In this document: positions 1 through 64,000 of the stretch, in pieces | Numbering within the stretch: the stretch's first letter is position 1 | Layout of the letters: each line of letters starts with the position of its first letter | From: Nitrospinota bacterium | Lineage (GTDB): Bacteria; 2-12-FULL-45-22; JACOWJ01 | NCBI GenBank assembly: GCA_016176845.1 | Contig: JACOWJ010000025.1 | Location: 36,428 to 100,427 of the forward strand | Reading direction: 5' to 3' | DNA length: 64,000 nt | Translations under genes and position numbers: made by a program | The notes under the pieces: model-generated | Told to the model about the DNA's origin: nothing | Databases searched by the model: none | What the model saw: the letters and a program-made list of their open reading frames with translations, nothing else

Positions 1-587
1 CGGGCCAGATATTCGTAAGGGGTTCCCTTATGTTTCTCGATCATCTGCTCCCATCCCTGGATCTTCTTTTCAAGTGCGCCCAGGTACTCCTGTGGAAGCG
101 AATCATCCTGAGCCCTTTGGATCATTTCCTTAAACTCCAGGCAGATGGCGTGGTTCTTTTTGGCCAACTCTGCCAGGGGAGAAGGAACCTTCAAGACATC
201 TTCGTAGCTTTGGATGGCCAGGTCGTATTCGTGCAGCTTCTCGTACGCCTTGGCCTTATTGAAGCTAATGATCGGTTTAAATTTGTTGTTCGGATAGATC
301 TTCTCGTAGTTGTTGAGACGAATGAGAGTAACCTTATAAAGGCTCCTTCCCGATACGTCTCTCACCACTTGAAACCGGTAGGTGTCGTCTTCCAAATGCC
401 TTTGAAAATCGCTCAGGATCTCTACCAACGTCTCCGAGGGGCGATATTTGATCTCCCGCCTGTAGGCCGTGCACCCCACCCCTATGCCCACGACGATCAG
501 GATAATCACCCATCCCCAGGGAATCCAAGCCCCCGCGGCTCCCCTTAAGAAGCGAAGTTTCTGCGTAATGCCTCTGATGATCTCCAT
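1..587 (-). CDS. Membrane-anchored repeat-type protein, 5' part only
   Basis: The reading frame opens at an ATG at 587-585 on the minus strand and stays open to the window edge, giving 195 residues without a stop. The N-terminus has a basic stretch, then a hydrophobic segment at about residues 22-38 ending at Cys39, so it is a membrane anchor or lipoprotein signal, although the lipobox is imperfect. The rest is helical and TPR-like. It is clearly paralogous to the lipoprotein at 14087-15058: both share a block of the form D-FQ-HL-DDTYR, then RL-NYEK, FKPI-F-KAKA-E-L, and KG-TPYE-LAR. The role is unknown; families like this usually act as envelope scaffold or assembly factors. The 3' part lies outside the window. 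Confidence 0.8.
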   Translation of the reverse strand, partial: MEIIRGITQKLRFLRGAAGAWIPWGWVIILIVVGIGVGCTAYRREIKYRPSETLVEILSDFQRHLEDDTYRFQVVRDVSGRSLYKVTLIRLNNYEKIYPNNKFKPIISFNKAKAYEKLHEYDLAIQSYEDVLKVPSPLAELAKKNHAICLEFKEMIQRAQDDSLPQEYLGALEKKIQGWEQMIEKHKGTPYEYLA

Positions 588-893
588 GTCTTGTCAGTAA
601 TTTAAGAGATTTTATCCGTCTGTCAACTTCTCAACCTTGGGCCATTCGCAGCGGTTCGAAGATTTTTTGGAAGGCTTCAGAAAAATTTTCTTGCTTTTTA
701 GGATCGCTTCGGCTATAAATAACGTTTATTTTGTCTCAAATTCTGGCTGAGCAGGGCCTCGTCCGGGATTCCAGATGAAATCGAATTTTTCAAGCTTCCA
801 GGGTGAGAGCATTACCCCATGCGCTTGCTCGTTGCGGGGAATCTGTGGGAAATCCTCACCCTCTCGTTCAATTAAGAAGGAAGAGGCGAAAAG
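588..893. other. Intergenic region, divergent promoters
   Basis: This stretch separates two divergent genes and holds no credible ORF. On the plus strand it contains a candidate promoter at 691-719. On the minus strand a TTGACA lies just upstream of the gene ending at the window edge, but no convincing -10 box accompanies it. Confidence 0.5.
691..719 (+). promoter_or_regulatory. Candidate sigma-70 promoter for PxxKW gene
   Basis: TTGCTT at 691-696 and TATAAA at 714-719 are separated by exactly 17 bases. The predicted transcript would carry a leader of about 165 bases before the PxxKW gene at 894. Confidence 0.5.
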
Positions 894-1175
894 ATGGATT
901 GTAACACCGTTAAGCCAGGAGTCGATTGTCTGTTTATGAGCAATAGTGGCTGCGCTTACAATGGCGGCAGTTGCCACCAAATCGTGGAGCAATGCCAGGG
1001 CTGCAACCATGTGATTACCTATCCGGCCGGACAATATTGTCGGACTTATTCGGATCCTTCCGTAAAATGGATCGATGCGCGCTGCAATTTCGCCACCCAT
1101 AACCGAATCGAAACCAGGGAAGAACGAAAGAAGCTAAACCCCCTCAAGGCCTCCAAAAGGAGCCGTGGAAAGTAG
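894..1175 (+). CDS. PxxKW family cysteine-rich protein
   Basis: This 93-residue protein has eight cysteines in its first two thirds, the family-defining motif DPSVKW (P-x-x-K-W), and the basic tail NPLKASKRSRGK typical of the family. The family is best known from Desulfobacterota and its function is uncharacterised; the cysteine pattern suggests metal or Fe-S binding, which is inference. A GGAAGAGG ribosome site sits just upstream of the ATG. It is a monocistronic gene followed by a palindromic element that could serve as its transcription end. Confidence 0.85.
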   Translation: MDCNTVKPGVDCLFMSNSGCAYNGGSCHQIVEQCQGCNHVITYPAGQYCRTYSDPSVKWIDARCNFATHNRIETREERKKLNPLKASKRSRGK

Positions 1176-1176
1176 A

Positions 1177-1269
1177 CCAGGCGTTGGGTTCAGGGCTCTG
1201 GGTTTGGCAACCCCGAAGGCTGGAGCCCTGAACCCGACGACCTGGCATACAGATCGTATAGGAATTTCC
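1177..1269. repeat. Palindromic element, GGGTTCAGGGCTC word type
   Basis: An imperfect inverted repeat (arms 1177-1198 and 1223-1245, word GGGTTCAGGGCTC) is followed by the anchor CGTATAGGAATTTCC at 1255-1269. The same anchor accompanies palindromes built from quite different words elsewhere in the window. Confidence 0.75.
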
Positions 1270-1274
1270 GCCAT

Positions 1275-1691
1275 CTATGAGGTATCCTGATCAGCAAAAT
1301 TGCTGACCTTCCACGCCCCGCCTTTTTCCCGAAGGGTGATCAAACACCGCTTCTTATAAGTTCCCGCCTTGGGCACCCGAACCTCTCCCTCGAAGAGAAA
1401 CACCTTGCGAAGTTTTCCTCTCTCCTTGAAATCGACCAGCCGGTAACGGACATCAGGCTTCCGAGTATCCAAGTTAATCTCTACCCCCCGGGTCAGCTCT
1501 AGCTGTTGGTCGATCTTGCTCAAGGCGAGGCCTGTACAGAGTTCCCTGGCCCCCCGAAGGTCTATGGCAACGTAGTAACGGTCCATGAAACGTCGGGCTA
1601 TCCCCTCAGGGGTACTGGCTCCCGGGCCACAGGCCCAGAGCCCCAGGATCCCCACCGCAAGCCCAACCCGAATACTTCGCAAGTGAGCCAT
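1275..1691 (-). CDS. Small predicted lipoprotein
   Basis: The ATG at 1691-1689 gives a 138-residue protein whose signal peptide ends in the lipobox L-W-A-C. A longer frame runs upstream but lies over the preceding gene and lacks a signal, so the shorter start is chosen. The mature part resembles small secreted ligand-binding or NTF2-like (DUF4878-type) domains, with the form IARRFMDRYYVAIDL, then charged beta-rich segments ending in WKVSNF; this assignment is tentative. It starts 5 bases after the stop of the upstream lipoprotein gene, so the two form an operon. Confidence 0.7.
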   Translation of the reverse strand: MAHLRSIRVGLAVGILGLWACGPGASTPEGIARRFMDRYYVAIDLRGARELCTGLALSKIDQQLELTRGVEINLDTRKPDVRYRLVDFKERGKLRKVFLFEGEVRVPKAGTYKKRCLITLREKGGAWKVSNFADQDTS

Positions 1692-1696
1692 CCGTC

Positions 1697-2197
1697 TCAG
1701 TTCTCCTTCCCCGATGGGGGCCCCGCCTCTGAAGAGGTCCCTCCCGCCCCACCGGGTGGGGTCTCCTTCTTTGCCCTGTTGCAATCCTGGAGTCTTCGGC
1801 GGTCCTTCCTGGAAAGCTTCTCCACGAGCTTCAAGCCGCCCAATGGCTGAGAAGTCACCTTGAACTCTCCCTCTCCTCCCCCATGAGAGTTGGGCTGGAA
1901 ATTGTAGACCTCGTTCTCGCAAAGGTAGATCCAGCGCTCCTGGTAACCCTCGCTTTTAAAGACCACATAGTCCGGCTTTCCCTCCTCCAGGTAAATCTTG
2001 AACTTCTCCATGTGCTGGGGGTAAGGGGAATAGAGGGTGTCGAAATGGATTAGGCCGCCTTTCCTCGGGGAACATCCACCCAACAGAAACAGCAGGCCCA
2101 ACCATAGCAAAGCCTTTCCCTTATTGCAGACTCGGTGTTTTAACACAATTGACTCAAGAACTCCAAAGATTTGCGCGTTGCCCTCCCCTTTGGCCAT
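1697..2197 (-). CDS. Predicted lipoprotein
   Basis: A 166-residue frame has a hydrophobic segment ending in the lipobox L-L-G-G-C at about residue 42, which makes the ATG at 2197 give an unusually long n-region. A GTG about 17 codons in (preceded by GGAG) would give a normal signal peptide, so the start is uncertain. The mature protein has a conserved-looking centre (KPDYVVFKSEGYQERWIYL) and a charged C-terminal tail. No family is recognised. It is the first gene of a two-gene lipoprotein operon. Confidence 0.65.
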   Translation of the reverse strand: MAKGEGNAQIFGVLESIVLKHRVCNKGKALLWLGLLFLLGGCSPRKGGLIHFDTLYSPYPQHMEKFKIYLEEGKPDYVVFKSEGYQERWIYLCENEVYNFQPNSHGGGEGEFKVTSQPLGGLKLVEKLSRKDRRRLQDCNRAKKETPPGGAGGTSSEAGPPSGKEN

Positions 2198-2527
2198 GCA
2201 AGCTTCAGGGGCTACGATACGGGACTCCTCTCAAGTGCGCGGTTGCCCTGATTGCGAATCATCATTCAAGGCGAACATCCCCCCGGGAAAGGCGAATCCG
2301 GATGCCTTAATTCATCCATATGATAGCACAAATCCGTTCCCTTGGCCCGATCTGCCCTGTCTCCTCAGGAAAGTAGACAAATTTTGGGGTTTGTCCGGGT
2401 TTTATGATATATTATTTTGGTCGCTAAATCGAGACCGATGCTGTAAAGCTGCGAAGTTTGCCGGGGGATTATGAGGCTCAAATAGATAGAAGGACGAGGT
2501 GGCTAACGGGGAGGAAAGGGAAAGAAG
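2198..2527. other. Intergenic region between divergent genes
   Basis: No gene or repeat was recognised. An AT-rich stretch around 2384-2413 (TTGGGG, 18 bases, TATATT) is the best but weak promoter candidate for mreB. Confidence 0.4.
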
Positions 2528-3553
2528 GTGCTGAACAGCTGGCTGTCGGGGCTGATTATCAAGGGAATCGCAATCGATTTGGGTACGGCCAACACCCTAA
2601 TCTATATCAAAAGCAAGGGCATTGTCTTGGACGAGCCTTCGGTTATCGCAATTTCTGAGAAAAATAGCTCCGTGTTAGCTGTAGGCCGGGAAGCCAAAGA
2701 AATGTACGGAAAGACCCCCGAGTTCATTCGGACCCTTCGACCTATAAAGGACGGGGTCGTCACGGATTTTGAGGTCACTCAACAGATGATCTCTTCCTTC
2801 ATCCTGAGGGTCCTGAAAATCCCCTTCCTCAAGCGAATTCGGATGATTATCGGCGTCCCCTCCGGTATCACCGAAGTGGAGAAACGGGCCGTGATCGAGG
2901 CAGCCAAAAAGGCCCAAGCATGGGAGGTTTACCTGATCCCGGAGCCGATGGCCGCGGCCATTGGCTCCGGCCTTCCCATCCACGAGCCCACCGCCCATAT
3001 GATTGTGGATATCGGAGGCGGGACCACGGAGGCCGCTGTTATCTGTTCTTACGTCGTCTCCTGTTGGCAATCAATCCGGGTGGGGGGAGATGAGATGGAC
3101 GAAGCGATTGCTCATTATGTCCGGGAACGGTTCAACATAGACATCGATATTTTCGAGGCCGAGCGGGTCAAAAAGGCCATCGGTTGCGCGATATCCTTGG
3201 AAGAAAAGTCGGAAATTGATGTCCGGGGGAAGGATCTCTCCACCGAGATGCCGAAAATCATCCGGGTCGATAGCGAGATGATCCGTGAAAGCCTTCGGCC
3301 CACCCTGATGAGCATCGTTGAGGTAGTTCGCAGAACCTTGGAACATATCTCTTCCGCCGTGGCGGCGGATATCTATGACAGGGGACTGACCATTGCCGGC
3401 GGTGGCTCCCTCTTGCGAGGCCTGGCTCCTTTCCTGGAGACAGAAATCAGCCTTCCCGTTCAAATCGCCAAGGATCCCCTGGTGGCCATTGTACGAGGAG
3501 CAGGCTTCGTCCTGGAGAATTTCTCCAGGTATCGACGGGTCTGCATGCCCTAG
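2528..3553 (+). CDS. mreB: Rod shape-determining actin homologue MreB
   Basis: This 341-residue protein is a full-length MreB. It has the phosphate-1 motif AIDLGTANT near residue 15, the phosphate-2 motif VDIGGGTTEAAV near 160, RVGGDEMDEAI, and the adenosine motif TIAGGGSLLRGL near 295. MreB polymerises under the inner membrane and guides elongation-mode peptidoglycan synthesis. The GTG start is preceded by AGGAAAGGGAAAG. Unusually, mreC, mreD and the elongasome genes are not next to it; it stands alone facing an fmdB gene. The segment after phosphate-2 (VICSYVVSCWQSIRVGG) departs from the usual VISLGGIV form, so it may be a second MreB paralogue. Confidence 0.92.
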   Translation: MLNSWLSGLIIKGIAIDLGTANTLIYIKSKGIVLDEPSVIAISEKNSSVLAVGREAKEMYGKTPEFIRTLRPIKDGVVTDFEVTQQMISSFILRVLKIPFLKRIRMIIGVPSGITEVEKRAVIEAAKKAQAWEVYLIPEPMAAAIGSGLPIHEPTAHMIVDIGGGTTEAAVICSYVVSCWQSIRVGGDEMDEAIAHYVRERFNIDIDIFEAERVKKAIGCAISLEEKSEIDVRGKDLSTEMPKIIRVDSEMIRESLRPTLMSIVEVVRRTLEHISSAVAADIYDRGLTIAGGGSLLRGLAPFLETEISLPVQIAKDPLVAIVRGAGFVLENFSRYRRVCMP

Positions 3554-3580
3554 GGCTAAGTACAGCTTATTTCTTGTTCC

Positions 3581-3961
3581 CTATAAGTCGTCGCCCAGGT
3601 CGCCTGAGCCCAAGTCCGGCATGGAGGCTTCGATCTCCTCAGGGCTTTCCCCAGTTTCCAGCCGCTCAACCATCTCGCCGAACTCTTCCCCTAGCTCTTC
3701 TCCCGACTCCTGTCCCATCTTCTTCATCCAGCGGGCGAGACTGCGAGGGTCGTTCTCGTCCAAGTCCCCCAGGTTCCCGGGATCCGCCAGGGCATCCAGC
3801 CGGCTTTCCTCCGATTTGATCACGCTCACTCGGGAGATAAGCCGCCGCAGGTCCCCACCGCCACAATGAGGGCAGGAGGCCTCACGGCTGGCGGAAATCG
3901 TCTTCCATAACTTGGAGAAACGCCTCTGGCAGCTGTTGCAGACATATTCATAGATCGGCAC
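3581..3961 (-). CDS. FmdB family zinc ribbon protein
   Basis: This 126-residue protein begins PIYEYVCNSCQRRF and has a second pair CPHC, together the CxxC/CxxC zinc ribbon of FmdB-type putative regulators. The start is the GTG at 3961-3959 with AGGGGAG ideally placed upstream; the longer ATG frame would run through the tRNA gene and is rejected. The C-terminal half is acidic and probably disordered. It begins 46 bases after the 3' end of tRNA-Sec on the same strand, so cotranscription from the tRNA promoter is likely. Function is unknown. A second, minimal FmdB protein is at 32341-32505. Confidence 0.88.
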   Translation of the reverse strand: MPIYEYVCNSCQRRFSKLWKTISASREASCPHCGGGDLRRLISRVSVIKSEESRLDALADPGNLGDLDENDPRSLARWMKKMGQESGEELGEEFGEMVERLETGESPEEIEASMPDLGSGDLGDDL

Positions 3962-4007
3962 CTGTGGACTCCCCTTTGCTAAGTACCGCTCCACCGCGAT
4001 CAAGATA

Positions 4008-4105
4008 TGGCGGAAGCGCGTGGGAGTCGAACCCACCGAGGACTTTATTAGAGCCCGCCACTGGATTTGAAGTCCAGGAGGGACACCGGAACCCTTTGCG
4101 CTTCC
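4008..4105 (-). tRNA. selC: tRNA-Sec (anticodon UCA)
   Basis: The minus strand folds as a selenocysteine tRNA. It has an 8-bp acceptor stem GGAAGCGC/GCGCTTCC, an anticodon arm CTGGA-CTTCAAA-TCCAG with UCA, a long variable arm, a T-arm GTGGG-TTCGACT-CCCAC, discriminator G and an encoded CCA. The total of 98 bases fits the bacterial class. It decodes UGA in selenoprotein mRNAs after charging with serine and conversion by SelA, whose gene is at 16353-17813. selB and selD are not in the window. Confidence 0.96.
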
Positions 4106-4114
4106 TTGCCGGTT

Positions 4115-4143
4115 ATTTTAAGGACCTTTCCTGCTCCTGTCAA
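4115..4143 (-). promoter_or_regulatory. Sigma-70 promoter of tRNA-Sec
   Basis: On the minus strand TTGACA (4143-4138) and TAAAAT (4120-4115) are separated by exactly 17 bases, and the tRNA 5' end lies 10 bases beyond the -10 box. This is among the best-matching promoters in the window. Confidence 0.85.
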
Positions 4144-4176
4144 GTCTTCTCCATCGAACCCCCACCAAGGACCTCC

Positions 4177-4227
4177 ATGACCGAAAAAGCCAAGGAGAAC
4201 AGGGAGTTTCGGGATAGACCGTTAAAG
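4177..4227 (+). repeat. EFSDRPLK-type dispersed element, copy 1
   Basis: The plus strand could encode a start-like peptide ending in EFRDRPLKLL but has no gene here. Its complement TTTAACGGTCTATCC gives the TAA stop of the MamK-like gene. Related copies are at 15094-15141, 28884-28900 and 62329-62373. Confidence 0.55.
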
Positions 4228-5265
4228 CTGCTGCCAATACTCCAGGGGCATGTCCATGGCCAACTTCAAGGCACCCTGGGCCCCGGCATAGATCGGATCG
4301 TCCACCACGATGACCTTTCCCCCGCCCAGATCCGCCATGTTCTCTTCCAGAAGCTTATCCAGCCTCCGGATCTGGCTGCATCCCCCGGCCAGGATGACAT
4401 TGTTGCGGAGCGTGGTCTGGAACTCCGGATCGAAACTGCCGACCAGCTCACGGATAGCCTCCACGATGTCGGGCACGATGCTTTCGCAGGCCCGTTTCAT
4501 CTCGTCGGTGACATCGTAGGGGACCAGCTTCCCCCTTACGGGGAATTCCGCCACCACGCCGTCCGGGGTATGAGAGACGAATCCGTGCTTTTCTTTGCAG
4601 AGGCGGGCCATATTCCGGGTTAGTTGGGCCTCCTTGCATTTCTCCTGCAGGAGCCGATAAAGCAGCTCGTCGATATAGTCCCCAGCTTTGAGGACCGTGC
4701 GCTGATCCTCCTCCTCAGGGATCGTACCATGCATCCGGCATAGATCGGTCGTTCCCGCTCCGATGTCAATGATCAGCCCGTACTTGAGGAAATCACGTCC
4801 GTAGGCCACAGTAAAGGGCTCGGAGACCACCATGGCCGCGTCCAGCACCTCCCGACTCGCATCGATCAGGGCCTCTTTGTTGAAGAGATTGGCACGAGCT
4901 GGCGCTCCGATCACCCCGTAGACCTTCTCGCCAGGTGTGGGCTCCGCCAGGCTGACCAGGTGTCGAACCAACTCCTTGGCCGCCTGGCGGGCCTGCCCCT
5001 TCTCTTCGGGGCTGGCGCTGCTCTCATCCTCCAGGGTGTGCTTGATTACCCCTTTCTCCAGAGGGCGGCAGAGATTCAAGAGCAGGCGGTTTTCCAAGGC
5101 CTCTTCCCCAAAAACGATGGACCGTTGGTTCATTAGCCTTTGAGCAATGGCATCTTTGGGCCACCCCACCAGGCTGAGCAAGGTCTTTTTCCCCCCTTTG
5201 CTGGTACAGATGGAGCTCCGAAAGGTCCCCAGGTCGATCCCAATGTAGAGGTTCTCTCCTCTCAT
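4222..5265 (-). CDS. mamK: MamK-like bacterial actin
   Basis: This 347-residue actin-fold ATPase matches the MamK family rather than MreB or ParM. It has IGIDLGTFRSS near residue 8, LVGWPKDAI, the stretch VSEPFTVAYG, the phosphate-2 motif LIIDIGAGTTDL, a GTIPEEEDQ segment, NNVILAGGCSQIRRL for adenosine binding, and the C-terminal ending EYWQQL. MamK filaments align magnetosomes in magnetotactic bacteria; homologues also occur outside magnetosome islands. The ATG at 5265 has a strong AAGGAGG site eight bases upstream and is preferred over two upstream in-frame ATGs. No other mam or mad gene is nearby, so magnetosome function cannot be inferred. Confidence 0.85.
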   Translation of the reverse strand: MRGENLYIGIDLGTFRSSICTSKGGKKTLLSLVGWPKDAIAQRLMNQRSIVFGEEALENRLLLNLCRPLEKGVIKHTLEDESSASPEEKGQARQAAKELVRHLVSLAEPTPGEKVYGVIGAPARANLFNKEALIDASREVLDAAMVVSEPFTVAYGRDFLKYGLIIDIGAGTTDLCRMHGTIPEEEDQRTVLKAGDYIDELLYRLLQEKCKEAQLTRNMARLCKEKHGFVSHTPDGVVAEFPVRGKLVPYDVTDEMKRACESIVPDIVEAIRELVGSFDPEFQTTLRNNVILAGGCSQIRRLDKLLEENMADLGGGKVIVVDDPIYAGAQGALKLAMDMPLEYWQQL

Positions 5266-5341
5266 CGCCCCTTCCTCCTTCATCGAAACAGGAGAGCCTT
5301 CTCCCTGCTCTACCATCGTCCTGTTCCTCCTATGGCCTCTG

Positions 5342-6033
5342 TCATTTCGGTTCCCCTTCGACATGGTTCAAACAAGAACGGATCTGCTCCAGGCCCTCCC
5401 TGAGGACTGCCAGGGCCTTTCGGACTTCTTCCTCTCGGCCGGGTCCTTTCCCCCGCAATTCGAGAGGAGCCTCTTTGGCCAGATTATTCTCTCCGCCCAC
5501 TGGACGAGTTTTTTTTTTGTGCTGGCGACCACCCCTAACTTTTCCAGCTTCCAAAGACCTCCTTTCGGGCCTGGAGGATTTACCCCTCCTTGAATAGGCT
5601 CGCTCCCCTCGTCAGAACTGATGGGAACTTGCTCCAGAGATTCGGGGAAACCCCCCTCCACGCTGGGAGAATCCACCGAACCTTTTTTTCCCGTGAAAAT
5701 GACCGAGTCTTCCATGAGCCCATTTTCCTGCTTGGGGGCGGTCAACTCGACTTTGCCATGGTTTAGTTCGCCCCTCTGAGGAGGTAGATCGCCCTGGCTG
5801 TCGCGGGCTCCGACCCCCTCCCCATTTCGGCTCAAGTCGATTCCGATACGGAGGCCTTCAGGCTCGCACCAGATACGGACGCAAACCTCCCTTTTCCCGT
5901 CGAGGAGCTCCTTCAATAGCTCTAACCATTCCATCAGGATCAGATCCCTCTGGACGGCGCTCCATCGAGCGAAGGCGACCGTCGCGTAAGGTTCCCTGGC
6001 GCGAGGAAGAGGACCCAAAATGGTGAGGGCCAA
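5342..6033 (-). CDS. Unknown gene with apparent frameshift at A10 run
   Basis: Two overlapping minus-strand frames look like one gene. The upstream frame (TTG at 6033 or ATG at 5934) has a plausible N-terminus including MEWLELLKELLDG and RIWCEPEGLRIGIDL, then a polar linker. Beyond a run of ten A residues (T at 5509-5518 on the plus strand) that frame becomes Trp/Ser/Arg-rich, whereas the -1 frame continues with a protein-like, heptad-rich tail ending CLNHVEGEPK at 5342. Either the run is a slippage or -1 frameshift site, or the assembly lost a base. The gene lies 76 bases upstream of the MamK-like gene and may be its partner. No family is recognised. Confidence 0.55.
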
Positions 6034-6081
6034 AGACCCTTCATCCTCCCTCTCAGATAAAAAGTTAAAGTATAGCTAGCT

Positions 6082-6110
6082 AAGCTAGAAAATTTCTCGC
6101 TATTTGTCAA
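6082..6110 (-). promoter_or_regulatory. Candidate promoter for 5342-6033 / mamK-like operon
   Basis: TTGACA (6110-6105) is followed after 17 bases by TAGCTT (6087-6082) on the minus strand. The -35 is perfect and the -10 is weak. Confidence 0.4.
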
Positions 6111-6126
6111 GCTTTTCCCTTTCACC

Positions 6127-6155
6127 TTGTGGGGTGGCTGATCCTGTGCTATATT
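6127..6155 (+). promoter_or_regulatory. Candidate promoter of M16 peptidase gene
   Basis: TTGTGG (6127-6132) and TATATT (6150-6155) are 17 bases apart. The leader of about 150 bases contains an inverted repeat GCGGCCT/AGGCCGC. Confidence 0.5.
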
Positions 6156-6313
6156 TTCTCCTAGATTTTAGGCGGCCTTACTCCGTTCCGGAGGTCGGTC
6201 AGGCCGCTCTCACCTCTGGCTTACATCCGAGGGTTTTTACCACAAACTTTCGAAATGGACCAACCCCGCTTTGGACGTAAACATCTGGCAAATCGTTGCG
6301 CGGCCTCAAGCAC

Positions 6314-9181
6314 ATGAAGGTAAGATTGGAGACTTCTCACAGGACAGCGACCAGGACCGGATTGAAAGCCCTGGCGATCTTTGTGGGCCTTTTGGCCATC
6401 TATTTGGTCCCGATGATCCATAGAGACCGGGCAGCGGCTTCAGCCCGCGTAGAGCCCTTGGTGAAGAGGATATCGGGAGAAGGGGGAATAGAGATCTTAA
6501 AATATCAGCTAACAAACGGCCTAACAGTAATCCTGCAGGAAAATCATGCCACCCCCGTGGTCGCCCTTAACATGTGGGTTAAGGCAGGCAGTGCTAATGA
6601 GACCGACAAGGAGGCGGGGATCTCCCACGTCTTCGAGCACATGCTCTTCAAAGGCACGAAGAAGAGGCCGGTAGGGATGATCGCCAAAGAGGTAGAGTCT
6701 GCCGGAGGCATCATCAATGCCTTCACCTCTTTTGATCACACGGTCTACTACCTGATCCTGGCCAGTCGCTTCTTTGATACCGGGCTGGATATCCTGGCGG
6801 ACGCCATCCAGAGCTCCTCGTTTGATCCAGGAGAGTTGGAGAAGGAGAAGGAGGTAGTCCTGGAGGAGTGGAGGCGCTCTCAGGACATCCCTTCCAGCTT
6901 CCTCAGCGATCGGCTCTTTTCCACCAGCTACCAACGGCATCCTTATGGCCGGCCGGTGATCGGGTACAAAGATACCATCGTCAGTCTCACCCGAGAGCAG
7001 ATGCTCAACTACTTCCGGAAGTGGTACATCCCCAACAACATGGCCCTGGTGATCGTGGGGGATTTCAATGCCCGGGAGATTATGCCAAAGGTCGAGCAGG
7101 CCTTCCAGGGTTTCGATCGAAAGTCGGATCCCCACCAAAAGAGGGTCGTCGAGCCTCCACAGGAGGAGCTCAAGAGCATTATCCTCAACAAGAACATCAG
7201 CCAGACTTATATGAGCCTGGCCTTTCACATCCCCGACATCAAGAACATCGATACCTATCCCCTGGACGTCCTCTCTCTGATCCTGGGACAGGGCGAGAGC
7301 TCTCGCCTTTACCACCGGGTCAAGACGGAGAGACAATCGGTCCACACCGTTTACGCAGCTGCTTATACGCCCAAGGACCCGGGTCTCTTGATCATCGGGG
7401 CCATTATGGAAGCCAAGAAGGTGGGCCGGGCCCTGGAGGATATCCTGCGGGAAGTCTACCGCCTAAGGACCGAGGAGGTCAGCCCCCAGGAGCTGGAGAA
7501 GGCCAAGGTGAACCTGGAGAGCGATTTCGTCTATCAACGGGAAACCGTCCAGGGCCAGGCCCGAGCCTTGGGCTACTTTGAAACAACCACGGGGGATGTG
7601 GGGTATCAGCAGGAATACCTGAAGCAGATCGCCAAGGTGACGCCTGCGGACATCCAAAGAGTGGCCAATCTCTACTTGAAGCACTCCAACCTGACGGCAG
7701 GCTTGCTGTTACCTCAGGATAGCCCTTCTGTGATCGATTCCGTCGAGATTAAGCGGATCGCCGAGAGGACCTCCGCGGAGATGGAGACCGTCAGGGCACA
7801 GCCCCAAACCCTTCCAGAGGCCTTGGCTCAGCCCAAGGAGGTGAAAAAGGTCGTCCTGGAGAACGGGATCACCCTCTTGATCAAAGAGAGCCATGCCATC
7901 CCCATAACGGCCATGACGGCGGTCTTTCTGGGGGGGATCCGCTTCGAGACCCGGGAAAACAACGGCATCAGCAACTTCATGGCCTCCATGCTCACCAAGG
8001 GGACCCACGCCCGCACTGCCCTGGAGCTCGCTATCGAGGTGGAATCGATGGCTGGGAGCATCGACGGTTTCTCTGGCATGAACAGCTTCGGGGTAACGGG
8101 CAAGTTCCTCCAGAGCTATTTTGTCAAAGGCTTGGAGCTGATGGCGGATATCTTGACCAACCCCTCTTTCGACGAGTCGGAATTGGAGAAGAAGAGGACG
8201 GACATTTTGGCGGCCATCAAACGACAGGACGATGATCTGACCAGCTGCGTCTCCAACCTCTTCTCGAGCACCCTCTACGGCCAGCATCCGTATGGCATGA
8301 CCATCCTGGGCACCGAGGAGAGCACAAAGAAGCTGACCCGCCAAGACTTGCTGGAGTTCTATCGCCGCTATACAGTCGCTGAAAACCTCGTCCTGGCAAT
8401 TGTGGGGGACGTCAATGCGGGAGAGGTCATTGACAAGGTCAAGAGGGTCTTCCGCTCATTCCCCCGGGTCCCCTTGAAGACCCCGGAAATCCCCCGTGTG
8501 CTTCCTCCCTCGGAGACCCGGGTCAAAGAGGCCAACAAGGAGAAGAACCAGGCCCACTTGATCTTCGGGTTCTTGGGCACCACATTGGACGACAGCGATC
8601 GCTACCCTCTGGAGATCCTCAATGCCATCCTCTCGGGTCAAGGGGGAAGGCTCTTCTTGGAGCTGCGGGACCGCCAAAGCCTGGCCTATTCCGTCTCCTC
8701 TTTCTCCCGGGAGGGCCTCGAGCCAGGGTCCATTGGGGTCTATATCGGGACAAGCCCCGACAAGGTGGAGAAGGCCCTGGCCGGGATCCAGGAGGAGCTG
8801 AGGAAGGTCATTACCGAGCCGGTCAGTGCGGAAGAGCTGGAACGGGCCAAGAAGTACCTGGTAGGAACTTACGAGATCGGTCTCCAGAGCGGCGCCTCTC
8901 AGGCCTCGGACATCGCCTTCAACGAGCGCTACGGCTTGAGCCATGATTTTTACCGACGTTATCCTCAGAAGCTCTTTGGGGTGACGGCAGAGGACGTGCT
9001 GCGGGTGGCCCGCAAATATATCCAGCTAAGCAAGTACACCATGGCCATAGTTCGCCCTAAACTTGAAAGAGAGAGACCCGAAGCTGAAACGGAGGAGCTC
9101 TTGGAGGAGGAGGCTCAACCGGTAGGAAGCGTTGAGCTCTTGAAGCCGGATGAAGGGAGCGCCGATGGAGTCCCCCGTTGA
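6314..9181 (+). CDS. Two-domain M16 family zinc peptidase
   Basis: This 955-residue protein has a signal-anchor near residues 18-35 followed by two M16 units. The first carries the inverted zinc motif HVFEH (residues 105-109 from this start) with the downstream glutamate region ELEKEKEVVLEEW, so it should be catalytic. The second, from about residue 510, has NFMAS in place of the motif and should be the structural half, as in PqqL and pitrilysin-like fusions. It is predicted to act in the periplasm or on the membrane. The ATG at 6314 is used; a TTG at 6296 is an alternative, and neither has a strong ribosome site. A remnant of a related gene is at about 55314-55415. Confidence 0.88.
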   Translation: MKVRLETSHRTATRTGLKALAIFVGLLAIYLVPMIHRDRAAASARVEPLVKRISGEGGIEILKYQLTNGLTVILQENHATPVVALNMWVKAGSANETDKEAGISHVFEHMLFKGTKKRPVGMIAKEVESAGGIINAFTSFDHTVYYLILASRFFDTGLDILADAIQSSSFDPGELEKEKEVVLEEWRRSQDIPSSFLSDRLFSTSYQRHPYGRPVIGYKDTIVSLTREQMLNYFRKWYIPNNMALVIVGDFNAREIMPKVEQAFQGFDRKSDPHQKRVVEPPQEELKSIILNKNISQTYMSLAFHIPDIKNIDTYPLDVLSLILGQGESSRLYHRVKTERQSVHTVYAAAYTPKDPGLLIIGAIMEAKKVGRALEDILREVYRLRTEEVSPQELEKAKVNLESDFVYQRETVQGQARALGYFETTTGDVGYQQEYLKQIAKVTPADIQRVANLYLKHSNLTAGLLLPQDSPSVIDSVEIKRIAERTSAEMETVRAQPQTLPEALAQPKEVKKVVLENGITLLIKESHAIPITAMTAVFLGGIRFETRENNGISNFMASMLTKGTHARTALELAIEVESMAGSIDGFSGMNSFGVTGKFLQSYFVKGLELMADILTNPSFDESELEKKRTDILAAIKRQDDDLTSCVSNLFSSTLYGQHPYGMTILGTEESTKKLTRQDLLEFYRRYTVAENLVLAIVGDVNAGEVIDKVKRVFRSFPRVPLKTPEIPRVLPPSETRVKEANKEKNQAHLIFGFLGTTLDDSDRYPLEILNAILSGQGGRLFLELRDRQSLAYSVSSFSREGLEPGSIGVYIGTSPDKVEKALAGIQEELRKVITEPVSAEELERAKKYLVGTYEIGLQSGASQASDIAFNERYGLSHDFYRRYPQKLFGVTAEDVLRVARKYIQLSKYTMAIVRPKLERERPEAETEELLEEEAQPVGSVELLKPDEGSADGVPR

Positions 9182-9195
9182 AGGAATCATGATCC

Positions 9196-9345
9196 ATGGC
9201 CCGTCTATTACAATTGCTGGGTCTTTCCGAGGTCACTCTGGCCCTCATCCTCGGCCTCAATCCCCGCACTTCGATGGGGACTTATATGACCATGGCGGCC
9301 GTCGGCGCTGTCCTTTTTTATTTAGGACGCTGGTTGGAGAGGTAA
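9196..9345 (+). CDS. Small membrane protein (49 aa)
   Basis: A 49-residue frame starts 14 bases after the peptidase stop, with AAGGA at suitable spacing. It holds two hydrophobic stretches, VTLALILGL and MTMAAVGAVLFYLG, and ends in RWLER before TAA. The order of charges and its place directly behind the M16 gene suggest a real membrane-bound partner in the same transcript. No family is recognised, and the gene is too short for most callers. Confidence 0.55.
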   Translation: MARLLQLLGLSEVTLALILGLNPRTSMGTYMTMAAVGAVLFYLGRWLER

Positions 9346-9348
9346 TCA

Positions 9349-9412
9349 TTAGCTCGTAGCTCATGGCCCATAGCTGATAGCTGCTATGAGCCATGAGCTA
9401 CGAGCTATGGGC
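9349..9412. repeat. Palindromic element, AGCTCGTAGCTCATGG word type
   Basis: A perfect 18-bp inverted repeat (9350-9367 and 9390-9407) encloses a second nested pair CCCATAGCT/AGCTATGGG. The right arm supplies the last codons and the TAG stop of the PHP gene on the minus strand. Confidence 0.8.
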
Positions 9413-9958
9413 TGATTTGGAGGGCGGCCTTTTCCCGTTGGCTTTTGAATACAGCTCGGCCAGGGAGACCTCGTTGAAAAAGAGGCCGAGGTCCTCCAGA
9501 TAGTGGGCATCGCTGTTGTGAAGCAAAATCAGCTCCTCTCTGCCGGCTACCTCTCCTACCAGTTCCTTGTCGATGTGGTAGTTGTGCATCTCGTTATCGA
9601 TTTCGATTCCGTGGATCCCCGTGTAATCCTTGATCGAAAACTTTAAGTAGGGGTGAGCAACGAAACGAAAAGTGACCTCTTCCTCCAGATAAAGCTCCAC
9701 CACGGATCCATATTCCCGGGTCACAATCTCCTGCCCGGGAAGGAGGATGATCTCGTCCTGGAACTCCTTCCGCAGGATATCCTGGGCCAGGAAGCCATAA
9801 TCCTTGTTCCAATGTTCGGTAATGCCCAGGCCATCCAAGCCTTTTGCCTTGACCGCTTCTACAATCTGCCCGACAGCGGCTGCCGTCGGCCGGGTCCGCA
9901 GGGCCTCGAAACAATGGGTATGAAGATCCAGCTTGAGCTTTTTATTCAATTCTCGCAT
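9398..9958 (-). CDS. PHP domain phosphoesterase-like protein
   Basis: This 186-residue protein has PHP metal motifs: LDLHTH near residue 11, GITEHWN near 45 and LLHNSDAH near 155. PHP proteins are metal-dependent phosphoesterases or polymerase-associated hydrolases; the substrate here is unknown. The ATG at 9958, preceded by GGGAG, is chosen over a longer frame because the family begins just before the HTH motif. The last five codons and the stop come from the palindromic element at 9349-9412, so the native C-terminus may have been altered by insertion. Confidence 0.8.
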
Positions 9959-10138
9959 TTTTGCTTTTCGCTCCCAATTGCCTGTCGTAATCGCCTCGAC
10001 GCGAGAGTTATCCCATCGGCGTCCCGGAAGGCTTCTCTCGGCGCGATTCTCCCCTCTGGTAAAAATAATGTCGATTATAGCAGAAATCGTGAGCTTTCGT
10101 AGAGCCAAAATGGTTGTCGTGAGCCGGGAAATTCTCCC

Positions 10139-10167
10139 TTGACGCCGCTCTTCACCCTCCGTATAAT
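10139..10167 (+). promoter_or_regulatory. Sigma-70 promoter
   Basis: TTGACG (10139-10144) and a perfect TATAAT (10162-10167) are 17 bases apart. It should drive the secreted protein at 10239 and the PHP gene behind it. Confidence 0.8.
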
Positions 10168-10238
10168 CGGCTCTAAGGTGACTTGGGCATTTTGCACGGC
10201 TGGGGGCTCTTGGGTCTCACAAATAGGAAGGGAGAAAA

Positions 10239-10550
10239 ATGCGCCGTATATCCGCCGCGATCGTGATTTTCGCTTTGGCCCTGTCCGGAAGTCCCGGGGC
10301 CTGGGCCGACGAGTATGATGTGGAGCAGGCTGGTAACCCTTGGAGGCTGATGGCTTACCTGATCCATCCCGTGGGGGTCGCCCTGGACCGCTGGGTTGCC
10401 AGACCCCTGCATCAGTTCATCCACCAACACAAAACGATCGACGAGTACACCGGCCACAGCAAATTCACCAGCACCCGGGAATCGGCCCAATCCATGGGGG
10501 GGAGGGCGACGCTAAAGCGCGATGCGAGGGAGAGGGGGGTTTCCAAATAG
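10239..10550 (+). CDS. Small secreted protein
   Basis: This 103-residue protein has a clear Sec signal peptide with probable cleavage after AWA. The mature part holds NPWRLMAYLIHPVG and VARPLHQFIHQH, a pattern I have the impression of seeing in small Desulfobacterota exported proteins but cannot assign to a named family. A GGAAGGGAG site precedes the ATG. The C-terminus is basic. It is likely cotranscribed with the PHP gene that starts 27 bases after its stop. Confidence 0.7.
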   Translation: MRRISAAIVIFALALSGSPGAWADEYDVEQAGNPWRLMAYLIHPVGVALDRWVARPLHQFIHQHKTIDEYTGHSKFTSTRESAQSMGGRATLKRDARERGVSK

Positions 10551-10577
10551 GCGGTTCGTTTGGGAGTGAAAAAAGAG

Positions 10578-11243
10578 ATGATCGTTGATATCCATGTTCA
10601 CACGAAGATGGGCTCTTCCGACAGCCTGATCGAAGCGGAAGAGCTCGCTGGATGGGCTGCACAAAAAGGGTTGGGCGGGGTTTGCATCACCGAGCATGAC
10701 TGCCGGTACGCTCAAGAGGTGGCCCAATTAGCCCGAGGGGATGGGGTCCTTTGGATTAGCGGCATCGAAGTGAGGACCAATTTGGGAGACATCCTGGCCT
10801 TTGGGTTGGATGGCTATCGGACCGAATGGGCGGATGCCGAGGAGCTGAAAAGGGCCGCAGAGAAGGTGGGGGCCCTTCTGGTGGCCGCCCATCCCTTTCG
10901 GCGTGACTTCTCTCCGGTGGGCTATGGAGGCTCCCTCTTCTTCAAACCCACCATTACCCTGGGGGAAGCCTGCCGCCGCCCCATCTTCCAATTGGTGGAT
11001 GGCATGGAGGTCATGAACGGCGGCTCCACCGAGGACGAAGTGGAGTTCTGCTTTCGAGTAAGCGAGCGGCTGGGGTTGTTGGGCCTGGCTGGAAGCGATG
11101 CCCATTCGCTCAAGACGGTGGGCAGTTGCGTGACCATCTTCGAGCGACCTTTGAAGGACGAAGGAGATTTCCTGGAGGAGCTTCAGGGCGGACGCTTCCA
11201 TGTAGAGGATCGCCGGAGCCAAATCTTCGGGACGCGGGGGTAA
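10578..11243 (+). CDS. PHP domain protein
   Basis: This protein of about 221 residues has PHP motifs VDIHVHTKMGSSDS at the N-terminus, GVCITEHDC near residue 38, AAHPFRRD near 102 and LAGSDAHS near 178. It should be a metal-dependent phosphoesterase of the PHP superfamily acting in the cytoplasm; the substrate is unknown. The ATG at 10578 is favoured because MIVDIHVHT is the usual family start, but TTG 10560 or GTG 10566 are possible. It is closely related in layout to the PHP protein at 54490-55128. Confidence 0.85.
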   Translation: MIVDIHVHTKMGSSDSLIEAEELAGWAAQKGLGGVCITEHDCRYAQEVAQLARGDGVLWISGIEVRTNLGDILAFGLDGYRTEWADAEELKRAAEKVGALLVAAHPFRRDFSPVGYGGSLFFKPTITLGEACRRPIFQLVDGMEVMNGGSTEDEVEFCFRVSERLGLLGLAGSDAHSLKTVGSCVTIFERPLKDEGDFLEELQGGRFHVEDRRSQIFGTRG

Positions 11244-11264
11244 GGGAGCGAACCCAAGAAAGGT

Positions 11265-11363
11265 AAGTTTTAGGTGTTAAGTTTTAGGTTTCTTGCTTAA
11301 CACTTAAAACCTGAAACCTAAAACTTTCCCGTAAATCCTGTCCAAAAAGAAAATTCCTATGCG
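11265..11363. repeat. Palindromic element, AAGTTTTAGG word type
   Basis: Inverted arms of the words AAGTTTTAGGTGTT and its complement meet at a short TTTCTTGC centre. They are followed by a conserved tail with CGTAAATCCTGTC and the anchor GAAAATTCCTATGCG at 11349-11363. A near-identical copy with the same tail is at 32582-32692. Confidence 0.85.
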
Positions 11364-11369
11364 ATTGAA

Positions 11370-13823
11370 TTATTCCCGGTAAAGGTAGGCCTTATCCGGA
11401 GGAAGGTCTTGGTGACGGATGGTCGGGTCGAGCGTTACCCCCTGGGGGCGGATATTGAGCCTGAAGTTTAAGGGGAGGATCTTGTCCAAGAGGGGCAAGG
11501 GCAGTTGGAGGCCCACATGAGGACTGTGACTATCCGCCCCCAGGGCGATTCCGGCTTTCTCCTTGAAGAGAAGCTTTCCCTCCAGGTTCACGTCTTTGGC
11601 CGATAGGTCTCCCCCGAATTCGTAGAAAAACTTGTCCCCTTGGCGATTGGGCTCTCCCTCCCGGGTGAGGGCCGTCCGGTACTTTTGTTGCAACAGCAGG
11701 ATCTGTAGCCGCCGGAAGATGTCCTTGTCCACCGGATAAAACTTCTCTTGAGGGCCTGTTTCGGCCTGATAGCAGATCTTCAAGAGGTCTTCGGCAATAA
11801 AGGTAATCCCCTGGTCGGCGATCTCCCGGTTCCGCAAGTCCTCATCCAACAGCTCCGGTTTGATGTTAATCCCGTTAGCCCCGTAAAAATCGGGGTTGCG
11901 CTTCAGCTCCTCCTTGGAGATCCGCAACAGCCCCTCCTCTTCTCGAAGGATCTTGACCAGCTCCGGCGTAGCCTTCCGGGCAGCCTGAGTTTCGGGATAG
12001 CTCTTCATGATCTCTTCCAGGTAAAGCCTCTTCTCTGCCTTCCCTTCCGCCTTCTCCCCGGCATATTCCAGGAGATTTCCGGCCAACTTCTCTCGGTTCT
12101 TGGCCTTCTCCTCCTCGGTGAGCTCCTTGCCGGCCAGTTTGTCATGTTCCATCGCTTTTTCCAGGTTGCCCTCCTTCCGGTAAGCCTGGGCGAGGGTCCG
12201 GTGGATCTCCTCCGAAGAGGCCAGGCCGGGGAAGCGGTTCAGGTAAGCCTCCCCGATCTCGATGGTCTTCCGAGGAGAGGAGGAGCCCTGGAGCAGGGTG
12301 GTCAGGGTCCGATACCCGATGGCCATCACGTTGAAGATTCCCATCGTCTCTAAGGCATTGGCCCCTTCCATCGCCAGCTCGGAAGTGCCTAAAGCTGCGT
12401 TGTCCTTGGCGAAATGCTCTCCCAAAAGGACATAACGCAGCCTCTCCCGCCTTTGCTCTCTCTCGACCTGCTTTACTTCTTCCTTCCAATCGTAAGGGGG
12501 CTGGGAGAGAACCAGCTGGGCCCGAAAGCTCATATTGGAATTCGACCCCTGGCGGGCCAACCTCCCCAGGAGGGAGCGGGAATGGTCGTACTCCTTCTGC
12601 TGATCATAGGCCTTGGCCATCAGGTAGCTTGCTTCATCGGCCAAGGGACCGTCGGGATAGCGGCCCCGGAGCTCCTCCTCTTGCTGGAAGACCCCCCGGG
12701 CATCTTTCGAGTAAAAGGCGTAGAGGAGATCCTCATAACCCTCCTTCAGACCTGGCTCTCGGGTGGAAGGGTCTGTCAGGAGAAGATCGGCGGTCGCCGA
12801 GAGGGTCAGCTGCTTTTCTCGTTCTTGTTGGGCCCGATTCCCTTGAGCCGCGGTCAGTTGGCGGGATGCGTCCCGGGAGTTGGGTTGGATCTTCAAGGCC
12901 TCCTGAAAGGCCTCCACCGCCCCCCGGTAATCCCCTTCCTTCAGGGAGCTCTTTCCCGCCTCCAAGAACAGCCGAGAATCATGCTCCGCTTTCTTCGCCA
13001 GGATCCGAGCCGCCTTCTCTTCCGCGCTCCGACTCTGGCGGCTATCGGGGTAACGGCTTACGAAGGCCTGGTAATCCACCAAGGCCATCTTCTCTCGGTC
13101 GGTCAGCTGGTTTTGGCGCTTATAGGAAAGGATGGAGTAAACCACCGTATCGATCACGGCCGGGATGAAGAAGCCGAAGCTCCAGGCGGCCATATTTAAG
13201 GGACGGAGGAAGCTGTTGGCGATATTGCCTGTCTTGTTGGTCTTGTCCCCCTTGAGCAACCCCTGGGCCCGGTTGAACTCGTCGTTTTTGATGCGGTAGC
13301 GGACCCGGGCCTCCAGCTCGGGTTCCAGGTAAGGGGCCTTCAGGGAGGCCTCCAGGGCCCTCTGGTGAGCATCGCGCCCCTCTAGCATCCCATTGGCCAG
13401 ATCCAGGAGGTTATCCGATAGCCCGGTGATCGGTTTTCCCGCCTTCTCCAGCTCCTGATCCTGAGCCAGGAGGGAGCGATACCGGGCCAGGATGGCCTCT
13501 CGGTCTTCCAGGTAGCCCTCGATCAGGGCCTCCTCGACCGCCTTCTCCACCGCATCCGGGAAATAGAGGGGGCTGGAGCGCTCCTTCTCGAAGGGGGAGA
13601 AGGTCTCTCCCGAACCGCCAAGGGGCTTTCCTCTCGGATCGAGGGGGAAATCCTGAGAGGAAGCCGGGGGGTGGGGCAAGGCTGGAGGCTCTTGGGTGGG
13701 GCTTCCGGCCGCCACCCCCCAAAGGGCAAAGAGCAAAAAACCGAAAAAGGGAACGATGGCGCGCTTCGCGCGAATTGAAAATTGAAAATTGAAAATTGAA
13801 AATTTTAAAAGGAAAAAATTCAA
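11370..13823 (-). CDS. Large exported TPR protein
   Basis: This protein of about 817 residues has TPR-like helical repeats through its length (for example the block from SSLKEGDYRGAVEAFQEAL) and a C-terminal beta-rich domain ending DKAYLYRE. The signal peptide RAKRAIVPFFGFLLF is normal, but the frame upstream runs through the GAAAATTG repeat, which encodes the odd string FSIFNFQFSI. The best start is the TTG at 13823 with GGAGGGG five bases upstream; an ATG at 13874 is in frame but has no ribosome site. The repeat seems to have replaced the native start. It follows the lipoprotein gene at 14087-15058 on the same strand; both may act in envelope assembly. Confidence 0.7.
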   Translation of the reverse strand: MNFFLLKFSIFNFQFSIRAKRAIVPFFGFLLFALWGVAAGSPTQEPPALPHPPASSQDFPLDPRGKPLGGSGETFSPFEKERSSPLYFPDAVEKAVEEALIEGYLEDREAILARYRSLLAQDQELEKAGKPITGLSDNLLDLANGMLEGRDAHQRALEASLKAPYLEPELEARVRYRIKNDEFNRAQGLLKGDKTNKTGNIANSFLRPLNMAAWSFGFFIPAVIDTVVYSILSYKRQNQLTDREKMALVDYQAFVSRYPDSRQSRSAEEKAARILAKKAEHDSRLFLEAGKSSLKEGDYRGAVEAFQEALKIQPNSRDASRQLTAAQGNRAQQEREKQLTLSATADLLLTDPSTREPGLKEGYEDLLYAFYSKDARGVFQQEEELRGRYPDGPLADEASYLMAKAYDQQKEYDHSRSLLGRLARQGSNSNMSFRAQLVLSQPPYDWKEEVKQVEREQRRERLRYVLLGEHFAKDNAALGTSELAMEGANALETMGIFNVMAIGYRTLTTLLQGSSSPRKTIEIGEAYLNRFPGLASSEEIHRTLAQAYRKEGNLEKAMEHDKLAGKELTEEEKAKNREKLAGNLLEYAGEKAEGKAEKRLYLEEIMKSYPETQAARKATPELVKILREEEGLLRISKEELKRNPDFYGANGINIKPELLDEDLRNREIADQGITFIAEDLLKICYQAETGPQEKFYPVDKDIFRRLQILLLQQKYRTALTREGEPNRQGDKFFYEFGGDLSAKDVNLEGKLLFKEKAGIALGADSHSPHVGLQLPLPLLDKILPLNFRLNIRPQGVTLDPTIRHQDLPPDKAYLYRE
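13771..13808. repeat. Tandem GAAAATTG repeat in gene start
   Basis: Four tandem copies of the octamer-like word GAAAATTG lie inside the 5' coding region of the TPR gene and are translated in its extreme N-terminus. The word resembles the GCAAAATG arms at 30483-30612. Confidence 0.8.
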
Positions 13824-13891
13824 TGACGCCCCTCCAGCCAGCCCGGGCAATCCCGGATAGCATCCAGAGTCCACAGGGTTAGTTTTGGGCT

Positions 13892-14011
13892 ATTGCAAAA
13901 TATTCGTGTCAACTTAAAGTTTAGCCCTGGGAGCGCGGCCATCCTGGCCGCTCTTTGCCGGCGGGGACGCCGGCGTTCCCATAGGTTAGATTGACACGAA
14001 TGATTGCAAAA
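13892..14011. mobile_element. Palindromic element with GC hairpin core, copy C1
   Basis: Direct repeats ATTGCAAAA (13892-13900 and 14003-14011) flank terminal inverted repeats of the form ATTCGTGTCAACTTAA. The interior has two GC-rich hairpins, one around GCGGCCATCCTGGCCGC and one around GCCGGCGGGGACGCCGGC. The core is the reverse complement, with few changes, of the core at 16208-16308, and the terminal repeats also match that copy. Confidence 0.7.
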
Positions 14012-14018
14012 AGTCAAT

Positions 14019-14087
14019 TTCCCATTTCCGGTTTGCATTTTGCATTTTTCATTTTGCATTTTCCATTTGGGCTCGCGAAGCGAGCCC
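14019..14087. repeat. TTTTGCATTTTTCAT word repeats plus hairpin
   Basis: Tandem words TTTGCATT and TTTTCATT are followed by the short hairpin GGGCTCGCGAAGCGAGCCC, which abuts the TAG stop of the lipoprotein gene on the minus strand. The same words recur at 49708-49755. Confidence 0.65.
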
Positions 14088-15058
14088 TAGTTGGCCTGCC
14101 CCACTGTCTTATCGACAAAGGCCCGCAGGGCCTCAAGCTTCCCCTTGGCCTCCAGCCTCTCCGGCTTGCCGTAGCGGGCCCTGGCGAGGGTCGCGTAAAT
14201 CTGCAGGGCCGAATTGGCGTACTGGTTAAAGATATGTGCATCGAACCCTGCCCCCGTAGGATCATGCTCCTGGACGTACTCCTTGGCCAGCGAGAAATAG
14301 AAGTCCGCCAACCCCAACAGGTGCTCGTCGATCTTCTTGCTTTGGGCATGCTTATTGATGATCTCTTGATGGGCAAGGAGGATCATGGCGTCTCCATCCT
14401 GGAGAGAGCGGCGGTGATCCTCCAGGAAAAGGACCCGTTCCTGATCCACCCGCTCCTCCTCTTCCCGGGCCAGGGATTCATAGGGGGTGCCGCTGTACTT
14501 CTCAACCAGATCGCGCCAACGGGTCCGTTTCTTCTCGATCTCGGTCAGATGATCTTGGAGGGAGTGTTTCTCCAGAGAAAAGCTCCGAGCCTCCTGAAAC
14601 TCCTGGCAGGTTTTCAACCCCTTTTCCGCCTGTTCCTTCAGCTTGGAATCCACCTGCGTCAGGGGCCGATAGTTCCGCATGGCGCCCCCGTAATCGCGCA
14701 GCCTCTCCAGGGCCTTGGCCCGGCTAAAAAAAACGATGGGCTTCAAGCTGTTGGGATTGGCCTTTTCGTAACTCTCCAACCTCAGGAGAGTGGCCCGGTA
14801 GATATTCTTGCCGGTGATGTCTTGGGGCGGCTCGTAGCGGTAAGTATCATCGGACAGATGGTGCTGAAAGTCGGCAAGGATATCCAGCAGGTTCTCCGCC
14901 GGCTGGTAGCGCGGGTCCTTCCGGGGCAGCGACGAGGCACAGCCCGGAGCAAGGGCCCACAAAATCACCCAGAGCAGGGCTAATGCGCAAATTTCCCGGA
15001 AGGCCTCTCCTGCTCGAGGGGGACAAGGAGGGGGAAGAGGGTTCCCGATGGGCGCCAA
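14087..15058 (-). CDS. Repeat-type lipoprotein, paralogue of left-edge gene
   Basis: This protein of about 323 residues has a signal peptide ending in the lipobox A-P-G-C. The mature part is almost wholly helical with TPR-like spacing and a strongly charged middle. It is paralogous to the truncated gene at 1-587, sharing the DFQ-HL-DDTYR block and the G-TPYE-LAR block. The start is a TTG at 15058 with GGAGGAG about 12 bases upstream; no ATG is available, so the start is uncertain. It is followed by the large TPR protein, from which it is separated by two inserted repeat elements. Function is unknown. Confidence 0.75.
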   Translation of the reverse strand: MAPIGNPLPPPCPPRAGEAFREICALALLWVILWALAPGCASSLPRKDPRYQPAENLLDILADFQHHLSDDTYRYEPPQDITGKNIYRATLLRLESYEKANPNSLKPIVFFSRAKALERLRDYGGAMRNYRPLTQVDSKLKEQAEKGLKTCQEFQEARSFSLEKHSLQDHLTEIEKKRTRWRDLVEKYSGTPYESLAREEEERVDQERVLFLEDHRRSLQDGDAMILLAHQEIINKHAQSKKIDEHLLGLADFYFSLAKEYVQEHDPTGAGFDAHIFNQYANSALQIYATLARARYGKPERLEAKGKLEALRAFVDKTVGQAN

Positions 15059-15093
15059 GAGCCTATCCGAGCTCCTCCCAAAGGCCTTCCTCG

Positions 15094-15141
15094 ACCGAAA
15101 AAACAGGTGAGAAAAGAGAATTTTCGGATAGTACAGTTAAA
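15094..15141 (+). repeat. EFSDRPLK-type dispersed element, copy 2
   Basis: The core GAGAATTTTCGGATAG at 15116-15131, and the bases before it, match the copies at 4177 and 62329. Its complement supplies the TAA stop of nadK. Confidence 0.5.
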
Positions 15142-16027
15142 ACTCCCCCCATTTGAGCTTGGCTCTGAGAATCTGGTAATAGTTCCGGTTGGGAGACCGG
15201 ATGAGCTTGATCTCGTTGGCCGATTTGCGGATCTCCACCACGTCCCGGTACCTCAAGGCAAAGCCCACCTGTCCATCAAAAGTGGCATGGACATCCACGT
15301 TCTCCGCCTTCAGGATCACCTCGATCTTGACGTTGTTGGGAACTACGATGGGTCGATGTGTCAGCGTGTGCGGGCAGATGGGCGTCAGGATCAGGGCCCC
15401 CATGGCCGGGTGGACAATGGGACCCCCGGCGGCCAACGAATAGGCGGTGGAACCGGTCGGGGTGGATACGATCAGGCCGTCGGATCGGAAGGTGGTCACG
15501 AAACACCGGTCGATGAGGACATCGAGCTCGATGATGCGAGCCAGGGCCCCTTTGTTGATGACCACGTCATTAACCACCGGGTATTGCGTGATTCTTTCTC
15601 CCTGGCGGTGGATATGGGTATTGAGAAGGATTCGCTCATCCAGCTGATAATCGCCGGCCAGCACTTGCTCCAACATGGGATAGAGCTCCTCGAGCGCGAC
15701 CTCCGTCAAGAAGCCCAACCCCCCCACGTTCACCCCCAGGATGGGGATATTCCTTCCCTCTACCAGGCGCGCCACGCTCAACAGCGTCCCATCTCCCCCC
15801 AGGACGATGATCATCTCCACATGAGAGGGGATGTCGGACTTCAGGTAACGGGGCTCCTCGCCGATCAGGGCCGCGGTATCCATATCCAGGAAGGTCTCGA
15901 TCCCCTTGTCCTGCAACCATGCCTCCAGGGGCTGGATGACCTCTCCCAGTTCCTTTTTACCCGTCTTCGCGATCAGGCCGACCTTCTGCAACGAGCTCTG
16001 TCTCCCTGGCGTGACAAGCGGAAGCAC
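15137..16027 (-). CDS. nadK: NAD kinase
   Basis: This 296-residue protein has the NAD kinase signatures: the VLGGDGTLL loop near residue 76, GVNVGGLGFLTE, a diphosphate-binding NDVVINKG where most homologues have NE, and SDGLIVSTPTGSTAYSLAAGGP. It phosphorylates NAD to NADP using ATP or polyphosphate. The GTG at 16027 is supported by AAGGGGAGGG six bases upstream. It appears to be transcribed alone. The Glu to Asp change in the NE motif is conservative. Confidence 0.93.
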   Translation of the reverse strand: MLPLVTPGRQSSLQKVGLIAKTGKKELGEVIQPLEAWLQDKGIETFLDMDTAALIGEEPRYLKSDIPSHVEMIIVLGGDGTLLSVARLVEGRNIPILGVNVGGLGFLTEVALEELYPMLEQVLAGDYQLDERILLNTHIHRQGERITQYPVVNDVVINKGALARIIELDVLIDRCFVTTFRSDGLIVSTPTGSTAYSLAAGGPIVHPAMGALILTPICPHTLTHRPIVVPNNVKIEVILKAENVDVHATFDGQVGFALRYRDVVEIRKSANEIKLIRSPNRNYYQILRAKLKWGEF

Positions 16028-16082
16028 CGGGAGCCCTCCCCTTTCCCTTGACTCCGGCGATCCTGGGGATTAAAATTAGAAA

Positions 16083-16160
16083 CCGACATCCCCAGGCAAA
16101 GTTGACCGCCCCCGGGCATAACAATGGACCTTCGATAGACTTTGGCATTTTCACGTTAAA
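16083..16160 (-). repeat. MKMP-type conserved short element, copy 1
   Basis: On the minus strand TTTAACGTGAAAATGCC is followed by a stretch that could encode GAVNFAWG. A second copy with the same opening and a related continuation is at 23466-23540. It lies upstream of nadK. Confidence 0.5.
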
Positions 16161-16195
16161 ATTAGCTAAATGTTAGCACAATCCATTTTGCGGGA

Positions 16196-16320
16196 CAAGG
16201 TTTTACCATTTGTGTCAACTTAACACCCCTGGGAACGCGGGCGTCCCGCCCGCAAAGAGCGACCAAGATGGCCGCGCTCCCAGCACCAACCTTAAGTTGA
16301 TACAAATGCAAGGTTTTACC
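16196..16320. mobile_element. Palindromic element with GC hairpin core, copy C2
   Basis: Perfect 12-bp direct repeats CAAGGTTTTACC (16196-16207 and 16309-16320) flank terminal inverted repeats ATTTGTGTCAACTTAA and TTAAGTTGATACAAAT (15 of 16 pair). The interior has two GC-rich hairpins, and its core is closely similar to the reverse complement of copy C1. It sits just upstream of selA. Confidence 0.75.
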
Positions 16321-16352
16321 GTTGAGCACTCATCTCGCAGGACCCGGCAAAA

Positions 16353-17813
16353 ATGGCTGAGATCACCTTAGAACAGGCCAAGAGGAGGCAGTTGCGCGGC
16401 CTTCCATCGGTCGACGAGCTCCTCCAGAAGCTGAGCTCGCTGGAAGGCATCGGGGAACGATCCCGCCGGCGGATGGTCGAGTCGATCCGGGAGGTGCTGG
16501 AGAGGCTGAGGCGGTCCATCTTGCAGGCCGATACCCTGTCCCGGTTGAACGATATCGACCTGTCAGAAGGCCATCTCCTTCAGGAGGTGGAGGGACAAGT
16601 AGCCCGCCAGGAGGCCCCCAGCCTGAGGCGGGTGATCAACGCCACCGGCATCATCCTCCACACGAATTTAGGCAGGGCCCTCCTCCCCCAGGCAGCCTTG
16701 GAGAACCTGGTTGCCATTGGCAAATATTATTCCAACCTCGAGTATGACCTGCTCAGCGGCGAGCGGGGCTCTCGGCACAGCCACGTCGAGGAGCTCATGC
16801 GGCGCCTGACGGGGGCTGAGGCCGCCCTCTCGGTCAACAACAATGCCGCCGCCGTCCTCCTCTCGCTGGACACCTTGGCCCAGGGCCAGGAGGTGATCGT
16901 CTCCCGGGGGCAACTGGTGGAGATCGGGGGCTCCTTTCGGATCCCGGACATCATGAAGAAGAGCGGGGCCCGGCTGGTGGAGGTGGGAACCACCAATAAG
17001 ACCCGCATGGAGGATTATCGGGCGGCGATCACTCCCGAGACCGCCCTGCTCCTGAAGGTCCACACCAGCAACTTTCGGGTAGTGGGGTTCACCGCCGAAG
17101 CGAGCCGGGAGGAGCTGGTGGAGCTGGGCCGCCAGCACCAGCTGCCGGTTATGGAGGATCTGGGCAGCGGCAACTTCATCGATCTCGCCCGGTACGGCCT
17201 TGCCGCGGAACCCACGGTCCAGGAGGTAGTCCGGGCCGGGGTCGATTTGGTGACCTTCAGCGGCGACAAATTGCTGGGAGGGCCCCAGGCGGGCGTTATC
17301 CTGGGCCGGCAAGATTTGATCGGTCGGATCAAAAAAAACCCTCTCACCCGCGCCCTGAGGATCGATAAGCTCACCCTGGCGGCGTTGGAATCCACGCTCC
17401 GCCTATACCTGGACGAAGAAGTGGCCATCCAGCAGATCCCCACCCTCCGGATGCTCACCGCATCCCCTCAGGCGGTGGAGAAGCGGTGCAAGGCCCTCCT
17501 CCGGAAGACGCAACGCCTGAATGGGAGGAGGATCGCTGAGAATAGGTATCCTCTCGAGGTCCTCATCCTGGACGAACACTCCCAGGCAGGGGGAGGCTCC
17601 CTGCCCCTGGAGCTCCTGCCCACCAAGGTCCTGGCGTTACGATCCCCCACCGCTTCCTCGGAGACCCTGGAGCGACTCTTCCGGGCGAACGAGCCGCCCA
17701 TCCTGGGCCGTCTCCAGAAAGACTTCCTCTACCTCGATCTTCGTACCGTGCAAGAGGAAGAGGAGGTCGAGCTCCTCCAGGCCATCGAGCGGGTGGCTCA
17801 GGAATTGGGGTGA
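16353..17813 (+). CDS. selA: L-seryl-tRNA(Sec) selenium transferase
   Basis: This 486-residue PLP enzyme has the SelA hallmarks INATGIILHTNLGRA near residue 94, NNNAAAVLL, and TFSGDKLLGGPQAG, in which Lys306 is the PLP Schiff-base lysine. It converts Ser-tRNA(Sec) to Sec-tRNA(Sec) with selenophosphate. Length and all core motifs are normal. The cognate tRNA is 12 kb away at 4008-4105. selB, which often follows selA, is not downstream; instead DUF2148 genes follow after 200 bases. Confidence 0.95.
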   Translation: MAEITLEQAKRRQLRGLPSVDELLQKLSSLEGIGERSRRRMVESIREVLERLRRSILQADTLSRLNDIDLSEGHLLQEVEGQVARQEAPSLRRVINATGIILHTNLGRALLPQAALENLVAIGKYYSNLEYDLLSGERGSRHSHVEELMRRLTGAEAALSVNNNAAAVLLSLDTLAQGQEVIVSRGQLVEIGGSFRIPDIMKKSGARLVEVGTTNKTRMEDYRAAITPETALLLKVHTSNFRVVGFTAEASREELVELGRQHQLPVMEDLGSGNFIDLARYGLAAEPTVQEVVRAGVDLVTFSGDKLLGGPQAGVILGRQDLIGRIKKNPLTRALRIDKLTLAALESTLRLYLDEEVAIQQIPTLRMLTASPQAVEKRCKALLRKTQRLNGRRIAENRYPLEVLILDEHSQAGGGSLPLELLPTKVLALRSPTASSETLERLFRANEPPILGRLQKDFLYLDLRTVQEEEEVELLQAIERVAQELG

Positions 17814-18015
17814 AATCTTGCGATCCAGATTTCAAAGATCAAATATTTTCCCCTTTTCCCGGTTTTTGTCAAGGCTTTTCTGGGCTGAAGCCCCAAAATC
17901 CCCTTGACTTCTTCCGCCTCCTCATGTACCTTTCCTCCGCAATATCCGCTGCGATCCTTGGAACAGGCGCCATCATGAGGCACAATGGGAAAAATCCCCG
18001 AACAGGAGGAACCTT

Positions 18016-18777
18016 ATGCCAAGCATCTATATCAACGAATGGCCTCCCTATTCCCCGCCGGACCAGGCCCGCAAGGAGAACTCCCTGGTCGCGGCCCGGC
18101 TGATGATGAACGCCGCCCTGACCGCCCCCTTCGCCGGAGGGATTCCTCAGATCGAGGGGCATATCCTCTATGGGCACGACGAGCTGGAGCAGCTCGCCCG
18201 GAAGATGGAGGAGCTGGCCTACACCCTCAACAATGAGCGGACAGCCCACATTTACAAGTACGAGGCGGTCATGATGCGCGAATCGGATGTGGTCCTCTTT
18301 ATCGGAAACTACCGGGCCGCCCAGTCGCCCCTGGATGCCAACTGTGGCCTATGCGGCGGCCCATCCGGCTGCGGCTATGTCTATGGGAGGCGGACCGTCG
18401 TGGCCGGACAGATCGACCTTACCGACCGCCGGTGTGACACCGCGGTCAACGGCCCCCTCTGCTCGGCCCGGGTCAACGATCTGGGCTACGCCGTGGGCTC
18501 CGCCCTCTGGATGGCCACCCGGCTGATGGTGGATTGCCGCCCCATGATGACGGTGGGGGTAGCCGGCCAGAAGCTGGGTTATTGCCCTAACTCCATGATG
18601 GTGGTGGGGCTTCCTGTGGCCACGCTCTCCAAGAACCCCTATGTGGATGTGGGAACCCAGTACCACGTGATCAACATGGGGCAGATGGTGGACGCCGTCC
18701 GCAAGACCTACACCATCGCCCGGCAGTTTGGCCCGGATTATCGCAAGACCATCCCCCCCAAAGTAGAGGAGGCGTAA
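18016..18777 (+). CDS. DUF2148 ferredoxin-like protein (first of pair)
   Basis: This 253-residue protein belongs to the DUF2148 group of predicted Fe-S proteins. It has a cysteine cluster NCGLCGGPSGCGYVYG near residue 114, a second motif with DRRCDTAV and GPLCSARV, and a glycine-rich VGVAGQKLGYCP region. AGGAGG stands six bases before the ATG. The following gene starts five bases after its stop and has the same domain, so the products may form a heterodimer; this is inference. The electron or metal partner is unknown. Confidence 0.8.
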   Translation: MPSIYINEWPPYSPPDQARKENSLVAARLMMNAALTAPFAGGIPQIEGHILYGHDELEQLARKMEELAYTLNNERTAHIYKYEAVMMRESDVVLFIGNYRAAQSPLDANCGLCGGPSGCGYVYGRRTVVAGQIDLTDRRCDTAVNGPLCSARVNDLGYAVGSALWMATRLMVDCRPMMTVGVAGQKLGYCPNSMMVVGLPVATLSKNPYVDVGTQYHVINMGQMVDAVRKTYTIARQFGPDYRKTIPPKVEEA

Positions 18778-18782
18778 GGAAA

Positions 18783-19625
18783 ATGGCCCTTTACGAAGGT
18801 AGGAGCACCGCTTACGAGGCCCTGGTCGATATCGCCAAGCACTGTATTCATGCGGTCTACAAGGCCCCCCAGGTCACGGCGCGGCTGGAGCTGAAGACCG
18901 CCATCATCACCAACGAGGAGCTTCATCCGGTCATGGAGGTCCTCTCCACCCTGGCGGGAGCAGAGTTCGTGATGGAGATGGATTATCTCACTTACAAGGA
19001 TGCCGCAGCGATGGGCCAGCAGCCGGTCGTGGTGGCGATCGGGGCGGACGTTACCTATTCGGAGCTGGGGTGGGATTGTGGGGCCTGTGGCTTTCAAACC
19101 TGTTCCGAGTTCAACCGTTACAGCAAGGAGAACAAGGGCCTCGGCCTGCTGGGCACCGGGCCCTCCTGCAACTGGAAGATGCTCGACCTGGGGATCGCCT
19201 GCGATTGGGCCTGTGCTGCCGCCTGGCAGTACAACATCGAGAACCGGGTAGAGTTCACCGTGGGGGCGGTCATCAACCTGTTGGAGTACCTGGACGGTTG
19301 CAGCTGCGTCCTGGCCCTCCCCCTGGGCCCTCTGACCGACCTCTGGTACTATAACCGGCCCATGTTCACCCGCCGGTTCAACTACGAGCAGTGGCTGAGC
19401 CAGATGCGCAACGTGGCCCCGGTAGCCTTCCAGGGCTTCAGCGGGGGCCAGCACCCGATGATCAAGGGGGCTGGGGCCTGGTGGCAAAAGGCCCCTGAGA
19501 TGGTCAAAGTCGAGGGCGATCCCCAGATGATGCAGGAGAAGCTCGATCTCCAGGGCCGGCTGATGCAGCAGGTCATGGAGAAGCGACAGGTGGTGGCCCA
19601 GATGAAGGAGAAGTCCCGCGCGTAA
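18783..19625 (+). CDS. DUF2148 ferredoxin-like protein (second of pair)
   Basis: This 280-residue protein is a divergent partner of the preceding gene. It has the motif DCGACGFQTCSEFNRY near residue 98, a second cysteine segment CDWACAA, and a methionine-rich helical C-terminal tail that the first gene lacks. The same domain order and 5-base spacing indicate gene duplication and joint expression. A possible role as a membrane-independent Fe-S redox pair is inference. It is followed by an aldolase gene after 38 bases. Confidence 0.8.
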   Translation: MALYEGRSTAYEALVDIAKHCIHAVYKAPQVTARLELKTAIITNEELHPVMEVLSTLAGAEFVMEMDYLTYKDAAAMGQQPVVVAIGADVTYSELGWDCGACGFQTCSEFNRYSKENKGLGLLGTGPSCNWKMLDLGIACDWACAAAWQYNIENRVEFTVGAVINLLEYLDGCSCVLALPLGPLTDLWYYNRPMFTRRFNYEQWLSQMRNVAPVAFQGFSGGQHPMIKGAGAWWQKAPEMVKVEGDPQMMQEKLDLQGRLMQQVMEKRQVVAQMKEKSRA

Positions 19626-19663
19626 TCGGCCACATTCTAAGGGAGGATCAAGGGGGAGACCCA

Positions 19664-21073
19664 ATGGACGCTCTAGCTGCCCTTTTGCAACCGCTCGGTG
19701 GAACCCTTCGCATTACAGGCGAAAAGGTCACCGTACTTGACGAGAGCTCTCTGCGTGATCGGATGGACCGGTTGGTCCGGGAGGCCGTCTTCGGCGATCG
19801 CTCGACCCGGGATGTCGCGCGCTGGCTGATCTGGGAGATCGCCCAGGATCTGGAGATCCGCCCGGCCTCGATCCATGAGCTTTACCTGGCCCGTGGCCGC
19901 GGCGAGATCTCCCGGCCCTTCACTGTGCCGGCCCTGAACCTGCGCATGTTGGCATACGACTCGGCCCGGGCCGCCTTCCGGGCTTCCTTGGGGTTGAAGG
20001 CCGCTGCCATGATCTTCGAGATTGCGCGCAGTGAGATCGCTTACACCGACCAGCGGCCGGCCGAGTACGTCAGCGCGGTTCTGGCTGCCGCCATCCGGGA
20101 GGGCTTTCGCGGCCCCGTCTTCATCCAGGGGGACCACTTCCAGGCGAGCGCCAAGCGGTATGCCGTCGATCCCGAGGCGGAGCGAAAGGCGATTCGCGAG
20201 CTGATCGCCGAATCGATCGATGCCGGATTCTACAACATCGACATTGATACCTCCACGTTGGTGGACCTCACTCGACCCTCCCTGGACGAACAACAGTGGG
20301 CCAATTATTCGCTGTGCGCCGAGCTGACGCGAGCCATCCGCCAGCACGAGCCCGAGGGCATCACGATTTCCGTGGGGGGGGAGATCGGCGAGGTGGGCGG
20401 CAAAAACAGCACGCCCGAGGATCTGCGGGCCTTCATGGGGGGCTATCACCGAATGCTCGGCGGGGGGGTCGGCATTAGCAAGATCAGCATCCAAACGGGC
20501 ACCTCGCACGGCGGCGTGGTCTTGCCCGATGGCACATTGGCCCAGGTCGCCATCGACTTCGAGGTGTTACGAACGCTCTCAGAGATCGCCCGTCGCGAGT
20601 ATGGCATGGCAGGTGCCGTTCAGCATGGTGCCAGCACCCTTCCCGAGCAGGCCTTCGGCAAGTTCGTCGAGGCCGATTGCTGCGAAGTCCACCTGGCGAC
20701 GGCGTTTCAGACGATGATCTTCGAGCACGAAATGCTGCCCGGAGAGTTGCGCGAACAGATGTACGCCTGGTTGAGGGAGAACGCTGCCGAGGAGCGAAAA
20801 CCCCAGGACACCGAGGCCCAGTTCCTTTACCGGACCCGAAAAAAGGCCGTAGGCCCGTTCAAGCGACAGGCCTGGGAGCTGCCGGAGGAGAGGCGGGCAG
20901 CCTTGCGCGGGAGCCTGGAAAGGGTGTTCGCCTTCCTGTTTGAGCAACTGGCGGTTGCCGACACGTCCGGCCTGGTGCGGCAATATGTCAGAGCGCCCGA
21001 GGTCCACAGACCGTTGCCAACCGCGACGTCGGAGGCCAGAGCCGCCGACGGGGTCGAGGGGCTGGCCGATTGA
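19664..21073 (+). CDS. Class II aldolase-like protein
   Basis: This 469-residue protein has class II (zinc) fructose/tagatose-bisphosphate aldolase features: FTVPALNLR near residue 86, the zinc-binding loop FIQGDHFQ, SVGGEIGEVGGKNSTPED, the phosphate-binding QTGTSHGGVVL and VQHGAS. It is longer than the usual 280-350 residues, with an added N-terminal helical region and a C-terminal tail after about residue 400. Substrate specificity cannot be told. Codon use here is richer in GCG and CGC than in the flanking genes, as in the histidine kinase after it, which hints at transfer. GGGGGAG precedes the ATG. Confidence 0.82.
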   Translation: MDALAALLQPLGGTLRITGEKVTVLDESSLRDRMDRLVREAVFGDRSTRDVARWLIWEIAQDLEIRPASIHELYLARGRGEISRPFTVPALNLRMLAYDSARAAFRASLGLKAAAMIFEIARSEIAYTDQRPAEYVSAVLAAAIREGFRGPVFIQGDHFQASAKRYAVDPEAERKAIRELIAESIDAGFYNIDIDTSTLVDLTRPSLDEQQWANYSLCAELTRAIRQHEPEGITISVGGEIGEVGGKNSTPEDLRAFMGGYHRMLGGGVGISKISIQTGTSHGGVVLPDGTLAQVAIDFEVLRTLSEIARREYGMAGAVQHGASTLPEQAFGKFVEADCCEVHLATAFQTMIFEHEMLPGELREQMYAWLRENAAEERKPQDTEAQFLYRTRKKAVGPFKRQAWELPEERRAALRGSLERVFAFLFEQLAVADTSGLVRQYVRAPEVHRPLPTATSEARAADGVEGLAD

Positions 21074-21186
21074 TTCGATCGAACGAATCGAATCCTCTCG
21101 ATCCCGAGCGTGATGCTCCGTCATCATTTGATTTATGTGATGGACGATGATAGATTAGATTTAAGGTTCGGAGATAAACCATGGTC

Positions 21187-21291
21187 AAGTTAGGAGTTAG
21201 GGATTAGGGACTAGGGGCTAGTAAGAAAGAAGAGCTTTTGCTAATCCCTAGCCCCTAGTTCCTAGCCCCTAAAAATGGAAATTCCTATACG
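21187..21291. repeat. Palindromic element, TTAGGGA/CTAGGGG word type
   Basis: Left arm words TTAGGGATTAGGGACTAGG and the complementary right arm surround a centre (21219-21247) that is identical in the copies at 35081-35168 and 41066-41158. The anchor GGAAATTCCTATACG follows at 21277-21291. The element ends about 30 bases before the histidine kinase start. Confidence 0.9.
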
Positions 21292-21319
21292 TTTGAATTA
21301 ATGGTTCAAGAAGGGGCTG

Positions 21320-23155
21320 ATGCGGATGGAACGGGAAGCAAGCGCTCTCCAGGAGATTGCCCGGGTCATCAGCGACGGGCGGGACCTCAACGAGATTCTC
21401 CATGGACTCATCGAAGTGGTCCCCCGGGCCATGGAGATCCCTCGATGCATGATCTTTCGGGTGGGTCGGGAGTGCGGGGAGCTGGTGATGCCGGCCAGTA
21501 TAGGCCTTAGCGCGGGAGCGGCCCGGTCGATCGAAAGGCGGAAGCAGCCGTTGGATGCGCTCACCCCCATCCAGCGCGAAGTGCTGATGGAAGGGCGTAC
21601 GGTTGCCGTGGAGGACGTGGCGGCCGATCCCCACCTGCATCCCGAGGATCGCGAGTACCTCGGATTCCTCGGGATGCGCTCAATCTTGGGCGTGCCCCTG
21701 CGCATGGGCGGCAAAAGCATCGGCTACTTTACGCTGGATGATCCCCATCGGCCGCGCGCCTTCTCCGAGGGCGAGATCCGCCTCGCGGAAGTCATCGCGG
21801 CGCATGCCGCCCTGGCGATCGATCGCGCTGAGGCATGGGAAGAGGCCCAAAAGGCCTCGGGGGAGCTGGAATGGTTGAAGCATGCCTTTGATGCCCGGGT
21901 GGAAAAATGTACGGGGGCATGGTCCACGGTTCAAAACCAACGGGTGAGGGATCTGGCTGCGTTGGTCGAGGCCGGCATCGCCATTACCTCCGAGTTATCG
22001 CTGGACAAAGTGCTCCAGCGCATCGTGGATGTCGCCCGTGGGGTGCTGCGCGCACACTACGCGGCATTGGGCGTGGTTGCCGAGGGAGATGCGCAGCTCG
22101 AGCGCTTCTTCGTCTCCGGCATCGATGCAGAAACGCAGGCACAAATCGGCCTTCTGCCGGTAGGGCGCGGCATCCTGGGGGCGCTCCTGCGCGAGGGCAA
22201 GCCCCTGCGCTTGCGCGACCTGACCAAGGATCCGCGATCTGTCGGCTTCCCCCCGCATCACCCGCCCATGCGCTCCTTCCTGGGCGTGCCCATTATCTCC
22301 CGCGGGCGCGTCTTCGGACGTCTCTATTTTACCGAGAAGCAGGACGAAGACGAGTTCAGCGAGGAAGACGAGAGCCTGGCCCTCAGCCTGGCGGCGCAGG
22401 CGGCCGTCGCGATCGAGAACGCGCGCTTGTTCCAGGAAACCCAGGAGCAGCAAGAGCGCCTCCTTCGCGCCGAAAGATTGTCCGCCATTGGCACCCTTGC
22501 GGCCACGGTGAGCCACGAGCTGCGCAATCCGCTGTCGGTCATCAACAATGCGGTCTTCTTCCTGAGCACCAAGGTGCCCCGGGACGATCCGCGCGTCGTT
22601 CGCAACCTGGAGATTATCCGCCGCGAAGTACAGACGGCCACGCACGTCATCGAAGACCTGCTGGACTTCGCGCGCTCCCGTCCCCTCCACGTCACGCCGG
22701 TAGAGGCTGAACTGCTGGTGCGGGATACGTTGATCCGCCAGCAGATGCCGGTGAACATGCATGTGGAGAATCTGGTGCCGAAAGAGCTGCCGCCTCTGTG
22801 CGTGGACCCGGGGCAGATGCAGCAGGTGCTGAGCAATCTCATCGAAAACGCAATGCAGGCGATGCCGGATGGCGGCACCCTGCGCCTGGAGGGGGCAGCC
22901 GGGGGCGGGCGGGCGACCTTGCGCGTGTCCGATACCGGCGTGGGCATCGCGCCGGAGAACCTCTCGCGCATCTTCGAGCCGCTCTTCACGACCCGGAGCC
23001 GCGGGGTGGGCCTGGGGTTGGCCCTCGTGCGGCGCATGGTGGAGGCTCATGGCGGTCATGTGAGCGTCGAGAGCGAGGTGGGCAAGGGCACCACCTTCAT
23101 CCTGGAGCTGCCAACGGCAGAAGCGGATCGCAAGCCCATTTCCTCTGGGGCATGA
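21320..23155 (+). CDS. GAF domain sensor histidine kinase
   Basis: This 611-residue cytoplasmic kinase has two GAF domains (about residues 10-170 and 215-375), a HisKA domain with the H-box TVSHELRNPLSV near residue 394, and a HATPase with N-box LIENAMQAM, G1 DTGVGIAPEN and G2 GVGLGLALVRRM. No transmembrane segment is seen, so it senses an internal signal. The ATG at 21320 has GGGG three bases away, and the next ATG (21326) is better spaced. A double-receiver protein encoded 550 bases downstream is the obvious partner candidate. Base composition is GC-rich like the aldolase upstream. Confidence 0.9.
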   Translation: MRMEREASALQEIARVISDGRDLNEILHGLIEVVPRAMEIPRCMIFRVGRECGELVMPASIGLSAGAARSIERRKQPLDALTPIQREVLMEGRTVAVEDVAADPHLHPEDREYLGFLGMRSILGVPLRMGGKSIGYFTLDDPHRPRAFSEGEIRLAEVIAAHAALAIDRAEAWEEAQKASGELEWLKHAFDARVEKCTGAWSTVQNQRVRDLAALVEAGIAITSELSLDKVLQRIVDVARGVLRAHYAALGVVAEGDAQLERFFVSGIDAETQAQIGLLPVGRGILGALLREGKPLRLRDLTKDPRSVGFPPHHPPMRSFLGVPIISRGRVFGRLYFTEKQDEDEFSEEDESLALSLAAQAAVAIENARLFQETQEQQERLLRAERLSAIGTLAATVSHELRNPLSVINNAVFFLSTKVPRDDPRVVRNLEIIRREVQTATHVIEDLLDFARSRPLHVTPVEAELLVRDTLIRQQMPVNMHVENLVPKELPPLCVDPGQMQQVLSNLIENAMQAMPDGGTLRLEGAAGGGRATLRVSDTGVGIAPENLSRIFEPLFTTRSRGVGLGLALVRRMVEAHGGHVSVESEVGKGTTFILELPTAEADRKPISSGA

Positions 23156-23340
23156 CCTTCGCTCGATTTCTCCATCCCTTTGCCGGCGGGGATCGTCATC
23201 CGTTTGGCGCCGATTGCCACAGTCTCCTCAAGGAGGAGCCCCTCGCCATGCCGCGCCAGGGAGCCCTCCAGTGGTTCTTTCTCCTTCTCCTTAATAAAAC
23301 AGGGCTAAGAAGGAGTTTTTTAAATCCTAATTTAATCGCA

Positions 23341-23425
23341 AGGAATTTCTTTTTTTAGGGATTGGGGCCTGGGATTAGCGAAAGCCTTTCTTAACCAATC
23401 CCTAGTCCCTGGTCCCTAATCCCTG
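23341..23425. repeat. Palindromic element, TTAGGGA word type, degenerate
   Basis: The anchor half AGGAATTTCTTTTTTT at 23341 leads into AGGGATTGGGGCCTGGGATT and a complementary right arm ending near 23425. It is more diverged than the 21187 copy. Confidence 0.65.
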
Positions 23426-23465
23426 CGAACTCAAAATTAAATATTAAATTAAGCATAGGAGGCTT

Positions 23466-23540
23466 TAACGTGAAAATGCCCGAATCCCTCTGGAGCCCGT
23501 TTTCATCCAGGGGGCCGGCCAACTTTGCCGGGCCATGACG
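23466..23540 (+). repeat. MKMP-type conserved short element, copy 2
   Basis: TTTAACGTGAAAATGCC is followed by a stretch that could encode GPANFAGP before a TGA. It matches the element at 16083-16160 at both the base and the residue level. Confidence 0.5.
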
Positions 23541-23701
23541 GTTTACTGGGGGTTCCCCTCGGAACCTGGCGGGGAGCTTCCCCGAGACCACCCACCGGAT
23601 TAGGGATTGGATATCTCTGTATAAACTGACGGATAGATACTATAATAATATGTCAGGCAGAATATGAAGATAGAGAAGGCCAAAAGAAGGAGGAGAAAAC
23701 C

Positions 23702-24469
23702 ATGGCCTATCCACTCAACGTGCTCGTGGTAGATGATGACATTCACCTCACAGAGACCCTATCCGATATTTTGGAGGGAGAAGGCTATGAGGTGGAGGTA
23801 GCTCATGATGGGTTCGAGGCCGTTGAGAAAGCGAGGGTCCGTTTTTTCGACTGTATCCTGATGGATATCCGGATGCCGGGGATGAATGGCGTGGAGGCCT
23901 TCAAAGAGATCAAACGGATCTCGCCGGAGACCCCCGTAGTGATGATGACGGCCTATTCGCTTTACAATCTTATCGAGGAGGCCAAGCAGGAAGGAGTCCT
24001 GGCTGTCCTGCCGAAGCCTTTGGACCTAAGAAAGATCCTCTCCTCTCTGGAGGAGATGAGGGAGCCCTCTCCCCTGCTCATCGTGGACGACGACCCGCAC
24101 TTCTGTGAAACCCTCAAGGGCTGCCTGGAGGAGGAGGGCTACCGAGTCGCCTGCGCCGCGGATGGGCAGGAGGCGATCGACCTGCTCTCGAATTCCCGCT
24201 ATTCAGCGGTCTTCCTGGATATGAAGCTCAAAGGGATCAGCGGAATGGACACCTTCGTGGCCATTCGGAAGATCGATCCGCGGGTGGCGGTGATCCTCCT
24301 CACCGGTTACACCGACGGAACGGAGAAACAGATCGAAGCCAGGAGCCCATATCGACCTCACCGTGTACTCTTCAAGCCCTTTGCGGTAGAAGAGATCCTG
24401 GAGATGCTGAAAGATTTACGCCGGGAACGCTTCCAGAAGAACCTGGAGGCCAGGATCACCGAGGTTTGA
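23702..24469 (+). CDS. Double receiver-domain response regulator
   Basis: This 255-residue protein is two CheY-like receivers in tandem without an output domain. The first has VVDDD at residues 10-13, the phosphoacceptor Asp55 in LMDIRMPG and Lys104 in LPKPLD. The second has IVDDDPHF near 127, Asp172 in FLDMKLKG and FKPF near 228. Such proteins act in phosphorelays or by protein contact. The upstream GAF kinase is a likely donor. The next gene, a glutamate dehydrogenase homologue, starts 28 bases after it. Confidence 0.88.
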   Translation: MAYPLNVLVVDDDIHLTETLSDILEGEGYEVEVAHDGFEAVEKARVRFFDCILMDIRMPGMNGVEAFKEIKRISPETPVVMMTAYSLYNLIEEAKQEGVLAVLPKPLDLRKILSSLEEMREPSPLLIVDDDPHFCETLKGCLEEEGYRVACAADGQEAIDLLSNSRYSAVFLDMKLKGISGMDTFVAIRKIDPRVAVILLTGYTDGTEKQIEARSPYRPHRVLFKPFAVEEILEMLKDLRRERFQKNLEARITEV

Positions 24470-24497
24470 TGGGGCCAGGCAAAAGGGTACCCTGATA

Positions 24498-25745
24498 ATG
24501 TACGATTCACCCCTGTACCGGATGGCACTGCGTCAGTTGGATCGGGTGGCGGAGAGGATTCACCTCGACCCGTGGATCCACCAGAGGCTGCAGGTCCCCA
24601 AAAGGGCCTGGATCGTGGCGGTCCCCACTTTGATGGATGACGGGAGCCTGTCCGTTTTTACGGGTTACCGGGTCCAACACGATTTTTCCCTGGGCCCCTC
24701 CAAAGGAGGGGTGCGTTACTCCCCCAACGTGAACCTGGCGGATATGACCGCCATGGCGATGTCGGCGACCTGGAAATGTGCCTTGATGGATCTGCCCTTT
24801 GGGGGCGCGATGGGGGGAGTTCGGTGCGATCCGGAGAGGATGTCCCTCGGAGAACTGGAGCGCATGACGCGCCGTTACATCTCGGAGATCATCCTCAGCA
24901 TCGGGCCGGAGATCGATGTTCCGGCCCCCGATCTATGCACGGATGAGCAGACGATGGCCTGGATGCTGGACACTTACAGCCTGCAGAAAGGCTATACCCG
25001 ATCCGGTGTGGTTACCGGCAAGCCCTTGATCTTGGGAGGGACCCAAGGGGGCTCGAGGGCCACCGGGATGGGCGTGATCTTCGCCCTGGAGGAGACCTTA
25101 AGGGCACTCCGGTGGAAGACCCAGGCCCCCACCCTCGCCGTCCAGGGCTTCGGCAAGGTGGGGGCAGCCGCTGCCAGCCTGCTATACCAAAAGGGGTTCA
25201 AGGTCATCGCGGTCAGCGACGTCCGGGGTGGGATCTATAGTCCCAGAGGGTTGGATATCGAGCTCCTCAAAAAACACCGTGAGGAAAGCGGCGCCGTGGT
25301 CAATTTCCCTGGGGCCGAGCCCCTCACTGGCCAGGAGTTGTTGGAGATCCCCTGTGACATTTTGATTCCGGCCGCCTTGGAGAATCAGATCACGGAGGAG
25401 AACGCTGATCGGCTGCGGTGCAAGATCGTGATCGAAGGGGCCAGCAGCCCAACCACCCAGGAGGCCGACGAGATCCTCGAAGGGAAAGGGATCTTCGTGA
25501 TCCCCGATATCCTGGCCAACGGGGGTGGAGTGGCGATTTCCTACTTCGAGTGGGTCCAAGACACCCAGCACCTCTTTTGGACAGAGGAAGAGACCACGTG
25601 GCGCCTCCGGGACATCATGAGCCGGGGGTTCCACAAGGTTTATCAGTACGCCCAGCGCGAAGGGGTCTCTATGCGGCTGGCCGCCCATATCTTGGGCATC
25701 TCCCGTTTGGCAGAGGCCCACAAGCTGCGGGGGCTCTATCCTTGA
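24498..25745 (+). CDS. Glu/Leu/Phe/Val dehydrogenase homologue lacking catalytic Lys
   Basis: This 415-residue protein has the full glutamate dehydrogenase fold: LGPSKGGVRYSPNV, the Rossmann motif VQGFGKVGAAAA and PAPDLCTDEQTMAW with the catalytic aspartate. The signature normally reading GGGKGG reads GGAMGG here, so the catalytic lysine is a methionine (ATG at about 24811). Either activity is lost or altered, or a single base is miscalled. Typical enzymes link 2-oxoglutarate and ammonium to glutamate. Citrate synthase and an ammonium transporter follow nearby, which fits a carbon-nitrogen module. Confidence 0.85.
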   Translation: MYDSPLYRMALRQLDRVAERIHLDPWIHQRLQVPKRAWIVAVPTLMDDGSLSVFTGYRVQHDFSLGPSKGGVRYSPNVNLADMTAMAMSATWKCALMDLPFGGAMGGVRCDPERMSLGELERMTRRYISEIILSIGPEIDVPAPDLCTDEQTMAWMLDTYSLQKGYTRSGVVTGKPLILGGTQGGSRATGMGVIFALEETLRALRWKTQAPTLAVQGFGKVGAAAASLLYQKGFKVIAVSDVRGGIYSPRGLDIELLKKHREESGAVVNFPGAEPLTGQELLEIPCDILIPAALENQITEENADRLRCKIVIEGASSPTTQEADEILEGKGIFVIPDILANGGGVAISYFEWVQDTQHLFWTEEETTWRLRDIMSRGFHKVYQYAQREGVSMRLAAHILGISRLAEAHKLRGLYP

Positions 25746-25747
25746 CA

Positions 25748-25839
25748 AAGTTTTAAGTTTTAGGTTTTAAGTTGAAACCTAAAACCTAAAACCTAAAACC
25801 TAAAACCTAAAACCTATTTTATAAGGTATAGGAATTTAC
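25748..25839. repeat. Palindromic element, AAGTTTTAGG word type
   Basis: A left arm of TTTTAAG/TTTTAGG words meets a longer right arm of about seven AAACCTA words, then the anchor GTATAGGAATTTAC at 25826-25839. It lies directly upstream of the citrate synthase start. Confidence 0.85.
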
Positions 25840-25857
25840 ATAGTAAGGGGGACCGCC

Positions 25858-26991
25858 ATGGCTGATGCTTACGTTCCCGGGCTGGAGGGGGTGCCGGTTA
25901 CCGAATCCAAGATCAGCTTCATCGATGGGAAGAAAGGAATCTTGGAATACCGGGGTGTCCCCATCCAGGTGTTGGCAGAAAAGAGCACTTTCGAAGAGAC
26001 CGCTTACTTGCTCCTGTGGGGAAAATTTCCTGCTCGGGGCGAGTTGGAGCAGTTCGATCAGGAGCTTAGAAGCCACCGAAGGGTGAAATACGGCATCCTC
26101 GACCTCATCAAATGCCTCCCCAACACATCCCATCCCATGGACATCCTTCAGGCCTGTGTGGCGGCCCTGGGAACTTACTATTCCGCCAGGGATGTCGCTG
26201 ACAAGGAGGAGAACCATCGCTCTGTGATTCGCCTCATCGCCAAGCTGCCCACCATTGTGGCCGCCTTCGAACGGATACGCCGGGGCGACGAGCCCGTCCG
26301 CCCGCGGGATGACCTGAGCCACAGCGCCAATTTTCTCTGGATGCTCACCGAGCGGGAGCCTGACCCCCTCGCCGTCCGGATCATGGATGTCTGCCTGGTC
26401 CTGCATGCCGAGCACACCATGAACGCCTCCACCTTCGGCGGCCTGGTGACCGCCTCCACGCTGGCCAACCCTTACTCCGTGGCCTCCTCGGCGGTCGGGG
26501 TGCTCAGTGGTCCGCTGCACGGCGGGGCCAACGAGGAAGTGGTCATCATGCTGCGGGAGATCGGCAGCGTGGAGAAGGTTCGGCCGTATATCGAGGAGCT
26601 GATCCGCGCTAAGACGCGGATCATGGGCGTCGGGCACCGGGTCTATAAGGTCAAAGATCCCCGGGCCCCCATCTTACAGAGGCTGGCCGAACAGCTCTTC
26701 TCCCAAAAGGGCGAGAGCCCCCTCTACCGAATCGCCTCTGAGGTGGAGCGGGTGGTGGTGGAACACTTGGGCGCGAAGGGGATCTACCCCAATGTGGATT
26801 TTTATTCCGGGATCGTTTACGACAAACTGGGAATCCCCTTGGACCAGTTCACCCCGATCTTCGCCATCTCCCGAGTAGCCGGCTGGATGGCCCATTGGCT
26901 GGAGCAGATGGAGCGTAACCGCCTCTTCCGTCCGGAGGAGATTTACACGGGCGAGCACGACCTGCCTTATATCCCCCTCGAGCGGCGTTAG
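25858..26991 (+). CDS. gltA: Citrate synthase
   Basis: This 377-residue protein is a short-type citrate synthase. It has VLHAEHTMNASTF near residue 180, GPLHGGANEEV with the catalytic histidine region near 217, GHRVYKVKDPRA near 258, and NVDFYSGIVY near 308 with the catalytic aspartate. It condenses oxaloacetate and acetyl-CoA. The length fits the citrate/2-methylcitrate synthase group common in anaerobes and archaea. The ATG has GGGGGA upstream, immediately after a palindromic element. Confidence 0.92.
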   Translation: MADAYVPGLEGVPVTESKISFIDGKKGILEYRGVPIQVLAEKSTFEETAYLLLWGKFPARGELEQFDQELRSHRRVKYGILDLIKCLPNTSHPMDILQACVAALGTYYSARDVADKEENHRSVIRLIAKLPTIVAAFERIRRGDEPVRPRDDLSHSANFLWMLTEREPDPLAVRIMDVCLVLHAEHTMNASTFGGLVTASTLANPYSVASSAVGVLSGPLHGGANEEVVIMLREIGSVEKVRPYIEELIRAKTRIMGVGHRVYKVKDPRAPILQRLAEQLFSQKGESPLYRIASEVERVVVEHLGAKGIYPNVDFYSGIVYDKLGIPLDQFTPIFAISRVAGWMAHWLEQMERNRLFRPEEIYTGEHDLPYIPLERR

Positions 26992-27299
26992 ATCCCAAAC
27001 GCCCGCGAAGAGATCGAACGGGAAGGGGAAGCCGACTCCGGTTTTCCCTTCCACTCAAGCGCAGCTGCTCAGAACTCGTTCACCTTCAAGCCCAAGATGC
27101 TCATGCCTTCAGCAACTTTGGATTCCCCTGATCCCCCTTCTACCCCCACCCCACGGGGAAACCCTTAGTTACCACGAAAAAGAGGGGACTGGACCTCCCT
27201 CCTGAGGGATGGCACACAAATTGCTTATTTTGAGGCAAGGAACAAAGGCAAAGGTGCTTTTTTTTCACCCCTTTCACCTCAATGAGGAGGTCCAGGATC
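26992..27299. other. Intergenic region upstream of amt
   Basis: No gene is seen. The notable content is the sigma-54-type promoter at 27210-27225. Confidence 0.5.
27210..27225 (+). promoter_or_regulatory. Sigma-54 (RpoN) promoter of amt
   Basis: TGGCACACAAATTGCT matches the -24/-12 consensus TGGCAC-N5-TTGC with GG and GC in correct spacing. It lies 75 bases before amt, which in many bacteria is NtrC/RpoN controlled. Confidence 0.85.
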
Positions 27300-28745
27300 A
27301 TGACTAAGAAATGGGCAAGCATCGTCTTGGGGGCTCTCTTCCCGCTTGGGTGGGGAGCCATGAGCTCAGTCTGGGGCGCTGAAGCCCCCCCTTCCCCCAT
27401 CAATGCGGGAGATACTGCATGGGTCCTCACCTCTACCGCCCTGGTGCTGATGATGACGGCTCCGGGACTGGCCCTTTTCTACGGCGGCATGGTACGGCGA
27501 AAGAACGTTCTGGGCACGATCATGCACAGCTTCATCATCCTGACCTTGATTAGCGTCCAGTGGGTCTTGTGGGGGTATAGCCTGGCCTTCGGGCCGGACC
27601 ATGGGGGGGTTATCGGGGGACTGGAGTGGTTGGGATTGAGAGGGGTGGGATTGGACCCCAACCCCGATTATGCCGCCACCATCCCGCACCAGGCCTTCAT
27701 GATCTATCAGGCCATGTTTGCTGCCATCACGCCTGCCCTCATCACGGGGGCCTTTGCCGAACGGATGAAGTTCAGCGTCCTCCTGATCTTTACCCTGCTC
27801 TGGGCCACCCTCATTTATGACCCGCTGGCCCACTGGGTCTGGGGGACCGGAGGATGGATGCGCAACCTGGGAGCCCTGGACTTTGCCGGGGGCACGGTCG
27901 TCCATATCAGCTCGGGTGTCTCGGCCCTGGCCGCTGCGCTCATCATCGGGAAGCGACAGGGGTATGGCCATCATCCCATGCCTCCCCACAACCTGACGCT
28001 CACCGTCCTGGGGGCCTCCCTACTCTGGGTGGGCTGGTTCGGGTTCAACGCCGGGAGCGCGCTCTCCTCGGGGGCTTTGGCCACCAGTGCCTTCGTGGTG
28101 ACCAACACGGCCACGGCGGCGGCGGCCCTCTCCTGGATGTTTGCCGAATGGATCACCCGGGGCAAGCCTACGGTCCTGGGGGCCGCCAGTGGGGCGGTGG
28201 CCGGCCTGGTGGCAATCACACCGGCCTCGGGATTCGTCGGGCCCCTTTCGGCCATCCTGATCGGGATGGGAGGAGGAATCCTCTGCTGCTTTGCTTGTAA
28301 TCTCAAGGCAAAACTAGGCTATGATGACTCCTTGGACGTGGTGGGGGTCCATGGGGTGGGGGGAACCTGGGGGGCCCTGGCCACCGGGCTCTTCGCCTCC
28401 AAAGCGATCAACCCGGCGGGCAATGACGGCCTCTTCTTCGGCAACCCCGGACTCCTGGGGACGCAAGCGGTCGTCGTGCTTACCACCTGGGTCCTGGCCT
28501 TCGTCGGCAGCCTGGTGATCCTCTACGTCCTCAAGGCCACCATGGGGCTGAGGGTGTCAGACGAGGAGGAGCAGCTGGGTCTGGACCTGAGCCAGCACAA
28601 TGAGAACGCCTACGTTCTGGAAGTGGCCTACGGGGAATCTTTCTCGTCCGAGGCCCTGGGGATGCGGCTCGAGGAGCCCCTGCGATCGCCCATCGCCGGC
28701 GCCCGGCCCGCCACGGAGCCGGGAGGAAGCCTTTCGGGATTTTAA
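27300..28745 (+). CDS. amt: Ammonium transporter Amt
   Basis: This 481-residue inner-membrane channel has a signal-like first helix and eleven further membrane segments. Key motifs are LFYGGMVRRKNVLG, FAERMKF, GGTVVHISSGVSAL with the first pore histidine, and VVGVHGVGGTWG with the second. The ATG at 27300, not the one at 27282, is chosen for its AGGAGG at nine bases. A hydrophilic tail of about 60 residues follows the last helix. It imports ammonium under nitrogen limitation, in line with the sigma-54 promoter. The usual glnK partner is not adjacent. Confidence 0.93.
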   Translation: MTKKWASIVLGALFPLGWGAMSSVWGAEAPPSPINAGDTAWVLTSTALVLMMTAPGLALFYGGMVRRKNVLGTIMHSFIILTLISVQWVLWGYSLAFGPDHGGVIGGLEWLGLRGVGLDPNPDYAATIPHQAFMIYQAMFAAITPALITGAFAERMKFSVLLIFTLLWATLIYDPLAHWVWGTGGWMRNLGALDFAGGTVVHISSGVSALAAALIIGKRQGYGHHPMPPHNLTLTVLGASLLWVGWFGFNAGSALSSGALATSAFVVTNTATAAAALSWMFAEWITRGKPTVLGAASGAVAGLVAITPASGFVGPLSAILIGMGGGILCCFACNLKAKLGYDDSLDVVGVHGVGGTWGALATGLFASKAINPAGNDGLFFGNPGLLGTQAVVVLTTWVLAFVGSLVILYVLKATMGLRVSDEEEQLGLDLSQHNENAYVLEVAYGESFSSEALGMRLEEPLRSPIAGARPATEPGGSLSGF

Positions 28746-28883
28746 TAATGTCTAAGGTTGAAGGAATCTTGCAAAGAGGGATCCTATTTGCTACCATAGG
28801 GGCTGTCTCCGAGAAGAGTTTTTACTGTCTATCCGGGAACCCTCCTTCTTCCTTTGTTTTTTCGGTCAAGGCAGGCCCTTTGG

Positions 28884-28900
28884 GGAGGTTTTCGGATAGG
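28884..28900 (+). repeat. EFSDRPLK-type dispersed element, partial copy 3
   Basis: GAGGTTTTCGGATAGG matches the core of the copies at 4177, 15094 and 62329. It lies upstream of a radical SAM gene. Confidence 0.4.
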
Positions 28901-28950
28901 CTCTCAGGACGAAGAGTGTCCTTTCGCCACCTTCGGAATGGAGGGACCCT

Positions 28951-30486
28951 ATGCGCGTATTGCTCTTGAATCCTCCCAGGAGGATCTCTCCCCAAAGGCA
29001 GGAGGTGATCGTCAATGCTCCCCTGGCCGCCTGCCTGATCACGGGCTACATCGCCGCCACGCTCAGGGCGGCTCGGATTCCCGTGGAGGTCCTGGAGGCA
29101 GACCTGGAGGGCTGGGATCTCGATCAGACCGCCTCCGCTATCGCTTCAACGCGAGGCATGGGAGAGAGGCTCCTCCTGGGGGTCCACCTGGTCTACCAGT
29201 GGGAGGAGACCCTGGATATCCTCCGGATGTTGGAAGGGCTCAAGGCGGAAGGGAACCTCGATCACTTGAGCCTCTATGGGTTTTTTCCTACCTTTGCCTG
29301 GCGGGAGCTGTTGGGCCTTTTCCCTTTCGTGGATTCGATCGTGCGGGGAGAGCCCGAGCTCACCTTTTTAGAGTTGGTCCGCCGGCTATCCGGAGGCCAT
29401 GAGTGGAGGGATGCGCGGGGGCTGGCCTGGATGGACCAGGGGAGGCTTCAGCTCAACCCCGCCCGGCCCCTCATCGATCCCTTGGATCCGCTCCCCTTTC
29501 CGTTGCGCCCGCCCCCTTCCCTGCTCCAGGGGCGAAATCCGGATAACTACCTGTTGGGAAGTCGCGGATGTTATAATCACTGCTCCTTCTGCTATCTCAC
29601 CCCCTTCTATCAGGGGCAGCGGCGCTGGCGGGGCAGGACCCCGCAGAATATCGTCTCCGAGATTGGGCAGGTGCTGGAGGAGACGGGCTCCTCTTCCTTC
29701 TATTTCGCGGATGCCAATTTCTTTGGTCCGGGCGAAAAGGGACAGGAGAGGGCCCGAGAGCTGGCCCGGATTCTTCGGGGGGAGGGTCTCTCCATCCGTT
29801 TCGGGCTGGAGTGTCGGGCCAACGACGTCCAAGAGGAGACCCTGGCCCAGCTGCAGGAGGCCGGTCTGACCCACCTGTTTGTCGGGATCGAGAGCGGCTC
29901 CGATGAGGTCCTCGGGCTGATCGAGAAGAACACCACCGCTTCGATCAATGAGGAGGCCGTCCGGACGGCTCAACGGTTGGGATTGAAGCTCTCTACCGGC
30001 TTCATCATGTTCGAGCCCGATGCCCGGTTGGGCCATATCCGCGAGAGCTTCGAGTTTTTGAAAAGGCTCGGCCTGCTGCGCTCCCCTTCGATCACGGCCC
30101 ACCTGCTGCACCATCCCCTCGTCGTCCTGCGCGGCACCAAGTCCTTCTCCCGCTTGCTCTCCCAGGATCGGCTGGCGGTAGATCCCCTCTTGCAATACGA
30201 GGGGCGATATCGGTTCGTTGACCCCCGGGTGGAGTCCCTGGCACAGCTCATGACGCGAATAAGTTGCCGGGCCTTGCAGACCAATGAAGACCAGGACTAC
30301 GATCCCCAAGAAGGCTGTTATCGCATTCCCCATGCTTTGGAAGGGGAGCGGCTTCGCCGTCTGAACGACTTGCTGATCGATACCTTCGCCCGGGCATTGG
30401 AATGGCTGGAAGCAGGAGGAGACGGACCGGCCCGGGAAGGATTGGTTCCCCTGGAGGAGGCGTTCTCCAGAGAGATTGTAAAGTGA
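28951..30486 (+). CDS. Cobalamin-binding-type radical SAM protein
   Basis: This 511-residue protein begins MRVLLLNPPRR, typical of B12-binding-domain radical SAM enzymes. The degenerate B12 domain is followed at about residue 204 by the cluster motif GCYNHCSFC (CxxxCxxC), then a TIM-barrel with FVGIESGSDEVL. Substrates of such proteins include lipids, hopanoids and peptides; this one cannot be assigned. GGAGGG stands upstream of the ATG. The TGA stop sits at the edge of the palindromic element at 30483-30612. A second member of the class is at 62329-63888. Confidence 0.85.
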   Translation: MRVLLLNPPRRISPQRQEVIVNAPLAACLITGYIAATLRAARIPVEVLEADLEGWDLDQTASAIASTRGMGERLLLGVHLVYQWEETLDILRMLEGLKAEGNLDHLSLYGFFPTFAWRELLGLFPFVDSIVRGEPELTFLELVRRLSGGHEWRDARGLAWMDQGRLQLNPARPLIDPLDPLPFPLRPPPSLLQGRNPDNYLLGSRGCYNHCSFCYLTPFYQGQRRWRGRTPQNIVSEIGQVLEETGSSSFYFADANFFGPGEKGQERARELARILRGEGLSIRFGLECRANDVQEETLAQLQEAGLTHLFVGIESGSDEVLGLIEKNTTASINEEAVRTAQRLGLKLSTGFIMFEPDARLGHIRESFEFLKRLGLLRSPSITAHLLHHPLVVLRGTKSFSRLLSQDRLAVDPLLQYEGRYRFVDPRVESLAQLMTRISCRALQTNEDQDYDPQEGCYRIPHALEGERLRRLNDLLIDTFARALEWLEAGGDGPAREGLVPLEEAFSREIVK

Positions 30487-30612
30487 AAATTGTAAATTGC
30501 AAAATGCAAAATGCAAAATGCAAAATTAAATTTAGCGTATAGGAATTTCCTTTTTTTGCTATGAGCTAATTTACCAATTTGCAATTTGCAATTTGCAATT
30601 TGCATTTTTCAA
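30483..30612. repeat. Palindromic element, GCAAAATG word type
   Basis: A left arm of GCAAAATG/GAAAATTG words and a right arm of AATTTGC words flank the anchor GCGTATAGGAATTTCC (30535-30550) and a GCTATGAGCTAATTT word found also at 31170-31197. The radical SAM stop codon lies at its left edge. Confidence 0.85.
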
Positions 30613-30637
30613 TTCCCCGAAGGGGTAAAGGCATCGG

Positions 30638-31147
30638 ATGGATGAGCGAAGAAAACAGTGGCTTTTGCGACAAGCAAAGGAGCTAGGGGCGCTGGATGCA
30701 GTCCTCGTCTGCCCCGAGAAGATCGTGGTATCCGAGTGGGTGAGATGGAAATGCCAGTACGGCTGCCGTGGTTACGGGGGCCGTTTGACCTGCCCCCCCT
30801 TTTCCCCCTCGCCCCAACAGACCCGGCTGCTCCTTCAAGGTTACCAGGAGGCCCTTTTGATCCACGGGGAAAAGGCCTTTGCCATTCGTTATGCCCTTTC
30901 CCAGCTGGAGAGGGAGGCCTTTCTGGAGGGCTACCACAAGGCCTTCGGGATGGGAGCGGGCCCCTGCCGGCTCTGCGAGGTCTGCGATACGGCGGGGTCC
31001 TGCCAGCACCCGTCCGAGGCCCGGCCTTCCATGGAGGCCTGTGGGATCGATGTCTTCCAGACAGCCCGCGATCATGGGTTCGAGGTGCAGGTGCTGAAAA
31101 GCCCGAGGACCCCAGGAAATTACTTCGGTCTCCTGCTGCTAGAGTAA
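30638..31147 (+). CDS. DUF2284 predicted metal-binding protein
   Basis: This 169-residue protein has the DUF2284 cysteine pattern: KCQYGCRGYGGRLTCPPFSP near residue 38 and GPCRLCEVCDTAGSCQHP near 108. The family is found mainly in anaerobes and is thought to bind metal or Fe-S clusters; no activity is established. AAAGG precedes the ATG. It lies between two palindromic elements and is probably cotranscribed with the methyltransferase gene behind it. Confidence 0.82.
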   Translation: MDERRKQWLLRQAKELGALDAVLVCPEKIVVSEWVRWKCQYGCRGYGGRLTCPPFSPSPQQTRLLLQGYQEALLIHGEKAFAIRYALSQLEREAFLEGYHKAFGMGAGPCRLCEVCDTAGSCQHPSEARPSMEACGIDVFQTARDHGFEVQVLKSPRTPGNYFGLLLLE

Positions 31148-31154
31148 TTTAAAA

Positions 31155-31200
31155 GCATAGGAATTTTCTTTTTTCGCTATGAGCTATGAGCTAATTTAAC
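31155..31200. repeat. Anchor plus GCTATGAGCTATGAGC words
   Basis: The anchor GCATAGGAATTTTC at 31155-31168 is followed by a few GCTATGAG words that run right up to the ATG of the next gene, leaving no ribosome site. Confidence 0.7.
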
Positions 31201-31201
31201 C

Positions 31202-32215
31202 ATGCCTCCACCCGACGACCGGTTAATCGGCGCCGAGCGCATCCTTCAGCTGAGCCGAGGTTACTGGGCCTCCCAGGCCCTCTTCGTCGCGGTTCGCCTG
31301 GGTCTCTTCGCACTCTTAGAGCGGGGTCCGCAGGGGATCCCAGGGCTGGCTAGACTGCTGGGGACCGATCCCGAGGCCACCCGAAGGCTGGCGAACGCCC
31401 TGGTGGGACTGGGGTTGCTTTCCAGAAAAGAGGAGGGCTATGAGAACAGCTTACTGGCCAGGGAGCTCTTGGTCCCGGGCAAAGAGAACTACCTGGGCCA
31501 TGCCATCCATCACGACGAGAACCTTTGGCCTTACTGGGAAAAGCTGGACCAGGCCATCCGGATGGGGAGCCCGGTTGCCTTCAAGGTGATGGAAAAGGGT
31601 CCCTACGATTACGGCCATCGTTTAGAAGATTACCTGCTGGCGATGAGAGATCACGCTTCCCTCCTGGCTCCACAGATCGTCCGGGCCTTCGACCTGACCG
31701 GCTGCCGGCGCCTGCTCGACCTGGGGGGGGGGCCTGGCGTCTATGCCCAGGCCTTCGCCCGACACCATCCGGAGCTGCGGGTGACCCTTTACGATTTGGA
31801 CGCAGTCATCGAACTGGCAGAGAGATGGATCGAGCCGGGCCTTCTGGGAAATCGGGTCCACACCTGCCGGGGAAACTTCCTGGAAGGAGATTGGCCTCCG
31901 GCCGACGCGATCTTCTTTTCCCAGGTGATCCACATCTATGATGCCCCTATCGTAAGGCAGCTGATCGAGAAGGCCCACGATACCCTGGCCCCGGAAGGCA
32001 GGATCGCCATCCATGACTACCTCCTCCAGGCGGATGGCTCCGTCCCCTCTGCAGGATCCCTCTTTGCCCTCAACATGCTCCTGGGGACACCCAAGGGGGC
32101 TTGCTACCCGGCAGTCGAGCTGGCTGGATGGCTCTCTGAGGCCGGATTTGAGGAGATCCGGGAGCTGCCAATCTCCCCTTCTACCTCCCTAATCCTCGGG
32201 AAGAAGGGCAGATAG
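31202..32215 (+). CDS. SAM-dependent O-methyltransferase-like protein
   Basis: This 337-residue protein has an N-terminal winged-helix dimerisation domain and a C-terminal Rossmann domain with LLDLGGGPGVYAQAFA near residue 167 and GRIAIHDYLL near 265. The layout is that of acetylserotonin/hydroxyindole O-methyltransferase-type enzymes, which in anaerobes also include C- and N-methyltransferases; the substrate is unknown. The ATG follows directly on repeat DNA and lacks a Shine-Dalgarno sequence. Confidence 0.82.
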   Translation: MPPPDDRLIGAERILQLSRGYWASQALFVAVRLGLFALLERGPQGIPGLARLLGTDPEATRRLANALVGLGLLSRKEEGYENSLLARELLVPGKENYLGHAIHHDENLWPYWEKLDQAIRMGSPVAFKVMEKGPYDYGHRLEDYLLAMRDHASLLAPQIVRAFDLTGCRRLLDLGGGPGVYAQAFARHHPELRVTLYDLDAVIELAERWIEPGLLGNRVHTCRGNFLEGDWPPADAIFFSQVIHIYDAPIVRQLIEKAHDTLAPEGRIAIHDYLLQADGSVPSAGSLFALNMLLGTPKGACYPAVELAGWLSEAGFEEIRELPISPSTSLILGKKGR

Positions 32216-32340
32216 GGGCAAGCCCGAATGAACCTCCCCTATCCGCTAACCCGTAGTTTCGTCCTCCCCTCATCCGACAAGCGGGTACTTCCGAAGAGCC
32301 TTGGAAGCATAAATCGATCGTGTGCCTGAAAGATTACAGA

Positions 32341-32505
32341 TCAGCTCTTCTTCGAGGTTTGAACCTGTACGTGGCTAATGATCTGTTTGATATCGCCACT
32401 ATGGCACTCGGGACATTTGTAATTCCTGGCATCATGCTCCTTTACCGAAAGCTTGAGGGAGACGTTTTTCTTGCACTTTGCGCATTCAAACTCATAGAAT
32501 GGCAT
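32341..32505 (-). CDS. Minimal FmdB family zinc ribbon protein (54 aa)
   Basis: A 54-residue frame starts MPFYEFECAKCKKN and contains a second pair CPEC, the FmdB-type CxxC/CxxC zinc ribbon with almost nothing else. AGGGAGGG lies seven bases upstream of the ATG at 32505, which supports the start strongly. It is about half the length of the FmdB protein at 3581-3961, lacking the acidic tail. Function is unknown. It is isolated between the methyltransferase gene and two tandem palindromic elements. Confidence 0.85.
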   Translation of the reverse strand: MPFYEFECAKCKKNVSLKLSVKEHDARNYKCPECHSGDIKQIISHVQVQTSKKS

Positions 32506-32581
32506 AACTCATCCCTCCCTTCTCTCTGCCTCCTGCCCCATCCTTTCCTGGGTGCGGCAGCTTTGCCCATCTTCAGTTTTC

Positions 32582-32692
32582 AAGTTAAGTTTTAAGTTTT
32601 AGGTGTTAAGTTTTAGGTTTCTTGCTTAACACTTAAAACCTGAAACTTAAAACTTTCTCGTAAATCCTGTCTAAAAAGGAAATTCCTATACG
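32582..32692. repeat. Palindromic element, AAGTTTTAGG word type
   Basis: Nearly identical to the element at 11265-11363, including the tail with CGTAAATCCTGTC and the anchor GGAAATTCCTATACG (32678-32692). It abuts a second element of another word type. Confidence 0.9.
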
Positions 32693-32696
32693 ATCA

Positions 32697-32791
32697 AGTT
32701 AGGGATTAGGGACTAGGGGCCGGTGAAGAAGAATTTTGGCTAACACTTAGCCCCTGGCCTCTAGCCCCTCAAAAATGGAAATCCCTATGCA
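32697..32791. repeat. Palindromic element, TTAGGGA/CTAGGGG word type
   Basis: Arms of TTAGGGATTAGGGACTAGG type with a diverged centre end in the anchor variant GGAAATCCCTATGCA. It is placed head to tail with the preceding AAGTTTTAGG element, so two word types share one intergenic site. Confidence 0.85.
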
Positions 32792-32868
32792 TTAAAATAA
32801 TTCTCCCAGGGCGAATTTGCAAGGGGAATCTTTCCAAGGAAGACCTTTGGGAGTGTTTTGGTTGGCTC

Positions 32869-34026
32869 TTAAGAGGGTTTCGGATTGGTCCGAAAGCCAG
32901 GCTGCCGGCTGATCCAGAGGGTGACCAGGGCCCCCCCTCCCAGGATTACCGCTACCAGGTAAAAGGGCAATGCCACCCCATGGGACTCAGCCATCCTGCC
33001 CCCCCACCAGGGCCCCAGGATGAACCCCGTGCTGATGATGGAATTGTACAGGGCGTAGGCACTGCCCTGGTCATCTGCTTCTACCCCGTCAGCCACCAGG
33101 GGAACCGATGGCGTGAAGACGATGGCGATCGCGATCCCCAGAAGGGCGAAGAGCAGAGCCCAGTAAACGAAAGAGCGAAAGAGGAAAGGCAGCGGCAAGA
33201 GGGCCGCCGTAAGCAAAAGGCCCGACACCATCGGGGCGACCCTTCCTTTCCGATCCGACCATGTCCCGACCAATGGCTGGATCGCGACGAAAGAGACGCC
33301 CTGGATGCCAAACAGCAGTCCGATCTCCTGCCTGGAGTAATGAAGGCTGGCCATGTGAAGCGGGAATAGGGCCTCCACCATCCCAAACCCCAGATAGGCC
33401 AGGGAGGCTGCCAAACAGGCAGTTTGGACATTACTTTGCTTAATAATGCGGGCGAACTTCCCCTCCCAGGAGATCTTTCCCGCCTCGGGCCGGGGAAGGA
33501 GAAAAAGACAGAGCAGTCCCAAGAGGAGGGAGGCCGCCGCACAGAGATAAAACGGGGTCTCCAACGATCCTTGTCCCCCGATGATGGGACCGGCAATCGT
33601 CCCCAGCCCCACCGAGAGCGAGATCAGGCTGGACTCGAAGCCTCTTTTGGCGGCGTCGGTGGACTGGACGGCCAAGGGGAAGGCAGCCGTCCAGTTACAA
33701 GCGGCCGAGATCCCTTGAAGGATCCGGCTGGCGGTCAAAGCGACCAGGGAGGAGGAGAGGAGATAGAGAACCGAGGAACCGGTTAGCAGGAACATGCCGG
33801 TCACCACCATGTTCTTCATCCCATACCGATCCACCACCAGCCCGAAAGGGATCAGGGTAAACAGGAAGGCCATCCAGTAAGAGGAGAACAGCAGGCCAAT
33901 CTGCCCCTCGGAGGCCCCTAACTCCCTGGCATAAATGGGCAGCAGGGGGATGATGACTCCATAGCCCACCAGATCGACCAGCAGCACGGCACAGGAGAGA
34001 GATAAAGTGAGTCCTCTTTTCTTCAT
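32869..34026 (-). CDS. MFS transporter
   Basis: This 385-residue protein has twelve predicted membrane helices with the MFS motif A between helices 2 and 3 (GLVVDRYGMKN) and a second copy WSDRKGRV. The ATG at 34026 overlaps the TGA of the upstream gene as ATGA, so translation is coupled; the longer frame through that gene is rejected. The fold resembles drug or sugar-efflux exporters, but the substrate is unknown. Linkage to an alcohol dehydrogenase suggests handling of a small metabolite, which is inference. Confidence 0.85.
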   Translation of the reverse strand: MKKRGLTLSLSCAVLLVDLVGYGVIIPLLPIYARELGASEGQIGLLFSSYWMAFLFTLIPFGLVVDRYGMKNMVVTGMFLLTGSSVLYLLSSSLVALTASRILQGISAACNWTAAFPLAVQSTDAAKRGFESSLISLSVGLGTIAGPIIGGQGSLETPFYLCAAASLLLGLLCLFLLPRPEAGKISWEGKFARIIKQSNVQTACLAASLAYLGFGMVEALFPLHMASLHYSRQEIGLLFGIQGVSFVAIQPLVGTWSDRKGRVAPMVSGLLLTAALLPLPFLFRSFVYWALLFALLGIAIAIVFTPSVPLVADGVEADDQGSAYALYNSIISTGFILGPWWGGRMAESHGVALPFYLVAVILGGGALVTLWISRQPGFRTNPKPS

Positions 34027-35027
34027 GGGCTGCACTCGACGAGAACCTTTCCCTCCCCTTCGCTGGCCTCCCGCAAGGCAGCTTCTAACTCCTCGAGAGG
34101 ATAGGCACGGGAGATGAGAGGTCTGACGTCGATCTGTCCTGCCTTTAATAAGGAGATGGCCTGATCGAAAGGACCGCAACGGGAGCCTTGGATCCGCAAC
34201 TCTTTGACCACCATCTGGGTCAGATTGGCTGCCGCCGGCGTCCCCGGCGTGCTCTTCAGGGCTATGATTCCCCTGGGCCGCACGAGATCCACGGCCAGAT
34301 TCAATCCCTCCGGGCTACCCGTAGCCTCGATCACCATATCTGCCCCCTGCCCTTCCGTCAGCTCGGCCATTCGGGCAACCAGGTCTTCCGAAGCCGCGTT
34401 GAGCGTTTGCCAGGCCCCAAATGCCCGAGCTCGTGCCAGTTTGCCCCCGGAGCGGGAGATGGCGATAACCCTGGCGCCCTGGAGGCTGGCCACTTTGCAA
34501 AGCAGGACCCCCAGGCGTCCAACTCCCAGGACGGCTACCCGATCCCCTGGATTCAGTTCAGACAAGGCGAAGGTTTGTATGGCAGCGGCCAGCGGTTCGA
34601 TGAAAACCCCCTCATGGAGCGAGATTCCCTCCGGCAGCAAATGAAGGTTGACAGCGGGCGCCCTTAAGAGCTGAGAAAAGGCCCCATCCCAGCCCTGAAT
34701 CCCCATGACCGTTCGTCTCAGACAGTGGTGGGGCTCCCCGCGAGCGCACAGCGGGCAAGGATCGGGGATCCGCCGGGAGAGACAGGTCCAGTTGATCTCG
34801 CAGACCACCCGCCGGCCCAGGTAGCCCTCTTCCACTCCGGGCCCTGTCTCCACCACGCAGCCACAGAGCTCATGCCCCAGAACCAGGGGTAAAGGGACGG
34901 CATAATCCCCTTCAAAGATGGCCAGATCCGTTCGGCAGATCCCCGCGGCCGAGACCTTCACCAGGACCTCCCCTCGGTCCGGTTTGGGCCTGGGCCGCCC
35001 CTCCATCCTCAGTACCCGGGGAGCCAC
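34023..35027 (-). CDS. Zinc-dependent alcohol dehydrogenase (MDR family)
   Basis: This protein of at least 334 residues has GICRTDLAIFEGDY near residue 30, GHELCGCVVE for catalytic zinc, a structural-zinc loop with CPLCARGEPHHC, and the NAD-binding VLGVGRLGVLL. The GTG at 35027 has no ribosome site. The frame continues upstream with residues that fit the family's first strand (TYACWVLVAPRV), and an ATA codon at 35063 has AGGAGG nine bases before it, so an ATA start or a start lost to the adjacent palindrome is possible. It is coupled to the MFS gene. Confidence 0.85.
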   Translation of the reverse strand: MAPRVLRMEGRPRPKPDRGEVLVKVSAAGICRTDLAIFEGDYAVPLPLVLGHELCGCVVETGPGVEEGYLGRRVVCEINWTCLSRRIPDPCPLCARGEPHHCLRRTVMGIQGWDGAFSQLLRAPAVNLHLLPEGISLHEGVFIEPLAAAIQTFALSELNPGDRVAVLGVGRLGVLLCKVASLQGARVIAISRSGGKLARARAFGAWQTLNAASEDLVARMAELTEGQGADMVIEATGSPEGLNLAVDLVRPRGIIALKSTPGTPAAANLTQMVVKELRIQGSRCGPFDQAISLLKAGQIDVRPLISRAYPLEELEAALREASEGEGKVLVECSP

Positions 35028-35080
35028 CAGGACCCAACACGCATAAGTATTTTTGCCGTCTATGGCTCCTGCCCTCCTCT

Positions 35081-35168
35081 TTTAGGGGCTAGGGACTAGG
35101 GGCTAGGGATTAGCAAAAGCTCTTCTTTCTTACTAGCCCCTAGTCCCTAGCCCCTAATCCCTAACTTG
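35081..35168. repeat. Palindromic element, TTAGGGA/CTAGGGG word type, inverted
   Basis: This is the reverse-complement orientation of the elements at 21187 and 41066, with an identical centre at 35107-35137. No anchor is visible at its edge. It lies just upstream of the alcohol dehydrogenase start. Confidence 0.9.
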
Positions 35169-35493
35169 TTTCTCAGGGATCATTTTACCGCCCCGCCTTA
35201 ACCTGAGAGCCCAATGATCACGTATGCCTACATTTCATAAATCTCCGCCAAGGCGAGGAGTAGATGGAGCAGATTATAGCATATTGCTTCTCCATTCGCG
35301 CGGAGCGAAGCGGATATCTGTAGTCTGCGGCACCCCCCTTTTTGCCCTTTGTAGGGGCGCTTTATCCGGTGGTGGGAAAATTTTTACTCGATCCCACTTG
35401 ACATGGTTTTCCTTTGCTCTTACATAAACACCAGAGCTGTGTTGACACTATCCTTCGTGGGGGGAGATTTCCCTATCAAGGAGGTGTTAAATA
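35169..35493. other. Intergenic region
   Basis: No gene recognised. It carries a candidate promoter at 35398-35426 for the small gene at 35494. Confidence 0.4.
35398..35426 (+). promoter_or_regulatory. Candidate promoter of small gene 35494
   Basis: A perfect TTGACA (35398-35403) is followed after 17 bases by a weak TACATA (35421-35426). A second TTGACA occurs at 35442. Confidence 0.4.
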
Positions 35494-35712
35494 ATGCCGC
35501 TCATCTCTGAACATCTCAGGCCCATTTATGAGAGCACCCAGAATACGTTGTGTGATTTCCTGGGCTCGCCGGCTTTGTGGTCAGACCAGATGATTCATAA
35601 GACCCTGGAAAGGACCGCGGGCAAGCCCTTTAATGTGGAAGATGTGCGCATGATTGTGAAGGACTATCTGGCTGTCCTTTGCGATTTTGTCAGGAAAGGT
35701 GGCAGCATTTAG
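35494..35712 (+). CDS. Small protein of unknown function (72 aa)
   Basis: A 72-residue frame has a strong AAGGAGG site, a promoter candidate and its own terminator, so it is very likely a real single-gene unit. The sequence (LRPIYESTQNTLCDFLGS, then a segment with VEDVRMIVKDYLAVLCDFV) is helical with two cysteines and no membrane segment. No family is recognised. The stand-alone unit suggests an abundant small protein. Confidence 0.7.
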   Translation: MPLISEHLRPIYESTQNTLCDFLGSPALWSDQMIHKTLERTAGKPFNVEDVRMIVKDYLAVLCDFVRKGGSI

Positions 35713-35787
35713 CTCATCGACTCTGCCAGGTAGGTCGGAGTGAACCTTGGTTCTTTATGGTTGAAGGGTGGTGTGGCACGGCTGGAG

Positions 35788-35822
35788 AGCCTGCCGGAGA
35801 GATCCTCCGGCAGGCTTTTTTT
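35788..35822 (+). terminator. Rho-independent terminator
   Basis: A perfect 12-bp stem AGCCTGCCGGAG/CTCCGGCAGGCT with loop AGATC is followed by seven T. It ends the 35494 transcript; its T-tract overlaps the stop codon of the convergent universal stress gene. Confidence 0.95.
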
Positions 35823-36267
35823 ATATCTGGACTTCTTCCGGCCGGATCAACAAGATGGGAAGATTCAAGCTGCGTAAGACCTTCTCTGCCACGCTTCCAA
35901 AGACCCATCGCTTGACGCCGGAACGCCCGTGGGTAGACATGGCCAACAAATCGATGCCGTGCTCGTGGGCGTAATCGATGATCTCGCTGGCCACCTCTCC
36001 ACGCCGGAGCTCGATCTCTACGGGAAGGCCCTTGGCCTGCAATCGAGAGGCGATCTTGTCCAGGTACTCCTGGGCTATCGCTTCCATCTGCTCCTGGGTT
36101 TCCCCTAAGGCATAAAAACTCCCTTCAAAGAAATAGTGAGGCGGAGGAACAACCCGGAGCAGGACCACCTTCCGGGTAGGAAAGCGAGTGGCCAATCCCT
36201 CCACGTAAGGAATCACCGTTTCGGCTAACTCCGAACCGTCTAGCGTAACCAGGATGTTATAGAACAT
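35821..36267 (-). CDS. Universal stress protein
   Basis: This 148-residue UspA-domain protein starts MFYNILVTLDGSELAE and ends with the ATP-binding signature STHGRSGVKRWVFGSVAEKVLR (G-2x-G-9x-G-S/T form) followed by LPILLIRP. It probably binds ATP and acts in stress adaptation. The ATG at 36267 is preceded by AAAGGA; a TTG two codons upstream is less likely. Confidence 0.92.
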   Translation of the reverse strand: MFYNILVTLDGSELAETVIPYVEGLATRFPTRKVVLLRVVPPPHYFFEGSFYALGETQEQMEAIAQEYLDKIASRLQAKGLPVEIELRRGEVASEIIDYAHEHGIDLLAMSTHGRSGVKRWVFGSVAEKVLRSLNLPILLIRPEEVQI

Positions 36268-36606
36268 GGGCAAATCCTTTCATCCATAAAAACAACCTTT
36301 TCTGTTATACCCTCCCGCCTCAGGAGCTCCCCGATGGGCTCCAACGGCGGCAAGCGAAACTCCTTGTCGTCCGCCTCCTCTAACCTGAATTATTCATAAC
36401 CTGGATTGTTTCGACCTTTGCCGATGTCATTCCCGCGAAAGCGGGAATCCAGCTTCAAAAGACTGGATTCCGGGTTAAGCCCGGAATGACAATCAAACAA
36501 AGGCATTTATGAATAATACAGGCTATAGCTCCCCAAGGTCTCTGCCTCGATATTGTAGCAATCATCAGAGTTGGGAATCAAGTCGAGATCGTAATATTCC
36601 GCTCAA
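36268..36606. other. Intergenic region with dispersed repeat
   Basis: No gene is seen. It contains the GTCATTCC palindrome at 36426-36490. Confidence 0.5.
36426..36490. repeat. GTCATTCCCGC...GGAATGAC palindrome
   Basis: Nested inverted repeats (GTCATTCC/GGAATGAC outside, CCCGCGAAAGCGGG inside the left half) form a dispersed repeat type seen in many bacteria. A second copy is at 56807-56902. Confidence 0.8.
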
Positions 36607-37905
36607 TCAGTGGATCGCCAGGGCCAACCTGGCGGCCTTCTCTTCCCTGACCTGTTTTTCCCGGAAGGAGATCGGGATGAAGATCACCCCGCTCAGCAGA
36701 ATGCCGAAGGCGAGGATGGTAAAACCCCAGAAGAAGGAACCCGTCAGGTCCAAGAGATATCCGATCGCCACCGGGGCCAACAGGCCTGCGCTCCCTGCCC
36801 CCACCCCTGCCAGCACCCCCAGCGCGGTGCCGAAGGCCTCCGGGGGCTGCAGGTCGAAGAGCAGAACCCCGTTGCTGTTGATCGCCCCCGTGATGAAGAA
36901 GATGGCGAGGCTCATCCAGAGGACGACGGAGAAGGGGCTGCCGGCATACAGCACGCCGAGCATGGAGGGGCAGGCCAGAAAGCAACAGACCATGCCCACC
37001 AGGCTCCTCCGGCCCAGCCGATCCCCCAGGGAACCAGCCACCACGGCCCCGGCAAAACCTGCCATAAAGGGGAGGATCAGATAGATGCCGCTGTGGAGCA
37101 CGGTGTAGCCCCTCTCCTTCACCAGGTATCCCGGCAGCCAGGCCAGGTTGCCAAAATAGAGGGCGATGACGAAGAAGGCGATCAGGCACTGGCCCCAGAA
37201 GACCATGTCTCCCATCAACATCCCGAAGCCCTCCCGGAAGGAAAGTTTCTTGGCCTGCCCGCTGGCGGCGTCGTAAGTCACCCGGTCCCTCTCCAGGCTT
37301 CGGTGGATCAGCTCCTTCTCCGCATCAGACATCCAGGGGTGCTCGCGGGGGTAATCCCGGACAAAGATGTAAAACAGGATCACCACCAGGATGGTCAGGC
37401 CCCCCATCAGGAAGAACATCGCCCTCCAGCCCAGGGTCGCGATCAGCCAGGCCGTCAGGGTCAGGCCCAGCCCCACGCCCATCCGGGCGAAGCCCTCGTA
37501 GACCCCGTAGAACTTCCCCCGCTCGCTGGGAGACAGCCAGTGGTTCTGGATCTTGTGGAGGAAGGGGATGGACAGGCCCTCCATGAGCCCGAAGAACCCC
37601 CGGATCAGGTAAAAATGGAGCAGGCTCCCGCAAAGGCCGGTCAGGGCGGTCAGAAGACACCATCCCCCCAACAGCAGGGTGGTCGTCCTCCTCATGGGCC
37701 ACAGATCCGCCAGGATCCCCCCCAGGGGATTCCCGAAGGTGTAGCCCCAATAGAAGGCGCTCAGGATCAGGCCCATCTGGATCCCCGAGAGATGGAGCTC
37801 CTCGATGATCTTCGGGGCGGCCATGGAGATGTTCACCCGGTCCATCAACATGAAGAAGGCGCTCAGCCAGAGCACGGACATCACCACAAAACGAAATCCC
37901 ATCAT
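36607..37905 (-). CDS. MFS transporter, anion:cation symporter type
   Basis: This 432-residue protein has twelve predicted helices, starting FVVMSVLWLSAFFMLMDRVNISMAAPKI, which resembles the ACS family of organic-anion symporters (glucarate, galactonate, phthalate type) with the typical DRVN motif in helix 1. It has LADLWPMRRTTTLLL after helix 2. GGAAAGGA precedes the ATG. It is transcribed alone next to a palindromic element. The substrate is probably an organic acid, which is inference from family only. Confidence 0.87.
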   Translation of the reverse strand: MMGFRFVVMSVLWLSAFFMLMDRVNISMAAPKIIEELHLSGIQMGLILSAFYWGYTFGNPLGGILADLWPMRRTTTLLLGGWCLLTALTGLCGSLLHFYLIRGFFGLMEGLSIPFLHKIQNHWLSPSERGKFYGVYEGFARMGVGLGLTLTAWLIATLGWRAMFFLMGGLTILVVILFYIFVRDYPREHPWMSDAEKELIHRSLERDRVTYDAASGQAKKLSFREGFGMLMGDMVFWGQCLIAFFVIALYFGNLAWLPGYLVKERGYTVLHSGIYLILPFMAGFAGAVVAGSLGDRLGRRSLVGMVCCFLACPSMLGVLYAGSPFSVVLWMSLAIFFITGAINSNGVLLFDLQPPEAFGTALGVLAGVGAGSAGLLAPVAIGYLLDLTGSFFWGFTILAFGILLSGVIFIPISFREKQVREEKAARLALAIH

Positions 37906-37923
37906 GTCCTTTCCTCCAAAGAT

Positions 37924-38028
37924 AGGGATTAGGGATTAGGGGTTAGGGATTAGGGGTTAGGGATTAGCAAAAGCTAAAAACTCTTCGGCTTTTCCTGCTA
38001 ACCCCTAATCCCTAATCCCTAACCCCTG
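37924..38028. repeat. Palindromic element, TTAGGGA word type
   Basis: Arms of AGGGATTAGGGGTT words flank a centre related to the 21219 centre (GGATTAGCAAAAGCT). The right arm supplies the final residues and the TAG stop of the methyltransferase gene on the minus strand. Confidence 0.88.
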
Positions 38029-38604
38029 CTTTTCAGGCTTGCGGGCAATGAGGCTGGCGATTGCCTTCTTCCCCGGGTCCCTCTCGGAGTCCACCACCAG
38101 CTCCCGGTAAAGGATGACCCTGAAGTCGCGGAAATGATCGAGCAGTTCGTTAGGGGCAAGCAGAAAGGCGGGATCACGAGGACCGCCCTCGTACTGGAGC
38201 TGTTCCACGATATATGTCTCGAAGACCACCATCCCGCCGGGCTTCAATCCCGTCTTGATCGAGGGGATCAGGTTTCGCTGGAGGTAGTAGAAATTGAGGA
38301 TCAGGTCGTAGGTACCCTCTGGGATTGGATAAGTGGTCAGATCGGCCGCGATCGCTTCCACCGGCACGCTCTCCTGCCGGGCCCGCTTCAGGCACTTGGC
38401 CACAGCCGTCTCGGAGATATCCACCCCGGTCACCTTCCAACCATGTCGGGCCAGATAAATGGCGTTGCGGCCTTCCCCCATGGCCAGATCCAGGGCCTTC
38501 CCTTGTGGGAGCAAGTGGAGGTTCTCCGCCAGGAACCTGGCAGGCTCCCGGCCGAAAACCAACTCCTCTCCCCGGTATTTCTCCTCCCAGTCTCGTTTGT
38601 CCAT
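38005..38604 (-). CDS. Class I SAM methyltransferase, TehB-like
   Basis: This 199-residue protein has WEEKYRGEELVFGREPARF, then motif I ALDLAMGEGRNAIYLA near residue 37, motif II GVDISETAV and a catalytic-region segment with LILNFYYLQRNLIP, as in TehB-like methyltransferases. The last residues, KQGLGIRD, and the stop are encoded by the palindromic element at 37924-38028, so the C-terminus has been rewritten. It starts seven bases after the stop of the OYE gene, forming an operon. The substrate is unknown. Confidence 0.85.
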   Translation of the reverse strand: MDKRDWEEKYRGEELVFGREPARFLAENLHLLPQGKALDLAMGEGRNAIYLARHGWKVTGVDISETAVAKCLKRARQESVPVEAIAADLTTYPIPEGTYDLILNFYYLQRNLIPSIKTGLKPGGMVVFETYIVEQLQYEGGPRDPAFLLAPNELLDHFRDFRVILYRELVVDSERDPGKKAIASLIARKPEKQGLGIRD

Positions 38605-38611
38605 GAGACCC

Positions 38612-39688
38612 TTACTGATCCTGGTAAACCACGCAGGTCCAGGGCTTCCCGTCCAGGATCCCCGCCATGCACTGGTTGTCGAAGCGGCAGAGGCGGATCT
38701 CTTCCCAGTGCCCCTCCTGGGCCTTGCGGGCGAAGGCAGGATCGGCCAGCAGCGGTCGCCCCAGGGCGATCAGGTCGGCCTTGCCCTCCTGGAGGACGGC
38801 CTCGGCCACCCCCGGATCTCCGATCTTCCCGGCGGTCATGATGGGGACGCCCGCCACCCGCCGGATCTCCCCCGCCAGATAGGCGTTGGTCGCATCGGGC
38901 ATCTGGCTGGGAGGGATGCAGCGGCTGAAGCTGTATCCCCGCGAACCATCGGCTTCCATGCGCCCCCCTGCCGAGACGCTGATGACGTCCGCCCCCAGCT
39001 CCACCAGCCTCTGGGCGATGACCTGGCTGTCGGCCAGCGTGTTGCCGCCCAGGACGAACTCGTCTCCGTTGATCCGACAGCCGAGGGTGAAGTCGGACCC
39101 CAGCTGCTGGCGGGCCCGGCCCAGGATCTCCTCGGCGATCCGCAGCCGGCCGGCCATCCCCTGGCCGAACTCGTCCGTTCGCCGGTTGGTCTGACGAGAG
39201 AGGAAATCGGCCAGGGTGTAAAGATGGGCCATGTGGAGCTCCACCAGGTCGAAGCCGGCCTGCTGGGCCCGGACGGCACCCTGGACGAAGTCCTCGATGA
39301 TCCCATGGACCTCCTCTTTGGAGAAATCGGCGGGCTTTTTGCCGATGCGCACCAGGGAGTCCACCAGCTGAACCCCGACCCGAGCCCCTTCGTCCTGGAC
39401 CTTCTTAGCCAGCGTTCTCATAGGCCGGATGAACCGGTCCTCATAGATCCCCAGGCAATTGCTCTCCCGGCGTCTGCGATGATGGTTGACCGTGGTGGCC
39501 TCCAAGATCACCAGCCCCACCCCTCCCTCGGCCCGCTGCCGGTAATATTCGACCTGCGCCTCGGTGGGGAAACCCTCGTCGGAAGCGGTGTTCGTCCCGC
39601 AGGGGGCCATCACCAGCCGGTTCTTAAGCTTGAGGTTGTGGACCGTCAAGGGCCTGAAGAGAAGCATATCCGCCGGATCTCTTTTCAT
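38612..39688 (-). CDS. Old Yellow Enzyme-type NADH:flavin oxidoreductase
   Basis: This 358-residue TIM-barrel flavoprotein starts LLFRPLTVHNLKLKNRLVMAPCGT and has the substrate-binding motif ELHMAHLYTLADFLS (H-x-x-H/N region), R-x-DEFG and GRPLLADP near the FMN phosphate site. A C-terminal pair CRFDNQC resembles the Fe-S cysteine region of the 2-enoate reductase group but the protein lacks the extra flavin domains. AGGGAGG precedes the ATG. It is cotranscribed with the methyltransferase. Confidence 0.87.
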   Translation of the reverse strand: MKRDPADMLLFRPLTVHNLKLKNRLVMAPCGTNTASDEGFPTEAQVEYYRQRAEGGVGLVILEATTVNHHRRRRESNCLGIYEDRFIRPMRTLAKKVQDEGARVGVQLVDSLVRIGKKPADFSKEEVHGIIEDFVQGAVRAQQAGFDLVELHMAHLYTLADFLSRQTNRRTDEFGQGMAGRLRIAEEILGRARQQLGSDFTLGCRINGDEFVLGGNTLADSQVIAQRLVELGADVISVSAGGRMEADGSRGYSFSRCIPPSQMPDATNAYLAGEIRRVAGVPIMTAGKIGDPGVAEAVLQEGKADLIALGRPLLADPAFARKAQEGHWEEIRLCRFDNQCMAGILDGKPWTCVVYQDQ

Positions 39689-39702
39689 TGGCTACCTCCC
39701 TT

Positions 39703-39789
39703 TAGGAATTTCCATTTTTTGAGATTGCTTCGTCGCTGGCGCTCCTCGCAATGACAAAATTGGGTGATTGCGAGCGAAGCGAAGCAATC
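39703..39789. repeat. Anchor plus GATTGCTTCG...GCAATC palindrome
   Basis: The anchor AGGAATTTCC at about 39705 leads into GATTGCTTCGTCGC and its inverted partner GCGAAGCGAAGCAATC (ends 39789). The palindrome type occurs in many bacteria; here it is fused to the local anchor, as at 48138-48221. Confidence 0.85.
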
Positions 39790-39792
39790 TAA

Positions 39793-39865
39793 GTACAACT
39801 CCACGTAAATAAGTATCCAAAATAGCCTGGAGAATAAATGGATACTTTATTGTGTGGAGGTGTAC
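39793..39865. repeat. 73-bp hairpin with GTACA termini
   Basis: Inverted arms GTACAACTCCAC...AAGTATCCA and TGGATACTTT...GTGGAGGTGTAC (39793-39819 and 39839-39865) form one long imperfect hairpin. It is joined directly to the preceding palindrome. Confidence 0.75.
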
Positions 39866-39932
39866 TAAGTTCAAACCTCTGGGTGCCAGCTCCTCCCCGG
39901 ATTGTCCAGGCCGTAGGCTGGGTGGTGTGCTT

Positions 39933-41015
39933 TCAACTCCCTGCCCCGGCCTCGAAGACATAATCCTCGTTGGCGGGGTTCTTCCAGCACTTGGGGTCGG
40001 AAGAGGTCACGTCCCCCGTGTAATGGTAGGCCACGGCGCGACAGCCGAAGCAGACCTCCCGGTCGGGACACTCCTCCCCGCAGTATCCCTGGACCTCGAA
40101 GTTGAAGGTCAGGCGGTCGAGGTTGCTCTCCACGAGCTGGCGGAAAGGGGTCTGGTGGATGTTGCCCACGGCCAGGGCCGAGAGCATAGGACAGGGGGTC
40201 ACGCGGCCGTCGGGCTTGAGGACGAAATAGGTCTTACAGAAACACTTGCCGGCATCGCTGGAGCCGAAGCGCAGGGAGCTCTCATCGTTGAACTTCTTGG
40301 CCCGATAGAGCAGGGCCCGCTTGATCTCCTCCACGCTGGGCTCGAAACTCTGGTGGGGACTGCCAAACCCCTCGGTCTTGAAGATGGCAAAGTTGATCCA
40401 GTTGGCCCCCATCTCATCCACGTGCCAGTCCACCGTCTCCTCGATGTGGCGGGCCGCCGCCCTGGTATAGGTGATGCACACCCAGGCCTTCTCGGGAGGC
40501 ATGCCCGCCTCCAGGAGGTTGCGGTAGCCCTGGATCTTGGCCTCCAGGGTGCGGGGGTTGTGGTGGACCTCGTTGTAGTCCTCCTGGTTCAGGGTATCGA
40601 TATGGATCAGGACCTGGGCCCCCAGATCCACGATCTGTTTGGCCTGCTTCTTGGAGAGGAGGAGGCTGGGCAAGACGTGGAGGATAAAGCCCTTATCGAC
40701 CATGTAGCAGGCGAATTCGTACCAGTTCGGATGAAGGAGGGGATCGCCGCCGGAGAGGAGGATCTCTCGCACCCCCATCTCCCAGGCGTCGTCCAGGATG
40801 GAATAGACCGTCTCCGGGGGTAGGAACAGGCCCCGGTGCTCGTTGGAGGCGGAGAAACAGTACTTGCAGCTCCCGAAACATTTGTCCGTGATCTCAAAGA
40901 GCAATGTATGGAGACGACCCTCCTGGGCCGCCTGCCAGTTGCCGGATTTGCACAAAGTCTCGTAGAGCCCCGAATGGCCCCGAACGAACTCCTTCCCTTG
41001 GGCTTCGTTTGGCAT
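39933..41015 (-). CDS. Radical SAM/SPASM protein
   Basis: This 360-residue protein has the radical SAM cluster motif DKCFGSCKYC near residue 44, the barrel motif LSGGDPLLH, and a C-terminal SPASM-like cysteine set (CFCKTYFVL, GRVTPCPM, CGEECPDREVCFGC) for extra Fe-S clusters. Such proteins modify peptides or act as maturases. No precursor peptide is apparent next to it. The ATG has a GGAAAAAG site. It is flanked on both sides by repeats. Confidence 0.87.
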   Translation of the reverse strand: MPNEAQGKEFVRGHSGLYETLCKSGNWQAAQEGRLHTLLFEITDKCFGSCKYCFSASNEHRGLFLPPETVYSILDDAWEMGVREILLSGGDPLLHPNWYEFACYMVDKGFILHVLPSLLLSKKQAKQIVDLGAQVLIHIDTLNQEDYNEVHHNPRTLEAKIQGYRNLLEAGMPPEKAWVCITYTRAAARHIEETVDWHVDEMGANWINFAIFKTEGFGSPHQSFEPSVEEIKRALLYRAKKFNDESSLRFGSSDAGKCFCKTYFVLKPDGRVTPCPMLSALAVGNIHQTPFRQLVESNLDRLTFNFEVQGYCGEECPDREVCFGCRAVAYHYTGDVTSSDPKCWKNPANEDYVFEAGAGS

Positions 41016-41065
41016 GCTTTTTCCTCCCCAGAATCTTTGGTGAAAACACAGAATGGGCCGGGACC

Positions 41066-41158
41066 AAGTTAGGGATTAGGGGCTAGGGACTAGTAAGAAA
41101 GAAGAGCTTTTGCTAATCCCTAGCCCCTAGCCCCTAAAATAAGGAAATTCCTATAAGG
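41066..41158. repeat. Palindromic element, TTAGGGA/CTAGGGG word type
   Basis: The centre at 41091-41120 is identical to the 21187 copy, and the anchor variant GGAAATTCCTATAAGG lies at 41143-41158. Confidence 0.9.
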
Positions 41159-41387
41159 TATATCTATTATCAATGGGCAAAGATCCCTCTCTCAAAAGAC
41201 GAACTCGCTTTGCGGGAACATTTGGCAAGTGGTCGCGGGTCAGAAGATTCACGCGTTCGGGTCAAAAGGCAAGAGAGAGCATATGGGAGCGATAGTATCC
41301 CATCACCCGCGGTTTGTCAAAGGAAAACCGCTAAGTAGCCCATCTCTCCCTCGAGGCACACCAGACGAACTGCTAAGCGAACCTCTC
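41159..41387. other. Intergenic region, possible remnant
   Basis: No credible gene. An arginine-rich 40-codon frame (41173-41295) lacks a ribosome site and was not accepted. Confidence 0.35.
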
Positions 41388-41545
41388 AGAAAGAGCCCAT
41401 TTTTGTACTGCCACTAAACATATCGAACACATTTCGGTCGGGCGGGGACGCCCGACCCACTGGTGGGACAGGCGTCTCGCCTGCCCAAGGCAGAACCTGA
41501 AGATGTACAGCATGTCTGGTGGCAGTACAGAAAGAGCCCATTTTT
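41388..41545. mobile_element. MITE-like element with TIRs and 17-bp direct repeats
   Basis: Perfect direct repeats AGAAAGAGCCCATTTTT (41388-41404 and 41529-41545) flank a 124-bp body. Its ends are inverted repeats GTACTGCCACTAAACAT and the complement of GTACTGCCACCAGACAT (15 of 17 pair). Inside lie two GC-rich hairpins, GTCGGGCGGGGACGCCCGAC and a GGCAGGCG/CGCCTGTC pair. The right direct repeat ends on the last base of the PEPCK stop codon. The body is too short to encode a transposase. Confidence 0.8.
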
Positions 41546-43443
41546 CAACCAATTCGCGGATGATGGGCCAACGCATCCGGTTCGATATAATGACCATATT
41601 TCTTCTGGTAATCAAGCAATCGCCTTCTCTCGGCCTCCAGAACCTCGAAAACGATTTGGGGAGTATCATGTACTTTGGTCTTGTAGATATCGATTATTCG
41701 ATCGATCTTTGCCAGGTTTTCGGAAATCCTGATGGTAAACTGCTCGATATAATCTTCTTTTTTGTAGTTTTTGTTTAAGACTTCCTTGAAAAGTTTTTTC
41801 AGGTCTTCATACCTGGGAATCCGGCCGACTGGCGTTTCAATTGCCTCTATTTCATTGTGAACACGCAATTCCATCCATTTATACCAGACTCTTTTATCAG
41901 TCTTCTCATTTAAGAATTTGCCATCCTTGCCTTTGAGGAAATAGTTAACGGAAAATATCTTCGGTGGTTTTTTTAGATCCCTGGCAAAGTCGAGATTGAT
42001 TTGAATGTATTTACCGACCGGGATAGAAAGGAAATCGAGATTTGACATGGGGTTAAACTCCCGAATGCCCTCTTTCCCCAATGTTGCAGCGGTCGTTTCA
42101 GACTCGAGTGAAGCACCTTTCGTGATGATGCCATGTGTCCAGTCGAATGATTCCTCAACGGGTACCCAGGTATCTGAATCTCTACCACCATAAACCATTC
42201 CGCCTACCACAACTCCTGCAGGGTCATTCAATCTGGGATCGAGATTCTCGAACATATCTAAAGCAATCGTGAGTCGAGCATTCGGGTGGGAGCAGAGAAT
42301 TTCTTTACCATCCTTGTCTTCCTTGCCGATCCACCATTCCCCGGAATGATTCTCCCCTTTAGGCGGAACTTCTCCATCCTTTCCAATCCAGTGGACATGT
42401 CTTTCTGGAGTCACCAGGACGTTGGAAAAGATGATCTCACCGGGAGAGTGGAATGCCTTCCACAGGAACGGGTCATCCTTAGAATTCACCCCTTGAATGA
42501 TGCCGAACACCCCTTTTTCTACATTGACCGCCCGGACTTCACCGCTCTTCTTATGAAGGTAAGCAATATCGTCTCCAACAACCGTCTCTCCCTCCAGCAT
42601 TGCGGTTGAAGTCTTGCCGCAGAGCGAGGGAAATGCGCCGGTAAAGTAGGTGACCCGACCTTTCGGGCCATGAATCCCCATCACCAGCATATGCTCAGTT
42701 AACCATCCCTCTTTCGAGCCGAGATGGATTGCCAATCGCATGGCCAATTTCTTCAGTCCAATGGAATTGCCGCCATATTGGGTATTTGTGCTGTAGACAA
42801 TATTTTCTTCCAGATCAATATAAATACGTCTTTTATCGAGGTTTTTGCAAGTCTTTCGCTCATCCAATTCACCCTGGGAATGAACAACTTTGAAAAAACG
42901 GGCATTGGGTCCTCGTTTTATGAACTCTTTATAACCAGGCCGATAGAGAATAATTTCGCTATGGGCCACACAACTCGAATCGCTAATCTGGATGCAAGGA
43001 ATGGAGAACTCAGATTCAATTGGTCCTAAGCAAAAGAAGCAAATAAATGCCTCTTTTCCCTTCATAATATCTTTAAGAATTTCGTGGATCTCCTCTAACG
43101 CTTTAGCACGTTCCTTGGTTTCAATTGACTTTCCGAGATTAACTCCTGGAGGAACAAGAATTCCGGTATTTTTTTTATCCCTTCCCTGGTCATAATAATT
43201 ATCAAAATGAATAGTATGACCTGGAATTTCGAGTTTTCTCTCTTCGCCACTTCTTAAAGCTGACTCTCTGATGTAATTAAAATCTTGAGGTGTATCTGCG
43301 CAGACAAATACTTTATTCGGATTGCACAATTCAATATATTGGGAAATGAATTTACAAATGCTTGTGTTGTTAACTTCCATCAGTTTATCAAGGCTATTTC
43401 TATCAATTCTTTCCTTTAATCGTTCTGCAATATCCTCGGTCAT
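41545..43443 (-). CDS. pckG: Phosphoenolpyruvate carboxykinase (GTP)
   Basis: This 632-residue enzyme has the GTP-PEPCK P-loop with reactive cysteine, GAFPSLCGKTSTAM, the metal-binding VVGDDIAYL, and the substrate region with YGGNSIGLKK. It interconverts oxaloacetate and PEP with GTP. The ATG at 43443 is backed by AAGGAG eight bases upstream. Codon use is clearly more A/T-rich (many AAA, ATT, GAA, TTT) than in all neighbours, which points to recent transfer, perhaps from an archaeon or AT-rich anaerobe. A MITE-like element abuts its 3' end. Confidence 0.93.
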   Translation of the reverse strand: MTEDIAERLKERIDRNSLDKLMEVNNTSICKFISQYIELCNPNKVFVCADTPQDFNYIRESALRSGEERKLEIPGHTIHFDNYYDQGRDKKNTGILVPPGVNLGKSIETKERAKALEEIHEILKDIMKGKEAFICFFCLGPIESEFSIPCIQISDSSCVAHSEIILYRPGYKEFIKRGPNARFFKVVHSQGELDERKTCKNLDKRRIYIDLEENIVYSTNTQYGGNSIGLKKLAMRLAIHLGSKEGWLTEHMLVMGIHGPKGRVTYFTGAFPSLCGKTSTAMLEGETVVGDDIAYLHKKSGEVRAVNVEKGVFGIIQGVNSKDDPFLWKAFHSPGEIIFSNVLVTPERHVHWIGKDGEVPPKGENHSGEWWIGKEDKDGKEILCSHPNARLTIALDMFENLDPRLNDPAGVVVGGMVYGGRDSDTWVPVEESFDWTHGIITKGASLESETTAATLGKEGIREFNPMSNLDFLSIPVGKYIQINLDFARDLKKPPKIFSVNYFLKGKDGKFLNEKTDKRVWYKWMELRVHNEIEAIETPVGRIPRYEDLKKLFKEVLNKNYKKEDYIEQFTIRISENLAKIDRIIDIYKTKVHDTPQIVFEVLEAERRRLLDYQKKYGHYIEPDALAHHPRIG

Positions 43444-43488
43444 TTTGTAATCTCCTTGCTTCGTCACGTGAACGGTTGGCAACCATGA

Positions 43489-43508
43489 CAAGTTAGGGGT
43501 TAGGGATG
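43489..43508. repeat. Half palindromic element, TTAGGGG words
   Basis: A short stretch AAGTTAGGGGTTAGGGAT matches the left arm of the TTAGGGA elements without a right arm. It lies between the PEPCK and flavoprotein genes. Confidence 0.6.
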
Positions 43509-43510
43509 GG

Positions 43511-44656
43511 TCAGAACACCTGAGTCTCCTGGGAGAGCCGACTCATTTCGAACCGGCGGCAGTCTAAAGGGGAGATATCCACACTGGAGGCCCTCCCCTC
43601 CAGGATCAGCTCGGCCACCAACTGGCCCGTGGCCGGGGAATGCATGAACCCGTGGCCACTGAACCCGATCGCGCAGAAAAAGCCGGTCACTGCCGGGATC
43701 GCTCCCAGGATCGCGTGATGATCGGGGGTCAGGCTGCGCAGCCCGGCCCATCCCCCGATGATCTGGGCCTCCTGGAAGCTGGGGAGCCATCGGAGCGCCT
43801 CCTCCACCACCGCGTCCAGAGAGCTCCAGTCCAGGGTCTTGTTGAAGCTGCTGGGCTCGTGGAGGTTCCGGCAAAGAAGGAAGCCTTCCTTCTCCTGTTT
43901 GAAGTAGAACTCCGTCTGGGTATCCACGACCAGGGGAAGCCCTGGTGGATATTCTTCCGGGGGTTGGGCCAGGAAGACCTGACGGCGGAAAGGGGCCATC
44001 GGGAGTTTGATCCCAGCCAGCTCTCCAACCAGGGCCCCGAAAGGGCCGGCGACATCGACCACGATGGGGGTAGCGATCCTTCCCCGCGGGGTGAGAACCC
44101 CCTGCACGGCCCCGTGGTGCAGCAGGATCCCGGTGGCCTCCCGATCGGTGAAGATCTTCGCCCCCAGCCTCTTCGCCCCCTGGGCATAGCCCTGGGTGAC
44201 CTGGTAAGGGTCGGCCGATCCATCCCAGGGACAATAGGCGCCCCCCAGAACATCCCGCAGGTCGGCCATGGGCACCCGCTCCGAGATCTCCGACCGGGAG
44301 AGGAGCTCGGTGGGGACCCCCAGGCCTCGCTGGAGGGAGACCTGGTCCTTCAAATCCTCCAACTTTTGCGGCGTGGTGGCCAGGAACAGATAGCCGTGCT
44401 GACGATATCCGATGTCGCAGCCCAGCTCCTCCTCAAACTGGAGAAAGCGGGGCCTGCTCAGCAGGGATAGCCGGACGTTGATCTCGGTAGAGAACTGGTA
44501 CCGGATCCCCCCCACACACGCACCGGTCGATTCCATTCCCAACATGGGGTTCTTTTCCAGGAGGACCACCTGCGAGCAGCCCTTCTTTGCCATGTGGTAG
44601 GCGATGCTCGCCCCTACCACGCCCCCCCCAATGATGACTGCCTCTGCCGTCTCCAC
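43511..44656 (-). CDS. DAO-family FAD-dependent oxidoreductase (SoxB-like)
   Basis: This 381-residue protein starts with the FAD-binding VIIGGGVVGASIAYHMA and has STGACVGGIRYQFST, a central VVDVAGPFGALVG and the C-terminal GFSGHGFMHSPATG, all typical of the D-amino-acid oxidase/sarcosine oxidase beta family. It should oxidise an N-methylated or D-amino acid; the substrate is not known. The GTG at 44656 has GGGGAGAG upstream. It diverges from another flavoprotein gene at 44768. Confidence 0.86.
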   Translation of the reverse strand: METAEAVIIGGGVVGASIAYHMAKKGCSQVVLLEKNPMLGMESTGACVGGIRYQFSTEINVRLSLLSRPRFLQFEEELGCDIGYRQHGYLFLATTPQKLEDLKDQVSLQRGLGVPTELLSRSEISERVPMADLRDVLGGAYCPWDGSADPYQVTQGYAQGAKRLGAKIFTDREATGILLHHGAVQGVLTPRGRIATPIVVDVAGPFGALVGELAGIKLPMAPFRRQVFLAQPPEEYPPGLPLVVDTQTEFYFKQEKEGFLLCRNLHEPSSFNKTLDWSSLDAVVEEALRWLPSFQEAQIIGGWAGLRSLTPDHHAILGAIPAVTGFFCAIGFSGHGFMHSPATGQLVAELILEGRASSVDISPLDCRRFEMSRLSQETQVF

Positions 44657-44767
44657 TTCTCTTACTCTCCCCGGTTGACATTCCTGCTACTTTTCGTTAA
44701 TTTTAAAGAGGTTTGCTTTTGCCTCCAATTTACTACAGGCTTGAAGGAAATTAAAGAGGCATTTTTC

Positions 44768-46126
44768 ATGCCGAATCGGACAATCATCGTGGGAGCGGGG
44801 CCAGCCGGCCTGTTTGCAACCCATCATCTGGCAGAAGCGGGCCTGGAAGTCGCGATCTTCGATAAGGGCCGGGACATCCATGACCGCCGTTGTCCCTCTC
44901 CCTTACAATGCACCCATTGCGATCCCTGCGATGTGGTCGAGGGGGTTGGTGGGGCTGGGGGGATGTCTGACGGGAAGCTGAACCTCCACCCCAAGATCGG
45001 AGGAGACCTGACCGATTTCGTCCCGGCCGAGAAGGCCCTGGAGCTGATCGATCAGGTGGATCGGATTTTTTTAGAGCTCGGGGCCCCCTCCGGAGAGAAT
45101 GGAGCCGACCCCATCTCGCTGCTGCGACGTGCGGCCGCTTGCGGGATCGAGTTCATTCCTGCCCGCCAGCGACATATCGGGTCGGATCGACTGCCTGACC
45201 TGATCCAACGGTTCAAGAATTACCTGGAGGAAAAGGGGGTAATTTTCGGCCTGCGCTCTCAGGTGGAGGATATCCTGGTGGAAGGGGGGATTTGCCGAGG
45301 GGTCCGGCTGAAGGATCAGACGGTCGAGGCCGACTCCGTGCTGTTGGCCCCGGGGAGGTCTGGATCCCTCTGGCTCGGCCAGATCGCCCATCGGTATGAC
45401 ATCCCCACCCATCACCAACCCATCGACGTAGGGGTGAGGGTCGAAGTGCCGGCCATCTGCTACGATGAAGCCATCCAGGTGAACTGGGATCCCAAGTTCC
45501 GGATGCACACCCCGACCTATGACGACCTGGTCCGAACCTTCTGCACCAATCCCAACGGCTTCGTGATTCGAGAGCGATACTTCGAGGCAGCGGGCGTGAA
45601 CGGTCATGCCCTCCATTCCCAGCGCTCTGAGAACACCAACTTCGCCCTCCTGGTCCGCATCGCCCTGACCGAGCCGGTGGAGGACACCACGGCCTATGGC
45701 AACTCTATCTCCCAACTGGCCCATACCCTGGGAGGGGGAGCCCCGATTATCCAACGGCTGGGAGACCTGAAGCAGGGTCGCCGCTCCACGTGGAACCGGA
45801 TCGATCATAGCTATGTGAAGCCCACCCTGGGGGCCGTCACTCCGGGCGATATCTCCATGGCCCTTCCTCATCGCGTGGTTACGGATATCATCGAGGGGTT
45901 GGAGATGCTGGACCGGGTGATCCCGGGTGTCGCCTCAGCTTCCACCCTGCTCTATGCCCCCGAGATCAAGTTTTCCTCCCTTCGTGTGATCACGGACAAG
46001 AGGCTGGAAACCCGGGTCCGAGGGCTATACGTGGCCGGTGACGGGGCCGGCCTCAGCCGGGATATCATCAATGCCGCTGCCACCGGCCTGATCGTTGCCG
46101 ATAGCATCCTTACCCGGAAGGGATAA
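44768..46126 (+). CDS. FAD-dependent dehydrogenase, COG2509 type
   Basis: This 452-residue protein starts with the dinucleotide motif TIIVGAGPAGLFATHHLAE, has a cysteine pair region CTHCDPCDVVEGVGGAGGMSDGKLN, and ends with the second FAD motif LYVAGDGAGLSRDIINAAATG. The pattern is that of uncharacterised FAD-dependent dehydrogenases (COG2509) related to glutathione-reductase-fold enzymes. The ATG at 44768 with AGAGG upstream is chosen over a longer frame that runs back over the divergent gene. The role is unknown. Confidence 0.85.
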   Translation: MPNRTIIVGAGPAGLFATHHLAEAGLEVAIFDKGRDIHDRRCPSPLQCTHCDPCDVVEGVGGAGGMSDGKLNLHPKIGGDLTDFVPAEKALELIDQVDRIFLELGAPSGENGADPISLLRRAAACGIEFIPARQRHIGSDRLPDLIQRFKNYLEEKGVIFGLRSQVEDILVEGGICRGVRLKDQTVEADSVLLAPGRSGSLWLGQIAHRYDIPTHHQPIDVGVRVEVPAICYDEAIQVNWDPKFRMHTPTYDDLVRTFCTNPNGFVIRERYFEAAGVNGHALHSQRSENTNFALLVRIALTEPVEDTTAYGNSISQLAHTLGGGAPIIQRLGDLKQGRRSTWNRIDHSYVKPTLGAVTPGDISMALPHRVVTDIIEGLEMLDRVIPGVASASTLLYAPEIKFSSLRVITDKRLETRVRGLYVAGDGAGLSRDIINAAATGLIVADSILTRKG

Positions 46127-46133
46127 CTGATAA

Positions 46134-46162
46134 TTGACTTCTCTGCTCGCCTATGCTATGTT
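46134..46162 (+). promoter_or_regulatory. Promoter of the rpsF operon
   Basis: TTGACT (46134-46139) and TATGTT (46157-46162) are 17 bases apart, 71 bases before rpsF. A half palindrome lies in the leader between promoter and gene. Confidence 0.75.
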
Positions 46163-46171
46163 TCTGCCAAA

Positions 46172-46206
46172 TTTTAGGGGTTAGGGGCTGGGGACTAAGG
46201 GTTAGT
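46172..46206. repeat. Half palindromic element in rpsF leader
   Basis: TTTTAGGGGTTAGGGGCTGG is a single arm of the TTAGGGG type without its partner. It would be transcribed in the 5' leader of the ribosomal operon. Confidence 0.65.
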
Positions 46207-46232
46207 GAAAGAGGAAAAAGCAGGAGAAAGGA

Positions 46233-46643
46233 ATGCACCTTTACGAAAATATCTTTATCTTGAAACCCGATCTGAATGAAGGAGAGATCGAGGAAGGCAT
46301 CAACCGGGTAAAAGATCTCATCACAAAGAACGGGGGTGAGATCACCAAGGTGGAGAATTGGGGAAAGAAGCGGCTGGCCTATCCAATTCGGAAGAATAGG
46401 TTTGGCCATTATGTATTCCTCACCTTTCGGGGCACTCCCTTCCTCATCTCAGAGCTGGAAAGGTATTACAAGCTGAACGAGAACGTTATCCGACCCCTCG
46501 TGGTCCTGGTGGATGAGGCGAAGCTGAGCAAGGCCGCTTTGGTAGAAGAGAGGCTCTCCCACAGGAGGCCGAAAGAAGCGAGGGCGGCTGAAGAAGAACC
46601 GGATTTAGAGGAAACGTTGGATGAAACAGAGGAGCTGGTGTGA
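46233..46643 (+). CDS. rpsF: 30S ribosomal protein S6
   Basis: This 136-residue protein is S6: LYENIFILKPDLNEGEIE at the start, KVENWGKKRLAYPIRKNRFGHYVFLTF in the centre and LERYYKLNENVIRPLVV. The acidic C-terminal extension of about 35 residues is common in the phylum. It pairs with S18 in the small-subunit platform. It heads the run rpsF-ssb-rpsR-rplI and overlaps ssb by one base. Confidence 0.96.
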   Translation: MHLYENIFILKPDLNEGEIEEGINRVKDLITKNGGEITKVENWGKKRLAYPIRKNRFGHYVFLTFRGTPFLISELERYYKLNENVIRPLVVLVDEAKLSKAALVEERLSHRRPKEARAAEEEPDLEETLDETEELV

Positions 46644-47044
46644 TGTCCAACTTCAATAAGGTCATTTTGATGGGAAGACTGACCCGGGATCCCGAGCTCC
46701 GCTATACCCCCAGCGGCTTGGCGGTCTCCTCCTTTGGCCTGGCGGTGAACAGTCGCACCAGGCAGGGCGAGGAATGGAAGGACGAGGTCTGTTTCATCGA
46801 TATCGTCCTCTTCGGCAAACAGGCAGAGAATTGCAGCGAATATCTAAGCAAAGGGAAGCTGGTGTTGGTGGAGGGAAGGCTCCGGTGGAGGAGCTGGGAA
46901 TCAGAGGGCGGCCAGAAAAAGAGCAAACACGAGGTGCTGGCCAATATGGTTCGGTTCATGCCCAAGGGGGCTGAGCCTGGTGCCGGTGGTGGGTTCCCTT
47001 CGGAGGCCGATGAACCTCCCCTGGAGGATGACCTCCCGTTTTAG
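46643..47044 (+). CDS. ssb: Single-stranded DNA-binding protein
   Basis: This 133-residue protein has the SSB OB-fold opening SNFNKVILMGRLTRDPELRYTPSG and ends with the acidic tail DDLPF that recruits repair and replication proteins. The ATG overlaps the rpsF stop (TGATG) with GAGGAG upstream. It binds ssDNA as a tetramer. Placement between rpsF and rpsR is the usual bacterial order. Confidence 0.96.
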   Translation: MSNFNKVILMGRLTRDPELRYTPSGLAVSSFGLAVNSRTRQGEEWKDEVCFIDIVLFGKQAENCSEYLSKGKLVLVEGRLRWRSWESEGGQKKSKHEVLANMVRFMPKGAEPGAGGGFPSEADEPPLEDDLPF

Positions 47045-47096
47045 ATGGCTCATTTTAGAGGGCAGATTTTGCGGGCATTCTGCATTCTATGCTTGC

Positions 47097-47172
47097 CCAG
47101 AAAAGTTTTTTCCGCCGGCAAGATGCCGGCTCCACGGTAGGGCGGGCTTCCAGCCTGCCAAAACTTTTCTGG
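47097..47172. mobile_element. Palindromic element with GC hairpin core, within rps operon
   Basis: A perfect 13-bp terminal inverted repeat CCAGAAAAGTTTT/AAAACTTTTCTGG encloses two hairpins, GCCGGCAAGATGCCGGC and a GGCGGGCTTCCAGCCTGCC type. The layout matches the elements at 13892, 16196 and 41388, but no direct repeat flanks it. It lies between ssb and rpsR. Confidence 0.7.
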
Positions 47173-47250
47173 ATAACTATACCATCATCGATCCACCAGG
47201 CCTGGGTGGATTATGGTCATTGCTTCGAAAGACGAGGAGAATTTTTTACG

Positions 47251-47496
47251 ATGAGAGCTGTCAAAGTACGGAGAAAAAAGCGCATTCCCAAGAAAAAGGT
47301 CTGCCGCTTTTGCCTGGAAAAGATCGAATACATCGACTACAAAGATATCAAAAGGCTGAGAAACCTGATCACAGAAAGGGGAAAGATCATCCCACGCAGG
47401 ATCTCGGGCAATTGTGCCAAGCACCAGCGTCAGCTAACCATCGCCATCAAACGGGCCAGGAATATCGCCCTGCTGCCCTTTACAATCGAGAGATAG
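47251..47496 (+). CDS. rpsR: 30S ribosomal protein S18
   Basis: This 81-residue protein has [22 protein letters not shown] and [28 protein letters not shown]. The CxxC plus CxxH set marks the zinc-binding (C+) form of S18. The ATG at 47251 with GAGGAGA is correct; a longer frame upstream passes through the palindromic element and is spurious. It binds S6 in the platform of the 30S subunit. Confidence 0.96.
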
Positions 47497-47658
47497 CTGT
47501 CGCTTCCCCTATTTGTTGCCTCTTATCCAACGAATTCTCCCTTAATCGATGGGGTAACTATCCCCCGTTATCCGTGTTCCCGCAAGAAGGCCATGAGCGC
47601 CATTGCCTACCCTTCGCACAGGTTGGGGGAAGCGGGTTCCGCTGCGGAAGGAGACCTT

Positions 47659-48126
47659 ATGAGAGTGATCTTGAAGGAGGAAGTGTTTAACCTGGGCCAG
47701 CCGGGCCAGGTCGTGGAGGTAGCCGCAGGTTATGCCAGGAATTACCTTTTGCCCAGGGGTCTGGCCCTTTCGGCGACCTCACCGAACTTGAAATTGTTCG
47801 AACAGCAGAGGAAGACCTTGGAGGTTCGGCTGGACAAGAGCCGGCAGGAAGCGGAAGCGCTGGCACGGCGGTTGGCGGGGATTACCTGCACCATCCCGGT
47901 AAGGGTGGGGGAGCAGGATCGACTCTTCGGCTCCATCACCTCTCAGGATATCGTGGCCTGTATCGAGCAGAAGGGCATCCAGCTGGACCGGAAGCGGGTG
48001 CAGTTGGATAGCCCCATACGGACGATCGGGTTGCACAGCGTCCCCATTCGTCTCCATCCGGAGGTGAAGGCCGAGCTGAAGGTCGAGGTCGTCGCGCAAG
48101 AGCAGCCGAAAGGTCAAAGGTCATAG
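47659..48126 (+). CDS. rplI: 50S ribosomal protein L9
   Basis: This 155-residue protein has the L9 opening MRVILKEEVFNLGQPGQVVEVAAGYARNYLLPRGLA and the C-terminal domain with LFGSITSQDI. It binds 23S rRNA near the L1 stalk. The ATG at 47659 has AAGGAG at correct spacing; an upstream in-frame ATG is not used. It follows rpsR by about 160 bases with no gene between. Confidence 0.96.
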   Translation: MRVILKEEVFNLGQPGQVVEVAAGYARNYLLPRGLALSATSPNLKLFEQQRKTLEVRLDKSRQEAEALARRLAGITCTIPVRVGEQDRLFGSITSQDIVACIEQKGIQLDRKRVQLDSPIRTIGLHSVPIRLHPEVKAELKVEVVAQEQPKGQRS

Positions 48127-48137
48127 CTCGATCGCAA

Positions 48138-48350
48138 AGGAATTTCCATTTTGAGATTGCTTCGTCGCTATCGCTCCTCGCAATGACCCGATTTTGTCAT
48201 TGCGAGCGAAGCGAAGCAATCTAAGTTCTAGTTCATAGCCAAGGCCTATGAACTATGAACTATGAACTATGAGCTATGAGCTATGAACTATGAGCTATGA
48301 ACTTTGAGCTATGAGCTATGAACTATTATGATGAGCTTTGAACTATGAAC
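48138..48350. repeat. Composite repeat: anchor, GCAATGAC palindrome, GAACTATG words
   Basis: The anchor AGGAATTTCC (48139-) is followed by the GATTGCTTCG palindrome (48155-48221) as at 39703. Then comes a tandem tract of GAACTATGAACTATGAGCTA words to 48350. The dnaB start codon is one of the ATG triplets in this tract. Confidence 0.9.
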
Positions 48351-49697
48351 CCCGTAGACGTGACGCAGAGCAGGCTCCCGCCCCAGGATCTCGAGGTGGA
48401 GCAATCGGTGCTGGGGGCCATCCTGATCGAGAACGAATCCTTCGAGAAGTGCTGGGGGATCATTACGGAGCCCGATTTTTATCGAGATGCCCACAGGAAG
48501 ATCTTCTCGACGATCCTGGAGCTGCGTCAGGCCAGAGAGCCGATCGACCTGCTGACGTTGGCGGAGAGGCTGCGCCGGCGAAACCTCCTGGACGAGGTGG
48601 GAGGGATGGCCTACCTGGCCTCCCTCATCGAGAGGGTCCCTACGGCCGCCAATGTCAAGTACCATGCCAAGATCGTCCGAGAGAAAGCGATCCTGCGAAA
48701 CCTCATCCATTCGGCCACGGAGATCATCACCGACAGCTACGAGGCCAGCGAAGAGGTGGACGAACTGTTGGACAGGGCGGAGCGCCGGATCTTCGAGATC
48801 GGCGAGAGGCGCGCCCTGGCCGGATTCGTCCATCTCAATCAGGTCTTGAAGGAGAGCTTCGAGACCATCGACCGGCTCCTGCAAAGAAAGAGGCTGGTGA
48901 CCGGGGTCCCCACCGGCTTCATCGATTTCGACATCAAGACGGCCGGACTCCAATCTGGGGACCTCGTCATCATCGCGGGTCGACCCAGCATGGGCAAGAC
49001 GGCCTTTTGCCTCAACATCGCCCAACACGTGGGGGTCAGGGAGCGGTTGCCCGTCGCCATCTTCAGCCTGGAGATGTCCAAGGAACAGCTGGCCCTCCGC
49101 CTGCTTTGCTCTGAAGGTCGCCTCGACTCCGGAAAATTGCGTACGGGCTTCCTGGACAAGGATGAGCTTCCCAAGCTGACCCGAGCCGCCGGGGTCCTCT
49201 CGGACTCGTTGATCTTTATTGACGATAGCGCCGCCCTGAGCCCCTTGGATATTCGGGCCCGATCCCGCCGCCTGCAGGCGGAGCATGGTCTGAGCCTGGT
49301 CATGGTTGATTACCTTCAGCTCATTCGGGGCAGGGGCCGGATAGAGAACCGCCAGCAAGAGATCTCCGAGATTACCCGCTCCTTGAAGGCCTTGGCGAAA
49401 GAGCTGAACGCCCCTCTGGTGGCCGTCTCCCAGCTAAGCCGCGCGGTCGAGCAGCGCTCCGATCGCCGCCCTCAGCTCTCCGATCTGCGGGAGTCAGGGG
49501 CCATCGAGCAAGATGCGGATGTCGTGGCCTTCCTCTACCGCGATGAGGTCTACAACGAAGAAAGCCTCGACAAAGGGATGGCGGAGGTCATCATCAGTAA
49601 ACAGAGGAACGGCCCCATTGGCACGGTGAAGCTCGCCTTCCATAAGGAGATCACGCGCTTCGAGAACCTGATGCACCGAGAAGAGTCCTCCATGTAA
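48345..49697 (+). CDS. dnaB: Replicative DNA helicase DnaB
   Basis: This 450-residue helicase has the N-terminal domain (PPQDLEVEQSVLGAILIEN), Walker A IAGRPSMGKTAFCLN near residue 215, Walker B LVMVDYLQLIRG and SLKALAKELNAPLVAVSQLSR. It unwinds DNA at the fork as a hexamer. The ATG lies inside the GAACTATG repeat and has no Shine-Dalgarno sequence, unlike the rest of the housekeeping run, so its translation may have been altered by the insertion. Confidence 0.95.
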   Translation: MNPVDVTQSRLPPQDLEVEQSVLGAILIENESFEKCWGIITEPDFYRDAHRKIFSTILELRQAREPIDLLTLAERLRRRNLLDEVGGMAYLASLIERVPTAANVKYHAKIVREKAILRNLIHSATEIITDSYEASEEVDELLDRAERRIFEIGERRALAGFVHLNQVLKESFETIDRLLQRKRLVTGVPTGFIDFDIKTAGLQSGDLVIIAGRPSMGKTAFCLNIAQHVGVRERLPVAIFSLEMSKEQLALRLLCSEGRLDSGKLRTGFLDKDELPKLTRAAGVLSDSLIFIDDSAALSPLDIRARSRRLQAEHGLSLVMVDYLQLIRGRGRIENRQQEISEITRSLKALAKELNAPLVAVSQLSRAVEQRSDRRPQLSDLRESGAIEQDADVVAFLYRDEVYNEESLDKGMAEVIISKQRNGPIGTVKLAFHKEITRFENLMHREESSM

Positions 49698-49707
49698 TGG
49701 AAGATTT

Positions 49708-49755
49708 AAAATGAAGATTTTTCATTTTGCATTTTTCATTTTGCATTGGAGCGAA
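49708..49755. repeat. TTTTCATTTTGCATT word repeat upstream of alr
   Basis: Words TTTTCATT and TTTGCATT, as at 14019-14087, are followed by GGAGCGAAGCGACC. They fill the dnaB-alr gap and end nine bases before the alr ATG. Confidence 0.7.
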
Positions 49756-49763
49756 GCGACCCC

Positions 49764-52386
<2,623 letters not shown>

Positions 52387-52525
52387 CACCTCTGCGAGGG
52401 GGGCGTCGGCAAGGGGCTATCCTTGGGGAAAGGGGGGATGTTCCAGAAGAGGCACGTCTTCACCCTCTGAGGACGAGACCCCTATTTCCCAGAATGCCTT
52501 GATTTTATTGCCCTTTAGAGAGATG
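52387..52525. other. Intergenic DNA
   Basis: Nothing recognisable between the duplicated tgt end and the toxin-antitoxin promoter. Confidence 0.4.
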
Positions 52526-52554
52526 TTGACTTTTTTCCCCTTCCATCCGATAAT
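52526..52554 (+). promoter_or_regulatory. Promoter of MntA/HepT operon
   Basis: TTGACT (52526-52531), a 17-base spacer and GATAAT (52549-52554) form a good sigma-70 promoter, overlapping the left arm of the palindrome at 52547-52588. Confidence 0.8.
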
Positions 52555-52588
52555 CTCTCCGGGACCCCAAAAGGGGGGAGATTATCGG
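52547..52588 (+). promoter_or_regulatory. Operator-like palindrome over the -10 box
   Basis: Perfect 11-bp arms CCGATAATCTC (52547-52557) and GAGATTATCGG (52578-52588) include the -10 hexamer. This is where a repressor would act, or an RNA hairpin in the leader; autoregulation by the toxin-antitoxin complex is inference. Confidence 0.55.
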
Positions 52589-52676
52589 AAGAAGAGGAGA
52601 AGGCCGCCAACCCTTGGAAAGAAAGGGATTTTCGGCGAGGTGATGGCTGAAAAATCCCGATGACAGGATTTATGTT

Positions 52677-53093
52677 ATGTTTGGTACGAAACATTCTTTC
52701 CAGGAAGATCGTGAGAAATTGAGGCATTATTTCTCCCAAAAGGAGGAGGTGGAGCTGGCCTTCCTTTTCGGTTCTGCGGCTAGCGGCAGAATGCTGTCAG
52801 AGTCCGATGTGGACGTAGCGATCTGGCTGAAAGACTTCCAGAACCAGCAGGAGATCAACCGCCTTTGGGGAGAACTGGAGGATCTGCTCAGGAAGGAAGT
52901 GGACCTGGTCCTCTTGAACCGGGCATCCCCCACCATTGCCTGGGCCGCTTTGCGGGGTTATCCCCTCTTGATTCGGGATCATCGGCTTTACCTGAACCTT
53001 CTCTTGGAGGTATCCCGAGAGGCTGAAGATTTCCAGGATTTCGTGATTGATTTGTGGCGATGGCGAAGAAGGATTCAAGGAGGCCCAGGATGA
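52677..53093 (+). CDS. mntA: MntA-like nucleotidyltransferase antitoxin
   Basis: This 138-residue minimal nucleotidyltransferase has the signature FGSAASGRMLSESDVDVAI (GS near residue 32, Asp44 and Asp46) and a third acidic site in EVDLVLLN. In type VII systems MntA AMPylates and so neutralises the HEPN toxin. The gene overlaps the toxin gene by four bases (ATGA). It has its own promoter and operator-like palindrome. Confidence 0.9.
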   Translation: MFGTKHSFQEDREKLRHYFSQKEEVELAFLFGSAASGRMLSESDVDVAIWLKDFQNQQEINRLWGELEDLLRKEVDLVLLNRASPTIAWAALRGYPLLIRDHRLYLNLLLEVSREAEDFQDFVIDLWRWRRRIQGGPG

Positions 53094-53539
53094 CCCCTCT
53101 CAACAAAGAGCAGGCAGAGAGCATCATCCGGCGTATAGCCTTCATTGAAGAGGAACTGAAGGATCTGGGGGAATATTCGGACCTGGATTTCAAGAGATAT
53201 AGCACCCAGAAGAAAGTCCGGAGGGAAGTAGAGCGGATCATTGAGAATGTGCTCAACGCCTCCATCGATATTGCCAAGATCCTGTTGGCGGGCGAGGATG
53301 TCGAAGTGCCAGCTACCTATCGGGAGGCCTTTGAAAAATTGGGGGAAAAGGGGTTGCTGGCTGAGGAAGTGGCAGGCCAGATCGCGGACTTGGTCCGCTT
53401 GCGGAACGTCCTGGCCCACCAATACCTGGATCTGAAGTGGGAAACGATCCACAAGTTTATCGAAAAGGGTCCTCAGGCCATCCGGGAGTTCGGGAGGTCT
53501 ATCAACGAACGGATACCTGCTGAGCCCCCTTGGGAATAA
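53090..53539 (+). CDS. hepT: HepT-like HEPN RNase toxin
   Basis: This 149-residue helical DUF86/HEPN protein carries the RX4HXY motif as RNVLAHQY (Arg105, His110, Tyr112), the active site and AMPylation target of HepT toxins. The ATG at 53090 overlaps the antitoxin stop and has AAGGAGG upstream; the longer frame is rejected. It is expected to cleave or trim RNA (tRNA in studied cases) unless AMPylated by MntA. Confidence 0.9.
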   Translation: MTPLNKEQAESIIRRIAFIEEELKDLGEYSDLDFKRYSTQKKVRREVERIIENVLNASIDIAKILLAGEDVEVPATYREAFEKLGEKGLLAEEVAGQIADLVRLRNVLAHQYLDLKWETIHKFIEKGPQAIREFGRSINERIPAEPPWE

Positions 53540-53582
53540 GTCATGACGGGCTGAAAGACCTGGGAGAGAGGTGCGAAAGCTT

Positions 53583-53768
53583 ATGGCCACGAAAACGAAA
53601 GCAACCCCATTCAAAGGGGGGATCTGGCTCCCGATGAGGATCACCACGCGGGTCCTGCCCGAGAATTACCTGGAAAGCATTTCTTTCTCAGGGGTCAAGG
53701 TCAACGAGCCTCTTTCAGAGAGCCTCTTTACATTCAAGATTCCCCCGGGGATCCAACCAGCGCCGTAA
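53583..53768 (+). pseudogene. Fragment resembling LolA-type protein C-terminus
   Basis: The 61-codon frame ends VKVNEPLSESLFTFKIPPGIQ, which has the look of the last strand and helix of LolA/DUF4292-like lipoprotein carriers. The rest of such a protein is absent and the start of the frame has no signal peptide, so it is more likely a remnant than a complete gene. It lies between hepT and an MBL hydrolase gene. Confidence 0.45.
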
Positions 53769-53785
53769 AACAGGAGGGCCATTCC

Positions 53786-54403
53786 ATGAGCGAGATCTCC
53801 GTGTGCAGGCTGCCTTTGGGGCCTTATCAGACCAACTGCTATCTCCTGTCCTGTCCCTCCACGAAGGAGGGAATTATCGTCGATCCATCGGCCGAGCCGG
53901 ACGAGATCCTGAAGGCGGCTCAGGGCCTGAAAGTCAACTACGTTTTCATCACCCACACCCATTTCGATCACCTCCAGGCCCTCGCGGAGGTCAAAGAATC
54001 CCTGGGGATTCCGATCGTGGCCCATCCCCTGGCCGCCCAGAAGATCTCCATGGACCGGGCCCTCCAGGATGGGGAGTCCTTATCCTTCGGGGAGATCCAG
54101 GGTACCGTGCTCTACACCCCCGGCCATACCCCGGACAGCATCTGTCTCCTTTCGGGGAAAACGCTGATCGCCGGGGATACCCTTTTCCCGGGCGGACCGG
54201 GAAAGACCGGCAGCCCGGAGGCCTTCCAACAGATCCTCCGGAGCCTCGAGGGGAAGATCTTTGGTCTGCCCGATGAGACCGTGGTTTATCCCGGCCATGG
54301 AGGGGAGACCACGGTCGGCCAGGCCAGGGCCGAATACGAGCTCTTCCGAAGCAAGCCGCGAACCACTCCGGTTTATGGCGATGTCCTGTGGTTAAGCGCT
54401 TAA
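53786..54403 (+). CDS. MBL-fold metallo-hydrolase (glyoxalase II-like)
   Basis: This 205-residue protein has the metallo-beta-lactamase motifs THTHFDH near residue 57, TPGHTPDS near 112, AGDTLFPGG near 131 and YPGHGGETTVG near 170. The layout is that of hydroxyacylglutathione-hydrolase-like thioesterases with two metals. It is cytoplasmic; the substrate is unknown. AGGAGG precedes the ATG. Confidence 0.9.
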   Translation: MSEISVCRLPLGPYQTNCYLLSCPSTKEGIIVDPSAEPDEILKAAQGLKVNYVFITHTHFDHLQALAEVKESLGIPIVAHPLAAQKISMDRALQDGESLSFGEIQGTVLYTPGHTPDSICLLSGKTLIAGDTLFPGGPGKTGSPEAFQQILRSLEGKIFGLPDETVVYPGHGGETTVGQARAEYELFRSKPRTTPVYGDVLWLSA

Positions 54404-54443
54404 CGGCCGACCCGTAAAGGCAAAAACCAACCCCGGTACTTCT

Positions 54444-54472
54444 TTAGACATGATCGCAAATAAGGCTATAGA
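54444..54472 (+). promoter_or_regulatory. Candidate promoter of PHP gene 54490
   Basis: TTAGAC (54444-54449), 17 bases and TATAGA (54467-54472), with the ribosome site just downstream, would give a very short leader. Confidence 0.4.
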
Positions 54473-54489
54473 ACGAGAGGACCCTTCTC

Positions 54490-55128
54490 ATGCTGATGGA
54501 TGTTCATCTTCACACGACCAAGTACTCATGGTGCAGCAATATTGATCCACAGGAGGCAGTGAAAAGGGCCCTCGAGCTGAAGCTGGACGGGATCGTCCTG
54601 GTGGAGCATGATGTGGTCTGGAAGCCGGAGGAGATCCTGCGGCTGAAGGAGGAGACCGGGGCCGGGGATTTGGTAATCCTGCGAGGCATCGAGATCAGCT
54701 GCAACACCAAGGAAGGCCTCCGCCATGGCCACCTGTTGTCCTTCGGCTTTTATCAGGCCGCCAATCATTATTACCGCCTCTGCACAGAAGAGGTGATCGC
54801 CGAGGTCCATCGGGCCGGAGGGGTCGCGATCGCCGCCCACCCCTTCCGCGGCGGCTTCGGCTTCGGCGATGACATCTACCGGCTGGACCTGGACGCCATT
54901 GAGGTCTATCATCCCCAGCACGACCCCCCCAAGATCCGTCGGGCCGAGCAGGCCTGTCAGGAGTTGAACTTGCCCTCGACCGGCGGGAGCGATGCCCACG
55001 AGCTCAAAGAGATCGGCCTCCATCTGACCTACTTCTCCAATCCCATTGCCACCGAAAAGGAGCTGGTGAAGGAGATCAAGGCCAAGAGGTGCCGCCCGGC
55101 CAGCCCGAGCGAGCTCCGAGGCCCCTAG
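54490..55128 (+). CDS. PHP domain protein
   Basis: This 212-residue protein has MDVHLHTTKYSWCSN at the start, IVLVEHD near residue 36, GVAIAAHPFRGGFG near 112 and GGSDAHELK near 163, the PHP metal ligands. It is close in layout to the PHP protein at 10578-11243. A GAGAGG site precedes the ATG. A phosphoesterase role is inferred from the superfamily. It is not obviously linked to its neighbours. Confidence 0.87.
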   Translation: MLMDVHLHTTKYSWCSNIDPQEAVKRALELKLDGIVLVEHDVVWKPEEILRLKEETGAGDLVILRGIEISCNTKEGLRHGHLLSFGFYQAANHYYRLCTEEVIAEVHRAGGVAIAAHPFRGGFGFGDDIYRLDLDAIEVYHPQHDPPKIRRAEQACQELNLPSTGGSDAHELKEIGLHLTYFSNPIATEKELVKEIKAKRCRPASPSELRGP

Positions 55129-55541
55129 CGGGCCGAGGGCGATCAGCTAAAGCACTGGCAAGATTGTCTCAGGAGTAAAAAGATGGCAAATGGTTCCTTT
55201 GCAACGCGCTTTCCAATCTTCTCGTCCCAATCAAAAAGTCCTTGATATGCGAACAAATAAACGGGGCATTCGGCATGTTTCAGAATCTGCAGGACGTAAA
55301 AAGCAGACTGACCAGAGCGGCCCAGCTCCCCTTCCTCATGATCGGCTACCATACCCCAAACTTGAAAGACCCCGATAGTTATCCGCTGGTGGTCCTGGAA
55401 ATCGCCCTGATCGGCACCTGTTCCATTTTTACGTGCAGCTGCTGCCGGATCTTCCTGGGGGACAGAGATGAGCCAGGCTTTCTCTTGGATGATGAGGATT
55501 CGCTCATCCTAAAGGGAAAGGGGCGGCCGGCGCAGGGCTTT
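55129..55541. other. Gene-remnant region
   Basis: This 410-base region has no intact gene. It contains the M16 fragment at about 55314-55415; an overlapping minus-strand frame (55143-55352) looks partly protein-like but is not assignable. Confidence 0.5.
55314..55415 (+). pseudogene. Fragment of an M16 peptidase gene
   Basis: The plus strand encodes PFLMIGYHTPNLKDPDSYPL followed by VVLEIALIG, matching the segment of M16 peptidases after the first barrel half (compare YMSLAFHIPDIKNIDTYPLD in the gene at 6314-9181). Neither the zinc site nor the rest of the domain is present, and the frame runs into unrelated sequence on both sides. Confidence 0.6.
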
Positions 55542-56561
55542 TCAGATCCGCCGATCGGCAGCCAGGGCGATTCTCCGGAGTTGGGTCATCATGGCGGCGA
55601 ACTTGGCCGGCTTCAGCGACTGGGGGCCGTCGGAGGAGGCATGCTCCGGATCCGGATGGACTTCGATCATCAGTCCATCGGCCCCGGCAGCCACCGCCGC
55701 CATGGCCATCGGGGCCACATAGTGGTAGTTGCCGGTGCCGTGGGACGGATCAGCCACCACCGGCAGATGGGTCTTTCCCTTCAGGACCGGGATGGCCGAT
55801 AGGTCGAGGGTGTTGCGGGTGGCGGTCTCGAAGGTGCGAATCCCCCGCTCGCAGAGGATCACCTCCTGATTCCCCTCGGCCAGTATATACTCGGCGCTCA
55901 TCAGGAGCTCCTGGATGGTCATCGACATCCCCCGCTTGAGAAGGACCGGCTTCCCGGCCTGGCCGACCTTTTTGAGGAGGGCGAAGTTCTGGGCGCTGCG
56001 GGCCCCGATCTGGATAATGTCGGCATACTCGGCCACCAGATCCACGGTCTCCGGGGTGATCACCTCGGTGACGACCGGCAGCCCGGCTACCTCCCGGGCC
56101 TTGGCCAGGAGCTTGAGCCCTTCCCCTTCCAGCCCCTGGAAGGAGTAAGGGGAGGTCCGGGGCTTGAAGGCCCCGCCGCGCAGCACGTGGGCGCCAGCCT
56201 CCTTGACCTCCCGGGCCGTGGCAATGATCTGCTCCTCGCTCTCCACCGAGCAGGGTCCGGCCATGACGATGATCTCCTGGCCACCGATGGCCACGGTGTC
56301 GCTGATCCGGATGACGCTCGGTTCCTTTTTCACCTCCTTGGAGGCGAGCTTGTAAGGTTGGAGGATCGGCACTACGCTCTCCACCCCGGGCATCGACTCG
56401 ATCGACTGCAACGCCAGCTTCCCCCGTTCGTCGCCAATGGCGCCGATCACATCCCGGGTGGTGCCGTGAATCACGTGGGGCTGATACCCCAGCTCCTTGA
56501 TCCGTTTGATAACCTCGTCCTTGTCCTTTTTGGCCGCTCCTGCTTTCATGACGATGATCAT
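55542..56561 (-). CDS. aroF: 3-deoxy-7-phosphoheptulonate synthase
   Basis: This 339-residue protein is a DAHP synthase of the KDO8P-related (AroI-beta) type with an N-terminal ferredoxin-like regulatory domain (residues 1-70). The catalytic barrel has [37 protein letters not shown] and [12 protein letters not shown]. It joins PEP and erythrose 4-phosphate at the entry to the shikimate pathway. GAGGG lies six bases before the ATG. The rest of the pathway is not nearby. Confidence 0.95.
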
Positions 56562-56806
56562 TCCGTACCCTCACAATAAATCGGGGGAAAACCAAGAATT
56601 TCCCCAAAAGATTTCATATTTTCAATGAGTTAGGGATAGGGGGTGGTTAAAGATTTTAGTATAAGCGAACTCTATTTCGAGGTCAAGGTTAAAACCCTCC
56701 TTGCCGAGGCGATAATCCATGTCCAATCTTGACTAAACCCCCTCATTCCGCTAGACTTTGGGTCGAACCGACTTAGGAACTTTCGAAAAATAGATTGGCA
56801 TGAGTT
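56562..56806. other. Intergenic region
   Basis: No gene seen between aroF and the GTCATTCC palindrome. Confidence 0.4.
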
Positions 56807-56902
56807 GTCATTCCCGCCCCGCATCAAGTGCGGGGTAAACTCCAGCGGGAATCCAGGCAACTTGAGAATCAAAATCTGGATTCCTGCTTTCGCAGGAATG
56901 AC
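56807..56902. repeat. GTCATTCCCGC...GGAATGAC palindrome
   Basis: Ends GTCATTCC and GGAATGAC enclose nested hairpins (CCCCGCATCAAGTGCGGGG and CCTGCTTTCGCAGG). It is the same repeat class as 36426-36490. Confidence 0.8.
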
Positions 56903-57011
56903 GAATAACGGTCTACCGGGCTATTTATTTTTTCTAGAGTCCTTTACGCAGCTCGCGCCGGGTGTCCCGGCAAGCATACCGCAAGGCAGACAGGGAGGGG
57001 GTATCGCTGCA

Positions 57012-58124
57012 ATGAATGTCCCTTTGCTCGACCTGAAAGCTCAATATGCCACGATCCGGGCAGAGGTCCGGGAGGCGATCGACCGGGTTTGCGAGTCTCA
57101 GCATTTCATCCTGGGGCCGGAAGTCATGGCGTTGGAGGAAGAAATAGCGGCCTTTTGCGGCGCGCGGTTCGCGGTCGGGGTGTCGTCAGGAACCGATGCG
57201 CTCCTGGCATCGCTGATGGCCATAGGGATCTGCCCGGGAGATGAGGTCATCACCACCCCTTACTCCTTTTTTGCCACAGCGGGAGTGATCGTCCGGCTCG
57301 GAGCCCGCCCCATCTTTGTAGACATCGATCCGACGACCTTTAACCTGGATGCCGGCGCAGTGCCTGAGAAGGTCACGTCCCGGACAAAAGCGATCCTGCC
57401 CGTTCACCTGTTTGGACAGTGTGCCGAAATGGGTCCGATTCTGAGGGCCGCCGATGAACATGGGATTGCGGTGATCGAAGACGCGGCCCAAGCCATTGGG
57501 ACGCGGGATGATCGGGGAAGAACGGCCGGAACCATGGGGCATGTGGGCTGTTTTTCTTTTTTCCCGAGCAAGAACCTCGGTGCATTCGGCGACGGGGGCA
57601 TGGGGATTACGAATGACGTGGGGCTGGCCGAAACCTTACGGGTGCTTCGCGTCCACGGCAGCAAGCCCAAGTACTACCACCGGATTGTCGGAGGGAATTT
57701 CCGGTTGGACGCCCTCCAGGCGGCAGTTCTCCGAGTGAAATTAAAGTATTTGACGGCATGGACCGAAGCGCGCCGTCGCAACGCTGAGCGGTACCGGACA
57801 TTGTTCAAAGAGGTGGGATTGCAGGAGCAGGTCACCCTACCCGATGATGTACCCGGGCATATCTACCATCAGTTTGTCATCCGATCCACGGATCGCGATC
57901 GCCTCCAGGAATTCCTGCGGGAGCGAGGTGTGGGAACTGAGGTCTACTACCCCCTTCCTCTTCATTTACAGGAATGCTTCAAGGACCTTGGCTACCGAAA
58001 AGGAGACTTCCCCCAGGCGGAGGCTGCCGCACAGGAGTCGCTGGCCCTGCCGATTTATCCAGAATTGACCGAGGCCCAGCAGCGGTATGTCATTGGACAG
58101 GTCAAGGAGCTCTACGACCGATGA
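57012..58124 (+). CDS. DegT/DnrJ/EryC1/StrS family aminotransferase
   Basis: This 370-residue PLP enzyme has [14 protein letters not shown] at the start, [23 protein letters not shown] and the PLP-lysine motif [16 protein letters not shown]. Such enzymes aminate keto-sugars for cell-surface glycans. The ATG at 57012 is chosen because the family starts there; a longer frame passes through the repeat. Linkage to other sugar genes is weak: a DPM1-like transferase is 3.4 kb downstream. Confidence 0.92.
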
Positions 58125-58175
58125 AGGCTGCTCTCATCGCGAGGGCATGCGAACAGTGAATCGTCATAAGGCATC

Positions 58176-59300
58176 ATGCAGAGCCAGGCATTGAACTATT
58201 CCCCCAGAGGAATCATCCTCCTGTTGCTAGCCGTCCTCTTAACCCCGGGCTGCATCTTGCTGCCCACCTTTGAGGGTCGACCTGCCAACCCCGGTGGCCT
58301 CGGGGCCCCTTTCGAGGATGGCTACCGGGATTTTAAGGGGGTGATTCACTGTCATTCCAAGTATTCTCACGACAGCCAGGGGTCCCAGGAGGAGATCATC
58401 GGGGCCGCAAAGAGGACCGGGATGAACTTCCTCATCATGACGGATCACCCCTCCTCGAAGGCTATCCCCAGGGGGCTCAAGGGATGGCACGAGGGCATCT
58501 TCTTCTTGGTGGGGGCCGAGCTCTCTCAAGGGGGATGGAGCATGCTGGCTCTGGACATCCGACAGTACCTCGAGCAGGACCAACCGACCCAGCAGCTCCT
58601 CGAGGAGATCAAGGGGCAGGAAGGATTGGCCTTCGTGGGTCACATGGAGGGCGTCAAGACCTGGGATTTCGAGGGTTATGACGGCCTGGAGGTCTATAAT
58701 GTCCATGCCGATCTCGCTGGGGATCCCCGATTAACCATGCTCCTGAAGGCCCTATTTCTTCCTCCCAACTTTTTCTATGCCAGCAGCGTGGACCGTCCCA
58801 GCCGGAACCTGGCCAGATGGGATGAACTTTCCCGGGAGAGAAAGGTGGTGGCCATCGCTGGGAATGATGCCCATGCCAACGTGAAGCTTTTTTTTGGGGT
58901 GGCAGGAACCGTGGGGCCTTATGAGCAGGTCTTCAAGATTGTCTCCACCCATATCCTGGCCAAGGAGGTCAACCAACAGGCCCTCAGGGACGCCCTGAAG
59001 CAGGGCCACTGTTATTTCTCCATGGACATATTCGGAGATGGGACCGGGTTCAAGCTCCTGGCCCAGGACGGCCATCGGCAGGTCATCATGGGAGATGAGA
59101 TCGAATGGAGCTCCAGCCTGGAGCTCAAGGCTTATAGCCCCGGTCGGGGACGGATAAAGCTGCTCAAATCGGGTCAGCTGGTCCACCAGGTCGAGGGACA
59201 GCTGTTGGACTACCGGCCGCCGGGGCCCGGCGTGTACCGGGTGGAGGTGTATCGGAAGGGCAGGTTTTGGCTCTGCTCCAACCCCATCTATGTGAGGTGA
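58176..59300 (+). CDS. PHP domain lipoprotein
   Basis: This 374-residue protein has a signal peptide ending in the lipobox L-T-P-G-C, then a PHP domain with VIHCHSKYSHDS near residue 56, FLIMTDHPS near 85, VGAELSQ and AIAGNDAHANV near 229. A beta-rich C-terminal domain of about 90 residues follows. A PHP hydrolase tethered to the envelope is unusual, as most are cytoplasmic. The two-component genes follow after 21 bases and may be cotranscribed. Confidence 0.85.
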   Translation: MQSQALNYSPRGIILLLLAVLLTPGCILLPTFEGRPANPGGLGAPFEDGYRDFKGVIHCHSKYSHDSQGSQEEIIGAAKRTGMNFLIMTDHPSSKAIPRGLKGWHEGIFFLVGAELSQGGWSMLALDIRQYLEQDQPTQQLLEEIKGQEGLAFVGHMEGVKTWDFEGYDGLEVYNVHADLAGDPRLTMLLKALFLPPNFFYASSVDRPSRNLARWDELSRERKVVAIAGNDAHANVKLFFGVAGTVGPYEQVFKIVSTHILAKEVNQQALRDALKQGHCYFSMDIFGDGTGFKLLAQDGHRQVIMGDEIEWSSSLELKAYSPGRGRIKLLKSGQLVHQVEGQLLDYRPPGPGVYRVEVYRKGRFWLCSNPIYVR

Positions 59301-59321
59301 CCGCTCTTACCGGAGTCAAGG

Positions 59322-59993
59322 ATGCATATTCTCATTGTGGAAGACGAGAAGAAAACGGCGGATTACCTCCGCAAGGGGCTCTCGGAAAACGGCTTCGTCG
59401 TGGATGTCGCTGTCCAAGGCGAGGATGGACTCCACCTCGCGCTGGTGGGCAATTACGACCTGGTTATCCTGGATGTGATGCTCCCCGAGAGAGATGGATG
59501 GTCCGTGCTGGTCGAAATTCGGCGCCGGGGAAAACCAACTCCCGTCCTCTTCCTGACGGCACGCGACTCGATTCCAGACCGGGTCAAAGGCCTCGAGTTG
59601 GGCGCGGACGACTACCTGGTGAAGCCCTTCGCCTTTTCGGAACTGCTCGCTCGGGTGCGTTCCATCCTTCGTCGTGGCCCGGCCCGGCAGCCTGAGATAC
59701 TCTGCATCGCCGACCTGGAGATCGATCTGATGAGACACAAGGCAACGCGCGGGGGACAGTACCTCGACCTTACCCCGAAGGAGTTCGCCCTTCTGTCTCT
59801 CCTGGCCCGGCGAACGGGCGAGGTCCTGTCCCGGACCCTGATCGCGGAGCAGGTCTGGGACATGAACTTCGACAGCGACAGCAACGTCGTGGATGTGGCA
59901 GTCCGCCGGCTTCGGGGAAAGGTCGACGATCCGTTCCCCAAGAAGCTGGTTCACACCGTCCGTGGGGTAGGCTATGTCCTCGAAGAGCGTTGA
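59322..59993 (+). CDS. OmpR-family response regulator
   Basis: This 223-residue protein has a receiver domain ([12 protein letters not shown], Asp52 in [10 protein letters not shown], Lys102 in LVKPF) and a winged-helix DNA-binding domain with [24 protein letters not shown]. It resembles CopR/CusR-type heavy-metal regulators. It overlaps the kinase gene by 20 bases, so the pair is translated together. Confidence 0.93.
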
Positions 59994-61473
59994 GAACCCC
60001 TCAGGCGATCGGGCCCCGCTGGCTTCCTCCTGGTTCTGGTCGATCACGGGCCGGTTAACCTTTCTATACACCCTGGCAGCCTTTGGAATGCTCGTCGTGG
60101 CCACCGTTTTTTTGTACTGGGTGCTCCTAAGCAATTTGGAAGGGGAAAACGAGCAGTTCCTTGCCGATCAGATTCATGTTCTCCGCGTTATTTTGTGGGA
60201 ACGCCCCGATGATCTCGTAGCCTTAGAGATGGAGATCAAAAGGGAGGGAGCCTCCCGCCAGTTTACCAAATATTATGCCAGGGTTCTGGACGAAGGAGGG
60301 CACACCCTGATCGAGAGGCCCGGCATGGGAGATATCCTCCCTGCCTCGTTGTTTCCCGATGATCCCATGGATCTCGATGAATTGTCGGGAGCGGGGGATC
60401 AATGGAAGTCGCGTGACGGCCGGTCGTACATTTTGATGGCCGCATGGGCGGAAGCGGGTCGCTCAGGGGGAAAACGGCAAATTCAAGTCGCCTTGGATGT
60501 GTCACACCAGGAGGCCCTCATCGCCGACTATCAGGGAAAGCTGGCGATTGTGCTCGTTTTGGGGATCTTGTTCTCCGCGGGGGCTGGGGTTGCCGTTGCT
60601 CGGCGAGGAATGCGCCCGCTGGCGGAGATCACCCAGGCAGCCCAGCGGATCACGGCAACTCAGCTCCATGAACGGATCGGCCCGGCGCGATGGCCTAAAG
60701 AGCTGACCGCCCTGGCCACCGCCTTTGACGAGATGCTGAATCGTCTCGAGGACTCCTTTACCCGGCTATCCCAATTTTCCTCGGATCTGGCTCACGAATT
60801 GCGCACGCCGATCAATAACCTCATGGGGGAAGCCGAAGTCGCTCTCTCTCGGGCCAGAACGCCGGACGAATACCGGCAGGTCCTTGAATCGAGCCTTGAG
60901 GAGTATGTGAGACTGTCCCGGATGATCGACAATTTGCTCTTCCTGGCCCGTGCTGAAAGCCCAGAGACCCGGATCGAACGATCCCAGTTCGACGCCCTCA
61001 AAGAAATTAGCGCGGTTCTGGAGTTTTATGAGGCCGTAGCGGAGGAGCAAGGGATCGAGGTGACCTGCCATGGGAATGGTTCATTACATGCAGATATCAT
61101 CCTATTTCGGAGGGCATTGAGTAACCTGCTCTCCAATGCCTTCCGATACACCCCATGCGGAGGAAAGATTCGTATTTTCATCGAACCGTCGGATGGTCAA
61201 TCTGTCAAAGTTAAGGTCAATGACACGGGCTCCGGGATCGATCCGGGACACCTACCGAGAATCTTCGACCGCTTTTACAGGACAGACCATGCGCGATCCC
61301 AATACCCTCAAGGAACGGGGCTGGGACTGGCAATCGTCAGGTCCATTATGGATCTTCACGGCGGCACGGTCACGGTCCAAAGCGAACGCGGCAAAGGGAC
61401 GGGGGTAACCCTGGATTTTCCCCGCCGGGCTGAGCCTTCTCTTCAAGATGACGGAACTGTAATTTTTCTGTAA
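59974..61473 (+). CDS. Membrane sensor histidine kinase
   Basis: This 499-residue kinase has two transmembrane segments (about residues 27-50 and 185-205) around a periplasmic sensor, a HAMP linker, the H-box [16 protein letters not shown] near residue 270, N-box [14 protein letters not shown]1 [11 protein letters not shown] and G2 GTGLGLAIV. It resembles CusS-type heavy-metal sensor kinases. It pairs with the regulator encoded just upstream. The signal is not known. Confidence 0.92.
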
Positions 61474-61562
61474 GTTTCTCGTCAGAGTCGAGATGGCATT
61501 ATATCCCTATTTGTGGAAATACCTAAATACCGCGTTAGCACGCTTTCCAATAGGGCCTGGGA

Positions 61563-62324
61563 ATGAGCAAGATCTTCGTTACCATACCCACTTACAACGA
61601 ACGGGACAACATCTTTCAATTGGTGAATGAGATCCTGAGGTTGCCGGGAGAGATCGAAATTGTGGTGGCCGATGACGACTCTCCCGATGGGACGTGGCAA
61701 GTGGTGCTGGGGCTAACTCAGCGGGAACCTCGGGTTCACCTGCTCCGCCGGACCGAAGACAAAGGCAGGGGTCGGGCAGGGGTGGATGCCTTCCGTTACG
61801 CCCTGGATCATGATGCCGAAGTGATCTTCGAGATGGATGGGGATCTCTCCCATCACCCCCGATATATCCCGTTGCTGTTGAAAGAGGTCCGCTTTCATGA
61901 CCTGGTTATCGGATCTCGCATCGTATCCGGGGGGGTAGATGCCCGGAGCTCACGTCTCCGTAAGGCCGTCACGCAGACCGCCAATGCTTACGCCCGATGG
62001 TTGTTGGGGGTCCCCGTTCGGGATTGCAACTCCGGATTCCGTTGCTTCCGACGAGAGGTTTTAGAAGGAATCGACCTGGATTCGATCGTCTCGAAGGGGC
62101 CATCCATCGTCCACGAGATCCTATACAAGGCCCACCAGCGGGGTTTCTCGATGAAAGAGGTCCCGATCCACTTCGAGGACCGCCAGGCCGGGCAATCCAA
62201 TTTGAATCTGAAGAAGCTCCTCTTTTCGGCCTGGATGGTCCTGAAGCTCAGGGGATCGGCAGGCTGGATCCCGATGAAACCAGGCCAGACCCGCAGAGCC
62301 AGCGAAACGACGGAGGCCAGGTAA
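61563..62324 (+). CDS. Polyprenol-phosphate mannosyltransferase-like GT2
   Basis: This 253-residue protein has the DPM1-type GT2 motifs FVTIPTYNERDNI, VVADDDSPDGT, FEMDGDLSHHPRYIP, VIGSRIVSGG and RDCNSGFRCFRREVL. It should transfer a sugar from a nucleotide donor to a polyprenyl phosphate carrier at the inner membrane. No C-terminal GtrA-like membrane domain is present. The next gene, a radical SAM protein, starts four bases after its stop. Confidence 0.9.
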   Translation: MSKIFVTIPTYNERDNIFQLVNEILRLPGEIEIVVADDDSPDGTWQVVLGLTQREPRVHLLRRTEDKGRGRAGVDAFRYALDHDAEVIFEMDGDLSHHPRYIPLLLKEVRFHDLVIGSRIVSGGVDARSSRLRKAVTQTANAYARWLLGVPVRDCNSGFRCFRREVLEGIDLDSIVSKGPSIVHEILYKAHQRGFSMKEVPIHFEDRQAGQSNLNLKKLLFSAWMVLKLRGSAGWIPMKPGQTRRASETTEAR

Positions 62325-62328
62325 ACCC

Positions 62329-62373
62329 TTGTCCAAATTAGAGAAAGGAGAATTCTCGGATAGACCGTTAAAG
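62329..62373 (+). repeat. EFSDRPLK-type dispersed element, copy 4 (coding)
   Basis: GAGAATTCTCGGATAGACCG (62348-) and flanks match copies at 4177 and 15094. Here alone the element is the translated N-terminus of an intact gene. Confidence 0.55.
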
Positions 62374-63888
62374 GTCCTTTTGGTCAGGGCCCGGTCTTAT
62401 CAGATCGGGAAGCTCGAGCATCCGTATCACATCTACCCTTCCTTGACTTTAAAATATATCGAAGCCCTGCTCAAGGCCAAGGAGGGTTACCAGGTAAGGC
62501 TGTGGGATTGCTGGACCGATCCTCAGCCCCTGGAGGACCTGGTGGCCAATACCCGGCTTTGGCTCCCCGACCTGTTGGTCATTTTGGCCAACCCAGTGGA
62601 TGCGGAGATGGCCTTCCAATATGCTTCGGGGGTCAAGGCCGGCGGATCGCAAGCCCTGATCGTAGCGATCGGACCCGAGGTCACCCTGAGCCCGGAGAAG
62701 TTTTCGGTTGCCGGTTCCCCTTTTGATGCCGCCCTGCCTGGCGAGGCGGAGCTGGAGATGGTTTCCCTGGCGGAGAGGCTCCGCCAGGGCCTGGAGCCCG
62801 AGGAGGTCCGGGCCCAATCCCTCCGATTCCTGCGAGAGGAGCCGGAGCCCCTGTTGATCCCGGATCTGGATGATCTCCCTTTCCTTAGCTATAGCCCGGA
62901 AGAGCTCCGGAGATACCAGTTTATCTACCCTCTTCGGATGAAGAAGAAGGCCCGGTGGGGCTTCATCCTCTCTAGCCGGGGCTGTCCCAATCCCTGCATC
63001 TTTTGCTCTCCGATTATGCGCAAAAGCTACGGTCGAAAGGTAAGAACCCGAAGCGCAACCCACGTCGTCGATGAGATCGAGCACTTGATGAAGCTCGGCG
63101 TTACCGTGATCTCCTTCGAGGACGATGATCTGACGGTAGACCGCCGGCACCTGCTCTCTCTCTGCCAGGAGATCCGGAAAAGATCGGTGAAGATCCCCTG
63201 GATCGCCCATGCCCGGGTGGATGAGCTCTCTCCTCCTCTGCTTCGTTCCATGCGGGAGGCGGGTTGCGTTTTGCTGCGGCTGGGGGTGGAGTCCGGCTCG
63301 GAGAGGATCATCCGGATGCTCAAGAAAGACCCCCAAGCAGAGGCCTCGCGGCAGGGAAAAGCCGGGGACTCCAACGGGGGCGGGGGAGCAGGCGGGAACG
63401 GGGCCGGGGGAGCAGGGGAGATTTTCCCTCCGCTCGTCGGTCCCAGCCCTGCCAATGGCTGGAGACAGAAATGTATTGCGGCCTTCCAGGAGATCCGGAA
63501 GGTCGGCATCGCCACCAATGCCCTCTTCATATTGGGCAGCCCTGGGGAGACCCGGGAGGAGATGGAGGAGACCATCCGGCTGGCCCACGATCTGCGGCCG
63601 GATATGATCCAGGTCCACTTCTTCACCCTCTATCCGGGCTCCCCGGCTTACGAGCAGTTCCGTGATCGGATCACTCCGGGGGAGATTCCCTCCCTCCATC
63701 ACTATCATATTACGACGAACCTCAGCACGATCGGATCTCAAGAGCTCCGGCAGATCCGGTCGCGATTCTATAAGGGTTTCTTGCTGCGTCCCCCTTTTCT
63801 GCTGGAGCATCTCTATCGTTATGGCCTCTTTTATCTGCGCAACCCCGAGGTAGTGCGTCGCCTCTGGGAGATTACCAGAGTTTTCTAA
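62329..63888 (+). CDS. Cobalamin-binding-type radical SAM protein
   Basis: This protein of about 519 residues begins with the EFSDRPLK element and KVLLVRARSY of the B12-like domain. The cluster motif is RGCPNPCIFC near residue 220, and LRLGVESGSERIIRMLKKDP continues the barrel. A Gly-rich in-frame insertion (GGGGAGGNGAGGAG) encoded by a GGGGAGC repeat interrupts the barrel near residue 355. The TTG at 62329 has GGAGG about 12 bases upstream; the start is not certain. It is coupled to the glycosyltransferase gene, so a glycolipid or lipid substrate is conceivable. Confidence 0.85.
   Translation: MSKLEKGEFSDRPLKVLLVRARSYQIGKLEHPYHIYPSLTLKYIEALLKAKEGYQVRLWDCWTDPQPLEDLVANTRLWLPDLLVILANPVDAEMAFQYASGVKAGGSQALIVAIGPEVTLSPEKFSVAGSPFDAALPGEAELEMVSLAERLRQGLEPEEVRAQSLRFLREEPEPLLIPDLDDLPFLSYSPEELRRYQFIYPLRMKKKARWGFILSSRGCPNPCIFCSPIMRKSYGRKVRTRSATHVVDEIEHLMKLGVTVISFEDDDLTVDRRHLLSLCQEIRKRSVKIPWIAHARVDELSPPLLRSMREAGCVLLRLGVESGSERIIRMLKKDPQAEASRQGKAGDSNGGGGAGGNGAGGAGEIFPPLVGPSPANGWRQKCIAAFQEIRKVGIATNALFILGSPGETREEMEETIRLAHDLRPDMIQVHFFTLYPGSPAYEQFRDRITPGEIPSLHHYHITTNLSTIGSQELRQIRSRFYKGFLLRPPFLLEHLYRYGLFYLRNPEVVRRLWEITRVF
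63374..63437. repeat. GGGGAGC-type repeat inside radical SAM gene
   Basis: A GGGGGCGGGGGAGCAGGCGG tract with a short inverted CCCTCCGC partner is read in frame. It is the same word type as the alr insertion. Confidence 0.7.
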
Positions 63889-63944
63889 CTTGACAATGTC
63901 AAGGATCGTGGACTAAATAACTTGCCCATTTGGTTCCCTGCAGA

Positions 63945-64000
63945 AAGTTTTAGGTTTTAGGTTTTAAGTTTTAAGCCCTAAAACCTAAAACCTAAAACTT
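63945..64000. repeat. Palindromic element, AAGTTTTAGG word type, cut by window edge
   Basis: A left arm of GTTTTAGG words and the start of a CCTAAAAC right arm are visible; an anchor would lie beyond the window. Confidence 0.85.

Follow-up and report, generated by a model that had tools for sequence, protein, structure and literature searches.

The window analyzed here, a 64-kb stretch from the genome of a Nitrospinota bacterium, carries palindromes that a first-pass annotation had located correctly and had described as often sharing a 15-base anchor (GGAAATTCCTATACG) beside arms built of different repeated words. Most elements follow a common plan in one orientation, in which a left motif of the form T-N-x-A-N'-x-T-A is succeeded by a body, the anchor and a second T-N-x-A-N'-x-T-A, hereafter the target motif. 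On the forward strand, TAGGG-heptad hairpins form the bodies of the mini-elements at 21185..21292 (anchor 21277-21291, followed by the target TTGAATTA, in which N and N' pair; left motif TCAAGTTA; DNA fold z -3.5) and 41064..41158 (anchor 41143-41157; fold z -5.5). A GTTTTAG-heptad hairpin constitutes the body at 32580..32693 (anchor 32678-32692, left motif TCAAGTTA, fold z -4.9); in tandem with it, starting exactly at its target motif, lies a TAGGG-type element at 32694..32792 with a decayed anchor (32777-32791) and a fold z of only -1.5. Another GTTTTAG-type body, at 11258..11364, has a two-mismatch anchor (11349-11363), a decayed left motif, an approximate start and a fold z of -2.6. On the reverse strand we recovered an anchored body type absent from the first-pass annotation, a GATTGCTTCG..CGAAGCAATC hairpin, at 39698..39797 (two-mismatch anchor 39699-39713, left motif TGTACTTA, target motif not recognizable, fold z -4.1) and 48132..48229 (two-mismatch anchor 48133-48147, left motif AGAACTTA, target TCGAGCTA, fold z -6.6). 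Five of the seven folded window bodies accordingly span z -3.5 to -6.6, the other two being those at -2.6 and -1.5. Smaller reverse-strand elements comprise a 47-bp unit with two GCTCATA words at 31153..31199 (decayed anchor 31154-31168; left motif and target both TTAAATTA) and a 40-bp unit, GTAAATTAGCTCATAGCAAAAAAAGGAAATTCCTATACGC, at 30535..30574, with N and N' paired in both motifs. A TAGGG-type palindrome at 23337..23424 on the same strand, assigned by reading the sequence, has a decayed anchor at about 23337-23349, the target TTAAATTA at 23328-23335 and a left end that is not resolved.

About half of the palindromes first listed in the window are thus anchored elements (those at 11265, 21187, 32582, 32697, 41066, 31155 and, with a decayed anchor, 23341), but membership is not uniform, as those at 9349, 13771, 35081, 37924 and 48228 have no anchor. 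At 30483 the 40-bp element is present, but the GCAAAAT heptad palindrome that encloses it is independent. Two further palindromes stand beside an anchor: that at 1177 lies on the target side of an exact anchor (1255..1269, reverse strand, no recognizable target motif), and the heptad array at 25748 on the target side of an anchor-like site with two mismatches (25825..25839, reverse strand, no paired target motif); both are on the wrong side and hence are not the bodies of these anchors. The palindrome at 63945 is cut by the end of the window. The window also holds an anchorless tandem array with an 8-bp period (GGAGCGGG-type) at 50554-50619 and, on the minus strand at 4008-4105, a selenocysteine tRNA gene, which was the only match in an Rfam search.

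The anchor itself is far above chance, with nine window matches at up to two mismatches against 0.06 expected. An exact-match search of the whole genome gave 43 copies, and the reversed pattern gave none. The genome-wide search that the first-pass annotation had proposed, run on about 1.48 Mb of the 1.53-Mb metagenome-assembled genome (MAG) read as stretches, recovered 43 exact, 77 one-mismatch and 44 two-mismatch copies, against 0, 0 and 5 for the reversed control. The conserved unit extends beyond the 15 bases originally recognized, to a motif of about 29 bp, AAAAW-GGAAATTCCTATRCG-ATNxAN'xTA, in which conservation ends sharply after position +23. We also observed that positions +14 and +15 (the last anchor base and the next base) covary genome-wide as GA or CT.

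Folding is stronger in the 90 nt upstream of the anchor than in the 90 nt on the far side of the target (p=2e-5) or in random non-ORF DNA (p=6e-12), and the anchor is therefore not equally common away from palindromes, the circumstance under which the first-pass annotation would have regarded the family as an artefact. Crude ORF calls span 82% of the sequence but contain only 16 of 120 good anchors, indicating that the elements are mainly intergenic. They measure about 40-140 bp, exceed 100 copies per Mb, and place one anchor beside several unrelated hairpin bodies, as had been claimed for its words. At least six kinds of body can be distinguished, namely TAGGG, GGGGACA, GTTTTAG and GCTCATA heptads, the GATTGCTTCG hairpin and CCCCCC stems, in addition to others; the repeated words are mostly 7-mers, and copies of each body type are dispersed together with their anchor.

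We then compared orthologous filled and empty sites, as had also been suggested, in a close pair of genomes (G073 and G070, 93% identical over 2.3 kb). G073 contains about a dozen near-identical 72-bp copies with unrelated flanks, by means of which the corresponding places in G070 were located. Four alignments are clean, the remaining pairs being rearranged or alignable only in part, and in each of the four G070 lacks the complete unit, which runs from TCAAGTTA through the base following the anchor, and retains an intact host motif (TCAAGCTA, TTAAATTA, TTAAATTA and TCCAGTTA). The palindrome units are inserts: at the four clean sites the unit sits 5' of a host T-N-x-A-N'-x-T-A, with an element-coded copy of the motif at its left end, and the clean empty sites establish that the right motif is the host target, that the left motif belongs to the element and that nothing is duplicated. 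The target core is CAAG, GAAC, TAAA or AAAT. Flanking repeats were not in excess over shuffled pairs, and the element ends are not inverted copies of each other; MITEs of DDE transposons, which we had considered, were rejected on the lack of both terminal inverted repeats and target duplication.

These insertions bear directly on two other accounts of the palindromes. The idea first suggested, in situ reconstruction of the arms through local templated synthesis at the anchor, would accommodate the different words on one anchor and the register of some word arrays with a terminal TTA; nonetheless, units enter empty sites whole, and near-identical copies dispersed among unrelated flanks in one genome bear the same body, such that we consider this account extremely unlikely and templated arm synthesis is not needed. 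A second account takes the anchor for a separate small dispersed repeat, comparable to the SDRs of Nostoc, whose insertions land next to hairpins and heptad arrays. Both heptad arrays and GATTGCTTCG hairpins do exist without the anchor, as do anchors without a clear body, yet clean sites gain body and anchor as a single unit and each body type is dispersed with its anchor, leaving little room for such a repeat.

Within the target, N (+17) and N' (+20) covary as Watson-Crick complements (CG 64, TA 39, AT 17 and GC 11 of 160; mutual information 0.875 bits, z 43). The left motif covaries likewise, being complementary in 107 of 130 cases, and within one element the left N does not depend on the right N. 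Complementarity also holds at 86% of 144 sites in other genomes, compared with the 34-46% expected per set if N and N' were independent. As near-identical copies have entered targets of differing identity without loss of the N/N' complementarity, the pairing resides in the target itself, with no guide in the element dictating it. This is difficult to reconcile with mobilization of the palindromes by an IS200/IS605-type (single-tyrosine, Y1) transposase or a RAYT, as in REPIN- or PATE-like elements, whereby a hairpin is recognized and an element-coded guide pairs with the cleavage site. Such an origin would account for the hairpins, the absence of target duplication and the resemblance of one element end to the target, and Y1_Tnp is encoded in 22 of 27 anchor genomes; against it, Y1_Tnp (PF01797) is absent from the window's own genome, which also lacks RAYTs, and from a genome with 42 copies (G061), and no anchor flanks the Y1 genes examined. 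We hence regard it as improbable. Integron attC sites, whose motif is GTTRRRY, were also dropped, because it is not matched by left ends like ATTAG and CTTAG. Whether the target is recognized via the internal base pair N/N' of TNxAN'xTA, in place of fixed bases, we judge to be evenly balanced; if it were, the base-pair rule would explain the acceptance of both GAAC and CAAG by IS91-type elements and imply an HUH transposase that reads a folded single-stranded target, thereby offering a simple, testable rule for possible target choice by IS91-type transposases.

A candidate for the mobilizing enzyme came from other genomes bearing the anchor. One locus (L296) encodes an intact 429-aa protein with Zn_Tnp_IS91 and Y2_Tnp domains (PF14319, 5e-21; PF04986, 2e-30), an HLH motif at 167-169 and a YxxxY motif at 253-257, and this gene lies within a 1.54-kb element bearing both ends (at about 1029 and 2569): close to the gene on its 5' side are the anchor and a hairpin, and the opposite end carries TGAACATA and a GCACC-TTCG-GGTGC hairpin. 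A relative with an internal deletion (L307, in G072; 92% and 85% identity in two parts) has the same two ends in other flanks; this deleted IS91-type element, at about 970-1360, stands just behind what appears, by eye only, to be a tmRNA gene. Three further loci (L316, L312 and L318) contain pieces of IS91 genes with the anchor just 5' of the gene. In all five of these loci the gene runs away from the anchor end, the presumptive origin, whereas the IS91 gene of Shigella (L337) runs towards its origin. A hairpin left end, GCGCACC..GGTGCGG, is shared by the mini-elements of G061. Y2_Tnp was detected in 8 of 15 anchor genomes, a sample that was not random, against about 6 of 57 others (Fisher p 0.0009). 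No intact transposase of the L296 group was found in the incomplete MAGs of the window's own genome or of G061 with its 42 copies. The sole Y2_Tnp trace in the former is a short decayed piece of a different IS91 type (start of L295/L048, G000:C24:137-214), and the driver enzyme is therefore either missing from the assembly or lost. Relatives of the transposase in Piscirickettsia showed no TTCCTATAC end in the stretches read, and no recurrent genes lay beside anchors in the first set of loci.

Based on the insertion of whole units, their two defined ends, the absence of duplication, the target motif, the variety of bodies and the one intact, bounded transposase gene, all of which are observed, we propose that the elements represent miniature, non-autonomous IS91-type transposons (rolling-circle, HUH/Y2), a reading to which we assign a probability of about 0.87. 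What we infer is that the chemistry is rolling-circle, that the transposase acts in trans and that read-through exchanges the bodies. The anchor would be the origin (ori) end, lying directly against the host target, and the other end, with its element-coded copy of the target motif and its hairpin, would act as the terminator (ter). A transposase supplied in trans would nick the junction of ori and target, displacement of one strand would continue as far as a hairpin with a target-like motif, and the displaced strand would be joined 5' of a new target without duplication. Only ori would need to be constant, as a palindrome behind a suitable motif could serve as ter, and read-through (one-ended transposition) could by this means place one anchor on unrelated bodies. 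The first-pass annotation was thus right that simple copying does not explain a constant anchor with unrelated bodies, and close in supposing that the anchor recruits its arms, except that the anchor would be a transposon origin and the arms its interchangeable other ends.

We favor read-through, if by little, as the principal origin of new bodies. Sequences that could serve as bodies are also found with no anchor, as in 29 of 47 GATTGCTTCG places and likewise for the heptads, and so could have been captured as terminators. Mosaics also exist, in that five different anchor-proximal segments accompany the GGGGACA left end and several left ends are each combined with several such segments; read-through at the left end alone does not explain them, and recombination or template switching may contribute. 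Together, mosaics and captured repeats are consistent with one-ended rolling-circle products.

These elements are known in kind, being of IS91 type, and unusual in form. IS801 uses the targets GAAC, GGAC, CAAG and CGAC, a tetranucleotide resembling these opens its left end, its constant right end is taken as essential, and its one-ended miniatures of 229, 360 and 679 nt combine that right end with other left ends (PMC3189936). The earlier statement that no named family has this property consequently does not hold, as members of the IS91 family have been reported to vary in their left ends, located at target-like tetranucleotides, while the right end stays constant (PMC3189936). The elements described here share with IS801/IS91 these features, GAAC/CAAG-type targets and recruitable neighboring DNA, but differ in the additional target cores TAAA and AAAT, the longer target motif TNxAN'xTA, their 40-140 bp size, their density of >100 copies per Mb, their bodies, which have no relation to the transposase gene, and an autonomous element whose gene points away from ori. 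ISCR1 has the right end (oriIS) GTGGTTTATACTTCCTATACCC (PMC13023784), and the right end of the Shigella IS91 is CAATTTCCTATACG, followed by TGAAC; TTCCTATAC is common to both and to the anchor, the similarity being limited to about 9-12 nt. In ISCR1, too, one origin end is able to mobilize neighboring DNA, although there oriIS is downstream of the gene and the cargo is large, whereas the elements described here have ori on the 5' side of the gene and carry a hairpin as cargo. As in IS91, an HUH/Y2 transposase with a zinc domain lies within an element with the same ends, oriIS is conserved, duplications and inverted repeats are absent, and the target is of GAAC/CAAG type. The origin does not lie downstream of the transposase gene, an order that we view as the arrangement in characterized IS91 members and as unnecessary for the mechanism.

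Helitrons such as Helraiser (PMC4778049) also combine an HUH enzyme, no target duplication, a hairpin terminator near one end, capture of flanking DNA by read-through and many non-autonomous copies, but their eukaryotic RepHel enzyme, CTRR end and AT target have no counterpart here. REPIN/RAYT systems (PMC3116915, PMC3733652) resemble these elements in having dispersed intergenic palindromes and an enzyme encoded elsewhere, and differ in their GTAG tag and Y1 enzyme, the latter absent here. The heptameric repeats of Xanthomonas and Nostoc are also intergenic 7-mer arrays, some in inverted pairs, for which no general tie to mobile elements was found (PMC4692102), whereas many of those described here lie inside IS91-like mini-elements. 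We consider the miniaturization, the spread across many phyla, the transposase facing away from the origin and the Watson-Crick covariation of N and N' to be new; IS91 goes unmentioned in a review of prokaryotic MITEs (PMC10969869), and the IS801 work was the only literature on IS91-derived miniatures found, in a partial coverage that makes this weak evidence of novelty. The proposal attributes a mobile origin to a group of intergenic palindromes and heptad repeats with no apparent relationship in sequence, extends IS91-type elements down to about 40 bp with interchangeable terminators, and points to a way in which such elements can exchange their contents while remaining mobile.

A scan of one genome per species recovered a 21-nt pattern in 57 stretches from many phyla, the MAG assignments including Desulfobacterota, Latescibacterota, Cloacimonadota, Planctomycetota and others in a list that is approximate, some contigs being possibly misbinned. 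Each anchor genome has its own bodies, and 26 such genomes each contain between 1 and 77 copies of an 18-nt pattern, for which the control gave no matches. In the elements of the window's own genome and in three Cloacimonadota loci (L374, L376 and L377), heptad arrays of different words begin in register with the element's terminal TTA (TTAGGGA, TTAGCTC, TTAAGTT and TTACGGG).

Follow-up and report, generated by a model that had tools for sequence, protein, structure and literature searches.

The gene at 4222-5265 of the window (the window being the whole 64,000-nucleotide stretch of DNA analysed, positions 36428-100427 of the 100,427 bp contig C61) encodes a MamK-family actin. MamK is the actin of magnetosomes, where it lines up the magnetic particles, and a genome that carries it is easily taken for that of a magnetotactic organism. 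The explanation that we favour, and that we consider rather probable, is that the gene encodes a non-magnetosomal filament of this family which, in a host that is probably not magnetotactic, organises something at the envelope or at the division site. An earlier note on this DNA had proposed two possibilities: the gene is a piece of a split magnetosome cluster, or it encodes a relative of MamK that organises something else. Our results favour the second, while the first loses ground because of negative probe searches and of near-complete genomes of relatives that possess no mam genes.

Identity of the window protein

The earlier note had placed the gene at these positions, which hold; it is read from the minus strand (Table 1), and an ORF check found no coding on the plus strand of the same interval. 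The longest ORF would start at 5364 (380 aa, with a BeeR-like extension), a start ruled out by the strong Shine-Dalgarno sequence AAGGAGG preceding ATG 5265, and the start at 5265, giving 347 aa, is therefore favoured. The codon score of the gene is 0.22 per codon, the contig mean being 0.19.

Table 1. Features discussed in the text; coordinates with no prefix refer to the window, the others to the locus named.
Feature	Position	Strand	Evidence and remarks
True MreB gene	2528..3553	plus	convergent with mamK; NCBIfam MreB 417 bits, cut-off 293
tRNA-Sec, anticodon TCA	4008..4105	minus	directly downstream of mamK, same strand; ARAGORN
MamK-family actin-like ATPase	4222..5265	minus	347 aa; NCBIfam MamK score, AMB-1 MamK match, AlphaFold model, codon score
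Shine-Dalgarno AAGGAGG	5274..5280	minus	8 nt before ATG 5265; read in the sequence
Gene for hydrophilic protein (probable)	5342..5934	minus	about 197 aa; upstream of mamK; codon score, three-frame translation
selA	16353-17813		identified by eye
Amidase with tail motif (example)	L081:5551-6618		motif at N-terminus
Protein upstream of magnetosome mamK	L063:10293-10739		motif at C-terminus
CheW-like protein	L070:8533-9252		motif at C-terminus
Phage protein	L129:2923-3315		motif at C-terminus
Phage MamK-family actin	L128:4995-6038		IMG/VR contig, 49.8 kb
Phage MamK-family actin	L129:4992-5996
Phage MamK-family actin	L130:4983-6005

Residues 6-347 of the protein match the NCBIfam MamK model (NF040964) with 431.2 bits, above the cut-off of 400 (E 2.3e-129). 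Its relatives in the PDB are, best first, AMB-1 MamK (5jyg and 5ljv, E 5e-82, with 42-44% identity), BeeR (8r2n, 2e-38) and MreB (3e-10). The AlphaFold model of the monomer shows an actin fold (pLDDT 93.5), and the top PDB match of this model is the MamK filament 5ljv (TM 0.89/0.95). The likeness to MamK that the earlier note had read in the phosphate and adenosine motifs was confirmed, since the nucleotide motifs are all intact (phosphate-1 GIDLGT, phosphate-2 DIGAGTTD, connecting SEPF, adenosine ILAGGCSQ), and the segments GTIPEEEDQ and EYWQQL, to which it had also drawn attention, are present as well. These last two segments are found throughout the family, in magnetosomal and other members alike (for example GAIPEEEDQ in L027 and KYWEPL in L018), and therefore they are no pointer to magnetosomes. 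From the fold and the ATPase motifs, we infer that the protein polymerises into ATP-driven filaments.

Other actin families were considered and discarded. BeeR was rejected on score (192.6 bits, cut-off 530) and because the start at 5265 leaves no N-terminal extension; MreB (NF010539) on a score of 53.9 bits with a cut-off of 293; and ParM on profile scores. Concerning Mad28, the window protein keeps DIGAGTTD and reaches 431 bits on the MamK model, versus 48 for the Mad28-like protein of the magnetosome-bearing genome G466.

Genomic neighbourhood

The mreB gene lies 0.7 kb from mamK on the opposite strand, and the cell thus has a separate MreB. The tRNA-Sec gene is probably unrelated in function to mamK; its presence together with selA indicates that selenocysteine is probably used by this organism.

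On the other side, the gene for a hydrophilic protein ends 76 bp before mamK. Codon use argues that this gene is probably real, and at a run of ten A (5509-5518) its codon score shifts from one frame to another, a change that may be due to an assembly error, a frameshift mutation or slippage. The joined product has no transmembrane (TM) segment and no match to Pfam or to a known family.

No mam or mad gene adjoining the window mamK was recognised when the 75 called genes of C61, those of the 36 kb preceding the window included, were read by eye, and two sets of mam probes gave zero matches on this contig; the earlier note, which had seen no such gene in the window, was correct on this point. 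Phage or plasmid genes were likewise not recognised around the window mamK. No amidase lies upstream of the window mamK, nor was an amidase homologue found in its genome, which is a metagenome-assembled genome (MAG) of 1.53 Mb in 61 contigs, 68% complete.

Distribution and phylogeny of the MamK family

We surveyed about 1,100 genomes. MamK-family genes occur in 11 of 386 genomes drawn from the range of bacterial families, in 38 of 295 from the phylum of G124, in 41 of 396 from the phylum of G084 and in 4 of 6 from the phylum of G056, and three small phyla have one in all or some of their members. MamK-family genes in genomes with no mam genes are common across the survey: G124 and G507 (both 100% complete) and G286 (near-complete) possess the former and, by probe search, none of the latter. 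A search of a genome-contig collection with the window protein returned a single distant planctomycete relative, and no plasmid relatives were found.

Three genomic contexts can be described. In context i, one clade in the phylum of G124 lies inside magnetosome clusters (e.g. G466, G622 and G567), though for some of its members, L069 and L070 among them, no mam or mad neighbour is visible. Context ii is the larger branch of the family, spanning five phyla, and is treated below. In context iii, a clade in the phylum of G056, mamK is found beside small coiled-coil ORFs (one of them ZapB-like, E 8e-4), FeoB or ParA/ParB. G056 itself, from a small phylum with six genomes sampled, is magnetotactic by gene content, with a cluster of MamA, B, M, E, I, P with magnetochrome, Q and FeoB on L089 and L090 (contigs C135 and C181), and its mamK is on another contig.

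In the same phylum, G387, G388 and G330 (L082-L085, L027) carry one to three MamK-family paralogues per genome, several of them beside small coiled-coil ORFs and FeoB. No mam clusters were recognisable in these three genomes.

The earlier note had named placement with another actin family as the outcome that would speak against its reading. This did not occur, the window protein being inside the MamK family in all three maximum-likelihood trees. In each of them it is outside both the magnetosome MamK clade and branch ii, and stands alone on a long branch whose sister is clade iii (support 91/81, 90/55 and 97/89). This nearest clade belongs to another phylum and holds one genuine magnetotactic genome, G056; pairing the window protein with G056 alone was rejected by the AU test (p 0.009). 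The test does not reject either of two other placements, in the magnetosome clade (p 0.30) and in the amidase branch (p 0.38). Identity to the three contexts is about equal (44-52%). The window gene thus represents a separate, deep lineage.

Search for magnetosome genes in the genome

The first probe set came from G466, whose genome is complete and has an evident magnetosome cluster; it consisted of MamQ, MamE, MamI, MamB, MamM and Mad28 and recovered full sets in the positive controls G466, G622 and G567. Its only matches in the window genome were a pair of HtrA-type proteases (39-47% in the protease domain) and a CDF protein (25%), a pattern seen also in genomes without magnetosomes. The second set was taken from the very different cluster of G056 (MamI, MamP with magnetochrome, MamB, MamQ and one further cluster gene) and recovered the full set in that control. 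A genome-wide search for mam and mad genes had been named as a check by the earlier note; with both sets, nothing magnetosome-specific was found in the MAG. The single other genome of the order in our genome set (G001) possesses neither MamK-family nor mam genes according to the same searches, and the comparison set contains no other genome of the window's family or genus.

The absence of mam genes from the window genome is based on these probe searches and on the reading of C61, and, since about a third of the genome is missing, it is weak evidence, which lowers the magnetotaxis reading and does not remove it. We consider it unlikely that the organism is magnetotactic, with a cluster in the missing third and the window mamK, split off from it or present as a second copy, serving to align magnetosomes. 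The incompleteness of the MAG speaks for this possibility, as do the separate contigs of mamK and mam cluster in G056, the functional mamK-like gene that AMB-1 carries away from its magnetosome island (PMC2818848) and the AU test that tolerates a grouping with the magnetosome clade. However, two probe sets found no mam-specific gene, the only relative of the order has neither mamK nor mam genes, the pairing with G056 alone is rejected and, outside the phylum of G124, mam-free MamK-family genes are much commoner than mam-linked ones.

An amidase operon in the larger branch of the family

In branch ii a gene for an N-acetylmuramoyl-L-alanine amidase is found directly upstream of the actin gene, on the same strand, in 52 of 53 distinct loci; in the sole exception the contig ends 394 bp upstream. 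The operon is seen at L018, L019, L021, L022, L024, L026, L072-L081, L096 and L098-L127. The amidase has one TM segment, an Amidase_3 domain (Pfam 9.6e-44) and a cytoplasmic tail that is short and basic. In the phylum of G124 the amidase and actin ORFs mostly overlap, by 4-62 bp, and downstream of the actin there is a protein with a receiver, a TM segment and a SPOR domain (SPOR 7.9e-18). No magnetosome genes were found in the branch-ii members tested.

SPOR domains bind denuded septal peptidoglycan, which is the product of such amidases, and the operon can thus be read as a division or cell-separation module. From the operon, the domains and the conserved cytoplasmic tail, we infer that this module would direct, from within the cell, where the septal wall is cleaved. 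Our literature search found no paper pairing MamK with an amidase or with a SPOR domain.

The window protein is 45-52% identical to the branch-ii actins. It would be a cytoplasmic filament working in principle like them, and would use an adaptor to position a cargo, at the envelope, in division or of another kind; the best candidate for this adaptor is the hydrophilic protein encoded at 5934-5342. Since neither an amidase homologue nor the tail motif described in the next section was found in the organism, the envelope role is proposed by analogy only.

A shared peptide and the phage actins

The amidase tails share the pattern K..[IL]LR.[VIA][VYL].[ED]N[LI].[IL], which a simple pattern search recovers in 45 of the 53 tails (an example is RELRVKETILRGVYEDNLRIIGKQP). 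An HMM was built from the amidase tails alone and run over all 601 locus proteins. Below the amidases, the best rank goes to a CheW-like protein whose gene immediately precedes mamK in L070 (E 0.018). Next are the products of the genes just before the magnetosome mamK in L063, L062 and L064 (E 0.02-0.34), with a chance match to SelA ranking between them; in the L070, L063, L062 and L064 proteins the motif lies at the C-terminus. Over the 52 proteins of three phage contigs, the top match is a protein of L129 encoded a few genes upstream of the mamK-like gene (E 9.6e-4), the second, weakly, is the protein directly upstream of the mamK-like gene in L130, and a protein of L128 has LLKVVFEENK near its C-terminus. 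Altogether the motif occurs in four unrelated kinds of mamK neighbour versus 3 of 560 other proteins (the L129 partner left out), the individual scores being weak and the magnetosome cases homologous to each other. Knowledge of the sequences partly guided the choice of the pattern, and the HMM ranking is therefore the fairer test. On this sequence evidence K..[IL]LR.[VIA][VYL].[ED]N[LI] is a candidate MamK-actin binding peptide.

On the window contig, in the upstream ORF and in clade iii the motif was not found above chance, the best match on C61 being SelA (E 0.08). The C-terminal helix of the upstream ORF (KALAVLREGLEQIR) resembles the motif; it was considered and not counted.

The three phage actins are 40-46% identical to the window protein and matched no MamK-type family in PHROGs. 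In L128 the actin gene lies 3 bp before the gene for the terminase large subunit, with a P22-like coat gene near. These actins, a weak match to a PHROG partition-protein family, and the ParA and ParB genes that adjoin mamK in L023 are what could suggest that the window gene came from a phage or plasmid, entered the chromosome and encodes a segregation actin with a ParM/Alp-like role. We regard this origin as improbable, because no phage or plasmid genes were recognised around the gene on C61, the phage proteins form a clade of their own, apart from the window protein, and the plasmid search gave no match.

A relic, left after magnetosome loss or transferred and with no present role, is very improbable. 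The gene is indeed single, with no recognised partner, and isolated between mreB, the tRNA gene and an M16 peptidase gene, but its ORF is intact, codon use is typical, the Shine-Dalgarno sequence is strong and all nucleotide motifs are kept at about 50% identity to relatives, so that it looks under selection. That a cell-shape actin, MreB- or BeeR-like, was mistaken for MamK is hardly credible in spite of the common fold and of the nearby mreB, given the MamK score of 431 bits versus 193 for BeeR and 54 for MreB and the position inside the MamK family in all trees.

Implications for the MamK family

The preferred reading of the window gene, a non-magnetosomal filament, fits a broader hypothesis that we put forward tentatively. 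MamK actins may be at root a general cargo-positioning filament of bacteria and phages, mostly tied to division cell-wall cleavage, of which the magnetosome MamK would be a specialised branch keeping the adaptor peptide seen in amidase tails, in the small proteins upstream of magnetosome mamK and in the CheW-like and phage neighbours; the window gene would be a further deep non-magnetosomal branch. Since MamK-family genes are frequent in near-complete genomes free of mam genes, mamK alone is unfit as a marker of magnetotaxis in genome scans. Moreover, MamK relatives are found widely among non-magnetic bacteria, in most cases with the gene for a cell-wall-cutting enzyme next to theirs, which suggests that the family probably does more than carry magnets. 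The amidase/SPOR operon offers a non-magnetosomal role for the MamK family that can be tested, points to a plausible source of the magnetosome cytoskeleton and supplies a candidate peptide for binding.

Comparison with known systems

The actins of the amidase/receiver-SPOR operons differ from the window gene in their adjacent amidase, as none was found next to the window gene or in its genome. The mamK-like gene of AMB-1, functional outside the magnetosome island (PMC2818848), is similar to the window gene as a MamK-family gene away from a main mam cluster; however, it belongs to a magnetotactic cell and to an islet of other mam-like genes, none of which was found in the window genome.

Mad28, an actin-like protein of deep-branching magnetotactic bacteria, has Ser in place of Asp in phosphate-2 (PMC10653835) and is 15-17% identical to MamK, whereas the window protein keeps DIGAGTTD. 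BeeR (PDB 8r2n), a three-stranded actin of Verrucomicrobiota (PMC11929497), is related to MamK and belongs to bacteria without magnetosomes. It is 30% identical to the window protein and has a disordered N-terminal extension of 30-50 aa, which the window protein does not possess if its start is at 5265.

AMB-1 MamK (PDB 5jyg, 5ljv; NF040964) differs from the window protein, whose loop near residues 75-86 is longer by about 11 residues and which comes from a 68% complete MAG in which no mam or mad gene was found. The two proteins nevertheless match over their full length, with the same fold and the same nucleotide motifs, and their C-termini are also alike, EYWQQL in the window protein and QYWRQL in AMB-1 MamK.
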